This document shows positions 1-64,000 of a DNA stretch of 64,000 nt, piece after piece; within the stretch, counting starts at the first letter, position 1, and each line of letters begins with the position of its first letter. Source of the stretch: Amycolatopsis mongoliensis (lineage in GTDB: Bacteria > Actinomycetota > Actinomycetes > Mycobacteriales > Pseudonocardiaceae); contig NZ_CP127295.1 of NCBI RefSeq assembly GCF_030285665.1, positions 8,618,001-8,682,000 on the forward strand. Reading direction: 5' to 3'. Below the pieces are notes generated by a model that saw only the letters and a list, made by a program, of their open reading frames with translations, was not told the origin of the DNA and did not search any database. The translations under genes and the position numbers were made by a program.

Positions 1-1097
1 ATGCCGCCGTTGGCGTTCGGGTTCGCGCCCATCCGGCGCTCCCCCGCCGGGATCAGCGCCGTGACGTCCGCGACCGGGCGGCCGTGGTCGTCGAACAGCT
101 CCTCCGGCCGGTAGGAAAGCAGCCACTGCTCCAGCTGCCGCAGGTGGTCCGGGTTGTGCCGGACCTCGGCCAGCGGCACCTGGTGCGAGCGCCAGGTGCC
201 CTCGACCGGCAGACCGTCCACCACGGACGGACCGGTCCAGCCCTTGGGGCTGCGCAGCACGATCATCGGCCACGCCGGCCGGTCGTGGTGGCGGCGGATC
301 ACCGCGAGGTCGGCGACCGCCGAGTCGAGCGCGGCGGCCATCGCCTGGTGCATCGTCTCCGGGTCGCTGCCTTCGACGTAGATCGGCTCGTAGCCGTACC
401 CGCGCAGCAACGCGTCCAGCTCGGCCGGTGCGATGCGGGACAGGACCGTCGGGTTGGCGATCTTGTAGCCGTTGAGGTGCAGGATCGGCAGGACCGCGCC
501 GTCGCGGACCGGGTCGAGGAACTTGTTGGCGTGCCAGGACGTGGCCAGGGGGCCGGTCTCGGCCTCGCCGTCCCCGATCACGCAAGCGACCAGGAGACCC
601 GGGTTGTCGAACGCCGCCCCGTAGGCGTGCGCGAGCGAGTAGCCGAGCTCGCCGCCTTCGTGGATCGAGCCGGGGACCTGCGGGGCGACGTGGCTGGGCA
701 CGCCGCCGGGGAACGAGAACTGCTTGAACAGCTCCCGCATGCCGTCGGCGTCCTGCGTGACCTCGGGCCACGCTTCGGTGTAGCTGCCTTCGAGCCACGT
801 GTTGGCCAGCAGCGCCGGGCCGCCGTGGCCCGGGCCGGTGACGAACATGGCGTTCAGGTCGTGGGTCAGGATGGCCCGGTTGAGGTGGGCGTAGACGAAG
901 TTGAGGCCGGGTGAGGTCCCCCAGTGCCCGAGCAGCCTCGGCTTGACGTGCTCGGGGCGCAGCGGTTCGTGCAGCAGCGGGTTCGCCATCAGGTAGATCT
1001 GGCCGGCCGCGAGGTAGTTCGCGGCCCGCCAGAGAGCGTCCACCTGGGCGAGCTCGGTGCTGCCGAGCACCGCGGGCCGGGCGTCGAGCGCGGTCAC
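1..1097 (-). CDS. xfp: Phosphoketolase, N-terminal part (cut by window edge)
   Basis: The product is a thiamine-diphosphate phosphoketolase that splits xylulose-5-P (and often fructose-6-P) with phosphate into acetyl phosphate and a glyceraldehyde-3-P or erythrose-4-P. Seen: 365 codons of the N-terminal XFP domain with GHWGTSPG (about residues 50-57), TGPGHGGPA (about 81-89) and the ThDP-type motif GDGEAETGP (about 165-173). The rest lies left of the window. The GTG start overlaps the stop of the upstream USP gene (GTGA), so the two are translationally coupled and share the operon led by the CBS-BON gene. Acetyl phosphate made this way can give ATP without respiration, which fits the neighbouring stress genes. 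Substrate range cannot be read from this part. Confidence 0.93.
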
Positions 1098-1999
1098 TTC
1101 TTCCGCTCCGGGCGGACGACCAGCACCGGGCACTGGGCGTGCTGGACCAGCGCCTGGCTGGTCGAGCCGAGGAGCATCCCGGTGAAGCCGCCACGGCCGT
1201 GGCTGCCGACGACGACCAGCTGCGCGGTCTCGCTCTCCTTGAGCAGGACGTGCCGTGGCCGGTCGCGGACCAGCTTCCGGCTGATCTCGACGTCGGGGTA
1301 CTTCTCCTGCCAGCCCGCCAGCCGCTCGACGAGCAGCCGCTGCTCGCCCTCTTCCAGGGTCTCCGGCTGGGTCAGGATGCGGGCCGTGCCGCGCGTGTCC
1401 TCGTAGGTGATGTCGTTCCAGGCGTGCACCGCGACCAGCGGGGCGCCGCGCAGCGAAGCCTCCTCGAACGCGATCGCCAGCGCCTGCTCGCTGTTCGGGC
1501 TGCCGTCGATGCCGACCACGACCGGGCCGGAGTCCGGCACGGCGGTCGAATCGTGCCGGCCGCGGACGATCGCCACCGGGCAGTGGGCGTGGCTCGCGAC
1601 CGTGGCCGCGGTGCCGCCCACCAGCATCCCGGTGAAGCCCCCGGTCCCGGTCCGGCCCACGACGAGCAGCCGGGCGTGCCGCGACTCGTCGATCAGCATC
1701 GGCACGGGCGGTTCGTTCGGCAGCTCCGACCCGATCACGAGGTCCTTGTCGACGGACGCGGCGAGGCTCCGGGCGTCGGCGACGACCCGCTCGCCGTCGG
1801 CCCTGATGGCGTCGAACAGCGCTTCGGCACTGGCGCCGGGCAGGCCGCCGCCGTAGTACAGGCCGGTCAGCTGCAGCCCGTGCACGATCCTGAGTTCCAG
1901 GTGGCGCAGGGAAGCGATCTTCGCCGCCCAGGCGACGGCGGCGGTCGAGCCCGCCGAGCCGTCCACGCCGACGGTGATCCTCGGTTCGGTGGTGCTCAT
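1094..1999 (-). CDS. Tandem-domain universal stress protein
   Basis: A 301-residue protein with two USP (UspA-like) domains, roughly residues 5-147 and 157-298. Both carry the ATP-binding pattern G-x2-G-x9-G-(S/T): [16 protein letters not shown] in the first and [16 protein letters not shown] in the second. Proteins of this build (for example Rv2623 and Rv2005c of M. tuberculosis) bind ATP and are induced in hypoxia and dormancy; the precise role here is not visible. It overlaps the CBS-BON gene upstream and the phosphoketolase downstream by four bases each, so the three form one transcription unit. One of six USPs in the window. Confidence 0.93.
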
Positions 2000-2607
2000 C
2001 GGTTCTGCTCCTCACCCGCGTAGGCGGCTTCGGCGGCGACGACGCCGGGCACGGCGAGTGCCAGCAGCTTGGCGACGTGCCGGTCGGTGTCGTCGTCGTA
2101 CTGGTCGACGATGTGGACGTAGCCGTCGCGGACGGCGATCTTCCAGCGGCCGCTGCCGCCGTAGATCTCCAGCCGGTGCTTGACGTCCCGGGCGATGTCG
2201 GTGTCGTCCCGCGCGAGCACGCGGACGACGTCGCCGCGGGTGACGATGCCGACGACGGTCGAGCCGTCGACGATCGGCATCGCCCGGATCCGGGCGTCCA
2301 CCAGCGCCTGGCACAGGTCGGCGATGTCGGTGCCGGTGCTCATGGCGGTGACGGGGCTGGTCATCACGTCCTGGACCGCCCGGCCCGCGACGGTGGCTTC
2401 GTGGTGCTCGTGGGCGTGCCGGGGGTCCACCGGGACCCGGCCGCGGATCAGGTCGGCTTCGGTGACGATGCCGATCAGCTCGTCGTCGTCGTCGACCACG
2501 GGAAGGGCGGTGAAGCCGTGCATCGACAGCAGCTCGGCCGCCTCCTTGGCGGACGTCCACGGGTGCACGGTGATCACCGGCGAGGTCATCAGGTCGCGTG
2601 CGCGCAT
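1996..2607 (-). CDS. CBS-pair plus BON domain protein
   Basis: A 203-residue soluble protein: two CBS motifs (about 5-60 and 80-140) followed by a BON domain (about 145-195). CBS pairs sense adenine nucleotides; BON domains usually bind membranes or ligands, so the protein could couple energy state to an envelope partner (inference). It resembles the DosR-regulated CBS protein Hrp1 (Rv2626c) in its CBS half only. I chose the ATG at 2607 because AAAGGA lies just upstream; an in-frame extension to 2676 would run through the regulatory palindromes. It is first in an operon with a USP and phosphoketolase, and three DosR-like boxes lie 75-125 bases upstream. Confidence 0.88.
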
Positions 2608-2684
2608 CGGATGTTCCTTTCGTGTCGCCTCCCAACCTAGGAAGGCGGGACCCGGGTCACCGCTGGCGTCGGTCACCGGTCGCG

Positions 2685-2732
2685 GGGACTTACGTCCCTT
2701 CGCGGACTCACGTCCACAAAGGACGAAGGTCC
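2685..2732. promoter_or_regulatory. Three tandem DosR-like boxes
   Basis: Three 12-base palindromes of the form GGAC-N4-GTCC follow each other at about 18-base spacing: GGACTTACGTCC (2686-2697), GGACTCACGTCC (2704-2715) and GGACGAAGGTCC (2721-2732). Spacing within each matches the core of the mycobacterial DosR site (GGGACTWWAGTCCC). They lie just upstream of the CBS-BON/USP/phosphoketolase operon and overlap the 3' end of the CHAD gene. The palindromes are seen; binding by a DosR-like regulator is inferred. Confidence 0.6.
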
Positions 2733-3805
2733 TTCCGCAGCGCGTGCCAGGCCCCCGGCAGGGCCTCGGCGCAGTGGGCGGCCGCGGCGGCCTCGCCGTC
2801 GTGGACCGGGCCTTCCCGGACGCCCAGCTCGCGCAGGTGCGCCTGGGCGACGACCGCGTCCTGGAACTCGCCGAGCAGGTCCTGGAACTCGTGCAACGCG
2901 ACCTTCGCGCCGGCGGCCTCCAGCGCGTACCGCAGGCGCTTGGCGGCCTTCCGCACGTCGTGGACGGCGCGGTCGCGGTCCGGCCCGGCGGGCAGCGCGG
3001 CCACCCGGGCCACCCGGCCGTCGACCTCCGCGGCCACGACGTGGGCCAGGCGGGGCAGCACCTTCGCGGCGGGACGACGGGCCGCCTTGCCCCACCGGTA
3101 CCGCGGCTCTTCGCTCAGCACCAGTTCGAGCACGTCCAGCGCGTTCAGCAGCTGCACGTAGCGACGGCTGTCGAGCGCGCGCAGCGCCCGGGTTTCGGCT
3201 TCCTCCGCGAGAGCCGCGAAGTAGGCGTCCGAAGGCTCGTCCGCCCACGGGCGCGAGCGCGCCCATTGGACCTCGGTGTCGCGGGCCGGGGCGAGTTCGC
3301 CGCCGAGCCAGCGCAACGCGCCACTGACCTCCCGCAGGAGCTTGCGCCCGCCCAGCACCTTCGCGTACGCGGAGAAAACGCCCCGCAGCCGTCGCGCGGC
3401 CACGCGCATCCGGTGCACGGCGTCGGGCCGGCCCTGCCGGACGGCCAGGTCGGCGGCGGCCAGCGCGGCCAGTTGCGCGCGGACGTACGCCAGGACCACG
3501 GCGCGAGCCGAGCCGTCGGGCGGCCGCGGCGGCGCGGCGATCCGGCTCCCCAGCGCCGCGCGCAGCTCGGCGACGCCACCGCCGTCGAGGTTCGCGACCG
3601 GCACCAGCTCGTCGTCGCGGGTGTAGGCCCGCACCAGCCCGGACAGGGCCGGCGGCACACTGGACTCCGATCCGGAGTGGCACACCGGCCCGTCCGGGGT
3701 GTCGAGCCGCCACCGGCCGGACCGGACGCTCAACGCCAGGCCGTTTCGGAGCAGGCGCAGGCCGTCCGTGTCGAAGAACACGGTGTCCGCGATCGTCGTG
3801 GTCAT
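2708..3805 (-). CDS. CYTH-like/CHAD domain protein
   Basis: A 365-residue protein with a short N-terminal stretch that looks like part of a CYTH barrel (FFDTDGLRLLRNGLALSVR, about 10-28) and a histidine/arginine-rich helical CHAD domain from about 110 to the end (HRMRVAARRLRG, RDTEVQW, HDVRKAAKRLRYALE). CHAD domains bind inorganic polyphosphate. The CYTH part seems incomplete, so triphosphatase activity is doubtful. It is the last gene of the run 8754 to 2708 and overlaps the membrane-protein gene upstream by ATGA. A PPK2 polyphosphate kinase is encoded 6 kb away, so a polyphosphate link is plausible but inferred. Confidence 0.82.
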   Translation of the reverse strand: MTTTIADTVFFDTDGLRLLRNGLALSVRSGRWRLDTPDGPVCHSGSESSVPPALSGLVRAYTRDDELVPVANLDGGGVAELRAALGSRIAAPPRPPDGSARAVVLAYVRAQLAALAAADLAVRQGRPDAVHRMRVAARRLRGVFSAYAKVLGGRKLLREVSGALRWLGGELAPARDTEVQWARSRPWADEPSDAYFAALAEEAETRALRALDSRRYVQLLNALDVLELVLSEEPRYRWGKAARRPAAKVLPRLAHVVAAEVDGRVARVAALPAGPDRDRAVHDVRKAAKRLRYALEAAGAKVALHEFQDLLGEFQDAVVAQAHLRELGVREGPVHDGEAAAAAHCAEALPGAWHALRKDLRPLWT

Positions 3806-4209
3806 GGCTCCGCCAGCCGGTGCCGGGCAAGCAGCGCGAGCCCGAACAGCACGACCACGAGCCCCGCGGTCACCCACTGGACCGGGACGCGCACGCCGAT
3901 CAGCCCGAACTGGATCGCCAGCCAGCCGGTGAGCACCGCGCAGGCGGCCAGCGCGGCACCCGGCGCGCGGAAGTCGGCCCGCCAGGCGAACACCGACGCC
4001 CAGGCCAGCGTCCCGCCGACGACGAGCACGAGCGCGATCCCGGGCAGCACCCAGCTGGTCAGGCCGAGCGGCGCCAGCCACTCCACCGGCATCGTGAACC
4101 CCGGCGCCCCGGCGATCAGCGAGATCCCGCCGTACAGCGCGCTCACGGCGAACAACGTCTCGAACGCGGCCAGCAGGCGCATCGTGGCGCGGGTCCGCAG
4201 GGTGGTCAC
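3802..4209 (-). CDS. Small membrane protein, four predicted TM helices
   Basis: A 135-residue hydrophobic protein with about four membrane segments (around residues 10-30, 45-70, 82-103 and 108-128) and charged loops. I do not recognise a family and assign no function. The GTG start at 4209 overlaps the stop of the USP gene upstream (GTGA) and its own stop overlaps the CHAD start (ATGA), so it is co-translated with both. A longer in-frame reading upstream would run through the USP gene and is rejected. Confidence 0.75.
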   Translation of the reverse strand: MTTLRTRATMRLLAAFETLFAVSALYGGISLIAGAPGFTMPVEWLAPLGLTSWVLPGIALVLVVGGTLAWASVFAWRADFRAPGAALAACAVLTGWLAIQFGLIGVRVPVQWVTAGLVVVLFGLALLARHRLAEP

Positions 4210-5117
4210 GCCCCGCTCCCGGTCCGCTGGGGCCGCACGACCGCCACCGGGCACGGCGAGTGCGCGATCAGCGCCTGGCTCGTCGAGCCGAGCAGCATGC
4301 CGGTGAACCCGCCACGGCCACGGCAGCCGACCACGATCAGCTGGGCGTGCTCGCCGCGTTCCAGCAGCGTCCGCACGGGCCGCCCGCGCGTCACCTCGAT
4401 GTCGATCGCCACGTCCGGGTACTTCACCTGCCAGCCGGAGACCTGCTGGGCGAGCTTGTCCCGTTCCTCCTTCTCGATCTCCGCCGGGTCCTCCTGCATC
4501 GGGTGCGGCCGGAGCATGCCGTCGGCGAGGACGTCGCTCCAGGTGTGCACCGCGACGAGCCCGGTGCCGCGCAGTCGCGCTTCCTCGCAGGCGAACGCCA
4601 GTGCGGCGTCGCTGTCGGGCGAGCCGTCGGCACCGACGACCACCGGCCCGGTGACCGGCGGCGGGTCGTGCGGGGTGCGGCCGCGGACCACGACGATCGG
4701 GCAGTGCGCGTGCGCCGCCACCGAAACGGCGGTGGAGCCGACGAGCAGGCCGGTGAACCCGCCGAGCCCGCGCGAGCCCAGCACGATCAATTCGGCGTGC
4801 CGCGACTCCTGGGTCAGCGCGGTGACCGGGCTCCATTCCCGGGCGGCGGTGGTGATGTCCAGGCCGGGGTGCTCGGCCAGGACCGCGTTCCGCGCCTCGG
4901 CGAGCCAGGCTTCGGCCCGCTCGGCCAGCCCGGCCCGGACCTGTTCCTGGGTGCCGAACGCGACCGGGGCCTTCACCTGCGGCAGGGCGTAGACCTGCAC
5001 CAGGCGCAGCGGGCGGTCGCGGCGGCGGGCCTCGGCGCCGGCCCAGACCGCGGCCGCCACCGCCGAGGACGAGCCGTCGACCCCGGCGACGATCGCGCCC
5101 TCAAGGAAGCCGGGCAT
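4206..5117 (-). CDS. Tandem-domain universal stress protein
   Basis: A 303-residue protein with two USP domains (about 5-148 and 155-298). ATP-binding signatures are GSRGLGGFTGLLVGST in the first domain and [16 protein letters not shown] in the second, both with the G-x2-G-x9-G-(S/T) pattern. Such proteins bind ATP and mark stress or dormancy regulons. The gene overlaps the DUF1918 gene upstream by 17 bases and a small membrane-protein gene downstream by four, in the middle of an eight-gene minus-strand run. Confidence 0.93.
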   Translation of the reverse strand: MPGFLEGAIVAGVDGSSSAVAAAVWAGAEARRRDRPLRLVQVYALPQVKAPVAFGTQEQVRAGLAERAEAWLAEARNAVLAEHPGLDITTAAREWSPVTALTQESRHAELIVLGSRGLGGFTGLLVGSTAVSVAAHAHCPIVVVRGRTPHDPPPVTGPVVVGADGSPDSDAALAFACEEARLRGTGLVAVHTWSDVLADGMLRPHPMQEDPAEIEKEERDKLAQQVSGWQVKYPDVAIDIEVTRGRPVRTLLERGEHAQLIVVGCRGRGGFTGMLLGSTSQALIAHSPCPVAVVRPQRTGSGA

Positions 5118-5379
5118 GGCTGTCCTCCTCGTGGATGGTCCGCTGGACCCGGCCGAAGCGGGTGCGGGCCCGCTCTTCTTCGGCCTGCTCCTCGTCGGCG
5201 GTCAGCACGACCGCGTCGGGGCCGGGGAAGACCGTCGACACGTGGTCGTCGGCCGTCCAGCGGACGACGTACGGGGGCGTGCCGTCGGCCGAGTGGACCT
5301 CGATGATCCGGCCCCGCTGCTCGGGTGCGTCGACCCGGATACCCTTGATGACGAGCCAATCGCCCGGCTTCGCGTGCAT
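5101..5379 (-). CDS. DUF1918 domain protein
   Basis: A 92-residue protein whose first 60 residues match DUF1918 (MHAKPGDWLVIKG, GRIIEVHSADGTPPYVVRW), a small SH3-like beta barrel common in actinobacteria. The function of the family is not established. The acidic, charged C-terminal tail (about 62-92) is extra. It sits 13 bases after the DUF4389 gene and overlaps the next USP gene by 17 bases, so it belongs to the same transcript. Confidence 0.88.
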   Translation of the reverse strand: MHAKPGDWLVIKGIRVDAPEQRGRIIEVHSADGTPPYVVRWTADDHVSTVFPGPDAVVLTADEEQAEEERARTRFGRVQRTIHEEDSHARLP

Positions 5380-5392
5380 GGTCTTCCCTTTC

Positions 5393-6823
5393 TCACGTAT
5401 CCACAGTGGACGGTTCAGGGGCGGACGGAGCGCCCGGCCGCCGCGAGGCGCGGTTGGCGGCGACCCCGATCAGGAGGGCGCCCGCGGCCAGCGCCACGAC
5501 GCCGGCGACCAGCAGGCCGAAGGCGATCCAGCCGAGCGCCGGCGCGGTCGCCCCGGCTTCGGCACGCACGGAGACCCCGCGCGAGCCGTCGGCGTTCATC
5601 ACGACCGCGGTCCACTGCCCGTCGAGCACCGGCCAGCCGATGCTCTGGGTACCCGCGCCGGACGCGTTCGCGACCCAGATCCCGGCGTCGCCGGGCGGGA
5701 CGGCCGGGGCGCCGCCCGGGTGGATCCGGTCGCCGGTGCGGCGATCGGCACCGCCGAGCGTCGTGTACTCGGTGCCGGCCAGGTACTGCGCGACGGCGTC
5801 GGAGCGGCCGATGCCCACGAAGACCGGGCGGCCGTCCACGCTCGTGGCCCGGACCCGGACGTCGCCGACGACCGCCGTGAAGTTCGGCGCTCCGGCGAGC
5901 CCCTGCACCTGCACCGGATCCGTCGCGACGGCGTAGCCGCTCGCGACGACGGTGGTCGACGCGCTCAGGTAGCCGTCGGCGTCCCGCTGGGTGCGGTCGG
6001 CCCACAGCAGTGCGCCGCCGCCGGTCAGCAGCCCCATCGCGCCGAGCACCAGCACGGCCCCGGACACCACGGCGACGATCCGCCCGGCGGTCCAGCTCCC
6101 GGTCGGGACCGGGTGGGGCTGCGCGTGGGGTTGCGGGTGCGGCGGTTCGTGGCCGGCCTCGGCGCCGCCCATGTCGAGGCGGAACGGCGGGTACTCGTCG
6201 GTCATCAGCGACACGTAGGCCGCGACCCGCAGCACCCAGCGGTCCATGCCGAGCACGAAGTCGAAGATCGGCCGCGGGTAGCGGCCGGTGACCAGCAGCA
6301 CCACCCCGGCGACCAGGACCAGCACGCCCACCAGCCCACCGGCCGCCCAGTTGAAGGTGTCGTCACCACCGCCCGCGCGCAACACCAGCCAGCTGCCGCC
6401 GCCCACGAACAGGCCCACGACGATGAAGTGCGGGATGGCCAGCAGCCACCACTTCACCAGCACCAGCCCGCGCGAAAGCTTTTCGGGGTAGGCGATTTCG
6501 AGCCGGGCCGGGTAGTCCGGGACGTCGGCGAAGGTGAACGGCGGGTACCGGTCGGTGCCGAGCGCGGCGTAGGAGTAGTACTGCACCCGCCAGCTCCAGC
6601 GCAGCACGCCGGAGGTGAACTCGAAGAGCGGGCGCGGGTAGCGGCCGGTCACCAGGATGGCGAAGAACGCGGCGATCGTGACGAACGGGTAGGCGAACCA
6701 CAGGAACGCCAGGACGAGGTAGTGCGGCACCGCCAGGATCCACTTGACCAGCCACAGCCAGCGCGAGAGCGGCTCGTCGAGGGTCGCTTCGACCCGGACG
6801 GGGTAGGTCCTCGGGGTGGTCAT
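5393..6823 (-). CDS. Membrane protein with two DUF4389 repeats
   Basis: A 476-residue integral membrane protein. Two copies of the DUF4389 unit are visible (around residues 5-100 and 105-215), each starting with YPVR/YPAR plus a basic amphipathic helix and ending in GRYPRPLF or GRYPRPIF. A further TM helix (about 255-280), an extracytoplasmic domain (about 285-430) and a C-terminal TM helix (about 437-460) follow. The role is unknown. ATG at 6823 overlaps the flavodoxin stop by ATGA. It lies in the USP/CBS-BON operon, suggesting an envelope stress role, which is inference. Confidence 0.85.
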   Translation of the reverse strand: MTTPRTYPVRVEATLDEPLSRWLWLVKWILAVPHYLVLAFLWFAYPFVTIAAFFAILVTGRYPRPLFEFTSGVLRWSWRVQYYSYAALGTDRYPPFTFADVPDYPARLEIAYPEKLSRGLVLVKWWLLAIPHFIVVGLFVGGGSWLVLRAGGGDDTFNWAAGGLVGVLVLVAGVVLLVTGRYPRPIFDFVLGMDRWVLRVAAYVSLMTDEYPPFRLDMGGAEAGHEPPHPQPHAQPHPVPTGSWTAGRIVAVVSGAVLVLGAMGLLTGGGALLWADRTQRDADGYLSASTTVVASGYAVATDPVQVQGLAGAPNFTAVVGDVRVRATSVDGRPVFVGIGRSDAVAQYLAGTEYTTLGGADRRTGDRIHPGGAPAVPPGDAGIWVANASGAGTQSIGWPVLDGQWTAVVMNADGSRGVSVRAEAGATAPALGWIAFGLLVAGVVALAAGALLIGVAANRASRRPGAPSAPEPSTVDT

Positions 6824-7344
6824 GACGCGCTCCTCACGACTTGGGCCAGTGTCGAACCGATGTCCCGGCCCCACGCGCGGATCGAGGGCCAGTCCCGGTT
6901 GTCGCCGTCCGCGACGCGCAGAGCCGTCACGACGGCGCGTTCCGGGAAGTGCAGTGCGTGCCGGTCGATCTTCCCGCCGAACAGCCGGTGCCCGCGGGCC
7001 CCGAGCCGCCGGACCAGGTCCTCGACCACGACCGGCGCTTCGGCCGGCTTGTGCTGCTCACCGATCGGACCGCTGGAGAAGAGCCAGACCGGCACCCGGC
7101 GGAGTTCGTCCGAAAAGGACTCGGCGAGCTTGCGCGCCGGTTCCAGCCAGTGTCCCATGTAGACAGCACTGCCGATGATCACGGCGTCGAAGCCCTCGAC
7201 CGAGTGGACGAGGCCGGCGTCGCGGACCTCGACCAGCGACGCCGCCCCGGCCTCGGTCAGCGCGGAGCCGACCGCGTTGGCGACGTTCTCGGCGATCTCC
7301 CTGGTGGCGCCGTGGCGGGTGGCCACCGCGACGAGGACCTTCAT
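6820..7344 (-). CDS. Flavodoxin-domain protein
   Basis: A 174-residue protein with a flavodoxin fold. The FMN phosphate-binding loop is the N-terminal TRHGATREIAENV (about 8-20), followed by GSAVYMGHW (about 57-65) and FSSGPIG (about 90-96). It resembles the flavodoxin domain of menaquinone-dependent protoporphyrinogen oxidases (HemG type), but the substrate is not known. It is tied by ATGA overlaps to the CBS-BON gene upstream and DUF4389 downstream. A redox function in the low-oxygen response is inferred from context. Confidence 0.85.
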   Translation of the reverse strand: MKVLVAVATRHGATREIAENVANAVGSALTEAGAASLVEVRDAGLVHSVEGFDAVIIGSAVYMGHWLEPARKLAESFSDELRRVPVWLFSSGPIGEQHKPAEAPVVVEDLVRRLGARGHRLFGGKIDRHALHFPERAVVTALRVADGDNRDWPSIRAWGRDIGSTLAQVVRSAS

Positions 7345-7925
7345 GTCGTCACCGTCGCTTCTTCCCAGAGCTCCACGCCGACGACGCCGTAGACGGTCTT
7401 CGCCAGTGCGGTCACCACGCGCCGCTCGGCCTCGTCGGTGAAGGCGCCGCGGATGGTCACCATGCCGCCCGTGACGGAGATCGTCCAGCGGTCGCGGTGA
7501 CCGGCGTAGTCGGTCAGCAGCGCGTTGAGGTGCGAAGCGATCGAATCGTCCTGGCGCACCAGCGGGCTGAGCATGTCGCGGCGGCTGACGATGCCGACGA
7601 GCACGCCGTCGTCGACCACCGGGACGCTGCGCAGGCGGTCGCCCAGCATCCGCCGGGCGATCTCGGTGACGTCGGTGTCGAGGCCGACGGTCTTGGCCGG
7701 CGTGGTCATCACCGAGCCCACGAGCACGTGCGGCGCCGGGCCTTCCCCGGCGACGCCGCTGCGGAGCGCGTCGGCCTCGGTGAACATGCCGAGCACGGCG
7801 TCCTCGGCCCCCACCACCGGCAGGGCGGCGACGCAGTGCTCGGTGAGCATCACGATGGCTTCGCGGACCGGCGTTCCCGGGCCGACCCGCACGACCGGCC
7901 TCGTCATGATGTCGCGTGCCTTCAT
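7341..7925 (-). CDS. CBS-pair plus BON domain protein
   Basis: A 194-residue protein with the same design as the one at 1996-2607: CBS motifs at about 5-60 and 75-130, BON domain at about 135-190. The second CBS motif ends in LVGIVSRRDML, a usual nucleotide-site segment. The start MKARDIMTRPV aligns with that of the paralogue ([11 protein letters not shown]). The gene begins 19 bases after the USP at 7945-8754 and overlaps the flavodoxin gene by ATGA. Confidence 0.9.
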   Translation of the reverse strand: MKARDIMTRPVVRVGPGTPVREAIVMLTEHCVAALPVVGAEDAVLGMFTEADALRSGVAGEGPAPHVLVGSVMTTPAKTVGLDTDVTEIARRMLGDRLRSVPVVDDGVLVGIVSRRDMLSPLVRQDDSIASHLNALLTDYAGHRDRWTISVTGGMVTIRGAFTDEAERRVVTALAKTVYGVVGVELWEEATVTT

Positions 7926-7944
7926 GGCGGTTCCTCACTTCGGT

Positions 7945-8754
7945 TCAGTGCACGACCGCGACCGGGCAGGTCGCGTGCGCGAGCAGGGCGTTCCCGGTCG
8001 AGCCCAGCACCCCGCCGGCGACCGGGCCGCGGCCTCGGGTGCCGACGACGATCAACCGGGCGTCGGTGGCGGCGTGCAGCAGGGCACGCGAAGGAGTCCG
8101 GTCCCGCACGGCCTGTGCGGTGATCTCCAGCGCCGGGTACTTGCGGGCCCAGCTCTCGACGTGCGTTTCCAGGTTCCGCTGTTCGGCGGCCTCGTCGTCG
8201 CCGTGGAAGGCGTGCACGACGAGCACCGGCGCCCGGCGGGCCGCGGCCTCCTCGAGACCGAACCGCAGGGCGTGCTCGCCCGCCCCGGTCGGGTCCAGCC
8301 CGACGACCACGGGACCGCCCGGTCGGGAGTGCCCCCGCACGACCACCACGGGGCAAGCGGCCCCGGCGGCGACCCGCAGGGCCACCGAGCCGATCAGGGC
8401 GCCCCGCAGGCCGCCCAGGCCGTGGGACCCCAGGACGACGAGGCCGGCGTCAGCCGACTCGGCCAGCAGGAGGTCGACGGCGAGCCCGAGCCGGACCTGG
8501 GTCTCGACCTGGATTCCCGGAGCCGCTTCGCGGGCGATCTCGGCGCCGCGGCGGAGCGCGCGGTGGACGTGCTCGAGCAGCAGTTCCGACTCGTCGTGCG
8601 CCCGGGGCGGCACCGCTTCGAAGACACAGGCGTGCAGCAGCCGCAACGTCGTGTCCCGGTGCGCCGCTTCCATGGCGGCCCAGCGGATCGCGGCGAACGA
8701 AACGGCCGAGGCGTCGACCCCGGCGACGACCGGCCGGGTCGCGGTTGCACTCAT
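7945..8754 (-). CDS. Tandem-domain universal stress protein
   Basis: A 269-residue protein with two USP domains. The first carries GSHGLGGLRGALIGSV and the second GTRGRGPVAGGVLGST, both keeping the ATP-binding glycines. It is somewhat shorter than the other USPs here because the helix-loop regions are trimmed. ATG at 8754 has an AGGAGG-type site upstream (ACCCG spacer). It is the first gene of the run that ends with the CHAD gene at 2708, and faces the gene at 8890 across a 135-base divergent promoter region. Confidence 0.92.
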   Translation of the reverse strand: MSATATRPVVAGVDASAVSFAAIRWAAMEAAHRDTTLRLLHACVFEAVPPRAHDESELLLEHVHRALRRGAEIAREAAPGIQVETQVRLGLAVDLLLAESADAGLVVLGSHGLGGLRGALIGSVALRVAAGAACPVVVVRGHSRPGGPVVVGLDPTGAGEHALRFGLEEAAARRAPVLVVHAFHGDDEAAEQRNLETHVESWARKYPALEITAQAVRDRTPSRALLHAATDARLIVVGTRGRGPVAGGVLGSTGNALLAHATCPVAVVH

Positions 8755-8819
8755 CGGGTCCTCCTGCCGTCGCGGTGTGCTCGCGGCCCAGCATGGCGCG
8801 GCGCGTACTCGCCGGTCAG

Positions 8820-8853
8820 AGCACGAAGTCCCTTTCACCGGGGACCAAATCCG
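8820..8853. promoter_or_regulatory. Weak DosR-like half-sites in divergent promoter
   Basis: The spacer between the divergent genes starting at 8754 and 8890 holds two imperfect elements, CGAAGTCCC (8825-8832 region) and GGGGACCAAATCC (8840-8852). Each keeps one good half (GTCC or GGAC) of the palindrome seen in other spacers of this window, but the partner half is poor or misplaced. Reported with low confidence. Confidence 0.25.
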
Positions 8854-8889
8854 CCTGCCTGCCGGGCGGCGTTCGCCGACGCTGGAACG

Positions 8890-9507
8890 ATGACCGGACC
8901 TGACCTCCTGATCGACCACTTCCTCCCGCACCCGCACTTCGAGCTGGTGCGCACCGCCATCGTGGACGCGCCGGTGAAGGAGACCTACGCCGCCGCGCGT
9001 GCCCTCGACTTCACCGACGTCCGCGGCGGGATCGTGTCCGTCGCCGGCTGGGTGCGCATGCTGCCCCAGCGGTGGCGCAACCGGCGGCACGGCCCGCCAC
9101 GGCAGCCGACCCGGCTCACCCCCGACGACCTCGACGCCGGCTCGGAGTGGGTCCTGCTCGGCGACCGGCCGGGCAGCGAGTTCGCGCTGGGCGTCGCGGG
9201 CAAGTTCTGGAAGCCGGTGATCCCGTGGCGGCGCGTCGGGGCCGAAGACTTCGCCGGGTTCGGCGAACCCGGCTACGGCAAGATCGTCATGGCCGTGTCG
9301 GCCGTGCCGTACGGCCCGCACCGCACGCTGCTGACGGTGCACACGAGGTTCGCGATGACCGACCCGGAGAGCTGGCTGAAGTTCCGCCGCTTCTGGCGCG
9401 TTTCGCGGCCCGCGATCGCGTCGTTCCACACGGCCCTGGTCCGCACGGTGGCCGCGAACGCCCGGGAGCGGGCGCTCGCGGCCTACGCGCGGTCCGATCA
9501 GGACTGA
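8890..9507 (+). CDS. DUF2867/SRPBCC-like protein
   Basis: A 205-residue soluble protein. The sequence from about residue 18 (RTAIVDAPVKETYAAARAL) through LVRTVAANARERALAAY looks like the DUF2867/polyketide-cyclase-like helix-grip fold: an N-terminal strand with a conserved VDAP, a central GSEFALG strand, and a long C-terminal helix. I assign no ligand. The ATG at 8890 is the first start in the frame after the divergent promoter; its 3' end overlaps the convergent small gene by 10 bases. Confidence 0.7.
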   Translation: MTGPDLLIDHFLPHPHFELVRTAIVDAPVKETYAAARALDFTDVRGGIVSVAGWVRMLPQRWRNRRHGPPRQPTRLTPDDLDAGSEWVLLGDRPGSEFALGVAGKFWKPVIPWRRVGAEDFAGFGEPGYGKIVMAVSAVPYGPHRTLLTVHTRFAMTDPESWLKFRRFWRVSRPAIASFHTALVRTVAANARERALAAYARSDQD

Positions 9508-9689
9508 CGTTCCTCCGCCGGCCGCCGCGGCTCGTCCTCGGCGGCCGGGACGACGTCCTCTTCGTTTTCCTTGATCGCGCGGTGTTCGGCCGCGTGCAGG
9601 TAGCGGCCCAGCTTCGGGCCACGGCGGCCGCGCTCGGCGACGTCCCGGCGGGCCTCGGCCTCGATGGCCGCTTTTTCCTTGTCGTCCAT
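9498..9689 (-). CDS. Small charged protein downstream of ppk2
   Basis: A 63-residue, highly charged protein rich in Glu, Arg and Ala with no hydrophobic segment. A strong GAGGAGGAAGACG site precedes the ATG at 9689, which supports real translation. It starts 16 bases after the PPK2 stop and is probably the second gene of that transcript. Function unknown; its end overlaps the convergent gene by 10 bases. Confidence 0.6.
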   Translation of the reverse strand: MDDKEKAAIEAEARRDVAERGRRGPKLGRYLHAAEHRAIKENEEDVVPAAEDEPRRPAEERQS

Positions 9690-9705
9690 CGTCTTCCTCC
9701 TCGGT

Positions 9706-10518
9706 TCAACGCGGCAGCAGGCTCGCCGCGTGGTCGGGAACGTAGGTCTGCAGCCGCCGGTCCGACCGGAAGTAGCCGGTCGATTCGGGGCGCGGCGGCA
9801 GCGAAACCGCCTGGCGGGGCACCTCGTAGTAGGGCACGCTCGAAAGCAGGTGCGCGATCATGTTCAGCCGCCCGCGTCGTTTCTCCTCGCTTTCCACCAC
9901 GTACCACGGCGATTCGGCGGTGTCGGTGTGGACGAACATGTCGTCCTTCGCCCGCGAGTAGTCCTCCCAGTGCGTCACGGACTGCAGGTCGATCGTCGAG
10001 AGCTTCCAGCGGCGCATCGGGTCGTCGATCCGGGCCCGGAACCGGCGTTCCTGCTCGTCGAGGCTGACCGAGAACCAGTACTTGCGCAGCAGGATGCCGT
10101 CGTCGACGAGCAGGCGTTCGAAGATCGGGCACTGCTGCAGGAACCGGCGGTGCTCCTCGGGGGTGCAGAACCCCAGCACCCGCTCGACGCCGGCGCGGTT
10201 GTACCAGCTGCGGTCGAACAGCACGATCTCGCCCGCCGCGGGCAGCTGCTCGATGTAGCGCTGGAAGTACCACTGCGTCCGCTCCCGCTCGGTCGGGCTC
10301 GGCAACGCCGCGATCCGCACGACCCGCGGATTGAGGTGCTCGGTGACGCGCTTGATCGTGCTGCCCTTGCCGGCGGCGTCGCGCCCCTCGAACACCACGA
10401 CCAGGCGAGCCCCTTCGTGGCGCACCCACTCCTGGAGCCTGACCAGCTCGGCCTGCAGCCGCAGCAGCTCCCGCTCGTAGACCGGGCGCGGGATCCGCGC
10501 CTTCCTCTTCTGGGCCAT
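9706..10518 (-). CDS. ppk2: Polyphosphate kinase 2 (PPK2)
   Basis: A 270-residue PPK2-family enzyme that transfers phosphate between polyphosphate and nucleotides. Visible: Walker A GRDAAGKGS (45-53), Walker B segment FDRSWYNRAG (101-110) with the catalytic Asp102/Arg103, and the lid region RRWKLS followed by WEDYSRAKDDMF. The single-domain length is typical of class I, which phosphorylates nucleoside diphosphates or runs in reverse; the class is inferred. It reads away from the site-2 protease gene across a spacer with a DosR-like box. It could regenerate NTP from stored polyphosphate when respiration stops. Confidence 0.93.
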   Translation of the reverse strand: MAQKRKARIPRPVYERELLRLQAELVRLQEWVRHEGARLVVVFEGRDAAGKGSTIKRVTEHLNPRVVRIAALPSPTERERTQWYFQRYIEQLPAAGEIVLFDRSWYNRAGVERVLGFCTPEEHRRFLQQCPIFERLLVDDGILLRKYWFSVSLDEQERRFRARIDDPMRRWKLSTIDLQSVTHWEDYSRAKDDMFVHTDTAESPWYVVESEEKRRGRLNMIAHLLSSVPYYEVPRQAVSLPPRPESTGYFRSDRRLQTYVPDHAASLLPR

Positions 10519-10577
10519 ACCCCGACGCTACGAAACCGGCACCCCCGCGGTCTGCGGCCGGACGTCGGCGCGGCCGG

Positions 10578-10589
10578 GGCCTTTGGTCC
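10578..10589. promoter_or_regulatory. DosR-like box between ppk2 and site-2 protease
   Basis: GGCCTTTGGTCC (10578-10589) fits the GG(A/C)C-N4-GTCC palindrome shared by other spacers here. It lies about 60 bases from each of the two divergent starts (10518 and 10648), so it could serve both. Binding is inferred. Confidence 0.5.
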
Positions 10590-10647
10590 TTTCGCCGGAG
10601 GCGCTGCGGCCCTCGCGCGCGCCCGCTCGGGGGAGGACGGTCGGAGG

Positions 10648-11790
10648 ATGCAAGCCACCTTCCCGCTCGGGCGCCCGGCCGGTGTCCGGGTCGGCGCGCA
10701 CTGGTCCGTGCTCCTGATCATGGCCCTGCTGGCCGAGCTGCTGGCGCAGTCCCTGCTGCCGGAGGCCGTGCCGGGACAGTCCGCGCTCGTGTACTGGGCG
10801 ACCGGCATCGCCGGCGCCGTGGTGTTCCTCGCCTCCCTGCTGGCGCACGAGCTCAGCCACGCGCTCGTGGCGCGGCGCCGGGGCGTCGCCGTCGACCGCA
10901 TCACGCTGTGGCTGTTCGGCGGCAGCACGGAAATGTCCGGCGAGCTGCCGAGCCCCGGCACGGCGTTCGCGGTCGCCGTCGCCGGTCCCCTGGCGAGCCT
11001 GCTGGCCGGCGGCGCGTTCCTCGGCCTCGGCCTGCTCCTCCCCGCCGCCGTCCCCGCCGTCGTGGTCGTCGCCTTGACCTGGCTGGGCTGGACGAACCTC
11101 GTCCTGGCGGTGTTCAACCTGCTTCCCGGCGCGCCGCTGGACGGCGGCCGGGTCCTCCAGGCCATCATCTGGAAGCTCACCGGCGACAAGCGGCGGGCGC
11201 AGGCCGCGGCCGCCCGCTCGGGCAGCGTCCTCGGCTTGCTGCTCGCCGGTGCCGGACTGGTGGAGCTGCTGTGGTTCGGCAGCTTCGCCGGGCTGTGGCT
11301 GGTCGGTATCGGCTGGTTCCTCGGCTTCAGCGCCCGCGCCGAGTTCGCGGCCGGCCCCGCGCGCGAGGTGCTCGGCCGGATCCGGCTCGGCCAGGTCATG
11401 ACCCCGCACCCGGTGACCGCGCCGGGCTGGTTCACCGTGCAGGCGTTCGTCGAACAGGCCGCCGCCTGCCGGCAGCGCACCTTCCCGGTCGTCTCGTTCG
11501 ACGGCCGCCCGGTCGGGGTCGTCAGCCTGGCCGCGCTGGCCCGGGTGCCGGAGCAGGCCCGCACCTCGACCCGGGTCGAGGACGTCTGCGTCAAGCCGCC
11601 GCTCTGCCTGGTCGCCGGGCCCGACGTCCCGCTGACGACGGTCCTGTCGCGGACCGGTGCCCGGCCGGGGCAGGACCTGGTGCTGGTGGTCGAGAACGGC
11701 GTGCTCGCCGGTGTCGTGAGCCCGGGCGACATCGCCCGCACGCTCGAACTGGCCGTGCTCGGGACCGAAGCGCGGCGGCCGACCGTCTAG
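10648..11790 (+). CDS. Site-2 protease (M50) with C-terminal CBS pair
   Basis: A 380-residue intramembrane metalloprotease. Zinc ligands are in HELSH (67-71) and in the second motif NLLPGAPLDGG (157-167, Asp165). About five or six TM helices fill residues 15-235; a CBS pair follows (about 245-370). The architecture is that of Rv2625c/Rip3 of M. tuberculosis, a DosR-regulon member. Such proteases cleave membrane-bound substrates such as anti-sigma factors, and the CBS pair likely tunes activity with adenine nucleotides. AGGATG with GGAGG just upstream supports the ATG at 10648. The substrate is unknown. Confidence 0.92.
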   Translation: MQATFPLGRPAGVRVGAHWSVLLIMALLAELLAQSLLPEAVPGQSALVYWATGIAGAVVFLASLLAHELSHALVARRRGVAVDRITLWLFGGSTEMSGELPSPGTAFAVAVAGPLASLLAGGAFLGLGLLLPAAVPAVVVVALTWLGWTNLVLAVFNLLPGAPLDGGRVLQAIIWKLTGDKRRAQAAAARSGSVLGLLLAGAGLVELLWFGSFAGLWLVGIGWFLGFSARAEFAAGPAREVLGRIRLGQVMTPHPVTAPGWFTVQAFVEQAAACRQRTFPVVSFDGRPVGVVSLAALARVPEQARTSTRVEDVCVKPPLCLVAGPDVPLTTVLSRTGARPGQDLVLVVENGVLAGVVSPGDIARTLELAVLGTEARRPTV

Positions 11791-11841
11791 TGTCGCGCGT
11801 TGCATGAGAGCCCGGCCCGTGCAGGCCCCGGCCGCGCAGCA

Positions 11842-11898
11842 GTGAATGACCCATTCACCTCGTCCGGCGACATGAATGACTCATTCATGTCGCCGGAC
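11842..11898. terminator. Palindromes with GAATGACTCATTC core between convergent genes
   Basis: The 301-base spacer 11791-12091 lies between two convergent genes and has no convincing gene. It holds a 7-base inverted repeat GTGAATG-ACC-CATTCAC (11842-11858) and, right after it, an exceptional palindrome at 11862-11898 with 18-base perfect arms around a single central base (arms begin GTCCGGCGAC). Both centre on GAATGAC(C/T)CATTC. The same core recurs at 57483-57531, also between convergent genes. A bidirectional terminator is the simplest reading; there is no T-run, and a single-base loop would need cruciform or fold-back opening. Confidence 0.6.
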
Positions 11899-12091
11899 CA
11901 GCCGCCGCGACGCTCGGCAGATCCGGGTCCGATGCCCCGACGCCACCTTGGCGCGCAGGGCCGGGCCGCTGTCAGCGAACCTCAGACGCGCCGCACTAGT
12001 GGGGTGGCGCGGTCCACCGTGGCCGACCCGCGAACCGGCGCACTCCCCCGGCCGAGGCTGCGCGGGCCCGGTCCCTCCTGCGGCGCCCGGC

Positions 12092-14371
12092 TCACGCCGA
12101 CGGGAGCGTGAAGTACGCTTCCTCTTCCTGCGCGAAGTGCAGGGTCAGCACGGCGTCCAGCCCGTAGAGCGTGGCACGGAGGTCGTCGACCTGGTCGGGC
12201 TGGATCCCGTCGGGCGCCTCCTCCAGGTGCCGCTGCACCCGGCGGGCGAGCCGGCCGATCTCGGCGTGCTCGCGGCTCATCGTGACCGTTCCCTCCGGCC
12301 CGCCGAGCGCGGGGGCCAGCGCCGGGTACAGCTCGGTCTCCTCGGCTTCTTCGTGCGGCAGCACCTGTTCGGTCAGCAGCCGGGCGGCCGTGCGGACGGC
12401 GTCGTCCGCGGCGGCCGTCGCTCCTTCGGCCAGCGCGTCGGCCGCGTGCCGGACCGCGGTTCGCGCGGGGAGCAGCCGCTCGTGCTCGGACTCGAACCGC
12501 CGCACCAGCGCGGCCGGCGCCGGGCCGCCGATCTTCGGGCCGCCCAGCGCGCGCAGCGCGTTCAGGATCACCGCGACGTCGATCGCCTCCTGGACCAGGG
12601 CCCCGGCGACCGGGACCAGGAAACCCCAGGCCGCGGCGAGCATGGCCACGACGGACAGCAGCGTCCCGGCCACCGCGCTCTGCACGGCGATCCGGTGCGA
12701 GCGGCGGGCGATCTCGGCGGCGTCGGCGAGCCGGTCGAGCCGGTCGTCGAGGATCACCGCGTCGGCGGCCTGCGCGGCCGCGGTGGCACCCCGCGAGCCG
12801 AGGGCGACGCCGACGTCCGCGGCGGCCAGGGCGGGCGCGTCGTTGACGCCGTCCCCGGTCATCACGGTCACCCCCTGTGCGCTCGCGGCTTCGACCGCGC
12901 GGAGCTTCTCCGCGGGCGTCACCTCGGCGTGGACGTCGTCGAGGCCGAGCATCGCGGCCACTTCCCGCGCGTTGTCGACGCGGTCGCCGGTGAGCAGCCG
13001 GACTTGGCCGATCCCGGCGGAGCGCAGGCGCCGCATCGTGCGCGCGGCGTCCGGCCGGATCGGGTCCTTCGCGAGCAGCGCGGCGATCGGCTCGCCGTCG
13101 GCCTCCACCCACAGCACGGACGCGAGGTCGAGCCGCCCCCGGCGGGCCGCACCGCGCGCCCAGCCGGGCAGTCCGGCCTCGGCGGGTGGCCGCCCGACCC
13201 GGACGTCGCAGCCGCGGACCCGGCCGGCGACACCGGATCCGGGCTGTTCCGACACGTCCTCGGCGGGGACCGGGCCGGCGCCGGCCGAAGCCGCGGCCCG
13301 CACCACGGCCGCGGCCAGCACGTGGGGCGAGTACTGCTCCACCGCGGCGGCGAGGGCGAGGACCTCGGCGGCGTCGTGGCCCGGCGCGCAGATGACGTCG
13401 GTGATCTCGGGCCGGCCCCGCGTCACGGTGCCGGTCTTGTCCATCAGCAGCACCGTGGCGCGGCCGAGGGCCTCGATCGCGGCGCCGTCCTTGACGACGA
13501 CACCGGCCTTCGAAGCCCGCGACATGCCTCCGGTGATCGCGATCGGGACGGCCAGCAGCAGCGGGCACGGCGTCGCGGTCACCAGCACCGCCACGGCCCG
13601 GCCGGGTTCGCCGGTCAGTGCCCAGGCCACGGCCGCGATCAGCAGGGACGCGGGCAGGAACCACATCGCCACGCGGTCGGCGATGCGGGCCACGCTCGCG
13701 GTGCGGGCCGCGGCTTCTTCGGCGAGCAGCACCACACCGGCGTAGGTGCTGTCGGCGGCGGCTGCGCTCGCCCGCACCACGACGGCGGCCCCGGCGTTGA
13801 CGACTCCACTGTGGACGGTGTCGCCCGCGGGCCGGGCCACCGGCAGGGGTTCGCCGGTCAGCGCCGACTCGTCCAGGGTCCCGCCGGCGGGGAGCACGCC
13901 GTCCACCGGCACGACCTCGCCCGGCAGCACGACGATCAGCTGCCCGGGACGCACCTCGCCGACCGGCACGGTCTCGTGCCCGGTCGCGGTGCGCAGGTGC
14001 GCCACGCTCGGCGCCCGGTCGAGCAGCGCGGTGAGGTTCCGGCTGGCCCGCCGCTGCGCGCCGGCCTCGAGCACCCGCCCGGTGGCGACCATCGCCGCGA
14101 CGATGGCCCCGGCCAGGTACTCCCCGACGGCCACGGTGGCCGCCAGGGCGAGGACGGCCAGCAGGTCGGCGCCCCACCGCTTGGCCCGCAGGTCGGCCGC
14201 GACCCACACCACCGCCGGGCCGAGGGTGACCACGTCCGCCACCGCCCACACGACGTTCGCGGCGGTGCCCGCCCCGGCCCACCACGCGGCACCGCCGGCG
14301 GCGGCGAGCACCAGGACCACCGCCAGCAGCGCGACCTCCCGGAGTCGCGACGGGCCGCCCTCAGCCCGCAC
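12092..14371 (-). CDS. P1B-type metal ATPase with C-terminal hemerythrin domain (P1B-5-like)
   Basis: A 759-residue fusion. The ATPase part shows the TM metal motif TPCP (267-270), phosphorylation site DKTGT (Asp311), TGEPLP (172-177) and TGDGVNDAPA (505-514). There is no N-terminal metal-binding domain. The usual P1B HP dipeptide appears reversed (YSPHVLAA, about 347-354), and the last-helix motif is QEAID rather than HEG. Residues from about 622 to 756 form a hemerythrin-like bundle with candidate iron ligands His630, His673, Glu677, His702, His745 and Glu749. TPC-type ATPases with such a tail are known as P1B-5 and are linked to Ni/Fe export. The tail may sense oxygen or iron. The start overlaps the DUF2267 gene by 11 bases. 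Confidence 0.88.
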   Translation of the reverse strand: MRAEGGPSRLREVALLAVVLVLAAAGGAAWWAGAGTAANVVWAVADVVTLGPAVVWVAADLRAKRWGADLLAVLALAATVAVGEYLAGAIVAAMVATGRVLEAGAQRRASRNLTALLDRAPSVAHLRTATGHETVPVGEVRPGQLIVVLPGEVVPVDGVLPAGGTLDESALTGEPLPVARPAGDTVHSGVVNAGAAVVVRASAAAADSTYAGVVLLAEEAAARTASVARIADRVAMWFLPASLLIAAVAWALTGEPGRAVAVLVTATPCPLLLAVPIAITGGMSRASKAGVVVKDGAAIEALGRATVLLMDKTGTVTRGRPEITDVICAPGHDAAEVLALAAAVEQYSPHVLAAAVVRAAASAGAGPVPAEDVSEQPGSGVAGRVRGCDVRVGRPPAEAGLPGWARGAARRGRLDLASVLWVEADGEPIAALLAKDPIRPDAARTMRRLRSAGIGQVRLLTGDRVDNAREVAAMLGLDDVHAEVTPAEKLRAVEAASAQGVTVMTGDGVNDAPALAAADVGVALGSRGATAAAQAADAVILDDRLDRLADAAEIARRSHRIAVQSAVAGTLLSVVAMLAAAWGFLVPVAGALVQEAIDVAVILNALRALGGPKIGGPAPAALVRRFESEHERLLPARTAVRHAADALAEGATAAADDAVRTAARLLTEQVLPHEEAEETELYPALAPALGGPEGTVTMSREHAEIGRLARRVQRHLEEAPDGIQPDQVDDLRATLYGLDAVLTLHFAQEEEAYFTLPSA

Positions 14372-14804
14372 GCCGGACCTCGTGGCCGGTGGTCAGCATG
14401 GTGACCAGAGACTCCGGCAGCAGCGTCAGCACGTGGTCGAGCTGTCCCGGCGAGCAGAGCTCGTCGAGCGCCGACGTCACCACCGCGGCCACCGGCGGCA
14501 CCTCGGCCCGGGTGATCCCGCCGGAGCCGGCGAACCGCGCGACGAAGCCGGAAACGCCGTAGCGGGTCGGCACGTGGCTCGGGTTCCAGCCCTCGTAGAA
14601 CACCCCGCGCAGCAGTTCGGGCAGCTGGGCCGCGAAGTGCGCCGCCGCCTCGACGGTCAGCCGGTCGCGGACGGTGTGCAGCCACGCGCGGAGCACGCGG
14701 TACGCGAGCTGCCGGTCGTCGGTGCCGAGGCGGTCGCGCACGACGGCCAGCCAGGTGTGGGCGGTGTTCTCCGCGTGGGCGAAGGGATCGTTCGGGTGTG
14801 GCAC
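14361..14804 (-). CDS. DUF2267 protein
   Basis: A 147-residue, mostly helical protein of the DUF2267 family, seen in AHTWLAVVRDRLG, AYRVLRAWLHTVRDRL and LPELLRGVFYEGW. The family has no proven function; members often accompany stress proteins in actinobacteria. I chose the GTG at 14804 because GGGAGGAAACC lies directly before it; longer readings upstream lack a site and look non-coding. It overlaps the P1B ATPase start by 11 bases, so both are made from one transcript that diverges from the nitroreductase gene. Confidence 0.85.
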   Translation of the reverse strand: MPHPNDPFAHAENTAHTWLAVVRDRLGTDDRQLAYRVLRAWLHTVRDRLTVEAAAHFAAQLPELLRGVFYEGWNPSHVPTRYGVSGFVARFAGSGGITRAEVPPVAAVVTSALDELCSPGQLDHVLTLLPESLVTMLTTGHEVRRAG

Positions 14805-14922
14805 GGTTTCCTCCCGGCGGGACGGATCGGACGTCCAGCGTCGGACGCTCGCGGCGGCCGGGAAAGAGTCCAAGGGCCTCAACCCCCGGGCCCGTGCGGG
14901 CCCGGAGGGCCCCGCACCCGAA

Positions 14923-14934
14923 GCACTTCGGCCC
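14923..14934. promoter_or_regulatory. DosR-like box upstream of nitroreductase
   Basis: GCACTTCGGCCC (14923-14934) matches the shared palindrome with one change in each half and lies about 60 bases before the nitroreductase start. A further half-site, GAGTCC (14866-14871), lies closer to the divergent DUF2267 gene. Moderate support only. Confidence 0.4.
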
Positions 14935-14992
14935 TGGGGCCCCGCGGCTGCCACGACGAGCATGGGGTGCAGAACGATCCAAGGAGGATGCG

Positions 14993-16003
14993 ATGGACCA
15001 GAACCTGCCCGACGCGTACACGGTGAGGTCGGCCATCGCACTGGCTGTGCGCGCACCGTCGGTGCACAACACCCAGCCGTGGGACTGGCGGTTCAGCGGC
15101 CGCACGGTCGAGCTGCGCGCCGACACCAGCCGTCGCCTCCGGCACACCGACCCCGACGGGCGCGACCTGCTCGTCAGCTGCGGGTGCGTGCTGCACCACT
15201 TCACCGTCGCGGCCGCCGCGCTCGGCTGGGCCGCCCAGATCGAACGGCTGCCCGAGCCCGGCGTGCTGGCCCGCATCGTGCTGGTGCCCCACGACACCCG
15301 CGACGGCGACGTCGCACTGGCCGCGGCCATTCCCCGGCGCCGGTCGGACCGCCGCCGGTTCCCCGCGCGCCCGCTGCTCGTGCGGGACGAGGTCTTCCTG
15401 GCCAAGAGCGCCACCGACCACGGCGCGCTGTTGCGGTTCCTGGACGACGCTCCGCAGCTCTCGGCGTTGACCGGCGCGGCCGTCGCGGCCCAGGAACTCC
15501 ACCGGGCCGACGCCGACTACGGCATCGAACTCGCGGCCTGGAGCGGCCGGCGCTACAGCCCCGACGGTGTGCCGGCGCAGAACGCGGTCCAGGCGGCCGG
15601 CGCCGCACCGCGGGTCCGTGACTTCGCCGACGCGCAGCTCGCCGACACCACCGAACCGGACGGCGCGCTCCTGGCGGTGCTGGCCACCAGGGGCGACGAA
15701 CCGGCCGACCGGCTCCGTGCGGGCGAGGCGGCCAGTGCGGTGCTGCTGACCGCGACCCGGCTGAACCTCGCGTCCTGCCTGGTCACCGAGCCGCTGGAGC
15801 TGACCAGCACCCGCGGCCTGGTGCGCGACTGCGTCCTCGGCGGTGCGCTGGAGCCCCAGCTCGTCGTGCGCGTCGGGTACCTGCCGGAGGGCGCGGCCCC
15901 GCTCCCGGCGACCCCGCGCCGCCCGATCGGCGAGGTCCTGCGGCCGCTGGCCCACCCCTACGGCACGGGGCTTCCGGTCCCGGCCGAGCTGCGCGGCCAC
16001 TGA
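14993..16003 (+). CDS. Acg-family nitroreductase-like protein
   Basis: A 336-residue protein of the Acg group of nitroreductase-fold proteins (Rv2032, Rv3127 and Rv3131 of M. tuberculosis), with the family start RSAIALAVRAPSVHNTQPWDW (18 of these residues near positions 13-33) and the middle motif RRRSDRRRFP. In characterised Acg proteins a lid sequesters FMN, so they may store flavin rather than reduce nitro compounds. Start: AGGAGG (14982-14987) precedes the ATG at 14993; a closer ATG is out of frame. The gene ends just before a clear terminator. In mycobacteria this family is under DosR. Confidence 0.9.
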   Translation: MDQNLPDAYTVRSAIALAVRAPSVHNTQPWDWRFSGRTVELRADTSRRLRHTDPDGRDLLVSCGCVLHHFTVAAAALGWAAQIERLPEPGVLARIVLVPHDTRDGDVALAAAIPRRRSDRRRFPARPLLVRDEVFLAKSATDHGALLRFLDDAPQLSALTGAAVAAQELHRADADYGIELAAWSGRRYSPDGVPAQNAVQAAGAAPRVRDFADAQLADTTEPDGALLAVLATRGDEPADRLRAGEAASAVLLTATRLNLASCLVTEPLELTSTRGLVRDCVLGGALEPQLVVRVGYLPEGAAPLPATPRRPIGEVLRPLAHPYGTGLPVPAELRGH

Positions 16004-16012
16004 AAGCCGGCC

Positions 16013-16050
16013 AAGGCCCTTCGGCGTGACCATCCCGCCGAAGGGCCTTT
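16013..16050 (+). terminator. Intrinsic terminator of the nitroreductase gene
   Basis: Perfect 14-base arms (16013-16026 and 16036-16049, AAGGCCCTTCGGCG and its complement) enclose a 9-base loop and end in a short T-tract. It begins 10 bases after the stop codon at 16003. Confidence 0.85.
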
Positions 16051-16074
16051 CCTGCTGCCGCACAAGACGAGAAG

Positions 16075-16105
16075 AAGGCCTCCGTCCACTGGGGACGGAG
16101 GCCTT
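16075..16105 (-). terminator. Intrinsic terminator of the CBS-BON gene
   Basis: Perfect 13-base arms (16075-16087 and 16093-16105, AAGGCCTCCGTCC and its complement) with a 5-base loop lie 10 bases past the stop of the convergent CBS-BON gene. On the minus strand the hairpin is followed by a T/C-rich stretch (CTTCTC). Confidence 0.85.
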
Positions 16106-16114
16106 CCGCTGCAC

Positions 16115-16756
16115 TCAGGCCACGTCGTTCCAGACGTAGTCCAGGCGGTTGCGCACCTCGACCACGCCGGACAGCTCCTGGATCAGCCGCGTCACCGGGT
16201 CGATGTCGCTGCGCCGCTCGACGCGGCCGACGACCGTGACGATCCCGGCCCGCACCTCCACCCGGACCCGATCCGGCCCCAGGTTGAGCCGCTCGCGCAG
16301 CACTCCCTCGCTGACCTCGCGCTCGAGGTCGGCGTCACCTCGGGTGAAGACCGCGATCAGGTCGCGGCGGGACAGCACGCCCACCACCTTCCCGTTGCGC
16401 AGCACGAACAACCGCCGGACACCGCTGCGCGCGAACTGCGCCGCCGCGGCGGCGAAGGTCGCGCCGGCGTCGATGGTGACGGCCGGGCTCGTCATCAGGT
16501 CCTTCGCGAGGCAGGCCTTCGCCTTCCGGGCCATCCGCCGGTCGCGCCACCGGGGCTTGCGGTCCTCCCACAGGTGCGGGAGCAGGTCGGCCTCCGAGAC
16601 GACACCGACGAGGGCACCGGTCTTGTCGACCACGCCGACCGCGCTGATCCCGTTGCCGGTGAGCAGTTCGGCGATGTCCTTGAACGGCGTCTGCGGGGAG
16701 ACGGTGATCGGGTCGGCGGTCATCACCGCGGACACCGTGCCGGGGTTCATGTTCAC
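16115..16756 (-). CDS. CBS-pair plus BON domain protein
   Basis: A 213-residue protein, the third CBS-BON fusion in the window. CBS motifs lie at about 10-65 and 87-140, separated by a basic insert (DRKPRWRDRRMARKAK, about 65-80) not present in the other two; BON at about 147-210. The GTG at 16756 overlaps the USP stop (GTGA); an ATG two codons later is an equal alternative. It is co-transcribed with the USP and followed by its own terminator. Confidence 0.9.
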   Translation of the reverse strand: MNMNPGTVSAVMTADPITVSPQTPFKDIAELLTGNGISAVGVVDKTGALVGVVSEADLLPHLWEDRKPRWRDRRMARKAKACLAKDLMTSPAVTIDAGATFAAAAAQFARSGVRRLFVLRNGKVVGVLSRRDLIAVFTRGDADLEREVSEGVLRERLNLGPDRVRVEVRAGIVTVVGRVERRSDIDPVTRLIQELSGVVEVRNRLDYVWNDVA

Positions 16757-17637
16757 TCCTCTTTCTCGGTACGGACGACCATGACGGGGCAGGCCGCGTG
16801 GTGCAGCAGTGCCTGGCTCGTCGAGCCGAGCACCAGCCCGGTGAAACCACCGCGGCCCCGGCTGCCGACGACGACCAGCTGGGCGCCGCGGCTCGCGGAG
16901 AGCAGCCGGTCGCGCGGCCGGTCGTGCTCGACCCGGCGCTCGACCCGGACGTCCGGGTACTTCTCCTGCCAGCCGGCGAGCCGCTGCGCGAGCAGACGTC
17001 GGCCCGAGTCCCGCAGGGATTCGCCCTGGAAAGCGACGTTGCCGTCGCTGAACAGGCCGGCGGTGTCGCCGTCGTGCCAGGTGTAGAGGGCGACGAGCGG
17101 GGCGTTGCGGACCGAGGCCTCCTCGAAGGCCCAGGCGATCGCCGCTTCGCTCAGCGGGCTGCCGTCGGCGCCCACGACCACCGGGCCGTCGACGCTCTCC
17201 GAGCCGCGCACGACCACGACCGGGCAGTGCGCCTTCGCGGCGAGGTCGACGTCCGGCGAGCCGCTGAACAGTCCCGCGATCGCGCCGACGGGCTCGCCGG
17301 TGACCAGGATTCGCGCGCGTTCGGAGACCTCCAGCAGACCCGGGACGGGCCCGCGGTCACTGGCCTCGGTGGCGACGTCCAGCCCGGGCACGGCGGACTC
17401 GAGCGCCGCCCGGGTCCGGCGCAGCAGCGTGTCCGCTTCCGCCTCTTTGACGGCCAGCCAGTCCGACGGCGGGTACACCTTGCCGCCGAACGCGGTGTCT
17501 TCGTAGCCGTAGGCGGTGAAGACCAGCAGGGACGCATGCCGGCGGGCTGCTTCCCCGGCCGCCCACAACGCGGCCGCCGCGGCGGTTTCCGAACCGTCCA
17601 CGGCGACGACGATCGGCGGGTTTCCGGTAGCGCTCAT
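16753..17637 (-). CDS. Tandem-domain universal stress protein
   Basis: A 294-residue protein with two USP domains. The second has an intact ATP motif (GSRGRGGFTGLVLGST). The first is degenerate: TGEPVGAIAGLFSGSP replaces the usual G-x2-G-x9-G-S, so only one domain may bind nucleotide. The ATG at 17637 has a GGAGGAAACACGTC site upstream. It leads a two-gene operon with the CBS-BON gene, and a DosR-like box lies about 100 bases upstream. Confidence 0.92.
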   Translation of the reverse strand: MSATGNPPIVVAVDGSETAAAAALWAAGEAARRHASLLVFTAYGYEDTAFGGKVYPPSDWLAVKEAEADTLLRRTRAALESAVPGLDVATEASDRGPVPGLLEVSERARILVTGEPVGAIAGLFSGSPDVDLAAKAHCPVVVVRGSESVDGPVVVGADGSPLSEAAIAWAFEEASVRNAPLVALYTWHDGDTAGLFSDGNVAFQGESLRDSGRRLLAQRLAGWQEKYPDVRVERRVEHDRPRDRLLSASRGAQLVVVGSRGRGGFTGLVLGSTSQALLHHAACPVMVVRTEKEE

Positions 17638-17737
17638 GACGTGTTTCCTCCGGGTTCCGGTGCGCGGACCACGCATCCGGACCGACGGTAGGTCGGGGCC
17701 GCGGCCGGCTGCTGCGGTCGTCGGCCACCGGCACGAA

Positions 17738-17749
17738 GGACTTTCGGCA
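17738..17749. promoter_or_regulatory. DosR-like box in divergent spacer
   Basis: GGACTTTCGGCA (17738-17749), extended GGACTTTCGGCACC, has a perfect left half and a weaker right half of the shared palindrome. It lies between the USP start (17637) and the membrane-protein gene (17824), roughly 75-100 bases from each. Confidence 0.45.
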
Positions 17750-17823
17750 CCCCGCGCGGAGTCCTTGGCCGCTCCCGGGTGGGCGTCCCGCGAGCGCATC
17801 GTGGGCCGGAGGAGGTTCCCGTG

Positions 17824-18171
17824 ATGCAACCCGAATGGCGGGACGCGGTGGCGACCGTACCGGTCCTGCTCACCATCGCCCTGTACGTCGACTACTTCCC
17901 GGACGGCACCGCGCTGTGGGTGCACGGTGCGCGCGCGATGGCGGCCACCGCGCTCGTGCTCGGGCTGGTCGCCTTCCTGCTCGGCGCGGGCCGGTGGACC
18001 GGGCCGGCGCGGTGGGTCAGCGCCCCGCTGGGCACGGCCGCGCTGCTGTGCGCCGTCTTCACCCTCGTCACCGGCGACGGCCTCACCCTCGCCCTGCTGG
18101 TCGGGCTGATCGCGGCGCTGTGGCTGGTCTCGACCGTCCGGCACCTGCGGACCCCGGCCGGACGGCCGTGA
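17824..18171 (+). CDS. Small membrane protein, four predicted TM helices
   Basis: A 115-residue protein with about four hydrophobic helices (10-28, 37-58, 65-83, 87-105) and a short basic tail. No family recognised. GGAGGAGG at 17808-17815 lies 8 bases before the ATG at 17824; a GTG directly in front (17821) is also possible. It diverges from the USP operon and shares its promoter region. Confidence 0.7.
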   Translation: MQPEWRDAVATVPVLLTIALYVDYFPDGTALWVHGARAMAATALVLGLVAFLLGAGRWTGPARWVSAPLGTAALLCAVFTLVTGDGLTLALLVGLIAALWLVSTVRHLRTPAGRP

Positions 18172-18191
18172 CCGTCCGGCTGGTCGTCGCC

Positions 18192-19214
18192 TCAGGTCGC
18201 CCGCAGCACGGCCGCGCCGTTCACCCGGTCCGCGGCCAGGTCCGTGAGCGCCTCGTCCGCTTCGGCCAAGGCGTACGGCACCGTGCTGACGCTCAGGTGG
18301 TGGGCTCCGGCGAAGGCCAGGAACTCCCGCGCGTCGGCCCGGGTGTTCGCCGTGACACTGCGCACCTGACGCTCCTGGAACAGGTGCTGCTGGTAGTTCA
18401 GCGGCGGGATGTCGGACAGGTGGATGCCCGCGACGGCCAGCGTGCCGCCGCGGTCCAGCGCTGCCAGCGCGGGCAGGACCAGCTCGCCGGCCGGCGCGAA
18501 CAGGATCGCCGAGTCCAGGGGCTCCGGCGGTGGCTCGGCGGCGTCCCCGGCTGACGCGGCGCCCAGCTCGAGCGCGAGCTTGCGGGCTTCGGCGCTGCGG
18601 GTCATCACGTGCACGGTGGCGCCGCGGGCGATGGCCACCTGTGCCGTCAGGTGGGCGCTGCCGCCGAAGCCGTAGATCCCCAGCCGGCCGCCGTCGGGCA
18701 CTTCCGCCCGGGCCAGGGCGTGGTACCCGATCAGCCCCGCGCACAGCAGCGGCGCGAGCTCGTCGTCGGTGTAGCCGCCGGGCAGCGGCAGCGCGTACGC
18801 CGCCGGGACCACGGCGAACTCCGCGTAGCCGCCGTCGGCGTCCCAGCCGGTGTACCGGGACTCGGGGCACAGGTTCTCCCGGCCGCGCCGGCAGTACCGG
18901 CACCGCCCGCAGGTCCCGCGCAGCCAGGCGATGCCGACGCGGTCACCGGTCGCGAAGCCCGTGACCTCACCGCCGGCGCCGACCACCTCGCCGACGACCT
19001 CGTGGCCCGGCGTCACGCCCGGCCGGTGCACCGGCAGGTCACCTTCCGCGACGTGCAGGTCCGTCCGGCACACACCGCACACGAGCACCCGCACCAGCAG
19101 TTCGCCGGCCGCGGGGCGGGGCACGGGCACCGTCGACCGGTCCAGGGGGCCCGAAGCCATCGGCCCGGGCCGGGAGACCCGCCACGCGGTCATCGTCGTC
19201 GGCAGCTTCGTCAC
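18192..19214 (-). CDS. Zinc-dependent alcohol dehydrogenase
   Basis: A 340-residue medium-chain dehydrogenase, AdhA/AdhP-like. Catalytic zinc ligands are in CGVCRTDLH (about 47-55) and GHE (about 70-72); the four-cysteine structural zinc loop is [15 protein letters not shown] (about 101-115). The cofactor-binding segment [10 protein letters not shown] (about 179-188) suits NAD(P). Likely it interconverts aldehydes and alcohols and could discharge excess NADH when oxygen is low; substrate unknown. GTG at 19214 is used; an internal ATG (MTAWRV) seven codons later is an alternative. It diverges from ftsH across a spacer with a good DosR-like box. Confidence 0.9.
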
Positions 19215-19297
19215 GGTCGGCCTCCTCGATCACCGGCGTTCCCCGCCAGGATGGCCGCTTCGCGCGCGTGCCGCGACTTCCCGTGGTCCTCCCGACC

Positions 19298-19312
19298 GGG
19301 GACGTTCGCCCC
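19298..19312. promoter_or_regulatory. DosR-like box between adh and ftsH
   Basis: GGGGACGTTCGCCCC (19298-19312) contains GGAC-GTTC-GCCC, near-palindromic with extended G/C arms. It is about 85 bases from the alcohol dehydrogenase start and 70 from ftsH. Confidence 0.5.
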
Positions 19313-19382
19313 TTCTTCCCGGCCCGCCGATCCGCGATCGTGGGCGGGAATGGATCACCCGCGACTCCTGGGAGCGAGCGTC

Positions 19383-21275
19383 ATGTCCCGAACGGCCCGG
19401 TCCGGCCCGCCGCCCACGCCCGCGCCCCCGTCGAAACCCGAGTCGCCCAAGTGGGCCCGCGGCGGCTGGCTGCTCACCGCGGTCATGCTGCTCACGCTGG
19501 CCGCCATCGTGGCCCCCGCGTTCTGGACTTCGCCGGCTCCGTCGGTGAGCTACACCGAATTCCTGTCCAAAGTGGACGCCGGGCAGGTCGAGTCGGTGAC
19601 GATCGACGACGAGGGCGCGGTCGACGGCGTCCAGCGCGGCGGGGCCACGTTCACCAGCCGCGTCCCGACCGCGCTGGACCCGGGGCAGCTGGAGTCGAAG
19701 CTGCGCGAGAAGAACGTGAAGATCACCGCCACGAAGGCGAGCGGCTCCTTGCTCTCGGGGTTGCTGGGCTACCTGCCTTTCCTGCTGTTCTTCGGGTTCC
19801 TCGTGTGGGCCGGGATGCGCGCGCAGAAGGCGGCCGGCGGGATGGGCGGGCTCGGCGCGGGCGGCTTCGGCCGCGCCAAGGCCAAGATCATCGAGGCGCA
19901 ACGCCCGACCACGCGCTTTTCCGACATCGCCGGCTACGAAGGCGTCAAGCAGGAGATCGGCGAGATCATCGGCTTCCTGCGCGACCCCGCGCGCTACGCC
20001 GCCGCCGGGGCCAAGGGCCCGCGCGGGGTGGTCATGGTCGGCCCGCCCGGCACCGGCAAGACGCTCTTCGCCCGGGCCGTCGCCGGGGAGGCGAGCGTCC
20101 CGTTCCTGTCCATCACCGGCTCGGCGTTCGTCGAGATGTTCGTGGGCGTCGGGGCCTCTCGCGTGCGCGACCTGTTCGAGGAAGCCCGCACCCGCGCGCC
20201 GTCGATCATCTTCATCGACGAGATCGACGCGGTCGGCGGCCGGCGCGGCACCGGTGGCGGTCTCGGCGGCCACGACGAGCGCGAGCAGACCCTCAACCAG
20301 CTGCTGGCCGAGATGGACGGCTTCGACCAGAGCAGCGGCGTCGTCGTCCTCGCGGCGACCAACCGGCCGGAGACGCTCGACGCGGCCCTGCTGCGGCCGG
20401 GCCGGTTCGACCGCCAGGTCACCGTGCCGCTGCCCAACCAGGCCGAGCGGGCGGCGATCCTGGCCACCCACATCGACGGCAAGCACCTCGACCCGGACGT
20501 CGACCTCGACGTCGTCGCCCGCGGCACCCCCGGCTTCTCCGGCGCCGACCTGGCCAACCTCGTCAACGAAGCCGCGATCAACGCGGTCCGGGACGATCGC
20601 ACCGTGCTCACCGCGGCCGACCTCGCGGCCGCCCGGGACCGGGTGCTGCTGGGCCGGCGCGACAGCTCGAACGCGCTGCTGCCGGAGGAGCGGCACTCGG
20701 TCGCGGTGCACGAGTCCGGCCACGCGCTGGTCGCCGCGCTGTGCGAGCACGCGGACCCGGTGGCGAAGGTGACGATCCTGCCCGCCGGGATGGCGCTGGG
20801 CGCCACCGAGCAGCTGCCGGAGGCCGAGCGGCACCTCTACCGCGAGAGCTACCTGGCCGACCTGCTCACTGTCCGCCTCGGCGGCCGGGCGGCGGAGCTG
20901 GTGGTGTTCGGCGAAGCCTCCACCGGCGCCGCGAACGACCTCGCCGGCGCCACCGCGCTGGCGGCGAAGATGGTGACGGAGTTCGGCATGTCGCCGTCGC
21001 TCGGCCCGGTCGGCTACGGCTCGGCAGACGGCCACGACGCCCGGCCCGAGCTGCTCGGCCGGCCCTATTCGGAGGAGACCCAGCGGGCCGTCGACGAGGA
21101 GATCGCCCGGCTCGTCCGCGCCGCGGAGGACCGCGCGACCACGCTGCTGCACCGGCACCGGCGGGCCCTCGACAGTCTGGCCGGGCAGTTGCAGGAGCGC
21201 GAGACCATCGACGGCGACGTGGTGGCGGCGGTGCTGCGCGACGAGCTCATCCCGGTGGACGAGCAGGCGGGCTGA
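19383..21275 (+). CDS. ftsH: FtsH-family ATP-dependent zinc metalloprotease
   Basis: A 630-residue membrane AAA+ protease. Order: TM1 (about 29-47), extracytoplasmic domain, TM2 (about 122-145), AAA module with Walker A GPPGTGKT (220-227), Walker B FIDEID (277-282) and SRH region around ATNRPETLD, then peptidase domain with zinc motif HESGH (443-447). It degrades membrane and short-lived cytosolic proteins. It lacks the long C-terminal tail usual in the housekeeping actinobacterial FtsH, so it is probably a stress paralogue (inference). An earlier ATG at 19350 is possible, but MSRTARS at 19383 gives the normal N-terminus. It converges with the SulP gene with 6 bases between. Confidence 0.93.
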
Positions 21276-21281
21276 ACCCGC

Positions 21282-22952
21282 TCAGCCCGCGTTCGTCAGC
21301 CAGTCCCGGTAGCCGCGCACCGCGGTCGGCAACGTCGGGAAGATGCGCTCCTCCCCCACCTTCGCCACCAGCCCCGCGGCCACCAGGTCGTCGCGCAGGT
21401 CCTGCTTCACCCGCGCCATGGCGAACACGACACCCCGCCGGCCGAGCTCCTCCCGCAGCCGGTCGAGCGCGTCGGCGGCGGTGACGTCCAGCTCGACGTT
21501 CGCCTCGGCGTTGAGCACGAACCACCGCGGCTCGCCGCTGCCGGCCGCGGCGAGCGCGCGGCGGCGGAAGTCCTCCGCGTTGGCGAAGCACAACGGCGCG
21601 TCGTAGCGGTAGACGACGAGGCCGGGTTCGGTGGTCGCCTCCGGGTAGTCGTCGACGTCGTGCATCCCGGCCAGGCCCGGCACCGTGCCCAGGATCCCGT
21701 CGTGCGGCCGCGCGATCCGGCGCAGCAGGTCCAGGATGGACAGTCCGACCGCGGCCAGGACGCCGTAGAGCACACCGAGGCCGAGCACCCCGGCGGTGGT
21801 GAGCAGGGCGAGCACCAGCTCGCTGGGCCGGAACCGGGCGAACCGCCGCAGCTCCCGGACGTCGACGAGGTGCAGCGCCGCGAAGACGACCAGCGCGCCG
21901 AGGGCCGCCTTCGGGAATTCCGCGAGCAGCGGCCGGGCGAACAGGACCGTGAGGACCACGGTGGCCAGCGCGACGAGCGAGTGCAGCTGCGTCCGGCTGC
22001 CCACCGCCACGCCCAGCGCCGTGCGGCTGGCGCTGCTGCTGACCGGGAAGCCGTGCAGCAGCCCGGCCGTCACGTTCGCCGCCGCGAGCGCCCGCAGCTC
22101 CTGGCCGGCGTCGATCTCCTCGCCGCGGCGGGCCGCGAACGCCCGCGCCGTCAGCACGTTGTCGGAGAACCCGACGATCGCGATGCCCACGGCGGGCAGG
22201 ATCAGCTGCCCCACGTCGGCGGCGGAGATCCCGGACACGGCGGGCGGCAGCCCGGCGGGCAGCGCACCGACGACGTCGAAGCCGGCCGGGGCGAGCACGG
22301 CGACCGCCACCGTGGCCAGCACCATCGCGGCCAGCGGCCCCGGCAGCCACGGCACGAACCGCTCGAGCGCGTACAGCACGGCCAGCACCGCCGCCGCCAG
22401 CGCCACCGTCGGCCAGTGCACCCGGTCGAGCTGGGTGAAGAACGAGCCGAGGTCGTCGAGGAACGCCTCGCCGTGGACCGGCACCCCGGTGACCTTCCCG
22501 AGCTGGCTGGCGACCATCAGCGCCGCGATGCCGGCCATGTACCCGGTGAGCACCGGCTTCGACAGGAGTTCGGCGAGGACGCCGAGCCGGGCCAGGCCGG
22601 CGGCCAGGCACAGGCAGCCGACCACGACCGCGAGCACGGCGGCGAGCGCGGCGTAGTGGCCGGCGTCGCCGGCGGCGAGCGGGGCCAGGACCGCCGCGGT
22701 CATCAGCGCGGTCGTCGACTCGGGCCCGACCGACATCTGGCGCGAAGAGCCGAGCAGCGCGTAGACGGCCAGCGGGCCGATCGACGCCCACAGGCCGGCC
22801 ACCGGCGGCAGCCCCGCCACTTCGGCGTAGGCCATCACCTGCGGCACCAGGTAGGCCGCGACGGTGACTCCCGCGACGACGTCCCCGCGCAGCCAGGCCC
22901 GGCGGTACCGCCGCAGGCGCGCGAGCCCGGGGAGGGCCGTGGAGAGGTTCAC
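21282..22952 (-). CDS. SulP-family anion transporter with STAS domain
   Basis: A 556-residue SulP/SLC26-type permease. About 12-14 TM helices fill residues 15-415, including GPESTTALM (about 77-85) and the SulP signature area near GFPVSSSASRTA (about 308-319). A cytoplasmic STAS domain follows (about 430-545). Substrate could be sulfate, bicarbonate or another anion; it cannot be told from sequence. I favour the GTG at 22952 (VNLSTALPG) over one at 22982, since the latter abuts the regulatory palindrome at 22990. It diverges from a USP gene. Confidence 0.88.
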   Translation of the reverse strand: MNLSTALPGLARLRRYRRAWLRGDVVAGVTVAAYLVPQVMAYAEVAGLPPVAGLWASIGPLAVYALLGSSRQMSVGPESTTALMTAAVLAPLAAGDAGHYAALAAVLAVVVGCLCLAAGLARLGVLAELLSKPVLTGYMAGIAALMVASQLGKVTGVPVHGEAFLDDLGSFFTQLDRVHWPTVALAAAVLAVLYALERFVPWLPGPLAAMVLATVAVAVLAPAGFDVVGALPAGLPPAVSGISAADVGQLILPAVGIAIVGFSDNVLTARAFAARRGEEIDAGQELRALAAANVTAGLLHGFPVSSSASRTALGVAVGSRTQLHSLVALATVVLTVLFARPLLAEFPKAALGALVVFAALHLVDVRELRRFARFRPSELVLALLTTAGVLGLGVLYGVLAAVGLSILDLLRRIARPHDGILGTVPGLAGMHDVDDYPEATTEPGLVVYRYDAPLCFANAEDFRRRALAAAGSGEPRWFVLNAEANVELDVTAADALDRLREELGRRGVVFAMARVKQDLRDDLVAAGLVAKVGEERIFPTLPTAVRGYRDWLTNAG

Positions 22953-22989
22953 GGCCCGAGGATGCGGGCCGGGCGTGCGCACCGGCTGC

Positions 22990-23023
22990 GGCCGGAAGTC
23001 CTCCCGGCCGGTGACTTCCGGCC
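22990..23023. promoter_or_regulatory. Pair of inverted DosR-like boxes
   Basis: GGCCGGAAGTCC (22990-23001) and TGACTTCCGGCC (23012-23023, the reverse complement of GGCCGGAAGTCA) stand 22 bases apart, centre to centre, and together make a larger inverted repeat. They lie between the divergent SulP and USP genes. GGCCGGAAGTCA occurs again at 44122-44133. Confidence 0.5.
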
Positions 23024-23082
23024 GCGGCGGGCGGACGGATGACGTGCCTACCGTCGGAGCACAACCGCTTCAGGAGTCGCCG

Positions 23083-23946
23083 ATGACCACCGCACCCGTT
23101 CTGCCGATCGTCACCGGAGTGGACGGATCCGTCGAGTCGCTCGACGCCGTCCGCTGGGCCGCGCGCGCCGCCCACCTGCACGGCGCGCCACTGGAGATCG
23201 TGTACGCCCTCGACTTCTCCGCACTGCTGGCCGGCGGCGTCGTGCCGCCGCCCGAGGAGATGAAGGACGTGCTGCGCATCCGCGGCCGCCGGTACCTGCG
23301 CGCCGCGGCGGAACTCGCGGCCGCCCAAGGCGTCCCGGAAGTGGTCACCCGGCTCGATCCCGACCGCGCCGCGCAGGCGCTCATCGACGCGTCCCGGAAG
23401 GCGTCGCTGCTCGTGGTCGGCTCGAGCGGGCACGGCAAGCTCACCGGCCTCCTCGCCGGCTCGGTCGCTTCGGCCGTCGGCGCGCACGCCTCCTGCGACA
23501 CCGTCGTCGTCCGCGGCGACACCTGGGACGAACCGGGCGCGGCGGAACGACCGGTCGTCGCGGGTGTCGACGGCGGCGAAGCGAGCACGCGGATCCTCAC
23601 GGCCGCGTTCGCCGAGGCTCGCGTGCGCCACGCCCCGCTGGTCGTGGTCCACGCGGCCGCCGACGAACCCCAGGCCCGCGAGCCGGACCGGGCCGCCCTC
23701 GCCGACGCCGGGCACCGGCTGCTGACCGAGCGGCTCCGCGGCCACGACACCGAAGGCGTCGCGGTCGAGGAGGTCGTGGTCCAGTCCCACCCGCGCCGCG
23801 AGCTGATCGAGCGCAGCGCGACCGCGCAGCTGGTCGTGCTGGGGACCCGCGGCCGCGGCGGGTTCCCCGGGCTGCTGCTCGGGTCCACCGGCCAGGCGCT
23901 GCTGCACAACGCGGCCTGCCCGGTCTACCTCGTCCGCGGCGCCTGA
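23083..23946 (+). CDS. Tandem-domain universal stress protein
   Basis: A 287-residue protein with two USP domains. ATP motifs are GSSGHGKLTGLLAGSV in the first and GTRGRGGFPGLLLGST in the second. CAGGAG at 23071-23076 precedes the ATG. It stands alone, upstream of a spacer with a 30-base tandem repeat, and diverges from the SulP gene. Confidence 0.92.
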   Translation: MTTAPVLPIVTGVDGSVESLDAVRWAARAAHLHGAPLEIVYALDFSALLAGGVVPPPEEMKDVLRIRGRRYLRAAAELAAAQGVPEVVTRLDPDRAAQALIDASRKASLLVVGSSGHGKLTGLLAGSVASAVGAHASCDTVVVRGDTWDEPGAAERPVVAGVDGGEASTRILTAAFAEARVRHAPLVVVHAAADEPQAREPDRAALADAGHRLLTERLRGHDTEGVAVEEVVVQSHPRRELIERSATAQLVVLGTRGRGGFPGLLLGSTGQALLHNAACPVYLVRGA

Positions 23947-24060
23947 GGACGCTGCCGGCCGCACCGCGGCGACGGCAGCCTGGTAGTCCAACGCGGCCGG
24001 CGGTGAGCGGCGAGCCGGGTCCTGGCGGGCTGTTCGCACGGTGCCGCGGCGCACTGCACC

Positions 24061-24139
24061 CAATGCGGCGTTCGGTGCGCCCCACGCACCCAATGCGGCG
24101 TTCGGTGCGCCCCACGCACCCAATGTGGCGTTCGGTGCG
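24061..24139. repeat. 30-base tandem repeat, 2.6 copies
   Basis: The 349-base spacer between the USP stop (23946) and the gene at 24296 holds a direct tandem repeat: units at 24061-24090 and 24091-24120 are identical (each starts CAATGCGGCGTTCGGTGCGC), and 24121-24139 is a third, partial copy with one change (GTGG for GCGG). Each unit with its flank can fold as GCACC...GGTGC hairpin. No spacers separate the units, so it is not a CRISPR. It may act as a multiple terminator after the USP gene or be a dispersed actinomycete repeat; low certainty on role. Confidence 0.85.
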
Positions 24140-24158
24140 TTTCCGCGCGCCCCGAGGC

Positions 24159-24193
24159 GTCCGAAAGTCCTCACCCCGACGGGCCTTGTCCCC
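24159..24193. promoter_or_regulatory. Weak DosR-like elements before zinc-ribbon gene
   Basis: GTCCGAAAGTCC (24159-24170) has one good half, and GGGCCTTGTCCCC (24181-24193) is palindromic but with 3-base rather than 4-base spacing. They lie 100-140 bases before the start at 24296. Weak individually. Confidence 0.3.
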
Positions 24194-24295
24194 TCCGGAT
24201 CCGGGGCCCCCGGGCCCCGCGAACCGGGGCGGTCCGGCCCTCGTCGCCAGATCCCGTACGACGGAACCTGGGTTCAGACGAAAGTGAGGCACATC

Positions 24296-24757
24296 ATGGA
24301 CAGCCAGCACTCCCCCCGCGGATTCGCCCCGGCGACGACTGCCGAGCCGACGTCCGAGCCCATCGCCCCGCGCCGCAACCGCCGGGACCGGCTCGCGCTG
24401 CGGCCGGCCGACTTCGTCGCCCCCCGCTACGCCGACGTCTCCGACCGCCGCTTGGCCCAGACGCTGACCGCGGAGGACCGGTCCGAAGAGGACGGTCTGG
24501 ACCCGCTGGAGCGCGTCACCTGCCGGACGCACCGGCGCTGGCTGCACGACTGCGTGTCGTCGCCGCTGCACGTCGTCATCGTCACCGGCACGCGCTGGTG
24601 CCGCAAGTGCGAGTGCGCGCTGAACGTCGCGATCGACCAGCTGGCCGGCGACGTCACCGTGCGCTGCCCGTCCTGCGGCGAGACCCCGGCCACCCGCGCG
24701 ACCCGCCAGCTCGTCCGCGCCTGCCGGGCCAGCCTGGCCACCGCGGCCGACCGCTGA
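24296..24757 (+). CDS. Hypothetical zinc-ribbon protein
   Basis: A 153-residue protein with a disordered N-terminus (about 1-30) and a C-terminal half with two CxxC pairs, CRKC (about 101-104) and CPSC (about 125-128), that could bind zinc as a ribbon. An additional CRTHRRWLHDC segment (about 76-86) may add ligands. No family recognised. GTGAGG precedes the ATG at 24296. Its stop overlaps the CorA-like start (TGATG), so the two are coupled, and a link to metal transport is possible. Confidence 0.7.
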   Translation: MDSQHSPRGFAPATTAEPTSEPIAPRRNRRDRLALRPADFVAPRYADVSDRRLAQTLTAEDRSEEDGLDPLERVTCRTHRRWLHDCVSSPLHVVIVTGTRWCRKCECALNVAIDQLAGDVTVRCPSCGETPATRATRQLVRACRASLATAADR

Positions 24758-25737
24758 TGTCCGCGAGCCGGAGCCGCCTGTACCGCAGTGGTGTCCTCGA
24801 GCGGGAGAACCTCTCCGTCGCGGAAGCCACCCGGCACCTCGCCGACCCGGCCGTGACGCTCTGGCTGGACATCGACGCCCCCACCGCCGCGGACCTGGCC
24901 GCGCTCACCACCGAACTCGGCCTGCACCCGCTCGCCGTCTCGGCCGTCCTCGACGAGGACCACCAGCGGCCGAAGCTGGTCCACTACGACCACCACTCGT
25001 TCCTCGCCGCCTACGCGGTCCGGCTGGACCCCGGCGACGGTGTGCTCGCCGCTTCGGAACTCGACGCGTTCGTCACCGACCGCGTGCTGGTCACCTTGCA
25101 CCGCAACAACACCGCGGACATCGACGCCCTCGCCGAGCGGTGGGACAGCACGCCCGAACTGGCCAAGAGCGGCACCGGCTTCCTGCTGCACGGCCTGCTC
25201 GACCTGCTCGTCGACGGGCACTTCGACGCGCTTCAGGCCCTCGACGAGCAGGTCGAGGAGCTCGAGGACCTGGTCTTCGCCGACCAGACCGACGTCACGG
25301 ACCTGCAGCGCCGCGCCCTGCGGCTGCGCAAGAGCCTCAGCCGGCTGCGGCACTTCGCCCTGCCGATGCGGGAAATCGTCGGTTCCCTGATGCGCCGGGA
25401 AGTCCGCTCGGTCGACGACACCCTGCTGCCGTACTTCCAGGACGTGTACGACCACGTCCTGCGCGTGACGGAGTGGACGGAGTCGCTGCGTGACCTGCTG
25501 GCGACGATCCGCGAAACGCAGCTGAGCATCCAGGGCAACCGGCTCAACTCGATCATGAAGAAGGTGACCAGCTGGGCCGCGATCATCGCCGTGCCCACCG
25601 CGATCACCGGTTTCTACGGCCAGAACATCCCCTATCCCGGGTTCGCCCAGGCGTCCGGGGTGTGGGTCTCGACGCTCGCCATCCTGGTCATCTCGACGAC
25701 GTTGTACGTCCTGTTCAAGCGCCGCGACTGGCTCTGA
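24757..25737 (+). CDS. corA: CorA-like divalent metal channel with GQN motif
   Basis: A 326-residue CorA-family protein: N-terminal cytoplasmic domain, a long helix (about 150-265) and two C-terminal TM helices. The loop between them carries YGQN (287-290) where classical CorA has YGMN, the selectivity filter for hydrated Mg2+. GQN is seen in some divergent CorA relatives, so ion preference may differ. The basic tail KRRDWL is typical. The start overlaps the upstream zinc-ribbon gene. Confidence 0.9.
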   Translation: MSASRSRLYRSGVLERENLSVAEATRHLADPAVTLWLDIDAPTAADLAALTTELGLHPLAVSAVLDEDHQRPKLVHYDHHSFLAAYAVRLDPGDGVLAASELDAFVTDRVLVTLHRNNTADIDALAERWDSTPELAKSGTGFLLHGLLDLLVDGHFDALQALDEQVEELEDLVFADQTDVTDLQRRALRLRKSLSRLRHFALPMREIVGSLMRREVRSVDDTLLPYFQDVYDHVLRVTEWTESLRDLLATIRETQLSIQGNRLNSIMKKVTSWAAIIAVPTAITGFYGQNIPYPGFAQASGVWVSTLAILVISTTLYVLFKRRDWL

Positions 25738-25866
25738 ACCCCCGTCGAGGGAAACACGGGCCACCGCCGGGCGCCGGGCGGGCCGGCCCTGGTCCAGGTC
25801 AAGTACTCGGACGGCCGGTGGCGGACGCGGTCCCGCCGCCGCGCCCACCGCCGGGGACTGGCCGAG

Positions 25867-26010
25867 ATGACCACCTACCCGATCGACGAGTTCTGGCGGA
25901 TCGCACAGCGGTGCGGGTTCGCGCCCCAGGCCGTCCACCTCGTCCCGCGCAACGAGCTCGACGAGCGCTACGCCTACTTCTTCCTGCTCCGGGAACCGGA
26001 TGCGGGCTGA
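25867..26010 (+). CDS. Short ORF or gene remnant, 47 residues
   Basis: An ATG-to-stop frame of 47 codons with normal protein character (IDEFWRIAQRCGFAPQAVHLV). The same frame stays open upstream to the CorA stop and reads sensibly from about LVQVKYSDGRW, but has no start codon there, so this looks like the 3' end of a gene that lost its 5' part. No clear ribosome site. It adjoins a clearly broken gene, supporting decay of this stretch. Confidence 0.4.
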   Translation: MTTYPIDEFWRIAQRCGFAPQAVHLVPRNELDERYAYFFLLREPDAG

Positions 26011-26012
26011 CG

Positions 26013-26024
26013 GGGGCGAAGTCC
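26013..26024. promoter_or_regulatory. DosR-like element before nitroreductase pseudogene
   Basis: GGGGCGAAGTCC (26013-26024) keeps a perfect GTCC half, 45 bases before the GTG of the broken nitroreductase-like gene. It suggests the gene was once controlled like the others. Confidence 0.3.
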
Positions 26025-26069
26025 GCGCCGCGCCGGGCGTTCGCCTCTGCGGGCCGGGAGCGCGCGGAC

Positions 26070-26762
26070 GTGTACTGGACGGATGGCGACCGGCGACGAT
26101 CGGGCGGCGCGAACCGGCTGCTCCCCCGCCTGCTCGGGTCCGGGTTTTCCCCGCTCCTGAACGGAAGGCTCTGCGCCCTGCGCTATCCGGCGGCCCGCGC
26201 GTCGACGCCGGTCGTGTTCCCCGTGCAGTACGCCGGGCCAGGCGCGGAGATCCTGGTCATGGCCGGGAACCCGGACGGCAAGCGCTGGTGGCGGCACTTC
26301 CGCGGCGGCGGCCGCTTCCCGCGCGTCCGCCTGACGCCGGACACCCCGATCGTCGGCTTCACCGTCGGCGCGATGCCGCCGCTACGCGGGCGCGGCGACG
26401 GCGGTGGCGGCCTCCTTCGCCTACTTCATCGGGCTCACGCCGAGCACCGGGGCCGCGCTGCTGCGCAGCTGGCCCCCCTCTGCTCCTCTGGCCGGCCGCG
26501 GCGATCCTCGGCCTGGCCCTGCTGTGCTCGATCGGCTTCGCCCGATGGCTGGTCCTGCGCCGCTCCGTTCCCCGTTCGGCGCGCTGGATCGCCACCACGG
26601 CCGGTGCGTGGCTGCTCGGCCTGGCGGTCTTCCTGGGCGTGACCATGCCGCTGTGGCAGCCCGGGCAGAGCCTGCCCACCACGATCGCGATCGGGATCCT
26701 CGGCGGCCACCACGTCCGCGGTCACCGCGCTCGCAGTGCGCCGCCTTCCCGGCCTGAGCTGA
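26070..26762 (+). pseudogene. Frameshifted F420-type nitroreductase-like/membrane protein
   Basis: Coding character runs through this stretch but changes frame three times. From the GTG at 26070, one frame gives ANRLLPRLLGSGFSPLLNG and VVFPVQYA...LVMAGNPDGKRWWRHF, matching deazaflavin-dependent nitroreductase/DUF385 proteins. Near 26385 sense moves to a second frame ([18 protein letters not shown]), near 26475 to a third with three hydrophobic helices (LLWPAAAILGLALL, ARWIATTAGAWLLGLAVFLG), and near 26705 back, ending at 26760-26762. The C-run at 26470-26475 is a likely slip site. No intact product is possible. Sequencing error is the alternative. The tail overlaps the convergent ctpF end by 41 bases. 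Confidence 0.65.
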
Positions 26763-29325
26763 TCCCCCGCCGGGCCGCCACCCGGTGCCAGATCAGCTTG
26801 TCCGCCTCCACCACGGCGAACGCCACGACGGCCGCACCCAGGACCCACAGCCAGGAGCGCACGCCGACCGGCGCCGTGTGGAACCACGTGTTCATGACCG
26901 GGACGTAGGTCAGCAGCAGCTGGAGCCCGGCCGTGAGCCCGACGCCGAGCGCGAACATCCGGCTGCGGCCGGGCCAGGCGAGCAGCACCGGCCGGTCCAG
27001 CGACCGGCAGCTGAGCAGGTACGCGGCCTGCACGCCCACGAACACGTTGATCGCGCTCGTGCGGGCCTCCGCGAGCGACAGCCCGGCGGCCAGCTCGGCC
27101 CGGTAGGCCGCGAAAGCCGCCACCACGAGCAGGAGCGACACGAGCACGACCCGGCGCAGCAGCGCGGCGGTGAAGAGCGGACGCTTCGGCGGACGCGGGG
27201 GCCGCCCCATGATGCCGGCCTCGGTGGGCTCGAACGCCATCGTGAGCCCCAGGAACACCGCGGTCGTCATGTTGATCCACAGGATCTGCACCGGCACGAT
27301 CGGCAGCGTCGCGCCGAGCACGATCGCCACCAGCACGACCATGCCCTCGCCGATGTTGGCCGGCAGCGTCCACGCGATGAACTTCCGCAGGTTGTCGAAG
27401 ACGCTCCGGCCTTCCCGCACCGCCGCTTCGATCGAGGCGAAGTCGTCGTCGGTCAGCACCATGTCCGCGGCCTGCCGGGCGGCGTCGGTGCCGTTGCGGC
27501 CCATCGCGACGCCGATGTCCGCACGGCGCAACGCCGGTGCGTCGTTGACGCCGTCGCCGGTCATCGCGACCACGTGGCCGCGCCGCTGCAACGCCCGCAC
27601 CAGCTGCAGTTTCTGCCCCGGCGACACCCGCGCGAACACCTGCGTGGCCGCCACGGCGTCGTCGAATTCCGCTTCGGGCAGCTCGGTCAGCTCGGCGCCG
27701 GTGAGCACCCGCGCCGCCGACGGCGTGTCCACCAGCCCGACGGCGGCGGCGATCGCGCGTGCGGTCCCCGCGTGGTCGCCGGTGATCATCTTCACGTCGA
27801 TGCCCGCGCTCCGGCACGCCGCGACGGCGGCGACCGCCTCCGGCCGCGGCGGGTCGTGCATCGCCTGCAGCCCCAGCAACGTCGGCGCGGAACCCGGCGT
27901 GAACCGGGCGAACGCGAGCACCCGCAGGCCCCGCCCGGTCAGCTCCCGGTGCACCCGGTCCAGCGCGGCCGCGTCGAGCGGGCGGACCCCGTCGGGCGTG
28001 CTCTCGTCCGCGCACCGCGCCGCCACCTCCTCGACCGCGCCCTTGAGGTAACCGACGGCTCCGTGCACCGTGGTCATCATGCGGTTCTCGGACTCGAAGG
28101 GGACCGTTTCCGTGCGCGGCGCCGCGGCCCGGATCGCCTCGGGATCCAGCCCGGCGGCGAGCGCCGATTCGAGCAGCGCGATCTCCGTCGGGTCCCCCTC
28201 GCCGATTCGCGCGTCGTTGCAGAGGACCCCCGCGACGAGGCACTCGCGGGCCTCCGCCGGGGAGACCACCCGGCCGGCGACGGCGAAGGCGGTCACGGTC
28301 ATCCGGTTTTGCGTGAGCGTGCCCGTCTTGTCGGTGCAGATCACCGTGGTGCCGCCGAGTGTCTCGACCGCGGGCAGGTTCCGCACGATCGCGCCGCGCC
28401 GCGACATCCGCACCACGCCGATGGCCAGCACGATCGCCACCGCGGCCGGCAGTCCTTCGGGGATCGCCCCGACGGCGAGCGCGACGACCGCGGTGAACAT
28501 CTCGGGCACCGGCGTACCGCGGAAGACCCCGAGCGCGAAGGCCGCGACGGCGACCGCGACGATCGCGACGCTCAGCTGCCGGGAGAACCGGGCGAGCTTG
28601 CGGGTCAGCGGGGTGGCGACGACCTCCGCGGTGGCCACCAGGTGCTGGATGTCACCCAGCTCGGTTGCGCCACCGGTCGCCGTGACCACCGCGCGGGCCC
28701 AGCCGCGCGTCACCAGCGTCCCGGAGTAGGCGCACCCGGTCCGGTCGGCGACCACGGCTTCCTCCACCACGGCGTCGGCGGACTTGAGCACCGGCACCGA
28801 CTCCCCGGTCAGGGCCGACTCGTCGACCTCCGCCAGCCGGACGTCCGTGAGCCGGACGTCGGCCGGGACCCGGTCCCCCGCGGCCAGCTCGACGACGTCC
28901 CCGGGAACGAGCCGGACGGCCGGGATCCGCCGGAGGGCGCCGTCGCGCAGGACGATGGCTTCGAGCGGCACCATCCGCGACAGCGCTTCCAGGGCCCGTT
29001 GCGCCCGGGACTCCTGCACGAAGCCGATGACCGCGTTGAGCACCACGACCCCGCCGATCACCCCGGCGTCGACGTACCCGCCGAACGCCGCGGTCACCAC
29101 GCCGGCGAGGATGAGGACGTAGATGAGCGGGTCGTGGAACTGGCGCAGCAGCCGGAGCAGCGGCCCCGGCCCGGAAGGCGCGGTCACCGCGTTGGGACCG
29201 AAGCGCTCGAGCCGGGCTTCGGCTTCTTCGGTGCTCAGCCCCTGCTGCGGGTCGACGCCCAGTTGCCCGGCGATCTCGGTCGCCGGGCGGGAGTGGAACG
29301 CCTCGGGGTGGGCGGTGGTCTTCAC
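26722..29325 (-). CDS. ctpF: P2-type cation-transporting ATPase, CtpF-like
   Basis: An 867-residue P-type ATPase with an N-terminal cation-ATPase domain, TGES (172-175), IPEGLP in TM4 (288-293), phosphorylation site DKTGTLT (Asp332) and TGDGVNDAPAL. IPEGLP and the C-terminal six-helix block place it with P2 (Ca2+-type) pumps, like CtpF (Rv1997), a DosR-regulon member. Likely it exports calcium or another cation. The GTG at 29325 overlaps the stop of the YbdK-type gene, making it the last gene of the long operon that starts at the aldolase. Longer upstream readings run through other genes. Confidence 0.9.
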   Translation of the reverse strand: MKTTAHPEAFHSRPATEIAGQLGVDPQQGLSTEEAEARLERFGPNAVTAPSGPGPLLRLLRQFHDPLIYVLILAGVVTAAFGGYVDAGVIGGVVVLNAVIGFVQESRAQRALEALSRMVPLEAIVLRDGALRRIPAVRLVPGDVVELAAGDRVPADVRLTDVRLAEVDESALTGESVPVLKSADAVVEEAVVADRTGCAYSGTLVTRGWARAVVTATGGATELGDIQHLVATAEVVATPLTRKLARFSRQLSVAIVAVAVAAFALGVFRGTPVPEMFTAVVALAVGAIPEGLPAAVAIVLAIGVVRMSRRGAIVRNLPAVETLGGTTVICTDKTGTLTQNRMTVTAFAVAGRVVSPAEARECLVAGVLCNDARIGEGDPTEIALLESALAAGLDPEAIRAAAPRTETVPFESENRMMTTVHGAVGYLKGAVEEVAARCADESTPDGVRPLDAAALDRVHRELTGRGLRVLAFARFTPGSAPTLLGLQAMHDPPRPEAVAAVAACRSAGIDVKMITGDHAGTARAIAAAVGLVDTPSAARVLTGAELTELPEAEFDDAVAATQVFARVSPGQKLQLVRALQRRGHVVAMTGDGVNDAPALRRADIGVAMGRNGTDAARQAADMVLTDDDFASIEAAVREGRSVFDNLRKFIAWTLPANIGEGMVVLVAIVLGATLPIVPVQILWINMTTAVFLGLTMAFEPTEAGIMGRPPRPPKRPLFTAALLRRVVLVSLLLVVAAFAAYRAELAAGLSLAEARTSAINVFVGVQAAYLLSCRSLDRPVLLAWPGRSRMFALGVGLTAGLQLLLTYVPVMNTWFHTAPVGVRSWLWVLGAAVVAFAVVEADKLIWHRVAARRGISSGREGGALRAR

Positions 29326-30437
29326 CGGGCTGCCTTCCGTTCCTGGTCTTCGCCCCGCGTCACCGCGGCCAGCCGCCCGGCGAACTCCGCCGGCGTGTCC
29401 GATATCGCGCGCAGAGCGCGCTGCCGCTCCGCGCCGCCGCCCCGCGACGTGAGCGCGCACCAGCCGGCCAGGACGTCCTCGAGGTCGCCCGTCGCCCGCA
29501 GCGCGGGCCGGACGTACGCGAGGAGGTCCTCGGCCAGGCCTTCGTGGCCCACGGGGGTACCGGTCAGCACGTCGACGCCCGGGCCGGCGAGGCCGTACCG
29601 CGCGGCCGCCCGCAGCGCCCGCTCGACGAGCGCGTCCGGCACGCGCGGCGGCGGCGCCCCGCGGCGTTCCTCGGCGAGTGCGGTGACGACCAGGCCTCGC
29701 ACCAGGCCGGCGAGCAGCACCGCGTCCTCCACGTCGAGACAGACGTCGGCGATCCGCACCTCCACCGTCGGGTGCCGCGGGGACAGGCGGGCGTAGAAGT
29801 AGACGCTGCGGGCGTCGATCGCCTTCTTGCGGCGGATGGCGCCGTCGACCGCCGCGTCGTAGTCGGCGACGTCGCGCCACTCGCCCGGCGGGCGGGCCGT
29901 CGGCCAGCGCGACCACAGCGGGTACCGGGCGCTGGCCCACCCGGAGTCCAGCCCGTCCACGTACGGCGAGTTGGCGCTGATCGCCAGCAGGGCACCGAGC
30001 CACGGCCGCAGCCGCGCCAGCACCCGCACCCCGGCGGCCCGCGACGGGACGCCGACGTGGACGTGGCAGGCGCACGTGCCCGCCTCCCCGACCAGCGCGG
30101 GGAAGCGGTCCGCCAGCTTGCGGTAGCGCGGATCGGCCGTGACCCGCGAGGCCGTGCCGAACGGGGCCACGCCCGTGGCCAGCGCGACGCACCCGGCGTG
30201 CTCCGCGGCCTCGGCCAGCCGGCGCCGCAGCCGGATCAGGTCCGCGCGTACCCCGGACAGCGACCGGCACACGCCGGTCGCCGTCTCCACCTGGAACCGC
30301 AGGAACTCCGCCATCACCCCCGGCTCGTCCGCCAGCAGCTCCAGGACTCGCGGTGCCGCCGCGGCCGTGGCCCCCGACCGCGGGTCCACGAGCACGAACT
30401 CCTCCTCGACACCGACCGTGTCACCCCCGTCGTCCAC
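29322..30437 (-). CDS. YbdK-type carboxylate-amine ligase (GCS2 family)
   Basis: A 371-residue member of glutamate-cysteine ligase family 2. Signature pieces: GVEEEFVLVD near the N-terminus, CACHVHVGVPS (about 122-132) with metal-binding His, ANSPYVDGLDSGWASAR (about 154-170) and HPTVEVRIADVC (about 222-233). Members ligate glutamate to an amine/thiol with ATP; true substrate here is not known. It lies between the flavodoxin (8 bases) and ctpF (GTGA overlap). Confidence 0.85.
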   Translation of the reverse strand: MDDGGDTVGVEEEFVLVDPRSGATAAAAPRVLELLADEPGVMAEFLRFQVETATGVCRSLSGVRADLIRLRRRLAEAAEHAGCVALATGVAPFGTASRVTADPRYRKLADRFPALVGEAGTCACHVHVGVPSRAAGVRVLARLRPWLGALLAISANSPYVDGLDSGWASARYPLWSRWPTARPPGEWRDVADYDAAVDGAIRRKKAIDARSVYFYARLSPRHPTVEVRIADVCLDVEDAVLLAGLVRGLVVTALAEERRGAPPPRVPDALVERALRAAARYGLAGPGVDVLTGTPVGHEGLAEDLLAYVRPALRATGDLEDVLAGWCALTSRGGGAERQRALRAISDTPAEFAGRLAAVTRGEDQERKAAR

Positions 30438-30445
30438 GACCGGCC

Positions 30446-30955
30446 TCAGGACACGGTCCGGCGCGCGGCCGCGCCGAGCGCCGCGCCCCAGGCCTCGGCG
30501 CGCTCCAGCTCACCGGGCGCGGGGCCGGCGTCGGCCGGGTCGGTGCCGACGAAGAAGCTCTCGGCGGGCGCCGCCAGGCGGCACCCGAGCCGGCGCAGCC
30601 GCTTCGCGACGCCGAGCGACGCGGCGCCGGTGAGCACGCGGGGCTTGTCGAGGCGGGTGTCGAAAGCCGCGACCGGGAGCCCCTGCGGAACCGGCCCGAG
30701 GGAGTCCAGCCACTCGCGCACCCCGGTCTCCGACCGGGTGGGGTGATCTGCCTGCTGTGCGGCCGACTTCCGCGTCGCGGCGCGGCTCATGCCGTGCACG
30801 TGGGTGGGGCCGCCGACGACGAGCAGGTCGACGCCGGTGAGGTCCGCCGGCGCGTTGTCGACGTTGACCACCTCGGCGGCCATCCCTTGCGCGACGGCTC
30901 GGGCGATCTGCTCGGTGGCGCCGAACATCGACTCGAAGACGACGACGATGCGCAT
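30446..30955 (-). CDS. Flavodoxin-domain protein
   Basis: A 169-residue flavodoxin-fold protein with the FMN phosphate loop ESMFGATEQIARAV (about 8-21) and GGPTHVHGMS (about 48-57). GAGGAGGCAGGC before the ATG at 30955 is a strong ribosome site. In this operon it could carry electrons from the 2-oxoacid oxidoreductase in place of ferredoxin, an inference from position only. Confidence 0.85.
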   Translation of the reverse strand: MRIVVVFESMFGATEQIARAVAQGMAAEVVNVDNAPADLTGVDLLVVGGPTHVHGMSRAATRKSAAQQADHPTRSETGVREWLDSLGPVPQGLPVAAFDTRLDKPRVLTGAASLGVAKRLRRLGCRLAAPAESFFVGTDPADAGPAPGELERAEAWGAALGAAARRTVS

Positions 30956-30965
30956 GCCTGCCTCC

Positions 30966-31232
30966 TCAGTGATCCAGCCGGACGGACTTCTGGGTGAGCT
31001 CTTCGATGTCACCGGCAGCGCACTCGAGCAGGTTGTGCGCGAGGTCGCTCAACGCGCGCGACGCCGCGAGCTCGTCGCCGATCTCGGGCACGTTCCGGTC
31101 GGCCGGGTTGAGCCGGGCCGTGCCGACGCCGGAGATCCGGGTGTCGTCGGCCGTGTGCAACCGGGCCGTGGCCCGGGTCCGGCCGTCGTTCTCGTCGATG
31201 ATCAGCTCGACGCGCCAGCGCTTCTCCTGCAT
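30966..31232 (-). CDS. DUF1876 protein (Rv1738 family)
   Basis: An 88-residue protein of DUF1876: MQEKRWRVELIIDE, TRATARLHT and RNVPEIGDELAASRALSDLAH are typical. The family includes Rv1738 and Rv2632c of M. tuberculosis; Rv1738 is strongly DosR-induced and its fold resembles ribosome hibernation factors. A translation-silencing role is therefore possible, not shown. GAGGAGGTAGTC precedes the ATG at 31232. It sits between the GltD-like and flavodoxin genes. Confidence 0.9.
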   Translation of the reverse strand: MQEKRWRVELIIDENDGRTRATARLHTADDTRISGVGTARLNPADRNVPEIGDELAASRALSDLAHNLLECAAGDIEELTQKSVRLDH

Positions 31233-31246
31233 GACTACCTCCTCGT

Positions 31247-32875
31247 TCAAGATTCCTCGGGCACCATTTCGATGGCGCCACAGGGACATTCGGCGACGCA
31301 GATCCCGCACCCCTTGCAGTAGTCGAGATCGATCGCGTACTTGTCGCCCGGCTCGAGCTTGATGACGGCGTTGTCCGGGCAGACGCCGTAGCAGTTGTCG
31401 CATTCGAAGCAGTTGCCGCAGGACAGGCAGCGGCGAGCCTCGAACAAGGCCGTCGACGCGTCCAGGCCACCCTTGATCTCGTCGAAGGTGGACACCCGCC
31501 GGGACAGGTCGAGGTGCGGCCGGACGGTCCGGTCGGCGTCGCTGTAGTACCAGGTGTTGAGGTTCTCGAACGTCGCCGGGCGCGGGGCGGGCGGCTCGGT
31601 GGCGACCGCGCCGCGCAGCCAGGCGTCGATCTCCCTGGCCGCCTTCGCGCCGTGTCCCACCGCGACGGTCGCGGTCCGGCCGGACGGCACCATGTCACCG
31701 CCGGCGAAGATGCCCGGGTGCCCGGTCATCAGGCCCGGGCCGACCCGCACGACCCCGTCCGCGTGCTCGACGTCCGCCAGACCGTCCACAAGGGACAGAT
31801 CGGCGTCCTGGCCGAGGGCCAGCACGACGCTGTCGGCGGCGAGCCGCTCGAATTCGCCGGTCGGCTGGGGGAACCCGGATTCGTCGAGCTGCATCTTCTC
31901 GACCGTGATGCCTTCGCCGTCGATCTCGCTGATCGTCGACAGCCACCGCATCGCGACGCCTTCTTCGGCGGCCTCGGCCACTTCGGACTCGTGCGCGGGC
32001 ATCCGGTCACGCGTGCGCCGGTAGACGACCACGGCGTCGGTCGCGCCGAGCCGCTTCGCGGTGCGGGCGGCGTCCATCGCGGTGTTGCCCCCGCCGTAGA
32101 CCGCCACGCGGCGGCCGAGCAGCGGCCGTTCCCCTTCTTCCATGCCGTGCAGCAGCGAAACGGCGTCGAGCACGCGGGCGGAGTCCCCGGCCGGGATGTA
32201 GGCGCGCTTGCCGACCTGCGCCCCGACCGCGAGGAAGACCGCGTCGAAACCACCGTCGGCCATGGTCTTCGCGGCATCGGTGACGCGGGTGTTCTGCTCG
32301 AACACGACACCCATGGCGCGGATCCGCTCGATCTCCGCGTCGATCACGTCGCGGGGCAGCCGGTAGCGCGGGATGCCGTAGCGCATCATCCCGCCGGGCG
32401 CGGCCTCCGCGTCGCGGACCGTGACGGCGTGCCCGAACCGGGCCAGGTGGTAGGCGGCGGAGAGGCCGGCCGGGCCCGCGCCAACGACGAGCACCCGCTT
32501 GCCGGACGGGTCCGCGACGGGGATCGTCCAGCCCTGCTTGATGCCCTCGTCGCCGAGGAAACGTTCGACGGAGTTGATCCCGACGGCCTCGTCGAGCTGC
32601 CCGCGGTTGCAGGCGCTCTCGCACGGCCGGTAGCAGATCCGGCCGAGCACGGCGGGCAGCGGGTTGTCGGCCATGATCCCCCGCCACGCGTTCTCGTAGT
32701 CCCCCGATTCCGCGTGGTAGAGCCACTTCTGGATGTCCTGGCCGGCCGGGCAGGCCTGGTTGCACGGCGGCAGCAGGTCGACGTAGACCGGCCGCTCGGT
32801 GCGCCACGCGCCGGTCTTGTTGGCCCGGCTGGACCCGACGTCGAGCGTGATCGCGAACGGCTTCTCGTGCTCCAT
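31247..32875 (-). CDS. GltD-like NAD(P)/FAD oxidoreductase fused to a two-cluster ferredoxin
   Basis: A 542-residue fusion. N-terminal cysteine motifs CNQACPAGQ (about 38-46) and [12 protein letters not shown] (about 81-92) resemble the Fe-S domain of glutamate synthase small subunit and dihydropyrimidine dehydrogenase. FAD site [10 protein letters not shown] (about 132-141), NAD(P) site [10 protein letters not shown] (about 263-272). The C-terminus (about 468-535) is an 8Fe ferredoxin: [13 protein letters not shown] and [14 protein letters not shown]. It directly follows the beta subunit (1-base gap) and supplies the delta-type ferredoxin domain that the other subunits lack, so it likely passes electrons from 2-oxoacid oxidation to NAD(P) or takes them for reduction. 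Confidence 0.9.
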
Positions 32876-32876
32876 C

Positions 32877-33872
32877 TCAGTCCTCCCCGAGCAGGTCGTA
32901 GCGGCGGATGTTGCGGTCGGCCTGCGCCTGGATCCGCGCGATCACGTCGGTGCGCGGCCGGTCGCCGAACAGGTGCGCGTACCGCGTCTGGCGCCGCAGG
33001 TAGTCCTCGACCGGCACGCGGCGGCGGATCTTCGACGTCGCGACGATCTCGCCGTGCTCGGCCTCGAACACCGGGAACAGCCCGCTTTCCTTGGCGAGGC
33101 GGGCGATCAGGATGGTGTCGTGGGACGCGCTGCCCCAGCCGAGCGGGCACGGCACCAGGACGTGCAGGTAGCGGGCGCCGCGGAACTCCATCGCCCGCGT
33201 CACCTTCGCTTCGAGGTCGCGCAGGTCCGCGACGGTCGCCGTCGCCACGTACGGGATCTCGTGCGCCAGCGCGATCATCGGGACGTTCTTGCCCTGCCCG
33301 AACACGGCGCCGGGCTCCGGTCCGACGGCCGGCGTCGTCGCCGTGCGGGCCGCGGCCGGGGTCGCCCCCGAGCGCTGGACGCCGGTGTTCATGTAGGCCT
33401 CGTTGTCGTAGCAGATGTAGAGCACGTCGTCGTTGCGCTCGAACATCCCGGACAGGCACGCGAAGCCGATGTCGACCGTGCCGCCGTCGCCACCCTGGCC
33501 GACCACGCGGACGTCGGTGCGGCCCTTGGCCTTCATCGCCGCCGCGACCCCGGTGGCGACCGCGGGTGCGTTGCCGAACAGCGAGTGCAGCCACGGGATC
33601 CGCCACGACGTCTCGGGGTACGGCGTCGAGAAGACCTCCAGGCAACCGGTCGCGTTGACGGCGACCATCCGGTTCCCGGTGGCGCGCATGGCCGCGTCGA
33701 GCGCGTACCGCGCGCCCAGTGCCTCCCCGCAGCCCTGGCAGGCGCGGTGCCCGCAGTCGATCGAGTTGATCCGCTGCCGGTCGGACTGCACGCTGCGCTG
33801 GTCGGCACCGAGCAGCCGGCCGCCGACCGCGAAGCTGCCGGTCTGGTAGAACTTGATCGGCGTCACCGCCAT
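32877..33872 (-). CDS. porB: Pyruvate/2-oxoacid:ferredoxin oxidoreductase, beta subunit
   Basis: A 331-residue ThDP-binding subunit. Cysteines for a 4Fe-4S cluster are in [12 protein letters not shown] (about 40-51); the ThDP/Mg motif is [12 protein letters not shown] (about 104-115) followed by [10 protein letters not shown] (about 133-142). It decarboxylates a 2-oxoacid and passes electrons to its cluster. Substrate is probably pyruvate, given the PorA-like partner, but 2-oxoglutarate or others are possible. ATG at 33872 is preferred to an upstream start that would overlap the alpha gene. Four bases separate it from porA. Confidence 0.9.
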
Positions 33873-33876
33873 GTCA

Positions 33877-35118
33877 TCACCCGATCCGTGAGGCGACCGC
33901 ACCGAGGTCGCGCAGGAGGTTTTCGGCTGTGGGGCCCGAGCGCCGGGTGGCGGCGAGCCGGCCCAGCTCCCGGTCGATCAGCGTGCGGTCGAGGTCGAGG
34001 AACGTCAGCGGCGGCAGCCGGTCAGCTGCCCGCAGCACGCCGTCCAGGGAGGCCTTGGTGACCGCGCGGCCGCCGAGGCCCGCCACGACCGTGTGGACGT
34101 GCGTCGCGGGCGCCGCCGCGACGACGTTCTGCGTGACGATCCCGCCGACGCCGGGTTCGAAGGCGCGCTCCAGGACCACGACGTGCCGGGCGTGCCCGAC
34201 CGCCGCGCGGACGGCGTCGGCCGGGAACGGCCGGAAGCAGGTCAGGCCCAGCACGCCGACGCGCAGGCCGGCTTCGCGCAGTTCGTCGACGGTGTCCTTG
34301 AGCGTGCCGAGCACCGAGCCGAGCGCGATGACGATCGTGTCGGCGTCCTCGGTGCGGTACGCGCGGGTCAGCCCGCCGGAGTTGCGGCCGAACGCCTCCG
34401 CGAAGCGGTCCGAGACGTCCGGGACGAGGTCGAGGGCTTCCATCAGCCGGGCGTGGGCGAGGTAGCGGACCTCGGTGAACGCCTCGGGGCCGACCATCGC
34501 CCCGATCGACGACGGTTCCGCCGGGTCGAGGACCTGGCGGGGCTCGTAGGGCGGCAGGAAGGCGTCGACTTGCTCCTGGTCCGGCGTGTCGACCTGTTCC
34601 CACGCGTGGGTCAGGACGAATCCGTCCATGCACACCATCACCGGGGTCGACAGTTCCTCGGCGATCCGGAACGCCTGGACGTGCAGGTCCGCGGCCTCCT
34701 GGTTCGTCTCCGCGTAGAGCTGGATCCAGCCGGCGTCGCGCAGCGCCATGCTGTCGCTCTGGTCGTTCCAGATGTTGATCGGCGCGCCGATCGCCCGGTT
34801 CGCCACCGTCATCACGATCGGCAGGCCGAGCCCGGAAGCGTTGAACACCGCCTCGGTCATGTACAGCAGGCCCTGGCTCGCGGTGGCGGTGTAGGCCCGC
34901 GCGCCGGCCGCGGACGCACCGATGGCGACCGACATCGCCGCGAACTCCGACTCGACGTTGACGAATTCGCACGGCTCGAGCGCGCCGGACTTCACCAGCT
35001 CCGCCAGGCCCTCCACGATGTGGGTCTGCGGCGAGATCGGATACGCGCAGACCACCTCCGGGCGGCACAGCGCGACCGCGTCGGCGACGGCCTTGGATCC
35101 TTCAATCTGCCTGAGCAC
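33877..35118 (-). CDS. porA: Pyruvate/2-oxoacid:ferredoxin oxidoreductase, alpha subunit
   Basis: A 413-residue alpha subunit containing POR_N (about 15-240, with YPISPQTHI, about 27-35, and ATASQGLLYM, about 78-87) and the domain II/C region (about 255-370). It binds CoA and 2-oxoacid with the beta subunit. Its start overlaps the gamma gene by 17 bases. With gamma, beta and the fused ferredoxin it makes a complete enzyme giving acyl-CoA, CO2 and low-potential electrons. Confidence 0.9.
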   Translation of the reverse strand: MLRQIEGSKAVADAVALCRPEVVCAYPISPQTHIVEGLAELVKSGALEPCEFVNVESEFAAMSVAIGASAAGARAYTATASQGLLYMTEAVFNASGLGLPIVMTVANRAIGAPINIWNDQSDSMALRDAGWIQLYAETNQEAADLHVQAFRIAEELSTPVMVCMDGFVLTHAWEQVDTPDQEQVDAFLPPYEPRQVLDPAEPSSIGAMVGPEAFTEVRYLAHARLMEALDLVPDVSDRFAEAFGRNSGGLTRAYRTEDADTIVIALGSVLGTLKDTVDELREAGLRVGVLGLTCFRPFPADAVRAAVGHARHVVVLERAFEPGVGGIVTQNVVAAAPATHVHTVVAGLGGRAVTKASLDGVLRAADRLPPLTFLDLDRTLIDRELGRLAATRRSGPTAENLLRDLGAVASRIG

Positions 35119-35698
35119 GAGTCAGTTCCCCCCGTTCCGCACGCACGAACCCGTAGGCCGCGGTGGCCGCGGCGATGTTGCCGTCGGCCTTCGCGCCGCT
35201 GAACCGGCCGGAGATCGCGGTGATCACCGAGCGCAGCTCGACGACGCCGGTCAGGGCGGCGAACCCGCCGAGCAGCGCCGCGTTCGGCATCGGGCGGCCG
35301 AGGTGCTCGAGCGCGAACTCGGTGGCCGGCACCACGAGCAGCTGCTCGCGCCGGAACCCGCGGACGAACTCCCCCAGCCCCAGTTCCTCGAAGCTGTGCG
35401 CGGAGTTCACCAGCAGGTAGCCCTCGGGCTTCAGGCCCTCGAAGACGTTCACCTGGTGCAGCAGGGTGGCGTCCTGGATGATCAGCGCGTCGGGCCGCAC
35501 GATCGGTTCCCGCGTGCGGATCACCCGGTCGGCGATCCGGCAGAAGGAGACGACCGGCGCGCCCGTGCGTTCCGAGCCGAAGCTGGGGAACGCCTGCGCG
35601 TGCCGCCCTTCGGTGAACGCGGCGACCGACAGCAGCTCGGCCGCGGTCACCACGCCTTGGCCGCCGCGGCCGTGGATGCGGACCTCGGTCGTGCTCAT
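35102..35698 (-). CDS. porG: Pyruvate/2-oxoacid:ferredoxin oxidoreductase, gamma subunit
   Basis: A 198-residue gamma subunit with the typical start EVRIHGRGGQGVVTAAELL (about 5-23) and PNAALLGGFAAL (about 137-148). ATG at 35698 overlaps the aldolase stop (ATGA). Order gamma-alpha-beta, then the GltD/ferredoxin fusion, defines one enzyme operon. Confidence 0.9.
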   Translation of the reverse strand: MSTTEVRIHGRGGQGVVTAAELLSVAAFTEGRHAQAFPSFGSERTGAPVVSFCRIADRVIRTREPIVRPDALIIQDATLLHQVNVFEGLKPEGYLLVNSAHSFEELGLGEFVRGFRREQLLVVPATEFALEHLGRPMPNAALLGGFAALTGVVELRSVITAISGRFSGAKADGNIAAATAAYGFVRAERGELTRAQAD

Positions 35699-36588
35699 GT
35701 GCTCGGGTACTTGGCGAGGATGTCGCGCAGCGCCGCGACGAACCGCAGGGACTCGTCGTGGTCGCGCTGCCAGACGTTGCGACCGAAGATCAGCCCGGTC
35801 GCCCCGGCTTCCATCGACTCGCGCGCCTTCTCGAGCATCGCCTCGTCACCGGCCTTGCCGCCACCGGAGACGAGCAGCAGCGTCCGCCCGGCCGACCGGA
35901 CGACCGCGTCGATCGCCTGCTGGCTGGTCGTTTCCTTCGCGTACGGGGCGGGGACGTTGTCGATCTTCGTGGGGTGCGGGAAGTTGACCTTGACGACGTC
36001 GGCGCCCAGCTCGGACGCGGTGCGCGCGGCGTAGTCGACGGCGTAGAACGAGTCGCGCCCGCCCTTGCCCTCGATGGCCGAACCCCGCGGGTAGGCCCAG
36101 ACGATGAGCGGCATGCCCAGGCGGTGCGCGTCGGCGCGGACCTGCCGCAGCTGCGCGAAATCCTGTTCCTGCGCGGGAGTTCCGACGTAGAGGGTGTACC
36201 CGACGGCGTCCGCACCGAGCCGGACCGCGTCCTCGACGCTGCCGTGCAGCGGGGACAGCGCTTCGGCGTCGGACGGGATTTCGGTCTTGCCGTTGAGCTT
36301 CAGCACCAACGGCAGCTCACCCGCGTAGTCCCAGTAGAACTTCTCGGCCAGGCCGATCTGGATCGCGATCCCGTTGAACCCGCCTTCCAGCGCGAGCTTG
36401 AGGATGTACTTCGGGTCGCCCGCGGCCGGATTGGCGAAGAAGTCGCGGGGCCCGTGCTCCAGGCCCTGGTCGTAGGGCAGGAAGAACGCGGTCCCGTTGC
36501 GCAGGCCGTGTTCGTGCAGGATGCGGTGCAGGCGCGTCTTCTTGCCGGTGTTCAGGCCGAGTTCGGCCAGTGCGGGACGGTGCGCCAT
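35695..36588 (-). CDS. Class I fructose-bisphosphate aldolase (DhnA/DeoC-LacD type)
   Basis: A 297-residue Schiff-base aldolase of the archaeal/DhnA type. Features: FLPYDQGLEHGPRDF (about 36-50), the phosphate/strand segment VLKLNGKTE (about 95-103), VKVNFPHPTK with the likely Schiff-base Lys (about 199-208), and GGGKAGDE (about 238-245). It cleaves or makes fructose-1,6-bisphosphate. It heads the operon, 184 bases from the divergent gerW gene. Coupling with the 2-oxoacid oxidoreductase suggests a glycolytic/gluconeogenic shift at low oxygen (inference). Confidence 0.88.
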   Translation of the reverse strand: MAHRPALAELGLNTGKKTRLHRILHEHGLRNGTAFFLPYDQGLEHGPRDFFANPAAGDPKYILKLALEGGFNGIAIQIGLAEKFYWDYAGELPLVLKLNGKTEIPSDAEALSPLHGSVEDAVRLGADAVGYTLYVGTPAQEQDFAQLRQVRADAHRLGMPLIVWAYPRGSAIEGKGGRDSFYAVDYAARTASELGADVVKVNFPHPTKIDNVPAPYAKETTSQQAIDAVVRSAGRTLLLVSGGGKAGDEAMLEKARESMEAGATGLIFGRNVWQRDHDESLRFVAALRDILAKYPST

Positions 36589-36698
36589 GGCGGCCTCCGG
36601 AATCGCTGGTTCGTGGTGTGCCCAGCACACCGCGCGGCGTCCGCCCCGCGCAGCGGCCGAACGCCACCGATGCCCGAGGCGGGGGGCCGGGACACCGA

Positions 36699-36710
36699 GG
36701 ACCTTGGACC
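36699..36710. promoter_or_regulatory. DosR-like box upstream of aldolase/por operon
   Basis: GGACCTTGGACC (36699-36710) is a near-perfect match to the shared palindrome (one change in the right half), about 110 bases upstream of the aldolase start and 62 before the gerW start. Confidence 0.5.
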
Positions 36711-36772
36711 CTTGCGACGACGGCCCCGTCGGCGGCCAGACTTGCCGGGGGGAACTCACCCGGGAGGTCGTC

Positions 36773-37132
36773 GTGAAGGTTGATGAACTGCTCACCAAGG
36801 CCAAGGACGGGCTCGAGACCAAGATGGTCTACGGCGAGCCGTACGAGACCGACGGGGTCACCGTGATCGTGGCCTCGACGGTCAGCAGCGGCGGCGGTGG
36901 CGGAGACGGCCGCGACCAGAACGGCCGTTCCGGAGAGGGCGGCGGGTTCGGCCTGTCCGCCAAGCCGGTCGGCGCGTACGTGATCAAGGACGGCAAGCTG
37001 CGCTGGGAGCCGGCGGTCGACGTCAACCGCCTGCTGGCCACGGTCGGCGCGATCGTCATCGCCGCGCTCTTCGTCGCGACGCGCCTCGCGAAGCTCAAGT
37101 ACCGCGCGGAGTCCCCCGCCGACGAGTCCTGA
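36773..37132 (+). CDS. GerW/YtfJ family protein
   Basis: A 119-residue protein of the GerW (sporulation protein YtfJ) family. N-terminal VYGEPYETDGVTVIVAS (about 19-35), a glycine-rich middle, KPVGAYVIKDGK (about 64-75), then one TM helix (about 86-105). In Bacillus YtfJ is a spore protein; in actinomycetes the role is unclear. The GTG at 36773 follows GGGAGG by 7 bases. It converges with the marR gene 11 bases away. Confidence 0.85.
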   Translation: MKVDELLTKAKDGLETKMVYGEPYETDGVTVIVASTVSSGGGGGDGRDQNGRSGEGGGFGLSAKPVGAYVIKDGKLRWEPAVDVNRLLATVGAIVIAALFVATRLAKLKYRAESPADES

Positions 37133-37143
37133 CCCGCAAGTCG

Positions 37144-37656
37144 CTACCCGCGCTGGCCGTGGTCCGGGTCCTCGGCCCGGACCGCACCGGCGCCCCGGAC
37201 CCGCTCGCTGAGGCAGGCGGCGATCGCGGCGGGCTGCGCGGCCCGCTCCTGCAGGGTCCGGGCGATCTTGGCCAGCACCGCGGTGAACTCCCGGACGTGC
37301 GCCGGCTGGGCCCGCTCGACGGACGCGTAGACGTCGTCCCGGAAGATCTCGAACATGGTTTCGATGGCGGCGCGCCCGGCCGGGGTCAGCACCACCAGGA
37401 CACTGCGCCGATCGGTCGGGTGACGTTCGCGCCGGGCCAGCCCGGCCAGCTCGAGGCGGTCCAGGAGGGCGGTCACGCTCGCCGAAGCGATGCCCAGCCG
37501 CTTCACCAGCATCGACGGCGGGATCGGCCCCCGGTGCAGCAGTTCGCCCAGCGCGGCTGCCTCGTGCACCCCCACGCCGAGCGCGGACGCCATCGCCCGC
37601 CGGTACTCGTCGGTGGCCACGATCACCGCTCGCAGCTGCTCAGCCAGTCGTTCCAT
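37144..37656 (-). CDS. MarR-family transcriptional regulator
   Basis: A 170-residue winged-helix regulator: recognition region SMLVKRLGIASASVTALLDR (about 48-67) and wing RRERHPTDRRSVLVVLT (about 76-92) are typical of MarR. It is expected to act as a dimer on palindromes, and its own promoter carries a repeated CTAGATA element 35-55 bases upstream, suggesting autoregulation. Ligand and targets unknown. Confidence 0.88.
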   Translation of the reverse strand: MERLAEQLRAVIVATDEYRRAMASALGVGVHEAAALGELLHRGPIPPSMLVKRLGIASASVTALLDRLELAGLARRERHPTDRRSVLVVLTPAGRAAIETMFEIFRDDVYASVERAQPAHVREFTAVLAKIARTLQERAAQPAAIAACLSERVRGAGAVRAEDPDHGQRG

Positions 37657-38306
37657 ACCCGCTCACCACAGAAGATCAGATATCAAGCACCTAGATAAAC
37701 TAGATACTAGACCAGCTAAGGTTTTCGTGCAGCGACGCCACCGATGATCAGCCACCCGAGCCACGCCGGAACGAGAGCCGATCACCATCGCGCCCGCGCA
37801 AAGATAGGGCAGGAATACCGAATTGGCAGCCCGCCACGCCGACCGGAAAAGGGGGCCGCCGCCGAACGGTCCGCGACCGGCCGCGCACAATTGTCCTCCG
37901 CCCCGGGTGACGTGCTCATTTCCCCAGCTCCGCACCGGCGCGGCCCGCCGACACGAAGTGCCGGCAACCCGTTCGGCCGCATCCGAAGCGGACAACCACC
38001 CCCGGGGGAACCGGCACCGCTCGGCCGCCCCCGGGAACCGCGGAGATTCTCGGTTTCCGAGAATAACCAGGCCCGAGAAGCGAGACACCCGGGAGCCGCG
38101 GCAGCCCGTCCACCCCCGCATCCCACCTCACGAAGACCGCGTTTCCCGGCCCGAAATTTTCCGACGGAAACGAACCTGAGTCGTATTTCAACGATAAAAT
38201 CTTTGCATTCTGAGAATCTCGGCTCCACTTTCCGATCCACCGAGAAGCGAATTTCCGAAAGCTCGGTTATCATCGTCGGCGGAGTCGTTTTCGAGGAGAT
38301 TCACTG
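37657..38306. other. Long AT-richer spacer with hairpins and TTTCCGA motifs
   Basis: This 650-base spacer between the divergent marR gene and the gene at 38307 has no convincing gene; open frames here have biased, non-protein composition. It contains the marR promoter, a perfect 8-base inverted repeat ATTCTCGG-TTT-CCGAGAAT (38046-38064), TTTCCG-A-CGGAAA (38158-38170), ATTCTGAGAAT (38207-38217) and four copies of TTTCCGA (from 38054, 38158, 38229, 38252). The last 150 bases are the least GC-rich in the window and probably include the promoter of the gene at 38307. Confidence 0.6.
37691..37710. promoter_or_regulatory. Likely MarR operator
   Basis: CTAGATAAACTAGATACTAG contains two CTAGATA direct repeats (37691-37697 and 37700-37706) flanked by CTAG palindromes, in the only AT-rich patch upstream of the marR start (37656). 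Position and symmetry suit autoregulation; not proven. Confidence 0.45.
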
Positions 38307-38609
38307 ATGCCGGACAGACCGTTTCCCGAACCTGCCGCCCCGCAGCCGGAGGTCGCCGCCCTCCGCCGTGAGCGAAATCGCTGGCTGCGCCGGGAAGCCA
38401 ACCTGGCCCTGGGTCACGACGGAGCGGACGCGGCAGCGGCCCAGCAGGCCCGGACCGCTCATCTCGTGCTCACCTACGCCCTCGCGGTCATCGAGCAACG
38501 CCCCGCGGTCATCGGCTCCTTCGCCGACCTCACCCGGCAGCGTGCGGCCGGGGCCGAGACTCGCGGCAGTACGCCGGCTCGCTCCGGCACCGAAGTCCGG
38601 TACCCCTAG
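38307..38609 (+). CDS. Hypothetical protein, 100 residues
   Basis: A 100-residue protein with a helical, arginine-rich centre (LRRERNRWLRREANLALG) and a second helix (AHLVLTYALAVIEQRP). No family recognised. GAGGAG nine bases before the ATG and an AT-rich promoter region support it as real. Its stop overlaps the convergent gene by four bases (CTAG). Confidence 0.55.
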   Translation: MPDRPFPEPAAPQPEVAALRRERNRWLRREANLALGHDGADAAAAQQARTAHLVLTYALAVIEQRPAVIGSFADLTRQRAAGAETRGSTPARSGTEVRYP

Positions 38610-38887
38610 GGACTTCCCGGATCCGGCCGTCGATCGGCCTGCTCGTCCCCGGCGGCCCGGCGCGGCGGCCGGTCGACGACGACCGGGACCGCCCGGACGT
38701 CGTGCACCACCGTCACCCGCGCCGATCGCGCAGCACGACACGCGGGGTCGTCTTCGACGTGGAAGTACCCGGTCAGCGGGGCGAGCAGGGGATGCGTCTC
38801 GTCTCGGTACTCCCGCACCACGTGGTCGCCGTTCGGGCTGATCGGGTACCAGCACCGCTCGCAGAGCATCACGTCGTGCGCGTCCAT
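38606..38887 (-). CDS. Hypothetical protein with N-terminal CxxC
   Basis: A 93-residue protein starting MDAHDVMLCERCWYPIS: a CxxC pair near residues 9-12 suggests a metal site, and ISPNGDHVVREYRDE plus YFHVEDDPAC resemble small proteins common in actinomycetes. The Asp/Arg-rich tail looks disordered. Function unknown. An 11-base-arm hairpin lies in its leader (38917-38954). Confidence 0.6.
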   Translation of the reverse strand: MDAHDVMLCERCWYPISPNGDHVVREYRDETHPLLAPLTGYFHVEDDPACRAARSARVTVVHDVRAVPVVVDRPPRRAAGDEQADRRPDPGSP

Positions 38888-39270
38888 CGTCGACACCGTC
38901 CCGCTCGGATCACCGTGCTGCCGGCGGCCCGCGGGGGGCCAGACCGCCGGCAGCAGTTCCCTGGGTGCGTCACCCCGGGCGGAGGGGGGAGGGCGAGCCC
39001 GGGACGACCCGTTCAGGGTGGCAGCCCGGCCCGCGCGGCCGGAGCCGCCGAACGGGGCAGGATTTTCCGGAGAATTTCGGAAATCGAGAATGGTTCCTAT
39101 CGAACAGCGGCGGTTTTCCGAAGTTCCGCCGGTCCTGAAAAGTCGTGACGAACACGCAACGTCCGGCGGCACCGGAACTGCCATGCTGGTCGCGGCCAGA
39201 CGACTCGAGCCTGGGCACGCCCGGACCCGGCAGGGGGCCCGGACCCCGTTTCACCCACGTGGAGGCGGCG
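38888..39270. other. Divergent spacer with hairpin and TTTCCG repeats
   Basis: This 383-base spacer holds an inverted repeat with 11-base perfect arms (38917-38927 and 38944-38954, GCTGCCGGCGG and its complement), an imperfect repeat ATTTTCCG-N8-CGGAAAT (39062-39084) and a TTTCCGA copy (39115-39121). The motif links it to the spacer on the other side of the two small genes. An alternative GTG start for the next gene lies at 39145. Confidence 0.5.
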
Positions 39271-39723
39271 GTGCACACGGTACGACGGCACATTCTCGAC
39301 GGGCAGGCGGAAAGCTCCGGTGGGACGATCCCCGCGCCACGCGGAGCGCGGATCTGCGACGGCTGCGGGCAGGCGATGGCGCCGGAACGCGTGGTCGTGT
39401 CCCTGGTGCCGGACTCCTCCGTCGTGGACGAGTTCGACCCGGGCTGCGACGGCTGGCGCCCGGTGACGGTCTGCTGCTCCGAACACCTCCACCTGCTCAG
39501 CGACCGCGGCCGGGAAGCGTGGATCGACGAGCAGCTCTGGCTGGGCAGGCTCGGCCGGGCCAGCACCCGGCCGGGGCTGCGCCGCGCGAACCTGGCCACC
39601 ATCGCCTGCCGCGCGTCCCTCACCCCCGAGCAGCTCCGGCGGACGCTGGCCTGGAACGCGGCCCGTTCCGTCCCGGCCACTTCCCTGCCCGGTGGCCAAT
39701 CCCTCGCCCCCGGCCGGGAGTGA
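39271..39723 (+). CDS. Hypothetical cysteine-containing protein
   Basis: A 150-residue protein with CDGCGQAM (about 29-36) and a later VCCSEH (about 71-76) that may form a zinc site, followed by a helical C-terminal half (REAWIDEQLWLGRLGRAS, LTPEQLRRTLAWNAA). No family recognised. I chose GTG 39271 since GGAGG lies five bases upstream; a GTG at 39145 would add 42 low-complexity residues. Confidence 0.6.
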   Translation: MHTVRRHILDGQAESSGGTIPAPRGARICDGCGQAMAPERVVVSLVPDSSVVDEFDPGCDGWRPVTVCCSEHLHLLSDRGREAWIDEQLWLGRLGRASTRPGLRRANLATIACRASLTPEQLRRTLAWNAARSVPATSLPGGQSLAPGRE

Positions 39724-39750
39724 ACCCGGCCGGCGCCACCTCCCGGGTGC

Positions 39751-40137
39751 CTACTCGTCGTCCCCGGCCAGGGCGGCGTCCGGCGGGTACACCCAGGTGA
39801 TGGCCAGCGACCCCAGGCCGCGGGCCACCAGGTCCTGCCGGATCTGGTGGGTGGTGCAGCCGCCGTAGACCAGGCGGGTCAGCCGCAGCGTCCCCGCGTC
39901 GCGCGTGGGCAAGGCGACCAGGCTGAGCACGCCGTCACCGAACGAGTAGTGCTCGACCTGCTCACCGGGACCCGCGTACTCCGCCTCGATCAGGGTTTCG
40001 TAGTCCTGGCTCCCGTTCTCGGACAGCGTCGCGTACAGCTCGTCGACGAGGGCCTTGACCTGCGGTGGGTGATCCAGGTGGTGGGTGATCAGGGTGCTCC
40101 GCCGCCAGCTCCCGTCGTCGTGCGCTCGCGAAGACAC
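39751..40137 (-). CDS. Hypothetical protein
   Basis: A 128-residue soluble alpha/beta protein (HPPQVKALVDELYATLS, YSFGDGVLSLVALP, RLTRLVYGGCTTHQI). Family not recognised. GAGAGGAGCGAAC before the GTG at 40137 is a good ribosome site; longer frames upstream cross a small membrane-protein gene. It is the last of a minus-strand run starting at the USP at 44039. Confidence 0.6.
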   Translation of the reverse strand: MSSRAHDDGSWRRSTLITHHLDHPPQVKALVDELYATLSENGSQDYETLIEAEYAGPGEQVEHYSFGDGVLSLVALPTRDAGTLRLTRLVYGGCTTHQIRQDLVARGLGSLAITWVYPPDAALAGDDE

Positions 40138-40211
40138 GTTCGCTCCTCTCGTCCGCGGCAGGCGTGCCGCCGCGGCACCGGGGGACTTCGGCGACGAGAG
40201 CCGGCGAGCCT

Positions 40212-40370
40212 TCAACGGCGAAGAGCCCGGCGGCGGACGAACCCGATGACGGCGGTGCCCGCGAACAGCACGATGCCGATGATGGCCAGCCAGACCAGGC
40301 CCTTGAACGCGAACCCGATGACGGCCGTGATCAGCCACAGCACCAGCAGAACAACGATCAAAATCATCAT
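40212..40370 (-). CDS. Small hydrophobic protein, 52 residues
   Basis: A short frame with a strong GGAGG five bases before ATG (40370; a second ATG follows directly). The product begins MMILIVVLLVLWLI and has two TM helices (about 2-20 and 25-45) and an RRRALRR tail, typical of a small inner-membrane protein. Unknown role; it lies between the desaturase and the hypothetical gene at 39751. Confidence 0.65.
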   Translation of the reverse strand: MMILIVVLLVLWLITAVIGFAFKGLVWLAIIGIVLFAGTAVIGFVRRRALRR

Positions 40371-40422
40371 AACGACCTCCTGGTCGACGAGAACGACATC
40401 CGGTCCACCGTTCGCTCTCGCG

Positions 40423-41490
40423 TCAGTGGCTTCTCACGCGGCCTTTCTTCCGCGCGTCTTCGGCCCGCAGGGGCGCGCCGACCTCGTGCAGGTAGCGCAG
40501 GATCTGGCCGTAGGACATCAGCAGGCCGCCCTCGCTGTAGCTGATCCCCCTGCTCACGCAGAACGCCTGCACCAACGGCTGAGCTCGCCGCAGCGTCGGG
40601 CGCGGCATGCTGGGGAACAGGTGGTGCTCGATCTGGAAGTTCAGCCCACCGAGCGCGAAGTCCACCCACGGCCGGCCGGTGACGTTGTGCGAGGTCAGCA
40701 CCTGCTTGCGCAGGAAGTCCAGCTTGTTCTCCTTGGTCAGCGTCAGCATCCCCTTGTGGTTCGGGGCGAAGGAGCACCCCATGTAGAGGCCCCACAGTCC
40801 CTGGTGCACGGCGATGAACACGAACGCCTTGCCGGGCGAAAGGACCAGGAACACCGCGCCCAGGTAGGCCACGATGTGGACCGTCAGCAAGGTGGCCTCC
40901 ACCCACCGGGCCTTCAACCCGCCGCGCCACACGGCCTTGATGCCCGACCAGTGCAGGTCAAGCCCCTCCAGCAGCAGCAGCGGGAAGAACAGGAACGCCT
41001 GGTACTTCGCCATCCACCGCAGGAACCCCTGCTTCGCGCGGCTCTGCCGGGGGGTGAAGGCCAGCGCGGCGATGTCGATGTCGGGATCGGCACCCTCGAC
41101 GTTCGGATTGGCGTGGTGGCGGTTGTGCTTGCCGACCCACCAGCCGTAGCTCATCCCGACCAGCCCGGCCAGCCCGATCCCCACCGCGTCGTTCGCCCGG
41201 CGGCGGGGGAAGATCTGCTTGTGCCCGGCGTCGTGGCCGAGGAACGCGATCTGGGTGTACGCCACGGCCAGGAACGCCGCGGTGAACAGCTGCCACCACG
41301 TGTCGCCCAGCACCGCGAAGACCACCCAGGCGCCGGCGAAGACCAGCAACGTCAGGCTGCCCTTCACCGCGTAGTACACCGGACGGCGGCGCATCAGCCC
41401 GGCTTCCTTGACGATGCCCAGTAGTTCGGCGTAGTCGCTACCGTGTTTCGGACCCGGTCCCCGCCGGGTCGAAGCGGATACGGAGTTCAT
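40423..41490 (-). CDS. Membrane fatty acid desaturase
   Basis: A 355-residue di-iron acyl-lipid desaturase. Three histidine boxes: HDAGH (86-90), HNRHH (122-126) and QIEHH (286-290). Four TM helices in two pairs. The last box (QxxHH) is shared with front-end and DesA3-type enzymes. It uses O2 and an electron donor to introduce a double bond in membrane lipids, likely for fluidity control. Regiospecificity unknown. It is followed 52 bases later by a small membrane-protein gene. Confidence 0.92.
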   Translation of the reverse strand: MNSVSASTRRGPGPKHGSDYAELLGIVKEAGLMRRRPVYYAVKGSLTLLVFAGAWVVFAVLGDTWWQLFTAAFLAVAYTQIAFLGHDAGHKQIFPRRRANDAVGIGLAGLVGMSYGWWVGKHNRHHANPNVEGADPDIDIAALAFTPRQSRAKQGFLRWMAKYQAFLFFPLLLLEGLDLHWSGIKAVWRGGLKARWVEATLLTVHIVAYLGAVFLVLSPGKAFVFIAVHQGLWGLYMGCSFAPNHKGMLTLTKENKLDFLRKQVLTSHNVTGRPWVDFALGGLNFQIEHHLFPSMPRPTLRRAQPLVQAFCVSRGISYSEGGLLMSYGQILRYLHEVGAPLRAEDARKKGRVRSH

Positions 41491-41512
41491 GGTTCGACCT
41501 CCTGTCGTGCTC

Positions 41513-41998
41513 TCAGACCGGCGCCCGCAGGCGCCCGCCCTCCGCTTCCCACCGCTGCCGGGCCGACGCCAGGCCGTCGGCGGCGAGCAGTGCCTCGGGG
41601 CTCTCGACGTTGCCCGCCTCCGCCGCCCTCCTCAGCACTTGGCGGGCGGTCCCCGGTTCGGTGCCGGGCGGCACCGTCAGCAGGGTGAGCCGGCGCCGGC
41701 CGCTCGCCCCGATCACGGTCACGGTGTCCGGGTGCTGCGAGCGGAACCCTTCCAGGCGCACCACCCGGCCCTCGATGGTCAGCCGGCGGCCCGGGGGGTC
41801 CCAGGCCGCCAGGTTGTAGGTGACCCGCTCGACGGTCCCCAGCCGGCCGGCCAGCGCGGCGACGAGGTCCGGCAGCTCGGCGGCCAGGCCGGCCGTCCGC
41901 GGCCACCAGGCACCGTCCACGAAACCGGCGGAGGATCCGGCCGGCTTCACCGACAGCCGATGCCGCGGGTCCGTCTCGGCGAGTGTGCCGTTGCCCAT
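41513..41998 (-). CDS. DUF5994-like protein
   Basis: A 161-residue protein with features of the DUF5994 family: FVDGAWWPRT (about 26-35), LPDLVAALAGRLG (about 42-54), YNLAAWDPPGRRLTI (about 61-75). Function unknown; common in actinomycetes. It starts seven bases after the small gene at 42006 and precedes the desaturase by 22 bases. Confidence 0.75.
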   Translation of the reverse strand: MGNGTLAETDPRHRLSVKPAGSSAGFVDGAWWPRTAGLAAELPDLVAALAGRLGTVERVTYNLAAWDPPGRRLTIEGRVVRLEGFRSQHPDTVTVIGASGRRRLTLLTVPPGTEPGTARQVLRRAAEAGNVESPEALLAADGLASARQRWEAEGGRLRAPV

Positions 41999-42005
41999 GA
42001 CGACC

Positions 42006-42164
42006 TCAGCGGACTTTCTCGGGAATTTCCTCGAGCGTCCTCAGCAGCCGGATGGCCAGCGCGTGCGCTTCTTCGGCGGACAACGACGAATTGTCCTTCA
42101 CCACGTCCTCGACGAGCTTCACGCGCTGCTCGTAACGGGACACAAAAACGGTTTCCATACCCAT
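42006..42164 (-). CDS. Small helical protein, 52 residues
   Basis: A short frame preceded by GAGGAGAGAAGAG. The product (METVFVSRYEQRVKLVEDV..., starting at either of two ATGs, 42164 or 42158) is amphipathic and helical, ending EEIPEKVR, and resembles small actinomycete proteins of the DUF6307 type (tentative). It sits between the slipin and DUF5994 genes in the same direction. Confidence 0.65.
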   Translation of the reverse strand: MGMETVFVSRYEQRVKLVEDVVKDNSSLSAEEAHALAIRLLRTLEEIPEKVR

Positions 42165-42196
42165 CCTCTTCTCTCCTCGTGATGCACGCTGAGCGA

Positions 42197-43072
42197 CTAT
42201 GCCGACGCCGGAACCGGGCCGCCGTTGGCCGGCGTCTCCTGCCGGGGAACAGCCGGCGCCGGGGCCGTCACCGCCGCATCCGGCAGAGCCGGAACCGCCG
42301 CGGAGGCCGACTCGGCTTCGCGCGCCAGGAACGTCCCGAGCTCACCGATGGTGCTCATCAGCGGCGCGGGGAACACGACCGTCGTGTTCTTGTCCACGCC
42401 GATCTCCACCAGGCTCTGCAGGTTCCGCAGCTGCAGCGCCAGCGGGTGCGCCATCATCGTGTCCGAGGCGTCGCCGAGCGCCGCGGCGGCCTGCGACTCG
42501 CCCTCCGCGTTGATGATCTTGGCTCGCTTCTCCCGCTCGGCCTCGGCCTGCTTCGCCATCGCCCGCTTCATCGACTCCGGCAGCTGGATGTCCTTCAGCT
42601 CCACCAACGTCACCTCCACACCCCACTCGGTCGTGGTGACGTCGAGGATCTGGCGGATGTCGGAGTTGATCGCGTCCGTCTCGGACAGCGTCTCGTCCAG
42701 CGTGTGCTGCCCGACGACCTTCCGCAGCGTCGTCTGTGCGATCTGGTCGATCGCCGCGTACACGTTCTCGATCGCGACGACCGACTTGGTCGCGTCGACC
42801 ACCCGGAAGTACGCCACCGCGGAGACGTCCACGCTGACGTTGTCGCGGGTGATGATGCCCTGCGACTGGATCGGCATCGTCACGATCCGCAGCGACACCT
42901 GCCGCAGGACGTCGACGATCGGGATGATCAACCGCAATCCCGGCTCCCGCACCCCGATGACCCGGCCCAGCCGGAACAACACACCTCTCTCGTACTGCTT
43001 CACGATCCTGATCGACAAGCCCAGCAGGAGCAGGACGACCACGGCGATCGCGCCGATGATCCAGCCGTTCAT
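42197..43072 (-). CDS. Slipin/band 7 (SPFH) protein
   Basis: A 291-residue stomatin-like protein: one N-terminal membrane helix (about 4-22), then the SPFH domain (about 24-190) with RGVLFRLGR and [15 protein letters not shown], a coiled, Ala/Glu/Lys-rich stretch ([15 protein letters not shown]), and a Pro/Ala-rich tail. Such proteins form membrane scaffolds and are often paired with an NfeD protein, which is absent here. Confidence 0.9.
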
Positions 43073-43124
43073 GGTGAATCTCCCGTCTCAGGTGGAACGT
43101 TGCCACCGGAACTCCTCCGGCGGT

Positions 43125-44039
43125 TCACGACGCGTCCGCGGCCACGGGCCGCACCACGAGCAGCGGACAGGTCGCGTGGTAGAGCAGGGCCTGGCTGACC
43201 GGCCCCAGCACCATTCCCGAAAAGCCTCCTTGCCCCTGGCTTCCGACGACCAGCAGCTGCGCGTCCGCCGAGTACTCCAGCAGGCAGCGCACCGCGCGGT
43301 CGCGAGCCACGACCGTCCGCACCGCCACGCCGGGGTGCTTCTGCCGCCCGCGGTCCAACCGCTCGGCCAGCGACTCCCGTTCACGGAGCTCGAGGTCTTC
43401 CAGCGCCGCGATGTGCCGGCGGGCGTGGGCGTAGGCGCTGTCGGAGGTGAACCAGAGCCAGGCGTGCACCACGACGAGGTCCGCACCCCGCGACGCCGCT
43501 TCTTCGAAGCCCGCCGCGATCGCCAGGTCGCTGCTCACCGAGTCGTCGACCCCGACGACCACCGGCCCGGGCCAGGACACCGAGCCCGAGCGGCCGCGGA
43601 CGACCGCCACCGGGCAGTGCCCCTGGGTGACGAGGGCGACCGCGGTCGAGCCGGCGAGGATCCCGGGAAAGCCGCCCAGCCCGACGGCCCCCACGACGAC
43701 CAGCCGGGCGGCGCGGGACACCTCGACCAGGCTGGCGACCGGCGAACCGGCCGCCAGGTCGAGCTCGACCGCGAGGCCGGGGCGGTGGGCCAGGACGGCG
43801 GCCCGCGCCTCGTCGAGCCACTCGCGCCCATCCGATTCCAGGGCGGCCGAGAACGCCTCGGGCAGCGCGGCGGCGGAATGGGCCGGAACCGGCTGGGACA
43901 CCGCGTGCACCAGGCGGAGCGGCAGGTCACGACGGCCGGCTTCGTCCGCCGCCCAGCGGGCCGCCGCCACGGCCTCGACCGACCCGTCCACCCCGGCCAC
44001 GATCGGCCGAGGTGGACCGGTACCGTCTCTGTGCGACAT
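43125..44039 (-). CDS. Tandem-domain universal stress protein
   Basis: A 304-residue protein with two USP domains. The first carries GAVGLGGFPGILAGST; the second GSQGQGGFSGMVLGPV, where Pro-Val replaces the usual Ser/Thr after the last glycine, so nucleotide binding there may be weakened. It diverges from the arginine deiminase operon across a spacer with three DosR-like boxes. Confidence 0.92.
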   Translation of the reverse strand: MSHRDGTGPPRPIVAGVDGSVEAVAAARWAADEAGRRDLPLRLVHAVSQPVPAHSAAALPEAFSAALESDGREWLDEARAAVLAHRPGLAVELDLAAGSPVASLVEVSRAARLVVVGAVGLGGFPGILAGSTAVALVTQGHCPVAVVRGRSGSVSWPGPVVVGVDDSVSSDLAIAAGFEEAASRGADLVVVHAWLWFTSDSAYAHARRHIAALEDLELRERESLAERLDRGRQKHPGVAVRTVVARDRAVRCLLEYSADAQLLVVGSQGQGGFSGMVLGPVSQALLYHATCPLLVVRPVAADAS

Positions 44040-44121
44040 TCTCTCGTCCCGAAGTCCAGGCGGACGGCCGTCATCCGGCGACCGTGATCCCAGCCAAGCT
44101 CGCGGACGTGGTCGCGGCTAT

Positions 44122-44193
44122 GGCCGGAAGTCACCGTTGCCCAGGACCTCGGCCACCCGTGATCGTCCGGCACCCGAAGCGGGCCGAAGGTCC
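44122..44193. promoter_or_regulatory. Three DosR-like boxes before the arginine deiminase operon
   Basis: GGCCGGAAGTCA (44122-44133), GGACCTCGGCCA (44144-44155) and GGCCGAAGGTCC (44182-44193). The last is a full match to GG(A/C)C-N4-GTCC, 58 bases before the next start. They lie between the USP gene (start 44039) and the gene at 44252. Confidence 0.55.
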
Positions 44194-44251
44194 CGCCGCG
44201 GCGGGACGGACGACTCTAGGCCCGCTCCGGCGCCCGCCGGAAACTCCCGGC

Positions 44252-44722
44252 ATGCAGACCCACGAGATCCAGCTGCACAACCGGAACGAGCAGCCCACCG
44301 CCGTCGTGGAAGCGACCCTGCCGGTCGCGCAGATCGGGCCTTGGCTCAGCGGGCAGTACGGCACCGTCGCCAAAACCCTGGCCGCCCACGGGCAGGCACC
44401 GATCGGACCCCCGTTCGCGCGCTACCACCCGGTCGCCGAAGGCCGGTTCCGCGTCGAAGCGGGGTTCCCGGTCGCCACCGCCATCGAAGCCGCCGACGGC
44501 GTCCGTCCGTCGACGCTGCCGGGCGGCCCGGTCGCCGCGACAGTCCACATCGGACCGTACGACGCGATGGAGTCCGCCTACGGTGCGCTCGCTTCGTGGG
44601 TGCACGAGCACGACGGCGAACTCGCCGGGGACGCCTGGGAGGTCTACCTGACTTCCCCGGCGGAGCACCCCGATCCGAGCACCTGGCGCACCGAGGTCGT
44701 GCAGCCCTACCGGATCCACTGA
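44252..44722 (+). CDS. GyrI-like small-molecule-binding domain protein
   Basis: A 156-residue single-domain protein of the GyrI-like/effector-binding fold (as in AraC-type C-terminal domains): [13 protein letters not shown] (about 20-32), GPPFARYHP (about 52-60), [17 protein letters not shown] (about 96-112), EVYLTSP (about 129-135). No DNA-binding part. It may bind a ligand or dye-like molecule. It lies 56 bases before the arginine permease, perhaps the first gene of that operon. Confidence 0.85.
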
Positions 44723-44778
44723 ACCACAGCCAGCCGCCGTCGACGTCCGGCACGGACCGACCGGCAGATCGGACGACG

Positions 44779-46221
44779 ATGGCAGTACAGGAGCACGCCG
44801 AGCACGCGGAAGACGCCCCCTCGGGCGGCCCGGACCCGGCTCGCGGCAAGGAGTTCACCCACCGGTTCGGCCTGCCGACCGCGACGGCGCTGGTGGTGGG
44901 GTCGGTCATCGGCACGGGCGTGTTCGCCCTGCCGTCGTCACTGGCCCCCTATGGCATGTCGAGCCTGCTGGCCTTCGTGCTGGTCACGCTCGGCGCACTG
45001 GCCTTGGCGCTGGTGTTCGGGTGGCTCAACAAACGAGTGCCGGGCTCGGGCGGGCCCTACTTGTACGCCCGGGACGCCTTCGGCGACTTCGGCGGTTTCG
45101 TCACCGCGTGGTCGTACTGGCTGACCGCCTGGGTCGGCAACGCCGGCATCGCGGTCGCGTGGGTCGGCTACGTCGAAGTGTTCGTCAACAAGAGCCACAA
45201 CCCGTGGTGGTCGATCGTCATCGCCCTGGTCGGGCTGTGGCTGCCGGCCGCCGTGAACATCTCCGGGATCCGCAACCTCGCGTGGTTCCAGCTCGTCACC
45301 ACGGTCCTCAAGTTCGTGCCGCTGGTGTTCATGGCCACGATCGGGCTGTTCTTCGTCAAGACGAGCAATCTCGGTTCGTTCAACCCCAGCGGGCTGTCCT
45401 GGCTCGGTGCCCTCTCCGCGGCAGCCGCGATCGCGCTGTTCAGCTACATCGGCCTCGAGACCGCCTCGGTCGCCGCCGGACGCGTCCGCGACCCGCAGCG
45501 CAACGTGTCCCGGGCGACCGTGCTCGGCACCCTGGTCTGTGCCCTGGTGTACATCCTGGGGACCGTCACGGTGTTCGGCACGGTCGGCCGCCAGACGCTG
45601 GTGGACTCCACCTCGCCGTTCTCCGATTCCGCCACCGCCATCTTCGGGGCGAGCTGGGCCGGGCAGGCCATGGCCGTGGTGGCGATCGTGTCCGGCCTCG
45701 GCTGCCTGAACGGCTGGACGCTGATCTGCGCCGAGATGCCGATGGCCGCGGCCCGCGACCGGCTGTTCCCGACCCAGTTCGCCAAGCTGAGCAAGAAGGA
45801 GATCCCGGTGTTCGGCATCGTGGCCGCCACCGTGCTGGCGTCGGTGCTCACCGCGTTCGGCTACTGGAGCTTCGAGGCCGTGTTCACCAACGTGGTGCTG
45901 CTCGGCGTGTTCACCGCGGTGATCCCCTACCTGTACTCCGCCGCAGCGCACCTCTACTGGCTCATCGTCCAGGGCCGCGCGCTGAACTGGCCCCACCTGG
46001 TCCGCGACCTGGTCGTGACCGCCTTCGCGCTGGTCTTCACCTTCTGGGCCCTGGCCGGCAGCGGGTACCAGGCCGTGTACTACGGCGTGTTCGTGTTCTT
46101 CCTCGGCATCCCGGTCTACGTCTGGATGAAGTCCCAGCGCAAGGAATATGGCGAAACACCCGTCCCGCCCATCCGCTACCCCGCCGACAGCCCGTACTTC
46201 CTGCCCCCGGAGCAGCCATGA
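44779..46221 (+). CDS. arcD: APC-family amino acid antiporter, probably arginine/ornithine
   Basis: A 480-residue permease with 12 predicted TM helices and the APC start [17 protein letters not shown] (about 40-56). Similar to basic amino acid antiporters (ArcD/AdiC/YjeH type). Followed directly by arginine deiminase (ATGA overlap), so an arginine:ornithine exchange is the natural role, though this family is not the classical ArcD family; the assignment rests on context. Confidence 0.8.
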
Positions 46222-47438
46222 CCTTCGCCGTGCATTCGGAGGTCGGCCGGCTGAACCAGGCCATCGTGCACCGGCCGGGGCTCGAGCTGACCCGGCTCAC
46301 CCCGCGCAACATCGGCGAACTGCTCTTCGACGACGTCCTGTGGGCCAAGCAGGCGAAGCAGGAGCACGACGCGTTCGCCGAAGCCCTGCGGGACAAGGGC
46401 GTCCGCGTGCACTACTACGGCCGGCTGCTGGCCGAAACACTCGCGCTGCCCGAGGGCCGGGCCTTCGTGCTGGACCGGGTGTGCACGCCCGAGATCCTCG
46501 GGCCCGCGCTGGTCGCGCCGCTGCGCGCGCTGTTCGACGACCTCGACGGCGACAGCCTCGCCGAGTACCTGGTGGGCGGCGTGCTCAAGGCCGACCTCCG
46601 GCCGCTGCGCACGCACAGCCTGCGGTGGGAAACCCTCGCCGCCGACGACTTCGTGCTCCCGCCCCTGCCGAACCACCTGTTCCAGCGCGACGACTCCTGC
46701 TGGGTGTACGGCGGGGTGTCGGTCAACCCGATGGCGAAGCCCGCGCGACAGCGGGAATCACTGCACACCCGGGCCATCTACCGCCACCACCCGATGTTCG
46801 CCGGCGCCGGGTTCCTCACCTACTACGGTGACGACGACGTCAGCCACCAGCCGGCCACCATCGAAGGCGGCGACGTGCACGTCCTCGGCGACGGCGCCGT
46901 CCTCATCGGCATGGGCGAGCGCACCACGCCCATGGCCGTGGAGATCCTCTCCCGGGCGTTGTTCTCGACCGGCCAGGCCCACACCGTCGTCGCCGTGGAG
47001 CTCCCGCGCTCCCACGCGACGATGCACCTGGACACGGTGATGAGCATGGTCGACCGCGCCACCTTCGTCGTCTACCCCTACTTCGACCGCAGCGCCCGCA
47101 GCTGGACCGTCACCGCCGGCGAAGAACCCGGCACCCTGCGCGTGCACGCGAACCGCGACCTGTGGCACACCCTCGCCGAACTCCTGAAGGTCCCCGAGGT
47201 CACGGTGCTCAGCACCGACGAGGACATCCGGGCCGCCGAGCGCGAGCAGTGGGACGACGGCACGAACTACCTCGCCGTCGCCCCGGGGGTCGTCCTCGGC
47301 TACGAGCGCAACGTCGCCACCAACACCATGCTGCGCAAGCACGGCATCGAAGTCGTGACCATCGCCGGCAGCGAACTGGGCCGCGGCCGCGGCGGCCCGC
47401 GCTGCATGACCTGCCCGATCGACCGCGACCCGAGCTGA
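46218..47438 (+). CDS. arcA: Arginine deiminase
   Basis: A 406-residue enzyme turning arginine into citrulline and ammonia. Visible: N-terminal [13 protein letters not shown], substrate-binding FQRDDS (about 154-159), [11 protein letters not shown] (about 215-225), catalytic-type [11 protein letters not shown] (about 272-282) and the C-terminal GGPRCMTCP with nucleophile Cys396. Normal length for ADI. First catalytic step of the pathway encoded by the next two genes. Confidence 0.95.
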
Positions 47439-47449
47439 ACGGATCCGAC

Positions 47450-48451
47450 ATGGCCTTCAACCTGCGCAACCGCAGCTACCTGACCGAACTGGACTTCACC
47501 CGGGAAGAACTCGTCTTCCTGCTCGACCTGTCGGCCCAGCTCAAGTCCGCCGCCTACGCCGGGATCACGCGCGACCGGCTGGCCGGCAAGCACCTGGCGC
47601 TCATCTTCGAGAAGTCCTCCACCCGGACCCGGTGCGCGTTCGAGGTCGCCACGGCCGAAGAAGGCGCCACCACGACCTACCTCGGCCCCCAGGACACCCA
47701 CCTGGGGCACAAGGAATCCGCCCGCGACACCGCCCGCGTGCTCGGCCGGATGTACGACGGGATCGAGTACCGCGGCCACGCCCAGCGCACCGTCGAACAG
47801 CTCGCGCAGTTCGCCGGCGTGCCCGTCTACAACGGACTCACCGACACCTGTCACCCGACCCAGTCGCTGTGCGACGTCTTCACCATGCGCGAGCACAGCA
47901 CCAAACCCCTGCCGGACATCGCGTTCTGCTATCTCGGCGACACGCGCAACAATGTCGCGAGCTCCCTGCTCGCGATGGGCGCCAAGCTGGGCATGGACGT
48001 CCGGCTGGCCGGCCCGCGCGCGCTCTGGCCGGCCGAGGAGCACCTGGCGGCCTGCCTGCGCGAGGGTGCGGCCAGTGGCGCCCGGATCACCGTCACCGAC
48101 AACGTCGACGAGGCCGTCGCGGGCGCGGACTTCCTCTACACCGACGTCTGGGTGTCCATGGGCGAGGCCGCCGGGACCTGGCACGAGCGGGTCGAACTGC
48201 TCGCGCCCTACCAGGTCACGGCGAAGACGATGAAGGCCACCGGCAATCCCGGCGTCCGGTTCCTGCACTGCCTGCCCGCCCTGCACGACCGCGACACCGA
48301 GGTCGGCGCCGAAGCCTTCCGCGAATTCGGTCTCGACGGCGTCGAGGTCACCGACGAGGTCTTCGAATCCCCGGCTTCGCTGGTGTTCGAGCAGGCGGAG
48401 AACCGGATGCACACCATCAAGGCGATCCTCGTCGCGACCCTGGGCAGCTGA
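47450..48451 (+). CDS. arcB: Ornithine carbamoyltransferase (catabolic context)
   Basis: A 333-residue OTC. Carbamoyl-phosphate motif SSTRTR (about 56-61), HPTQSLCD (about 137-144), and ornithine-site HCLPALHD (about 274-281). It interconverts citrulline plus phosphate with ornithine and carbamoyl phosphate. Placement between arginine deiminase and carbamate kinase argues for the catabolic direction. Eleven bases separate it from arcA. Confidence 0.95.
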
Positions 48452-48454
48452 GCC

Positions 48455-49411
48455 GTGCGGATCCTGGTCGCCCTGGGCGGCAACGCCCTGCTGCGCCGCG
48501 GCGAACGCCCGGACGCGGACCTGCAGCAGGTGAACGTGGTCGCCGCCGCCGAGGCGATCGCCGAGCTCACCACCGAACACGAAGTCGTGCTCACCCACGG
48601 CAACGGCCCCCAGGTCGGCATGCTCGCCCTCGAAAGCGCCGCAGACCCCGCCCTGACCCGCCCGTACCCCCTCGACGTCCTCGGCGCGCAGACCCAGGGC
48701 ATGATCGGCTACCTGCTCGGCCAAGCCCTGCAGAACGTCGTGCCCGGCCGGCCGGTCGCCACCCTGATGACGCAGACGCTCGTCTCCGTCGCCGATCCCG
48801 CGTTCGCCGCCCCCACCAAGTTCGTCGGCCCCGTCTACCCGCAAGAACGAGCCGCCGCACTCGCCGCCGAACGCGGCTGGGCCGTGCGCCGGGACGGCCC
48901 CAACTGGCGCCGGGTGGTCCCGTCACCCCGCCCGCAGCGCGTCGTGGAAACCCGGGTGATCCGCACCCTCGTCGAGTCCGGGGCGATCGTGGTCTGCGCC
49001 GGCGGCGGCGGTGTCCCGGTCGTGCGCGACGAACACACCGGCCGGCTGCGCGGCGTCGAAGCCGTCGTCGACAAGGACCAGACGGCGGCCCTGCTCGCCG
49101 AAGCCCTCGACGCCGATGCCCTGCTGCTGCTCACCGACGTGCCGGCGGTCGTCGACCACTACGGCACCCCGCAAGCCGCCGCCATCCGCGAAACCACCCC
49201 CGCGCAACTACGAGCCCGGCAGTTCCCGGCCGGCTCGATGGGCCCCAAGGTCGACGCGGCGTGCCGCTTCGTCGAACTCACCGGCAACGTCGCCGCCATC
49301 GGCTCGCTCGGCTCCCCCGCCGCGATGCTGCGCGGCACCGAGGGCACGGTCATCCGGCCCGGCGCGAAGGCCGCCCATCCCCGCCCCGAAGTTACCTTGT
49401 CCCCTAGCTGA
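48455..49411 (+). CDS. arcC: Carbamate kinase
   Basis: A 318-residue carbamate kinase (ILVALGGNALLRRGE at the start, THGNGPQVGML, about 47-57, and the C-terminal GSMGPKVDAACRF, about 254-266). It transfers phosphate from carbamoyl phosphate to ADP, making ATP without oxygen. The GTG start lies three bases after the arcB stop. Completes the arginine deiminase pathway. Confidence 0.95.
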   Translation: MRILVALGGNALLRRGERPDADLQQVNVVAAAEAIAELTTEHEVVLTHGNGPQVGMLALESAADPALTRPYPLDVLGAQTQGMIGYLLGQALQNVVPGRPVATLMTQTLVSVADPAFAAPTKFVGPVYPQERAAALAAERGWAVRRDGPNWRRVVPSPRPQRVVETRVIRTLVESGAIVVCAGGGGVPVVRDEHTGRLRGVEAVVDKDQTAALLAEALDADALLLLTDVPAVVDHYGTPQAAAIRETTPAQLRARQFPAGSMGPKVDAACRFVELTGNVAAIGSLGSPAAMLRGTEGTVIRPGAKAAHPRPEVTLSPS

Positions 49412-49465
49412 CCGGCCGCGCCCCGAGGCAGCCTGAAACCCACGGACAGGGGGTGGGAGGGCGAC

Positions 49466-50185
49466 ATGGCGGGCAGCGGTTCCCCTTCGGGCGGCATCCG
49501 GAACACGCGGCCGGCACCGGCGAAGACCGGGTCGTTGCCGGCTGGCTGGTGGTACCTCCCGCTGACGATCCTCACCGCCGGGCTGGCCGCGTGGGTGCCG
49601 TTCTTCCACGCGGCCGTGGTGCTCGGCAGCGCCCGCCTGAGGTGGGCCTCCGCCGCCTACGCCGCGGCGATCGTGGCGATCTTCGGGTGCTTCGTCGTCG
49701 CACCGTCCGACGCGCAGGGCAATCCGGTCGGGACCGCCGGCACCGTCCTGCCGACCGTGGCCTTCCTGGGCTGGCTGACGCTGATCCCGGTCGCTTGCGT
49801 GCACCAGTGGCTGGTGCGGCGCCGGGTCGCCCGGACCGACGTCGTCGTGCCGGAACCGGTGATCGCGCAGGCTCTCGCCGCACGGGAACGGCGGAACACC
49901 GCGCGCAAGCTGGCCGAGTCCGATCCCCTGCTGGCCCGGGAACTGCGGATCGGCCGCCCCGACCTCGCCCGCAGCTATGACGACGGCGGCCTCGTCGACC
50001 TCAACAGCGCACCGGCCGCGACCATCGCGCAGGTGTGCGAGATCCCCCTCCCGGCGGCCGAGGACATCGACCTCGCCCGGCAGGAGGCCGGCTTCTCCAG
50101 CATCGACGAACTGCTGGTCATGGTCACCGTTCCGGTGTCGGCCTGGGACCGGATCCGGGACCGGGGGCTGACGCTGTCCGCCTGA
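49466..50185 (+). CDS. Membrane protein with C-terminal helix-hairpin-helix
   Basis: A 239-residue protein. Three TM helices (about 28-50, 58-78, 92-115), a basic linker, and a C-terminal ComEA-like helix-hairpin-helix (VDLNSAPAATIAQV, about 171-184). The HhH could bind DNA or merely mediate assembly. Function unknown. It follows arcC by 54 bases and converges with the gene at 50209. Confidence 0.75.
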   Translation: MAGSGSPSGGIRNTRPAPAKTGSLPAGWWYLPLTILTAGLAAWVPFFHAAVVLGSARLRWASAAYAAAIVAIFGCFVVAPSDAQGNPVGTAGTVLPTVAFLGWLTLIPVACVHQWLVRRRVARTDVVVPEPVIAQALAARERRNTARKLAESDPLLARELRIGRPDLARSYDDGGLVDLNSAPAATIAQVCEIPLPAAEDIDLARQEAGFSSIDELLVMVTVPVSAWDRIRDRGLTLSA

Positions 50186-50208
50186 TCCCGGAGCGCGGGC
50201 CGGCCGCC

Positions 50209-50883
50209 TCAGCCCGCGTCATCGGCTCCCGGGTCGACGAGACCGCGACCGTCCCGGATGAACCGGCTGGGGTCGCTGCCCGCCCGCGCGCCACTGGCCA
50301 GCCAGCGGCGGAAGCCCGCCGGGTCCCGTCTTTCCAGCTCGTCCAGGCAGGCCCGCCGGACCAGCACCAGCTGTTCGCGGGTGCCGCTGTCCCGGACGAC
50401 CTGCAGCTGGGAATAGCTGCGCCGCCACGCCCAGCAGAGCTCCTCGACGTCCAGGTCCGGGAGGGCCGCCGGGGACTGCACGGCCGGTCTCGGGTCGCCG
50501 CGGTCCCCGGCGGTGGCGGGCGGGTCGCCCGCACGCCGGGGCCGGCGTGCTCGCGGCGCGCAGCGGTAGCCGGCCAGGGCCAGTACTCCCAGGATCCCGG
50601 CACCGCTCACGAACCCGAACACCGACACGGTTTCGGCGACCAGCACCCCCACGAGGAACAACGCCAGGGAGGCGGCCACAGCCACCTGCGACGCCGTCCG
50701 GCCCAGCGTCCGGATCCGGGCCGTCTCGGGGGCCTCGTCGACCTGCTGCCAGACGACCAGGCCGATCATCGTGCTCATGATCGCCCAGATGACGAGCGCG
50801 TAGAACGGGAAGGACGCGAGACCGGAGAACACGAGCAGGATCGAGGTGGCATAGGTGAGAAAACCGGTCGCTCTGGTCAGCAC
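50209..50883 (-). CDS. Hypothetical membrane protein at end of hydrogenase operon
   Basis: A 224-residue protein with four TM helices in two pairs (about 8-46 and 68-108) and a cytoplasmic domain with the segment LCWAWRRSYSQLQ (about 148-160) and DPAGFRRWLASGARAG. I recognise no named family, although the tail resembles small proteins seen in actinomycetes. The GTG at 50883 lies one base past the protease stop, so it belongs to the hydrogenase transcript. Confidence 0.7.
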   Translation of the reverse strand: MLTRATGFLTYATSILLVFSGLASFPFYALVIWAIMSTMIGLVVWQQVDEAPETARIRTLGRTASQVAVAASLALFLVGVLVAETVSVFGFVSGAGILGVLALAGYRCAPRARRPRRAGDPPATAGDRGDPRPAVQSPAALPDLDVEELCWAWRRSYSQLQVVRDSGTREQLVLVRRACLDELERRDPAGFRRWLASGARAGSDPSRFIRDGRGLVDPGADDAG

Positions 50884-50884
50884 G

Positions 50885-51433
50885 TCACACCTCGAACGCG
50901 TTTCCGGAAGGCGCGAGGGCCCCCGGTCGAGAGCCTTTCGCCCCGGGCCGGTGCCGGATTCCCGGCACGCCCCAGCCACGGAGCACCTCGCACGCGGTGC
51001 CGAGCACGTCCGGCAGGCGGTCGCGGGCCACCGGGCCGAGCCCGAACCGGCACACGGGCGCCTCGGTCACCAGCCCGGCGAGCGCGAGGTGCCGTGGTGC
51101 GCGGCCCATCAGCTCCACCGCGGACAACGCGTCCACGAGCCCCACGTCGTGGGCGGTGGCGCGCATTCCGTGGCCCCGGCGGATCTCGGCGTCCCGCAGG
51201 AGCACGATCGAGCCCGGCGGGCCGTGGCGCTCCGACACGGCGTCGAGCACGAGCACCGCGGCGCGGTCCGCCAGCAGCGGGGTCAGCAGGAGTCCCAGCG
51301 TGCTGCCGTCCAGCACCTCCACGCCGGGCGGGAGCAGCGGCGCCAGCCTGCGGGCGGCGACCACGCCCACGCCGTCGTCGCCGAGCAGTTCGTTGCCGAT
51401 GCCCAGCACGAGCACCGGGGCGGGGGCCGTCAT
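50885..51433 (-). CDS. hyaD: [NiFe]-hydrogenase maturation protease
   Basis: A 182-residue HyaD/HybD-type endopeptidase that removes the C-terminal tail of the large subunit after Ni insertion. Nickel-sensing residues appear in GNELLGDDGVG (Glu/Asp, about 13-23), DAVSE (about 64-68) and THDVG-like TAHDVG (about 93-98). Four-base overlap with the cytochrome gene. Its natural substrate is the 15-residue tail of the large subunit encoded upstream. Confidence 0.9.
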   Translation of the reverse strand: MTAPAPVLVLGIGNELLGDDGVGVVAARRLAPLLPPGVEVLDGSTLGLLLTPLLADRAAVLVLDAVSERHGPPGSIVLLRDAEIRRGHGMRATAHDVGLVDALSAVELMGRAPRHLALAGLVTEAPVCRFGLGPVARDRLPDVLGTACEVLRGWGVPGIRHRPGAKGSRPGALAPSGNAFEV

Positions 51434-52113
51434 CTGCGGTCACCGGGCAGGAACTTGTAGCCGGAGAAGATCGACGTCATCAGGCCGGAGCCCTCGACGC
51501 GGTCGACCAGCAGCCCGCTGTAGAGGTGGTGGACCATGAAGCCCCAGGTGAGCCACATGATCAGGTGGTGGGTGAACCGGATCGTCGACAGCGCGAACAG
51601 CGGGGTGAGCCAGCCGGTGAGGAACGCGGCCCAGCCGTTGCCCTCCACGCCCCACAGCACGACCCCGGTCACGATCTCCACGCCGAACATCAGGTACAGC
51701 ACCGTGTACGTCATCCCGGCGAGCGGGTTGTGCCCGACCACCGGCGGGGCGTCGCGTTCGAGGAAGGTGTAGAAGCGCACCGACGGGATGATCTGGCGGA
51801 AGCGCTCGCGGGTGGTCGGGATCCACTCCGTCCAGCGCGACCACCGGTTGGGGGACAGGAACATCCACGCCACCCGGGCGAGGATCAGGGCGATGAAGCC
51901 GTACGCCGCGAACTTGTGGACGATCTTCACCCAGGCGACCCACCCCGCACTCGCGGGCAGGGCCAGGATCGGGTTTCCGATGAGGTAGCCGGTCACGCTC
52001 AGCACGGCCAGCGCGAGCACCAGCAGCCAGTGGATGACCCGGACCGGCAGGTCCCAGACCCGGACCCGGACCAGCGCCGGTTCCGGGGCGGTTTCCCGCG
52101 CCGAGGCCGTCAT
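51430..52113 (-). CDS. hyaC: Ni/Fe-hydrogenase b-type cytochrome
   Basis: A 227-residue membrane cytochrome b with four or five TM helices and haem-ligand histidines in RVIHWLLVL (His about 28), KIVHKFAAYG (about 65) and RFTHHLIMWL / MVHHLYSG (about 180-200). It anchors the hydrogenase and passes H2 electrons to quinone. ATG overlaps the large subunit stop. Confidence 0.92.
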   Translation of the reverse strand: MTASARETAPEPALVRVRVWDLPVRVIHWLLVLALAVLSVTGYLIGNPILALPASAGWVAWVKIVHKFAAYGFIALILARVAWMFLSPNRWSRWTEWIPTTRERFRQIIPSVRFYTFLERDAPPVVGHNPLAGMTYTVLYLMFGVEIVTGVVLWGVEGNGWAAFLTGWLTPLFALSTIRFTHHLIMWLTWGFMVHHLYSGLLVDRVEGSGLMTSIFSGYKFLPGDRR

Positions 52114-53819
52114 TGCACGAGCACCTTCGCCACGGCTTCGCCGTCGGCGTCGTAGACGTGCGCCGCGCACGCCATGCACGGGTCGAACGAGTGCAGCGTG
52201 CGCAGGATCTCCAGCGGCCGGGCCGGATCGGCCACCGGGGTGCCGACCAGGGACGCCTCGTACGGACCCGGGTTGCCCCGGTCGTCGCGCGGGCTCGCGT
52301 TCCAGGTGCTGGGCACGACGGCCTGGTAGTTGCGGATGCGCCCGTCCTCGATGACCACCCAGTGCGAGAGCGAACCCCTTGGTGCCTCGTGGAAGCCGAC
52401 ACCGAAGGACTTTCCGTCGGGCCAGGAAGCCGGGTCCCACTTGGTGTTGTCGGCGATCGTCAGGTCGCCGCCGGCGATGTTGTCGCGCAGCCGGTTCACC
52501 AGCTCCAGCGAATACCGGGCCATCAGCTGGGTCTCCAGACCGCGGGCCAGCACCCGCCCGAGCGTCGACATCAGCGCCGACGCGGGCAGCTTCAGCCGGT
52601 CCAGGGCGCCTTGGACGAGCGGCTTGATGCGGGCGTCACCGGCGGTGTAGCCGACGAGCATGCGCGCGAGCGGGCCGACCTCCATCGCCCGCCCGTCGTA
52701 GCGCGGGGCCTTGAGCCACGAGTACTTGCCTGCGACGTCGAGCTGGTCGAACGGGGGCTGCGGGCCGGTGTAGTCCGGCGTGGTGCTGCCCTGCCACGGC
52801 GGGAGGGAGGCCTTCGCGTCGTCGTAGCGGTACCAGGAGTGGAACGCGGACTCGGAGACCTTGTCCCGGACGAACGGCTCGGGTTTCCCGTCCACCAGCA
52901 CGCCGCCGGGGAACAGGCCGCCCTGCGGTGGCTGTCCCTTGGCCGGCGCCGACGGCGTGTAGTCGCCGAAGACGAGGTACGAACCGATCCCCCGCCCGTA
53001 GGTGGTCCACTCGGGGTAGGCCTGGGCGATCGCGTAGAGGTCGGGCAGGTAGACCTGCTCGATGAAGTCGACGCCCCGCTGCACGAGCTGGGCGAGCTGC
53101 TGCAGCGTGTTGTCGTTGATCGCGTCCTGGCTCGCCGGGTCGACCGGCGAGGCCATCCCGCCGACGAGGTAGGTCTGCGGGTGCGGGTTCTTGCCGCCGA
53201 GCAACGCGTGGATGCGGACGTAGTCGCGCTGGAACTCCAGCGCGTCGAGGTAGTGGCTGAAGGCGAGCAGGTCGACCTCCGGCGGGAGGCGGTAGGCCGG
53301 GTGCCCCCAGTAGCCGTTGGTGAAGGGCCCGATGTTCCCACTGGCGAGGAATCCCTTGAGCCGGTCGCGCACCGACGCGAACAGCGCGGTCGTCGCCCGC
53401 GGGTAGTCCGAAAGGGACTGCGCGACCGAAGCGGTCTTGGCGGGATCGGCCCGCAACGCTGCGGTGGGGTCGATCCAGTCCAGCGCGTGCAGGTGGTAGA
53501 AGTGCACGACGTGGTCGTGCAGGAACTGCGCCGCCGCGATGAGCTGGCGCAGCAGGCGCGCGTTCGGCGGGGGCACGGCCCCGACCGCGTCCTCGACCGC
53601 GCGCACCGAAGCCAGCGCGTGCACGGTGGTGCAGACCCCGCAGATGCGTTGCGCGAACAGCCACGCGTCGCGCGGGTCACGCCCGGCGAGGATGGTCTCG
53701 ATGCCGCGCCACATGGTCGAAGACGAGTAGGCGTCCTTGACGACTCCGCCGTCCACCGTGACTTCGACGCGCAGATGTCCCTCGATCCGGGTGACGGGGT
53801 CGATGACCAGCCGGGCCAT
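52110..53819 (-). CDS. hyaB: [NiFe]-hydrogenase large subunit
   Basis: A 569-residue catalytic subunit. Nickel ligands: RICGVCTTVH (58-67; Cys60, Cys63) and DPCMACAAH (546-554; Cys548, Cys551). A 15-residue tail after His554 is the expected maturation peptide. N-terminal DPVTRIEGHLRVEV is the family hallmark. No selenocysteine position. It oxidises H2 at the membrane, feeding the cytochrome b. Two bases separate it from the small subunit gene. Confidence 0.95.
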   Translation of the reverse strand: MARLVIDPVTRIEGHLRVEVTVDGGVVKDAYSSSTMWRGIETILAGRDPRDAWLFAQRICGVCTTVHALASVRAVEDAVGAVPPPNARLLRQLIAAAQFLHDHVVHFYHLHALDWIDPTAALRADPAKTASVAQSLSDYPRATTALFASVRDRLKGFLASGNIGPFTNGYWGHPAYRLPPEVDLLAFSHYLDALEFQRDYVRIHALLGGKNPHPQTYLVGGMASPVDPASQDAINDNTLQQLAQLVQRGVDFIEQVYLPDLYAIAQAYPEWTTYGRGIGSYLVFGDYTPSAPAKGQPPQGGLFPGGVLVDGKPEPFVRDKVSESAFHSWYRYDDAKASLPPWQGSTTPDYTGPQPPFDQLDVAGKYSWLKAPRYDGRAMEVGPLARMLVGYTAGDARIKPLVQGALDRLKLPASALMSTLGRVLARGLETQLMARYSLELVNRLRDNIAGGDLTIADNTKWDPASWPDGKSFGVGFHEAPRGSLSHWVVIEDGRIRNYQAVVPSTWNASPRDDRGNPGPYEASLVGTPVADPARPLEILRTLHSFDPCMACAAHVYDADGEAVAKVLVQ

Positions 53820-53822
53820 GGG

Positions 53823-54986
53823 TCACCCGTCCTCTCGGTCGGCGGGCTCGGGTTCCGGGGTCTTCCGCGCCTCCCGGATCGCGAGGAGCTTGTGCTGGAC
53901 GACCTTGCCGACGCCGTGCAGCGCGAACCCGGCGGCGGTCGCACCGACGACGGTCAGGCCGATCTCGTCGACCGTGAAGTCGCCGCCGACCGCCTGGACG
54001 TCCGGGAGCCGCTCGTAGAACGGCGTCATCGCGTCCCAGAAGCCCGGCTCCGAACAGCCGACGCAGCCGTGGCCGGCGGCGATCGGCCACGACGTGCCGT
54101 CGTTGTAGCGCACGCTCGGGCAGTTGTGGAACGTGCTCGGGCCCTTGCAGCCCAGCTTGTAGAGGCACCAGCCCTTCCGGTGCCCTTCGTCGCCCCACTC
54201 CTCGGCGAACTGCCCGGCGTCGAAGTGCCCGCGGCGGGGACAGGTGTCGTGGATGCGCTCCCCGTAGGCGAACAGCGGCCGGCCCAGGTCGTCCGCGGCC
54301 GGGAACTCGCCGAACGTCAGGTAGTGCACGATCGTGGCGGTCAGGTTGTCGGCGTTCACCGGGCACCCCGACAGGTTGATCACCGGGACCCCGCTGACGA
54401 CGTCTTCCACCCGCACCGCACCGGTCGGGTTCGGCCCGGCGGCCGGGATCCCGCCGAACGCCGAGCAGGTGCCCACGTTGATGACGCCCGCCGCGCCGCG
54501 CACGGCGCTGCGCAGCAGGTCCTCGGCCGAGCGGCCGCCGATCGTGCAGGCGCCGGGGATGCCGGTGGGCACCGACCCTTCGACGACGACCAGGTGCCCG
54601 CCCCGGGCGACCGCGTCGTCGCGCGCCTTCTCGGCCGCGGTGCCGGCCGCCGCCATCAGGGTCTCGTGGTAGTTCAGCGAGATCATCCCGAGGAGGAGAT
54701 CCGCGGTCGAGGGGTTGCGCGAGCGCAGGAACGCCTCGGTGTCGCCCGCGCAGTCCTGGAACTCGAGCCACACCACCACCGGTCGTTCCACAGTGGACAA
54801 CGCTTCGGCGACCCGGGGCGCGAACCGCTCCGGCAGCGCCAGCGTCGTCGCCATCGCCGCGCAGAACGTCAGGAACCGGCGCCGCCCGATCCCCGCTTCG
54901 GCCAGACGCGCCGGCAGCGGGCGGTGGTCGGCGGCGGCCGGCACGCCGGGCCCGGGTTGGGTGCTTTCGCTGCGGCCGGGAGTCAT
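53823..54986 (-). CDS. hyaA: [NiFe]-hydrogenase small subunit with Tat signal
   Basis: A 387-residue Fe-S subunit. Twin-arginine signal GRRRFLTFCAAM (about 34-45). The proximal cluster motif reads QDCAGDTEA (77-85), C-x-x-D where most group 1 enzymes have C-x-x-C; a 3Cys-1Asp proximal cluster is known from the actinobacterial-type hydrogenase of Ralstonia. Distal/medial motifs include HDTCPRRGHFDAGQF, GPSTFHNCP and GCVGCSEPGFWD. A C-terminal hydrophobic helix (about 340-362) anchors it. ATG 54986 follows GGAGGTGGCG; an in-frame GTG at 55046 would put the start almost on the DosR-like box. Confidence 0.92.
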   Translation of the reverse strand: MTPGRSESTQPGPGVPAAADHRPLPARLAEAGIGRRRFLTFCAAMATTLALPERFAPRVAEALSTVERPVVVWLEFQDCAGDTEAFLRSRNPSTADLLLGMISLNYHETLMAAAGTAAEKARDDAVARGGHLVVVEGSVPTGIPGACTIGGRSAEDLLRSAVRGAAGVINVGTCSAFGGIPAAGPNPTGAVRVEDVVSGVPVINLSGCPVNADNLTATIVHYLTFGEFPAADDLGRPLFAYGERIHDTCPRRGHFDAGQFAEEWGDEGHRKGWCLYKLGCKGPSTFHNCPSVRYNDGTSWPIAAGHGCVGCSEPGFWDAMTPFYERLPDVQAVGGDFTVDEIGLTVVGATAAGFALHGVGKVVQHKLLAIREARKTPEPEPADREDG

Positions 54987-55064
54987 CGCCACCTCCGCCA
55001 AGCCGCCGGCGCCGGTGTCCTGGCGGCGCGCTCGATGGTGCTTCACGACCTCGGCGGCGGCTAG

Positions 55065-55076
55065 GGCCTAAAGTCA
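55065..55076. promoter_or_regulatory. DosR-like box upstream of hydrogenase operon
   Basis: GGCCTAAAGTCA (55065-55076), extended AGGGCCTAAAGTCACC, matches the box with TAAA centre close to the mycobacterial TWWA. It lies about 80 bases upstream of the small-subunit ATG and 40 before the divergent HybE-like gene. Confidence 0.5.
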
Positions 55077-55114
55077 CCTTGCCCCCGGCGCACCAGCGGG
55101 GTCACACTCGGGCC

Positions 55115-55507
55115 GTGGACCCCCTCGACGGTCTCACCGACCAGGTGCGCCGCGCGTTCGACCGGATCAGCCGGGAGAAGTTCCGCGGCGACCCCGTCGC
55201 CAACCCGCGGCTCACGGTCGACGTCCTCGGCGCCGCCGTCGTCGCGGGCGTGCCGACGATGGTCGTGCTCACCCCGTGGACGATCACCGGTCTCGCGTTC
55301 CCGCCGGACGACGTATTCCCCTCAGTGCTCGAGATCGCCGGGCGGCCGCGCCCGGTGTACCGGCTCGAGGTGGCCGGCCTGGGCACCGTCCGCTCGGTCA
55401 CCCTCCCCACCGAAACGGCCGCCCTGCGCGGCATGGCCCAGGCCCGCGACCTGGCCCGGTCCTGGGTCGAGCCGTTCCGCCTGGCCGTCCGGGCGGCCCG
55501 GGCCTGA
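55115..55507 (+). CDS. HybE-like hydrogenase assembly chaperone
   Basis: A 130-residue protein. FDRISREKFRGDPVANPRL (about 13-31) and VVLTPWTITGLAFPPDD (about 52-68) resemble HybE/HupJ proteins, in which an NP-L and a TPW-(F/T)-(M/I) motif are characteristic. HybE-type chaperones bind the small subunit and check its maturation before Tat export. The divergent position next to the Tat-dependent small subunit supports this. GTG 55115 (VDPLDGL) is the most likely start. Confidence 0.7.
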   Translation: MDPLDGLTDQVRRAFDRISREKFRGDPVANPRLTVDVLGAAVVAGVPTMVVLTPWTITGLAFPPDDVFPSVLEIAGRPRPVYRLEVAGLGTVRSVTLPTETAALRGMAQARDLARSWVEPFRLAVRAARA

Positions 55508-55529
55508 TGGTCCTCCGGCCCGCTTCCCG

Positions 55530-55541
55530 AGACCTTGTGCC
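55530..55541. promoter_or_regulatory. DosR-like element before nitroreductase
   Basis: AGACCTTGTGCC (55530-55541), GAGACCTTGTGCCC extended, shares the CTTGTGCC end with the element at 58545. It is 67 bases before the ATG at 55608. The left half is imperfect. Confidence 0.35.
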
Positions 55542-55607
55542 CTAGTGACCACCGCCGCGCGGGCGTGGAATCGACCCGCGGGGGAGAGTTCGCGGAGGAG
55601 GGCAGAA

Positions 55608-56039
55608 ATGTCCACGAAGGAACCCGTGCGGCCGGCGCAGAAGCCCCGCTCGGTGAAGGATGTCGTCAGGCAGTTCAACAAGCACGTCCTCAACCCGGTG
55701 ATGCTGGTCCTGGCCGGGCGCAAGCACTGGTACGCGTCGGCGATCGAGCACGTCGGGCGCCGCACGGGCCGCCGGTACACGACGCCCGTCGTCGCCGGCC
55801 GCGTCCCGGACGGCTTCATCGTGCCGCTCCCCTACGGCACCGGGGTCGACTGGCTGCGGAACGTTCTCAAGGCGGGAACGGCCACCCTGCGGTCCGCGGG
55901 GGTCACCTACGTGGTCACCGACCCCCACGTCGTCGACGCCGACGCCGCGTTCACCCAGGTTTCCCCGAGGTACGCCCAGGCCTGGTGCCGGTTCGGCATC
56001 ACCGAATACCTGAAGCTGACGATCGACCGGGAGGCGTGA
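55608..56039 (+). CDS. Deazaflavin (F420)-dependent nitroreductase-family protein
   Basis: A 143-residue protein of the Ddn/DUF385 (F420H2-dependent oxidoreductase) family: HVGRRTGRRYTTPVVAG (about 48-64), GFIVPLPYG (about 70-78), DWLRNVLKAG (about 82-91). Members use reduced F420 on quinones and nitro compounds; in mycobacteria Ddn protects during oxidative and hypoxic stress. GGAGGAGGG precedes the ATG at 55608. One base after its stop the next gene starts. The broken gene at 26070 is of related type. Confidence 0.85.
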   Translation: MSTKEPVRPAQKPRSVKDVVRQFNKHVLNPVMLVLAGRKHWYASAIEHVGRRTGRRYTTPVVAGRVPDGFIVPLPYGTGVDWLRNVLKAGTATLRSAGVTYVVTDPHVVDADAAFTQVSPRYAQAWCRFGITEYLKLTIDREA

Positions 56040-56040
56040 C

Positions 56041-57465
56041 ATGCTCCGCGACCGCCGGCGGATGTGGACCATGATCGGCGCGCTCGCCGGCGTGCTCGTG
56101 GTCGTCGGCGCGCTCGTGATCGGGGTGCTCCGGGACCGCCCGGCCACCCCGGCCGGGCCGCCGGGCGCCCCGGCCACCACCACGGCGCCCTCGGCCCCGG
56201 TGACGACCGTCGAGGTCTTCTTCCACCGCGGGCAGGCCGACGACCCGGCCCGGGTCGAACCGGTCCGGCGCACGGTGCCGAAGACGGACGCGGTCGCCAC
56301 GGCGGCGGTCGCGCAGCTGCTCGGCGGCCCCACCGCCGCCGAACGCGGGCAGGGCTACTTCTCGATGTTCGGCCCGGCGACCGCGGGCAAGCTGAAGAGC
56401 GTCCGGGTGGCCAACGGCGTGGCGCACGCCGACTTCCGGGACTTCCGGCAGCTGATCCCGAACGCGACGTCGAGCTTCGGCAGCGCGGCGCTGCTGGCCG
56501 AGCTGGACGCGACGCTCGGGCAGTTCGCCACCGTCAAGTCCACTGTGTACTCGTTCGACGGGAACGTCACGGCGTTCTACGAGTGGCTGCAGCGCTTCCC
56601 GCCGATCGGCGACGAGAGCGACGTCAAGCCCGCGATGGCCGCGGCGCGGCAGTTCCTCACCGGGATCGCCGGCATGACGAACCCGGCCGACGGCCCGTTC
56701 GCCCGCACCGGTACCGGACGCGCCGAAGCCACGTTCTACGCCCGGTCGCCCGAAGGGAAGCCGGTGCCGCAGATCGCCACCGTGGTGTCCCTGCGGCGGA
56801 GCGGAACGGCCTGGTCGGTCACCGGCACGACGACCGGCACCATCCGCGTCGACGTGCCGGCCACGGCGGCCGCGATCGCGTCACCGCTGCACGTGAGCGG
56901 CCGGGCGCTCGCCTTCGAAGGCGTCGTCACCGTGCGAGTGGTCGAAGACCGCGCGAACGGACCGGCCGAGCTGGGCCGCGGCTCCGTGGTCGGCGGCGGC
57001 GACCAGCTGCGTCCCTTCGCCGGCGACGTCCCCTTCACCGCACCGGCGGGCAACCACGGCTGGGTGGTCTTCACCGAGCTGTCCGCGGCCGACGGCACGG
57101 TCATCCGCGCGACCTCGGTCCGCGTCGGCTTCGCGGGCCGGACCGCGACCCCGGCCGTCGAGCTGACCTCGTGGAACCCCGCGCTGCAGCTGGTGGACGG
57201 CTGGCTGCGGCTGCCCGACGGCGCCGGATCGATCACCTTCACGGCGAAGGCGACCGGGGCGGACCGGGTCGAGGTCACCCTGACCCCGGCCGGCACCGGG
57301 ACCGCGCCGCTGAAGCGGGTCCTGGGCACGGCCACCCGGGCCGGGGACGTGTACACCTTCACCTGGGCCTACGCGGACGAGCCGCTCCTGGGCCACCTCG
57401 GTGTCCTGGCGACCGGCCCCGGCGGGGCGACCGAGGTGACGCCGTTCGGCCTCTACCACGGCTGA
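56041..57465 (+). CDS. GerMN plus Gmad2 domain envelope protein
   Basis: A 474-residue protein. An N-terminal membrane helix (about 9-30) anchors it, without a lipobox cysteine; a Pro/Thr/Ala linker follows, then a GerMN domain (about 55-180, VFFHRGQADDP, GYFSMFG, AHADFRDF) and a C-terminal immunoglobulin-like Gmad2 domain (about 280-365). Such proteins act outside the membrane, in actinobacteria often with peptidoglycan or sensor proteins. Role unclear. It ends before a strong palindrome. Confidence 0.85.
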   Translation: MLRDRRRMWTMIGALAGVLVVVGALVIGVLRDRPATPAGPPGAPATTTAPSAPVTTVEVFFHRGQADDPARVEPVRRTVPKTDAVATAAVAQLLGGPTAAERGQGYFSMFGPATAGKLKSVRVANGVAHADFRDFRQLIPNATSSFGSAALLAELDATLGQFATVKSTVYSFDGNVTAFYEWLQRFPPIGDESDVKPAMAAARQFLTGIAGMTNPADGPFARTGTGRAEATFYARSPEGKPVPQIATVVSLRRSGTAWSVTGTTTGTIRVDVPATAAAIASPLHVSGRALAFEGVVTVRVVEDRANGPAELGRGSVVGGGDQLRPFAGDVPFTAPAGNHGWVVFTELSAADGTVIRATSVRVGFAGRTATPAVELTSWNPALQLVDGWLRLPDGAGSITFTAKATGADRVEVTLTPAGTGTAPLKRVLGTATRAGDVYTFTWAYADEPLLGHLGVLATGPGGATEVTPFGLYHG

Positions 57466-57482
57466 GCGCGACCCTCGAACGC

Positions 57483-57531
57483 AGTGAATGACTCATTCCT
57501 GGCGTAAGACGACAGGAATGAGTCATTCACT
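57483..57531. terminator. 19-base-arm inverted repeat with GAATGACTCATTC core
   Basis: Perfect 19-base arms (57483-57501 and 57513-57531; left arm AGTGAATGACTCATTCCTG) with an 11-base loop lie 17 bases after one gene stop and 9 bases before the stop of the convergent gene. A bidirectional terminator is likely. The arms reuse the GAATGACTCATTC core found at 11842-11898. Confidence 0.75.
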
Positions 57532-57540
57532 ACACCGGGA

Positions 57541-58359
57541 TCACGCCGCGCCGGGCGGGTCTTCGGCGAAGGTCAGGATGTTCGTGATGACCTCGCCGAA
57601 CCGCGCCGGCTGGGCCAGCAGCCAGGTGTGGCCGCCGGGCACGGTCACCGTCCGCGGGTCGCCCAGGCTGGTGCGCAGCGAGCGCAGCGTGGCCTCCGGG
57701 ATCACGTTGTCCTGCTTGCTCCACACGACGACCACCGGCAGCCGGCGCCGGTTCAGCTCCGCCAGCTCCGATGTCAGGTCGGCGGTCCGGGCCAGGTGCG
57801 CGACCCGCCAGATGGCGCCCGGGGCCCGCAGCACGTTCGGCACGAGGTCGCGCAGCACCACCGGCAGCACGCGGGTGGCCTGCCGGGTCGGCAGCAGATC
57901 GACCTGCAGGTGCAGGCCCCAGTCCCACAGCGGCCGCTCGGCGAGCGCCTTGAGCGCGCCGCGCCCGTCCGTCCACGCCGAACCGCCGATCGAGTTGACC
58001 AGGATCAGCCGGCGCACCAGTTCGGGCGAGTCGTGGGCGGTCCGGATGGCCACCCCGCCACCGAAGGAGTACCCGACCAGCGTCACCGGCTCGGTCAGTT
58101 CGAGGCCTGCCACGAACGCGGCGACCCAGCGCGCGTAACCGTGCAGGCTGTGTTCGGTACGGGGAAGTTCCGCGGTCCCGCCGAAGCCGGGCAACGCGGG
58201 TGCGTACACCCGCAGCCCGGCGGCCGTGAGCGCCTCGAGCGCCTTCCCGAACGCCCGGTCCGCGATGCCCCAGCCGTGCAGGAACAGCACCGGCGGTCCG
58301 TCACCGCCCACCCCGTAGTGCGCGGAGCGCCCGGCCACGAGAGTGGTGCGCCAGCGCAT
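57541..58359 (-). CDS. Alpha/beta hydrolase
   Basis: A 272-residue alpha/beta-hydrolase. Oxyanion-loop LFLHGWG (about 23-29), nucleophile elbow GYSFGG (about 101-106; Ser103), acid in WSKQDNVI (about 213-220) and His in GGHTWL (about 243-248). Substrate unknown. ATG 58359 (MRWRTTL) is favoured; further upstream the frame is open but enters the regulatory region. Confidence 0.82.
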   Translation of the reverse strand: MRWRTTLVAGRSAHYGVGGDGPPVLFLHGWGIADRAFGKALEALTAAGLRVYAPALPGFGGTAELPRTEHSLHGYARWVAAFVAGLELTEPVTLVGYSFGGGVAIRTAHDSPELVRRLILVNSIGGSAWTDGRGALKALAERPLWDWGLHLQVDLLPTRQATRVLPVVLRDLVPNVLRAPGAIWRVAHLARTADLTSELAELNRRRLPVVVVWSKQDNVIPEATLRSLRTSLGDPRTVTVPGGHTWLLAQPARFGEVITNILTFAEDPPGAA

Positions 58360-58473
58360 TCCCGAATTGCTCTTCCCCACGCTGACCAGCCCCGTTCCGC
58401 AGTCCCGGTGATCCACCCCCACCGTGCTCCCCCGCCCGGCCCGCACCGCAGGGGACAACCGCTTCCGGGGCCG

Positions 58474-58556
58474 GTCCGAAGGTCCTCGATCCGCCCGACG
58501 AAGGTCCCCCGCGCGAGGCCCCGCGGGGGACCGTCCGGCGCGAAGGACTTTGTGCC
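58474..58556. promoter_or_regulatory. Cluster of DosR-like elements
   Basis: GTCCGAAGGTCC (58474-58485), CGACGAAGGTCC (58496-58507) and GGACTTTGTGCC (58545-58556) lie in the 279-base spacer between the divergent hydrolase and phosphoribosyltransferase genes. The first two share GAAGGTCC with 2725-2732 and 44186-44193, at 22-base spacing. The third is about 85 bases before the phosphoribosyltransferase ATG. Confidence 0.5.
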
Positions 58557-58638
58557 ATCGGGGGCCGTGACCTCCAGCCCTCCCCCTGGCCCGCGCCACC
58601 CGGCAGGGTGGCGGGAGAGCCTACGGCGGGAGGCACAC

Positions 58639-59291
58639 ATGCGGTTCCGGAACCGGCGGGAAGCCGGCCGAATCCTGGCGGCGCGGCTGCGGTACCTGCG
58701 CGGGCACGAACCCGTCGTGCTGGGGCTGCCCCGCGGCGGCGTGGTCGTCGCCCGTGAGGTCGCCGACGCGCTGTACGCCCCGCTGGACGCGCTGCTGGTG
58801 CACAAGATCCGCGCCCCGGGCCGCCCCGAACTGGCCATCGGCGCGGTCGCCGAACCCGACGTCGTGGTGAGCAACCCGGCCATCATCCGGACGCTCAAGC
58901 TCACGCCCGCCGCGTTCAGCCGGGCAGCCCGGTCGGCGAAGGTCGAGCTCGCCCGGCGCGCGGCGCTCTACCACCCGGGCCACCCGCCGCTGCCCGTCGC
59001 CGGCCAGACCGTCGTGCTGGCCGACGACGGCATCGCGACCGGTGCCACCGTGCGGGCCGCGATCCGGGTGCTGCGGGCCCGGCAGGCGCGCCGGATCATC
59101 CTCGCCGTTCCGGTGGCCCCGTTCGAGGTGCTGCGTGCGCTCTCCCCGGCCGTCGACCAGATCGCCTGCGCGCTGCCCCTGAAGCGGATGAACTCCGTCG
59201 GCGCCTGGTACAGCGACTTCGACGAGGTCGAGGACTCCGAAGTGCTCCGGCTGCTGATGCCGGAGCCGGCCCCGGCCGGGACGGCCCGGCC

Positions 59292-59295
<4 letters not shown>
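58639..59295 (+). CDS. Phosphoribosyltransferase-family protein
   Basis: A 218-residue PRTase-fold protein: [14 protein letters not shown] (about 33-46), and PRPP-loop region [17 protein letters not shown] (about 123-139). Similar to the PRTase half of Rv0571c, a DosR-regulon protein, but without a hydrolase domain. The true substrate of this group is unknown. GGGAGG precedes the ATG. Its stop overlaps the next gene by ATGA. Confidence 0.87.
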
Positions 59296-61054
<1,759 letters not shown>

Positions 61055-61058
<4 letters not shown>

Positions 61059-62044
61059 GCGTACCGAACGCCGCCGCGAGCCCGCGGGCGAAGGAACGGA
61101 CCGAACTGCTGCGCCAGATGGTGCGGATCCGGCGCTTCGAAGAACGCTGCGTGGAGCTCTACAGCGCCGCCGAGATCCGCGGGTTCATGCACCTCTACAT
61201 CGGCGAAGAGGCCATCGCGGCCGGCGTGCTCCAGGCGCTGGACCCCGGCGACGCCGTCGTCTCGACCTACCGCGAGCACGGTCACGCCCTCGCGCGCGGG
61301 GTGCCGATGGACGCGGTCCTCGCCGAAATGTACGGCCGGACGTCCGGCTGCAGCCGGGGCCGGGGCGGGTCGATGCACCTGTTCGACGCGAGCCGCCGGT
61401 TCTACGGCGGCAACGCGATCGTCGGCGGTGGCCTGCCGATCGCGACCGGCCTCGCGCTGGCGGACAAGATGCGGCACCGGCCGACGGTGACCGCCTGCCT
61501 GTTCGGCGACGGCGCGGTCGCCGAGGGCGAGTTCCACGAGTGCCTGAACCTCGCGGCGCTGTGGCGGCTGCCGGTGCTGTTCTGCTGCGAGAACAACATG
61601 TACGCGATGGGGACCGCGCTCGCCCGGTCCCACGCCGCGACCGACCTCGCGCTGCGCGCGTCCTCCTACGGGATTCCCTCGTGGCCGGTGGACGCCATGG
61701 ACGCGCTCGCGGTCGCCGACGCGGCGAACCGGGCGGTGGAGTCGATCCGCGGCGGTTCCGGGCCGTGCTTCCTGGAGCTGCGCACCTACCGGTTCCGCGC
61801 GCACTCGATGTACGACCCCGAGCGCTACCGGGCCGCGGCCGAGGTCGAGCACTGGAAGGAGCTCGACCCGATCCCCCGGCTGATCGCGCGGTTGCGCGCG
61901 GAGGACGGTTTCACCGACGACGATGTGGCGGCGATCGAAGCCGAAGCGGAGTCCGAAATCGCGGCCGCGATCACCGCCGCCGAAGCGGGGCCGCTCGAGC
62001 CCGTCGAGGACCTCACCCGGTTCGTCTACTCGGAGCAGCGATGA
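61055..62044 (+). CDS. pdhA: Pyruvate/branched 2-oxoacid dehydrogenase E1 alpha
   Basis: A 329-residue E1 alpha subunit. ThDP motif [15 protein letters not shown] (about 150-164) ending in ENN (about 180-182), phosphorylation-loop region [15 protein letters not shown] (about 247-261) and [10 protein letters not shown] (about 48-57). With E1 beta it decarboxylates pyruvate (or acetoin or branched oxoacids) onto the lipoyl group of E2. ATGA overlaps on both sides. Confidence 0.92.
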
Positions 62045-63012
62045 AGACCACCTACCGTGAAGCGTGCCGCGAGGCATTGCGCGACGCGCTCACCCGCGAC
62101 GACCGCGTGTTCCTGATGGGCGAGGACGTCGGGGCCTACGGTGGCTGCTTCGCCGTGAGCCTCGGTCTGCTCGAGGAGTTCGGCCCGGAGCGCGTCCGGG
62201 ACACCCCGCTGTCGGAGTCCGCGTTCGTCGGCGCCGGGATCGGCGCGGCGCTCGGCGGGCTGCGGCCCGTCGTCGAGATCATGACGGTGAACTTCAGCCT
62301 GCTCGCGCTCGACCAGATCCTCAACAACGCGGCGACGCTGCTGCACATGTCCGGCGGGCAGCTCAACGTCCCGCTGGTCATCCGGATGACCACCGGTGCC
62401 GGCCGCCAGCTCGCCGCGCAGCATTCGCACAGCCTCGAAGGCTGGTACGCCCACATCCCCGGGCTGCGCATCCTCGCGCCGGCGACCCTCGAAGACGCCC
62501 GCGGCATGTTGTGGACGGCGCTGCAGGACCCCGATCCGGTGCTGCTGTTCGAGCACGGCACCCTCTACGGCATGTCGGGCGAGCTCGACGACGACGCCGG
62601 GCCGGTCGACATCGACCGGGCCGCCGTCCGCCGGCCGGGCACCGACGTCACCGTCGTCGCCTACGGGGGCACGCTGGGCACCGCGCTCGACGCCGCGGAC
62701 GACCTCGCGGGCACCGGGATCGACGCGGAGGTGATCGACCTGCGCACGCTGCGGCCGTTGGACATGCCGACGGTGCTGGGCTCGGTGGCCCGGACCCACC
62801 GGCTCGTCGTCGTGGACGAAGGCTGGCGCAGCGGGAGCCTGTCGGCCGAGATCGCCGCCCGGGTCGCCGAAGAAGCCCTCTACGAGCTCGACGCCCCGAT
62901 CGAGCGGGTCTGCACGGCGGAGGTGCCGATCCCCTACGCGAAGCACCTCGAAGAGGCCGCGCTCCCCCGGCGGGACGACGTCGTCGCGGCCGCGCGGCGG
63001 GCGGTGGGCTGA
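62041..63012 (+). CDS. pdhB: Pyruvate/branched 2-oxoacid dehydrogenase E1 beta
   Basis: A 323-residue E1 beta subunit: [15 protein letters not shown] (about 25-39), [17 protein letters not shown] (about 57-73), [15 protein letters not shown] (about 130-144), [12 protein letters not shown] (about 231-242). Pairs with the preceding gene; ATG overlaps its stop. Confidence 0.93.
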
Positions 63013-63013
63013 G

Positions 63014-64000
63014 ATGGGTGCGTTCCGGATGCCCTCCCTCGGCGCGGACATGGACGAAGGCACCGTCATCGAATGGCTCGTCAAGCCCGGCGACCAGGTC
63101 CACCGCGGCGACATCGTCGCGGTCGTCGACACGGCGAAGTCGGCTGTCGAAGTCGAGTGCTTCGAAACCGGCGCGGTCGGCGAGATCCTCGTTCCCGCCG
63201 GCGAGAAGGTCCCGGTCGGGACTCCGCTGGCCATGATCGGCGCCGGCCCGGCACCACCCCCCACTCCACCTACCCCACTGACCACGCCGCCCGGCGGCGT
63301 CACCGGCGTGGCCGCCGGGAAGTCCGCGAAGCCCCGGCGGCCCGCCACCCCGGCGCACCCACCGCCCGCGTCCCCGCCGGTCCGCACGTTCGCCGCCCAG
63401 GCCGGGGTCGACCTCGCCACCGTGCACGGCACGGGCCGCGGCGGCGCCATCACCCGTGCCGACGTCCAGCGTGCCGCGCAGTCCGCCGCCGCCGTCCCGG
63501 CCGAGCCGCAGCCCGGCCGTGCCCGCGTTTCGCCCTACGCCCGGCGCCTGGCCGCCGAACGCGGGATCGGCCTGCCCGCGACACCGGGCGAACTCGTCCG
63601 GGCACGGGACCTCCCCGGGGGCAACGGTGAAGCGAAAGCGCCTCCGCCCCCGGCCGCCCCGGCCGCGCGGCACGACGAGAGCATGCGCCAGGCGATCGCC
63701 GCCCTGATGGCCCGCTCGAAGCGCGAGATCCCGCACTACTACCTCACCGCCACCATCGATCTTCACACCGCGATCGAGTGGCTCACGGCGTACAACCGCA
63801 CCGTGCCGGTGACCGCCCGGGTGCTTCCCGCGGCCCTGCTCCTGAAGGCGGCCGCCCGCGCGGCCGTCCGCGTCCCCGAGCTGAACGGCCACTGGATCGA
63901 CGGTGCCTTCCGCCCGGCGGCCGAGGTCCGGCTCGGGGTCGCCGTCGCCCTGCGCGGCGGCGGGCTGCTCACGCCGGCCATCAGCGGTGCCGACACCCTG
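63014..64000 (+). CDS. pdhC: Dihydrolipoamide acyltransferase E2, N-terminal part (cut by window edge)
   Basis: The first 329 codons of an E2 chain. Order: one lipoyl domain (about 1-77) with the lipoylated Lys in VVDTAKSAVEVE (about 36-47), a Pro/Ala linker, two peripheral subunit-binding domains (about 120-155, RTFAAQAGVDL, and about 170-205, SPYARRLAAERGI) and the start of the catalytic domain. Two binding domains in a row are unusual; most E2s have one. The catalytic HxxxDG motif lies beyond the edge. One base after pdhB. Confidence 0.9.
   Translation, partial: MGAFRMPSLGADMDEGTVIEWLVKPGDQVHRGDIVAVVDTAKSAVEVECFETGAVGEILVPAGEKVPVGTPLAMIGAGPAPPPTPPTPLTTPPGGVTGVAAGKSAKPRRPATPAHPPPASPPVRTFAAQAGVDLATVHGTGRGGAITRADVQRAAQSAAAVPAEPQPGRARVSPYARRLAAERGIGLPATPGELVRARDLPGGNGEAKAPPPPAAPAARHDESMRQAIAALMARSKREIPHYYLTATIDLHTAIEWLTAYNRTVPVTARVLPAALLLKAAARAAVRVPELNGHWIDGAFRPAAEVRLGVAVALRGGGLLTPAISGADTL

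Follow-up and report, generated by a model that had tools for sequence, protein, structure and literature searches.

Palindromic boxes and a predicted DosR regulon in Amycolatopsis mongoliensis

In S. coelicolor, the core regulon of OsdR surrounds its own gene, as described in passages of PMC5069765. In M. smegmatis, two devR/devS copies lie close to the clusters msmeg_3926-3955 and 5241-5246, in which genes for a NiFe hydrogenase, a P-type ATPase and a PEP synthase are induced by hypoxia; an alpha-ketoglutarate:ferredoxin oxidoreductase is also named (passages of PMC2799521). M. tuberculosis arcA, which encodes arginine deiminase, is up in one dormancy model and is not ascribed to DosR in the corresponding passages (PMC8044303).

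The window analysed here is a stretch of 64,000 nucleotides of A. mongoliensis DNA (contig NZ_CP127295.1, positions 8,618,001 to 8,682,000), considered together with the 160-kb region to which it belongs. HSP20, USP and nitroreductase genes are hallmark targets of DosR. All three are present: the region holds 17 of the 30 USP domain matches of the genome, two boxes spaced by 22 bp accompany the HSP20 gene at 8562944, and a nitroreductase gene lies at 14993-16003 of the window. It is highly probable that the palindromes are DosR (DevR/OsdR) boxes and that the region makes up an Amycolatopsis DosR regulon.

Boxes and adjoining genes

Scores refer to a matrix of 26 published sites of S. coelicolor OsdR, the DosR orthologue, from which window data were excluded, or where stated to a matrix trained on relatives. 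Relatives are designated G003, G034, G037, G040 and G047. Coordinates are those of the window; boxes are given without strand, genes as forward (+) or reverse (-).

1..2607 (-): CBS-USP-phosphoketolase XFP operon reaching beyond the window's left edge; CBS protein 1996-2607 (-), USP 1094-1999 (-), phosphoketolase XFP from 1097 leftwards to 1263 bases outside the window (-)
2684..2699: putative DosR box GGGGACTTACGTCCCT upstream of this operon, 85 bp from the start; OsdR score 13.3; kept in G040, G047, G037 and a second island, missing in the aligned upstream region of G003
2719..2734: putative DosR box AAGGACGAAGGTCCTT overlapping the CHAD gene 3' end; OsdR 10.5; kept in G040, G047 and G037
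8818..8833: weak box AGAGCACGAAGTCCCT flanked by USP (-) and an uncharacterised gene (+); OsdR 3.0, G037 orthologue 8.2 at equal distance
10576..10591: putative DosR box GGGGCCTTTGGTCCTT between PPK2 (-) and a CBS-bearing, Rip-like M50 protease (+); score 8.9; retained, though with some letters changed, in G047 and G037
14865..14880: box AGAGTCCAAGGGCCTC; kept in G047, with changes in G037
14920..14935: box GAAGCACTTCGGCCCT, reported earlier at 14923, between a DUF2267/ATPase operon (-) and nitroreductase (14993-16003, +); kept in G047, with changes in G037
17736..17751: putative DosR box AAGGACTTTCGGCACC, reported earlier at 17738, between a USP/CBS-BON operon (-) and a 115-aa gene (+); score 8.4; unchanged in G047
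19298..19313: putative DosR box GGGGACGTTCGCCCCT flanked by zinc ADH (-) and FtsH (+); score 13.4; orthologues 15.5 (G037) and 13.4 (G047)
22988..23025: tandem pair GCGGCCGGAAGTCCTC + GGTGACTTCCGGCCGC (22990 and 23012), exactly 22 bp apart and flanked by SulP (-) and USP (+); weak scores of 4.4 and 3.6; retained in 4/4 aligned species (own, G047, G003, G037)
24226..24241: OsdR-like box GGGGCGGTCCGGCCCT upstream of a gene pair ending in CorA (+); OsdR 13.6, relatives-trained 3.4; kept in G047 and G037, which is weaker evidence because the flanks are also conserved there
26722..36588 (-): DeoC aldolase gene run, also with PFOR-like alpha and TPP subunits, FAD/Fe-S oxidoreductase, GCS2, cation P-type ATPase and smaller genes
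36697..36712: putative DosR box GAGGACCTTGGACCCT between the DeoC/2-oxoacid:ferredoxin oxidoreductase operon (-) and a Spore_YtfJ-like gene (+); OsdR 4.3, relatives-trained 13.9; palindrome with changed letters at the matching aligned position in G047 and G037
44120..44135: box ATGGCCGGAAGTCACC; weak, OsdR 4.3; kept in G047, the sole relative with an alignable spacer
44180..44217: two boxes in tandem, CGGGCCGAAGGTCCCG and CGGGACGGACGACTCT, spaced by 22 bp and flanked by USP (-) and GyrI-permease-ADI-OTC genes (+)
44252..49411 (+): GyrI-like, amino-acid permease, arginine deiminase (ADI), ornithine carbamoyltransferase (OTC) and one more gene
50885..54986 (-): NiFe hydrogenase small and large subunits and two following genes
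55063..55078: putative DosR box AGGGCCTAAAGTCACC between NiFe hydrogenase (-) and HybE (+); score 7.7; changed form in G037 (4.5) at the same offset (-84)
55528..55543: possible box CGAGACCTTGTGCCCT; relatives-trained 9.5, OsdR 2.0
58543..58558: possible box AAGGACTTTGTGCCAT, with the PRTase gene (58639) downstream; no orthologue in stretches of 5 relatives

Ten of the 11 main sites reported in a sequence-only reading are supported, and for six of them (2686, 2721, 10578, 19300, 44182, and 55065) the OsdR scores range from 7.7 to 13.4 and one or more relatives have a counterpart of each. The exception, 2704, scores -2.3 and is not conserved. Among the weaker sites, 26013 is not supported, and within 58474-58556 only 58543-58558 scores well (relatives-trained matrix). 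Boxes at 8818, 14865, 24226, and 44202 are additional to those reported. The OsdR and Amycolatopsis consensus sequences differ, so that the dosR/cytochrome-bd box scores only 5.4 and the OsdR and relatives-trained matrices disagree at 24226, 25775, and 36697.

Frequency and placement of the box

The palindromes do occur where that reading placed them or a few bases off, but the bare pattern by which they were recognised is not above chance. In the window, GGMC-N4-GKCC (GGMCNNNNGKCC) has 22 matches, while 26.5 +/- 6.0 are expected from shuffles; GGGACNWWNGTCCC with 2 mismatches has 14 (11.6 +/- 3.3 in shuffles), and GGGMCNNNNGKCCC has 172 genome matches versus 481 for a control read backwards. 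Strict GGGACNNNNGTCCC gives 18 versus 4, and the exact 16-mer occurs 4 times in the A. mongoliensis genome versus 6 for the control. The chance-level count, the commoner backwards control and the failure of 26013 and 2704 are what would be seen if a window of 73% G+C were simply rich in palindromes, the intergenic ones having been selected by the reader. Such an origin is very improbable in view of the independent matrix, its controls, de novo recovery, conservation and the 22-bp register described below; chance is refuted for the whole set and still applies to single weak sites.

The OsdR matrix was scanned over the 160-kb region and a sampled genome background of 400 kb, with sites called at scores of 8 or more. 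Intergenic DNA of the region (15.7 kb) has 22 matches and coding DNA (144 kb) 27; the background sample has 16 in 42.5 kb intergenic and 51 in 357 kb coding. In the zone 30-150 bp upstream of genes, picked post hoc after the first matrix results, the region has 22 in 6.9 kb versus 4 in 16.0 kb of background (Fisher 1.2e-8), and none of 300 column-permuted matrices reaches 22 there (mean 1.5, highest 21). The full motif is commoner upstream of genes here than in the sampled background, and the genome has a DosR-family regulator; neither outcome that the sequence-only reading named as refuting it was obtained. Palindrome-constrained de novo discovery gives an LLR of 120 versus 24-34 in 8 shuffles, and unconstrained discovery recovers the same palindrome with 173 versus 74-86 in 3 background samples, the controls having been run with fewer seeds (80 versus 150 and 120). 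A palindromic box of known consensus upstream of genes is found by matrix and de novo alike. In a second, smaller island the de novo search did not recover the motif; the matrix still gives 7 sites in the upstream zone. The full 16-bp consensus together with its placement is far above chance; the bare pattern is insufficient.

The nearest start codon is 21-133 bp (median 73.5) from all 22 intergenic boxes scoring at least 8, and 15 of them fall within the 60-110 bases proposed earlier. That boxes lie between genes and not inside them holds except for 2704 and 2721, which share bases with the CHAD gene (2708-3805) at its 3' end; the spacer there is co-directional, not divergent. Occurrence in most divergent spacers depends on threshold: 7 of 11 in the window have a box scoring at least 6, but only 5 of 11 one scoring at least 8. 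At the latter threshold the counts are 13/28 divergent spacers in the region and 1/55 in the background.

Boxes of the region are closely packed in tandem, as in DosR regulons, and their commonest spacing is 22 bp (7 of 28 pairs exactly, 14 of 28 at 20-24), a register taken by 0/5 background pairs. A clear peak at exactly 22 bp is also seen in the dosR loci of Mycobacteriaceae (28/111) and Nocardia (16/56). There is no clear 22-bp peak in 7 Amycolatopsis loci (2/14) or 5 other Pseudonocardiales (1/12); G034 has 0/4, and in 4 Streptosporangiales loci the commonest spacing is 21 bp (22 bp in 3/27 pairs). Inverted repeats with a 4-base loop could also form RNA hairpins or terminators and bind no protein. 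This is extremely improbable: the 22-bp register suits a protein, a terminator scan of 10400-24500 finds 1 versus 2.0 expected and not at a box, and most main sites lie in spacers between divergent genes, which need no terminator.

Regulator, sensor and conservation

The genome encodes a DosR of 212 aa inside the 160-kb region (11337-10699 bases left of the window). Its best PDB match is M. tuberculosis DosR 3c3w (E 1e-94), and Asp54, Thr82, and the stretch KTVKNYVSRLL are kept. DosS (14265-12499 bases left of the window) has two GAF stretches, HisKA_3 and HATPase_c, and keeps the haem His and distal Tyr of a haem-GAF sensor.

A conserved DosS-like paralogue is also present, in which the haem residues are intact and the kinase domain is decayed. 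This side finding may be of greater newness.

The boxes could instead serve another NarL/LuxR-type regulator with the same half-site, encoded at 2195219 or 7479073 (both 55%-identical paralogues), or mainly DosR2, the second copy of the two DosR paralogues (780540), which shares KTVKNYVSRLL. There are 108 GerE matches in the genome, and the paralogues are 55-69% identical. This is improbable, however, since dosR is inside the region and motif density tracks DosR across the genus, although DosR2 may share the sites. DosR is found at E <= 1e-80 in 48/60 genus genomes; the 16-bp motif occurs 86 times in 460 Mb of these versus 6 in 109 Mb of the 12 without DosR (P 0.002), and the backwards control shows no difference (P 0.69). 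Among the matches listed, 25/70 lie within 60 kb of a dosR, with 1.7 expected.

The box recurs in at least one relative for 11 of 12 aligned upstream regions. Note that boxes precede the orthologous phosphoketolase operon, whose gene order is unchanged, and also arginine-deiminase and hydrogenase operons that relatives have at other genomic places. ADI operons of G037 and, weakly, G034 are preceded by boxes, and the G037 hydrogenase operon, elsewhere in its genome, still has its box at -84. G034 otherwise has little in common with the A. mongoliensis boxes.

Predicted regulon and known systems

The boxes, their placement, conservation and register, and the regulator and sensor genes are observed. 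Phosphorylation, binding and hypoxic induction are proposed by analogy with published mycobacterial and Streptomyces work. Upon low oxygen, haem-GAF kinases of the DosS/DosT type would lose haem-bound oxygen and phosphorylate DosR at Asp54. DosR dimers would then occupy the 16-bp boxes, often paired at 22 bp (about two helical turns) and mostly 60-110 bp upstream of starts, and activate both arms of divergent promoters. Targets may include USP and CBS stress proteins, HSP20, nitroreductase, PPK2, and cytochrome bd, and energy pathways of the anaerobic or substrate-level type, with phosphoketolase, 2-oxoacid:ferredoxin oxidoreductase, arginine deiminase, and NiFe hydrogenase.

The expanded regulon suggested earlier is supported as a prediction for the hydrogenase, arginine-deiminase, phosphoketolase, and ferredoxin-oxidoreductase operons, as boxes recur before orthologues of the first three. 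It is less new than was implied, some targets having published hypoxia precedent, and the region is well supported as an enlarged regulon of an already known type. A tentative, rather doubtful extension is that the Amycolatopsis dormancy switch has been rebuilt, with fermentative, arginine and hydrogen operons recruited and a second class of oxygen sensor, the DosS paralogue, tuning DosR. This paralogue, whose haem pocket is intact and which in most cases keeps the phosphoacceptor histidine but has no working ATP-binding domain, might be an oxygen-gated phosphate sink or a heterodimer partner.

If the predictions hold, DosR, mostly studied in mycobacteria, drives a wide programme for anaerobic survival in a genus of soil actinomycetes and has new targets open to testing. 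The 22-bp register is a simple rule for locating functional DosR promoters in several actinobacterial groups, and the decayed sensor makes it possible to ask whether a sensor without catalytic activity can shape a two-component response.

The OsdR/OsdK regulon of S. coelicolor resembles this locus in its consensus AGGGCCGATCGGCCCT, in many boxes 47-158 bp upstream and in a predicted regulon with USP, nitroreductase, pyruvate phosphate dikinase, and zinc dehydrogenase genes; the main text of PMC5069765 has no mention of hydrogenase, arginine deiminase, phosphoketolase, ferredoxin, cytochrome bd, or cydA. In the Amycolatopsis box, unlike that of OsdR, A and C are about equally common at position 5. 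M. smegmatis likewise has two devR/devS copies, NiFe hydrogenase, P-type ATPase, PEP synthase, and 2-oxoacid:ferredoxin oxidoreductase, whereas phosphoketolase and arginine deiminase are not in the DosR/DevR/dormancy-regulon passages of PMC2799521. Mycobacterial DosR/DevR shares Asp54 and Thr82, a haem-GAF sensor, and closely packed boxes, bound cooperatively (passages of PMC3029386, PMC4973870, and PMC4082495). The 22-bp register computed here is common to the A. mongoliensis region and mycobacterial dosR loci. Unlike the mycobacterial regulon as these passages describe it, that predicted for A. mongoliensis has phosphoketolase, arginine-deiminase, and cytochrome-bd operons and a decayed DosS paralogue.

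Genes and regulators of the region

The 16-bp palindromes of this DNA are very probably DosR boxes, predicted as such here, and the 160-kb region around the window a DosR/OsdR regulon (OsdR is the DosR orthologue of S. coelicolor). The region, in a genome of 10.8 Mb on a single contig, extends from -58000 to +102000 relative to the window, which spans bases 8618001-8682000 (G+C 73%). Genes were called over it by a codon-usage script, and a Pfam scan covered 70 of the 161 called genes. Stress and low-oxygen genes are abundant, and 17 of the 30 USP domain matches of the whole genome fall inside the region. Acg-type, Rip-like and recognition helix, as used in the analysis, are labels that we presume to apply.

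Stress and low-oxygen genes in the 160-kb region (Pfam matches and gene calls)
USP, CBS, HSP20, nitroreductase, PPK2, M50 protease and FtsH
Phosphoketolase; DeoC aldolase with 2-oxoacid:ferredoxin oxidoreductase
Arginine deiminase with OTC; NiFe hydrogenase
Cytochrome bd with a CydDC-type ABC protein

Individual features of the genome
14265-12499 bases left of the window: DosS-type sensor kinase
11337-10699 bases left of the window: DosR-family regulator
4721-3081 bases left of the window (L007:13279-14919, minus strand): decayed DosS-like gene
Genome 8562944-8563234, some 55 kb to the left of the window: HSP20, preceded by a pair of DosR boxes 22 bp apart
Window 12092-14371, minus strand: 759-aa protein, a P-type ATPase fused to a C-terminal hemerythrin domain
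Window 37627-39375: 1.7-kb gap in which no gene was called confidently, flanked by a MarR-like gene and a doubtful ORF
Genome about 748000-785000 (stretches L127, L093 and L128): second Dos island with DosR2, USP, DosR-like boxes (including a pair at 784148/784170, 22 bp apart) and a DosS-like kinase with the N-box retained

A DosR-family regulator, which the sequence-only reading had presupposed, is indeed encoded in the genome, and so is a DosS-type sensor. The regulator aligns with M. tuberculosis DosR (3c3w) along 209 residues at E 1e-94 and retains Asp54, Thr82 and the KTVKNYVSRLL segment. Its counterparts in A. kentuckyensis and A. vancoresmycina are 96% identical to it, and that in A. 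rifamycinica 95%, which places the organism in Amycolatopsis. The second DosR (DosR2), at genome position 780540, has 69% identity. In Pfam, the sensor kinase matches HisKA_3, HATPase_c and, in two stretches, GAF. It also retains two DosS/DosT residues, the haem His and the distal Tyr, whose roles (His149 and Tyr171) are described in PMC4082495; sensor residues were compared at 11 of 12 loci (all except L159).

DosR-like boxes upstream of genes

The palindromic strings listed between genes by the sequence-only reading are present. Its bare pattern, GGMC-N4-GKCC, is no more frequent in the window than expected by chance (22 seen vs 26.5 +/- 6.0 in shuffles), and a looser DosR core is likewise not enriched there (14 vs 11.6 expected). 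Genome-wide, GGGMCNNNNGKCCC is rarer than its backwards-read control (172 vs 481), and the strict GGGACNNNNGTCCC exceeds its control (18 vs 4). The exact 16-mer is too rare within one genome (4 forward vs 6 control), and its search is informative only across genomes. Because counts of the bare pattern were at chance level, the analysis turned to data that do not come from the sequence-only reading: a symmetric matrix built from the 26 published OsdR sites in Table 1 of PMC5069765. Upstream alignment and matrix scores led to the rejection of two of the listed sites, 2704 and 26013. The palindromes might also be terminators or hairpins, an explanation disfavoured by a terminator scan of part of the window.

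Read as DosR boxes, sites with an OsdR score of at least 8 number 22 in 15.7 kb of intergenic DNA and 27 in 144 kb of coding DNA of the region. The background of 20 stretches, each 20 kb, has 16 in 42.5 kb and 51 in 357 kb, respectively, and five of its 16 intergenic sites come from L093, which is part of the second island. With L093 excluded, the zone 30-150 bp before starts, picked after the first site list, contains 22 sites in 6.9 kb of the region and four in 16.0 kb of background at the same score; the other intergenic DNA of the region (8.8 kb) contains none. Among 300 column-permuted matrices, none reached 22 sites (highest 21, mean 1.5). Divergent spacers carry such a site in 13 of 28 cases in the region, compared with 1 of 55 in the background. 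A second matrix trained on relatives (score of at least 7) marks 25 of 28 and 16 of 55. As it separates divergent spacers less well than the OsdR matrix, the main counts are from the latter.

De novo discovery constrained to palindromes gave [AG]GGG[AC]C[CG][TA][AT][GC]G[TG]CCC[TC], with an LLR of 120 vs 24-34 in eight shuffles. Unconstrained discovery from random seeds returned the same palindrome (LLR 173 vs 74-86 in three background samples). On the second island, unconstrained discovery returned another motif and not the DosR palindrome; the upstream zone of that island has seven sites in 4.2 kb at an OsdR score of at least 8. Far from the region in the same genome, at 3764515-3764530 (stretch L099), a near-perfect OsdR box (score 19.3) precedes a gene by 112 bp.

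Boxes are also regularly spaced. Of 28 region pairs within 10-60 bp, centre to centre, seven lie at 22 bp (the peak) and 14 at 20-24 bp. None of five background pairs is at 22 bp, and permuted matrices gave at most four pairs at any single distance. In a comparison of 80 dosR loci (L012-L091), 22 bp is the top spacing in Mycobacteriaceae (28 of 111; 14 at 21 and 9 at 23) and in Nocardia (16 of 56). No clear 22-bp peak appears at seven Amycolatopsis loci (2/14), five other Pseudonocardiales loci (1/12), four Streptosporangiales loci (3/27) or eight other loci (3/15), and the relative G034 has no 22-bp pair (0/4); because the boxes of relatives are orthologous, cross-species counts are not independent. 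It is reported that DosR binds closely packed sites cooperatively (PMC3029386). We regard the 22-bp register as separate evidence for reading the boxes as DosR sites.

Region genes were tied to stretches of five other Amycolatopsis by reciprocal best matches, and 12 upstream regions were aligned. Eleven of these share one or more boxes with one or more relatives, some with altered letters; the twelfth belongs to the PRTase gene, which has no orthologue in the stretches of the five relatives. The dosR box is identical in this genome, G040, G047, G003 and G037, and is missing upstream of the DosR genes in G034, which has few region genes in common, and in the second island. The pair 22988/23010 is retained here and in three relatives. 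At 36697, the palindrome of the aldolase box is preserved despite letter changes. An altered counterpart of the hydrogenase box is found at -84 in G037; in that genome the hydrogenase maps to 1.16 Mb, and the dosR copies to 3.05 and 3.51 Mb. This hydrogenase is found (E <= 1e-100) in 2 of 60 genus genomes, the present one included. Arginine deiminase operons have boxes 129 bp upstream in G037 and 85 bp upstream in G034 (the latter weak).

DosR itself is found (E <= 1e-80) in 48 of the 60 genus genomes. With relatedness ignored, the density of the 16-bp motif in these is 3.4 times that in the 12 without DosR; a control pattern shows no such difference. Again with relatedness ignored, 25 of 70 sites listed are no more than 60 kb from a dosR vs 1.7 expected. 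The 70 come from 75 listed (92 forward sites overall), five from DosR-less genomes being omitted, and include two sites of the region itself.

The decayed DosS-like gene

This gene has no Pfam HATPase_c, and a 66% identical paralogue exists at genome 748723-750360. At E <= 1e-120 it occurs in 14 of 60 genus genomes, all DosR-bearing, and nine of them have a copy about 1 kb or less from a dosR. Among the best 120 of 6653 homologues, 63 are without a Pfam HATPase domain. These retain the haem His (62/63), the distal Tyr (62/63) and mostly the phosphoacceptor His (53/63), with the N-box Asn in none (0/63); all 57 HATPase-bearing homologues among the 120 have all four residues. Nine comparisons with the query gave identities of 0.74-0.95 for GAF-A and 0.30-0.75 for the CA domain, while three HATPase-bearing relatives share CA identities of 0.65-0.86 among themselves. 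The sequence suggests that oxygen sensing was retained and kinase activity lost.

Proposed regulation and known DosR systems

Boxes and genes are observed directly. Low oxygen would activate DosS to phosphorylate DosR, which would occupy the boxes and switch on divergent promoters in both directions. The regulon is predicted to provide stress protection, cytochrome bd, and oxygen-free ATP making or electron disposal. Phosphorylation, box binding and induction would carry over from mycobacteria and Streptomyces.

Hydrogenase, arginine deiminase, phosphoketolase, ferredoxin and cytochrome bd are all absent from the main text of the S. coelicolor OsdR paper (PMC5069765). A term search of the available text on the M. 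avium DosR regulon (PMC11876180) found hydrogenase, arginine and phosphoketolase absent, and ferredoxin in the reference list only. Among the titles and abstract openings covered, mostly outside subscription literature, none concerns an Amycolatopsis DosR regulon or a DosS pseudokinase. The decayed sensor may be more novel than the regulon. M. tuberculosis arginine deiminase appears among the genes up in one dormancy model (PMC8044303). In M. smegmatis, a hydrogenase, a P-type ATPase and PEP synthase are hypoxia-induced and lie near two devR/devS copies, in a report that also names 2-oxoacid:ferredoxin oxidoreductase (PMC2799521).
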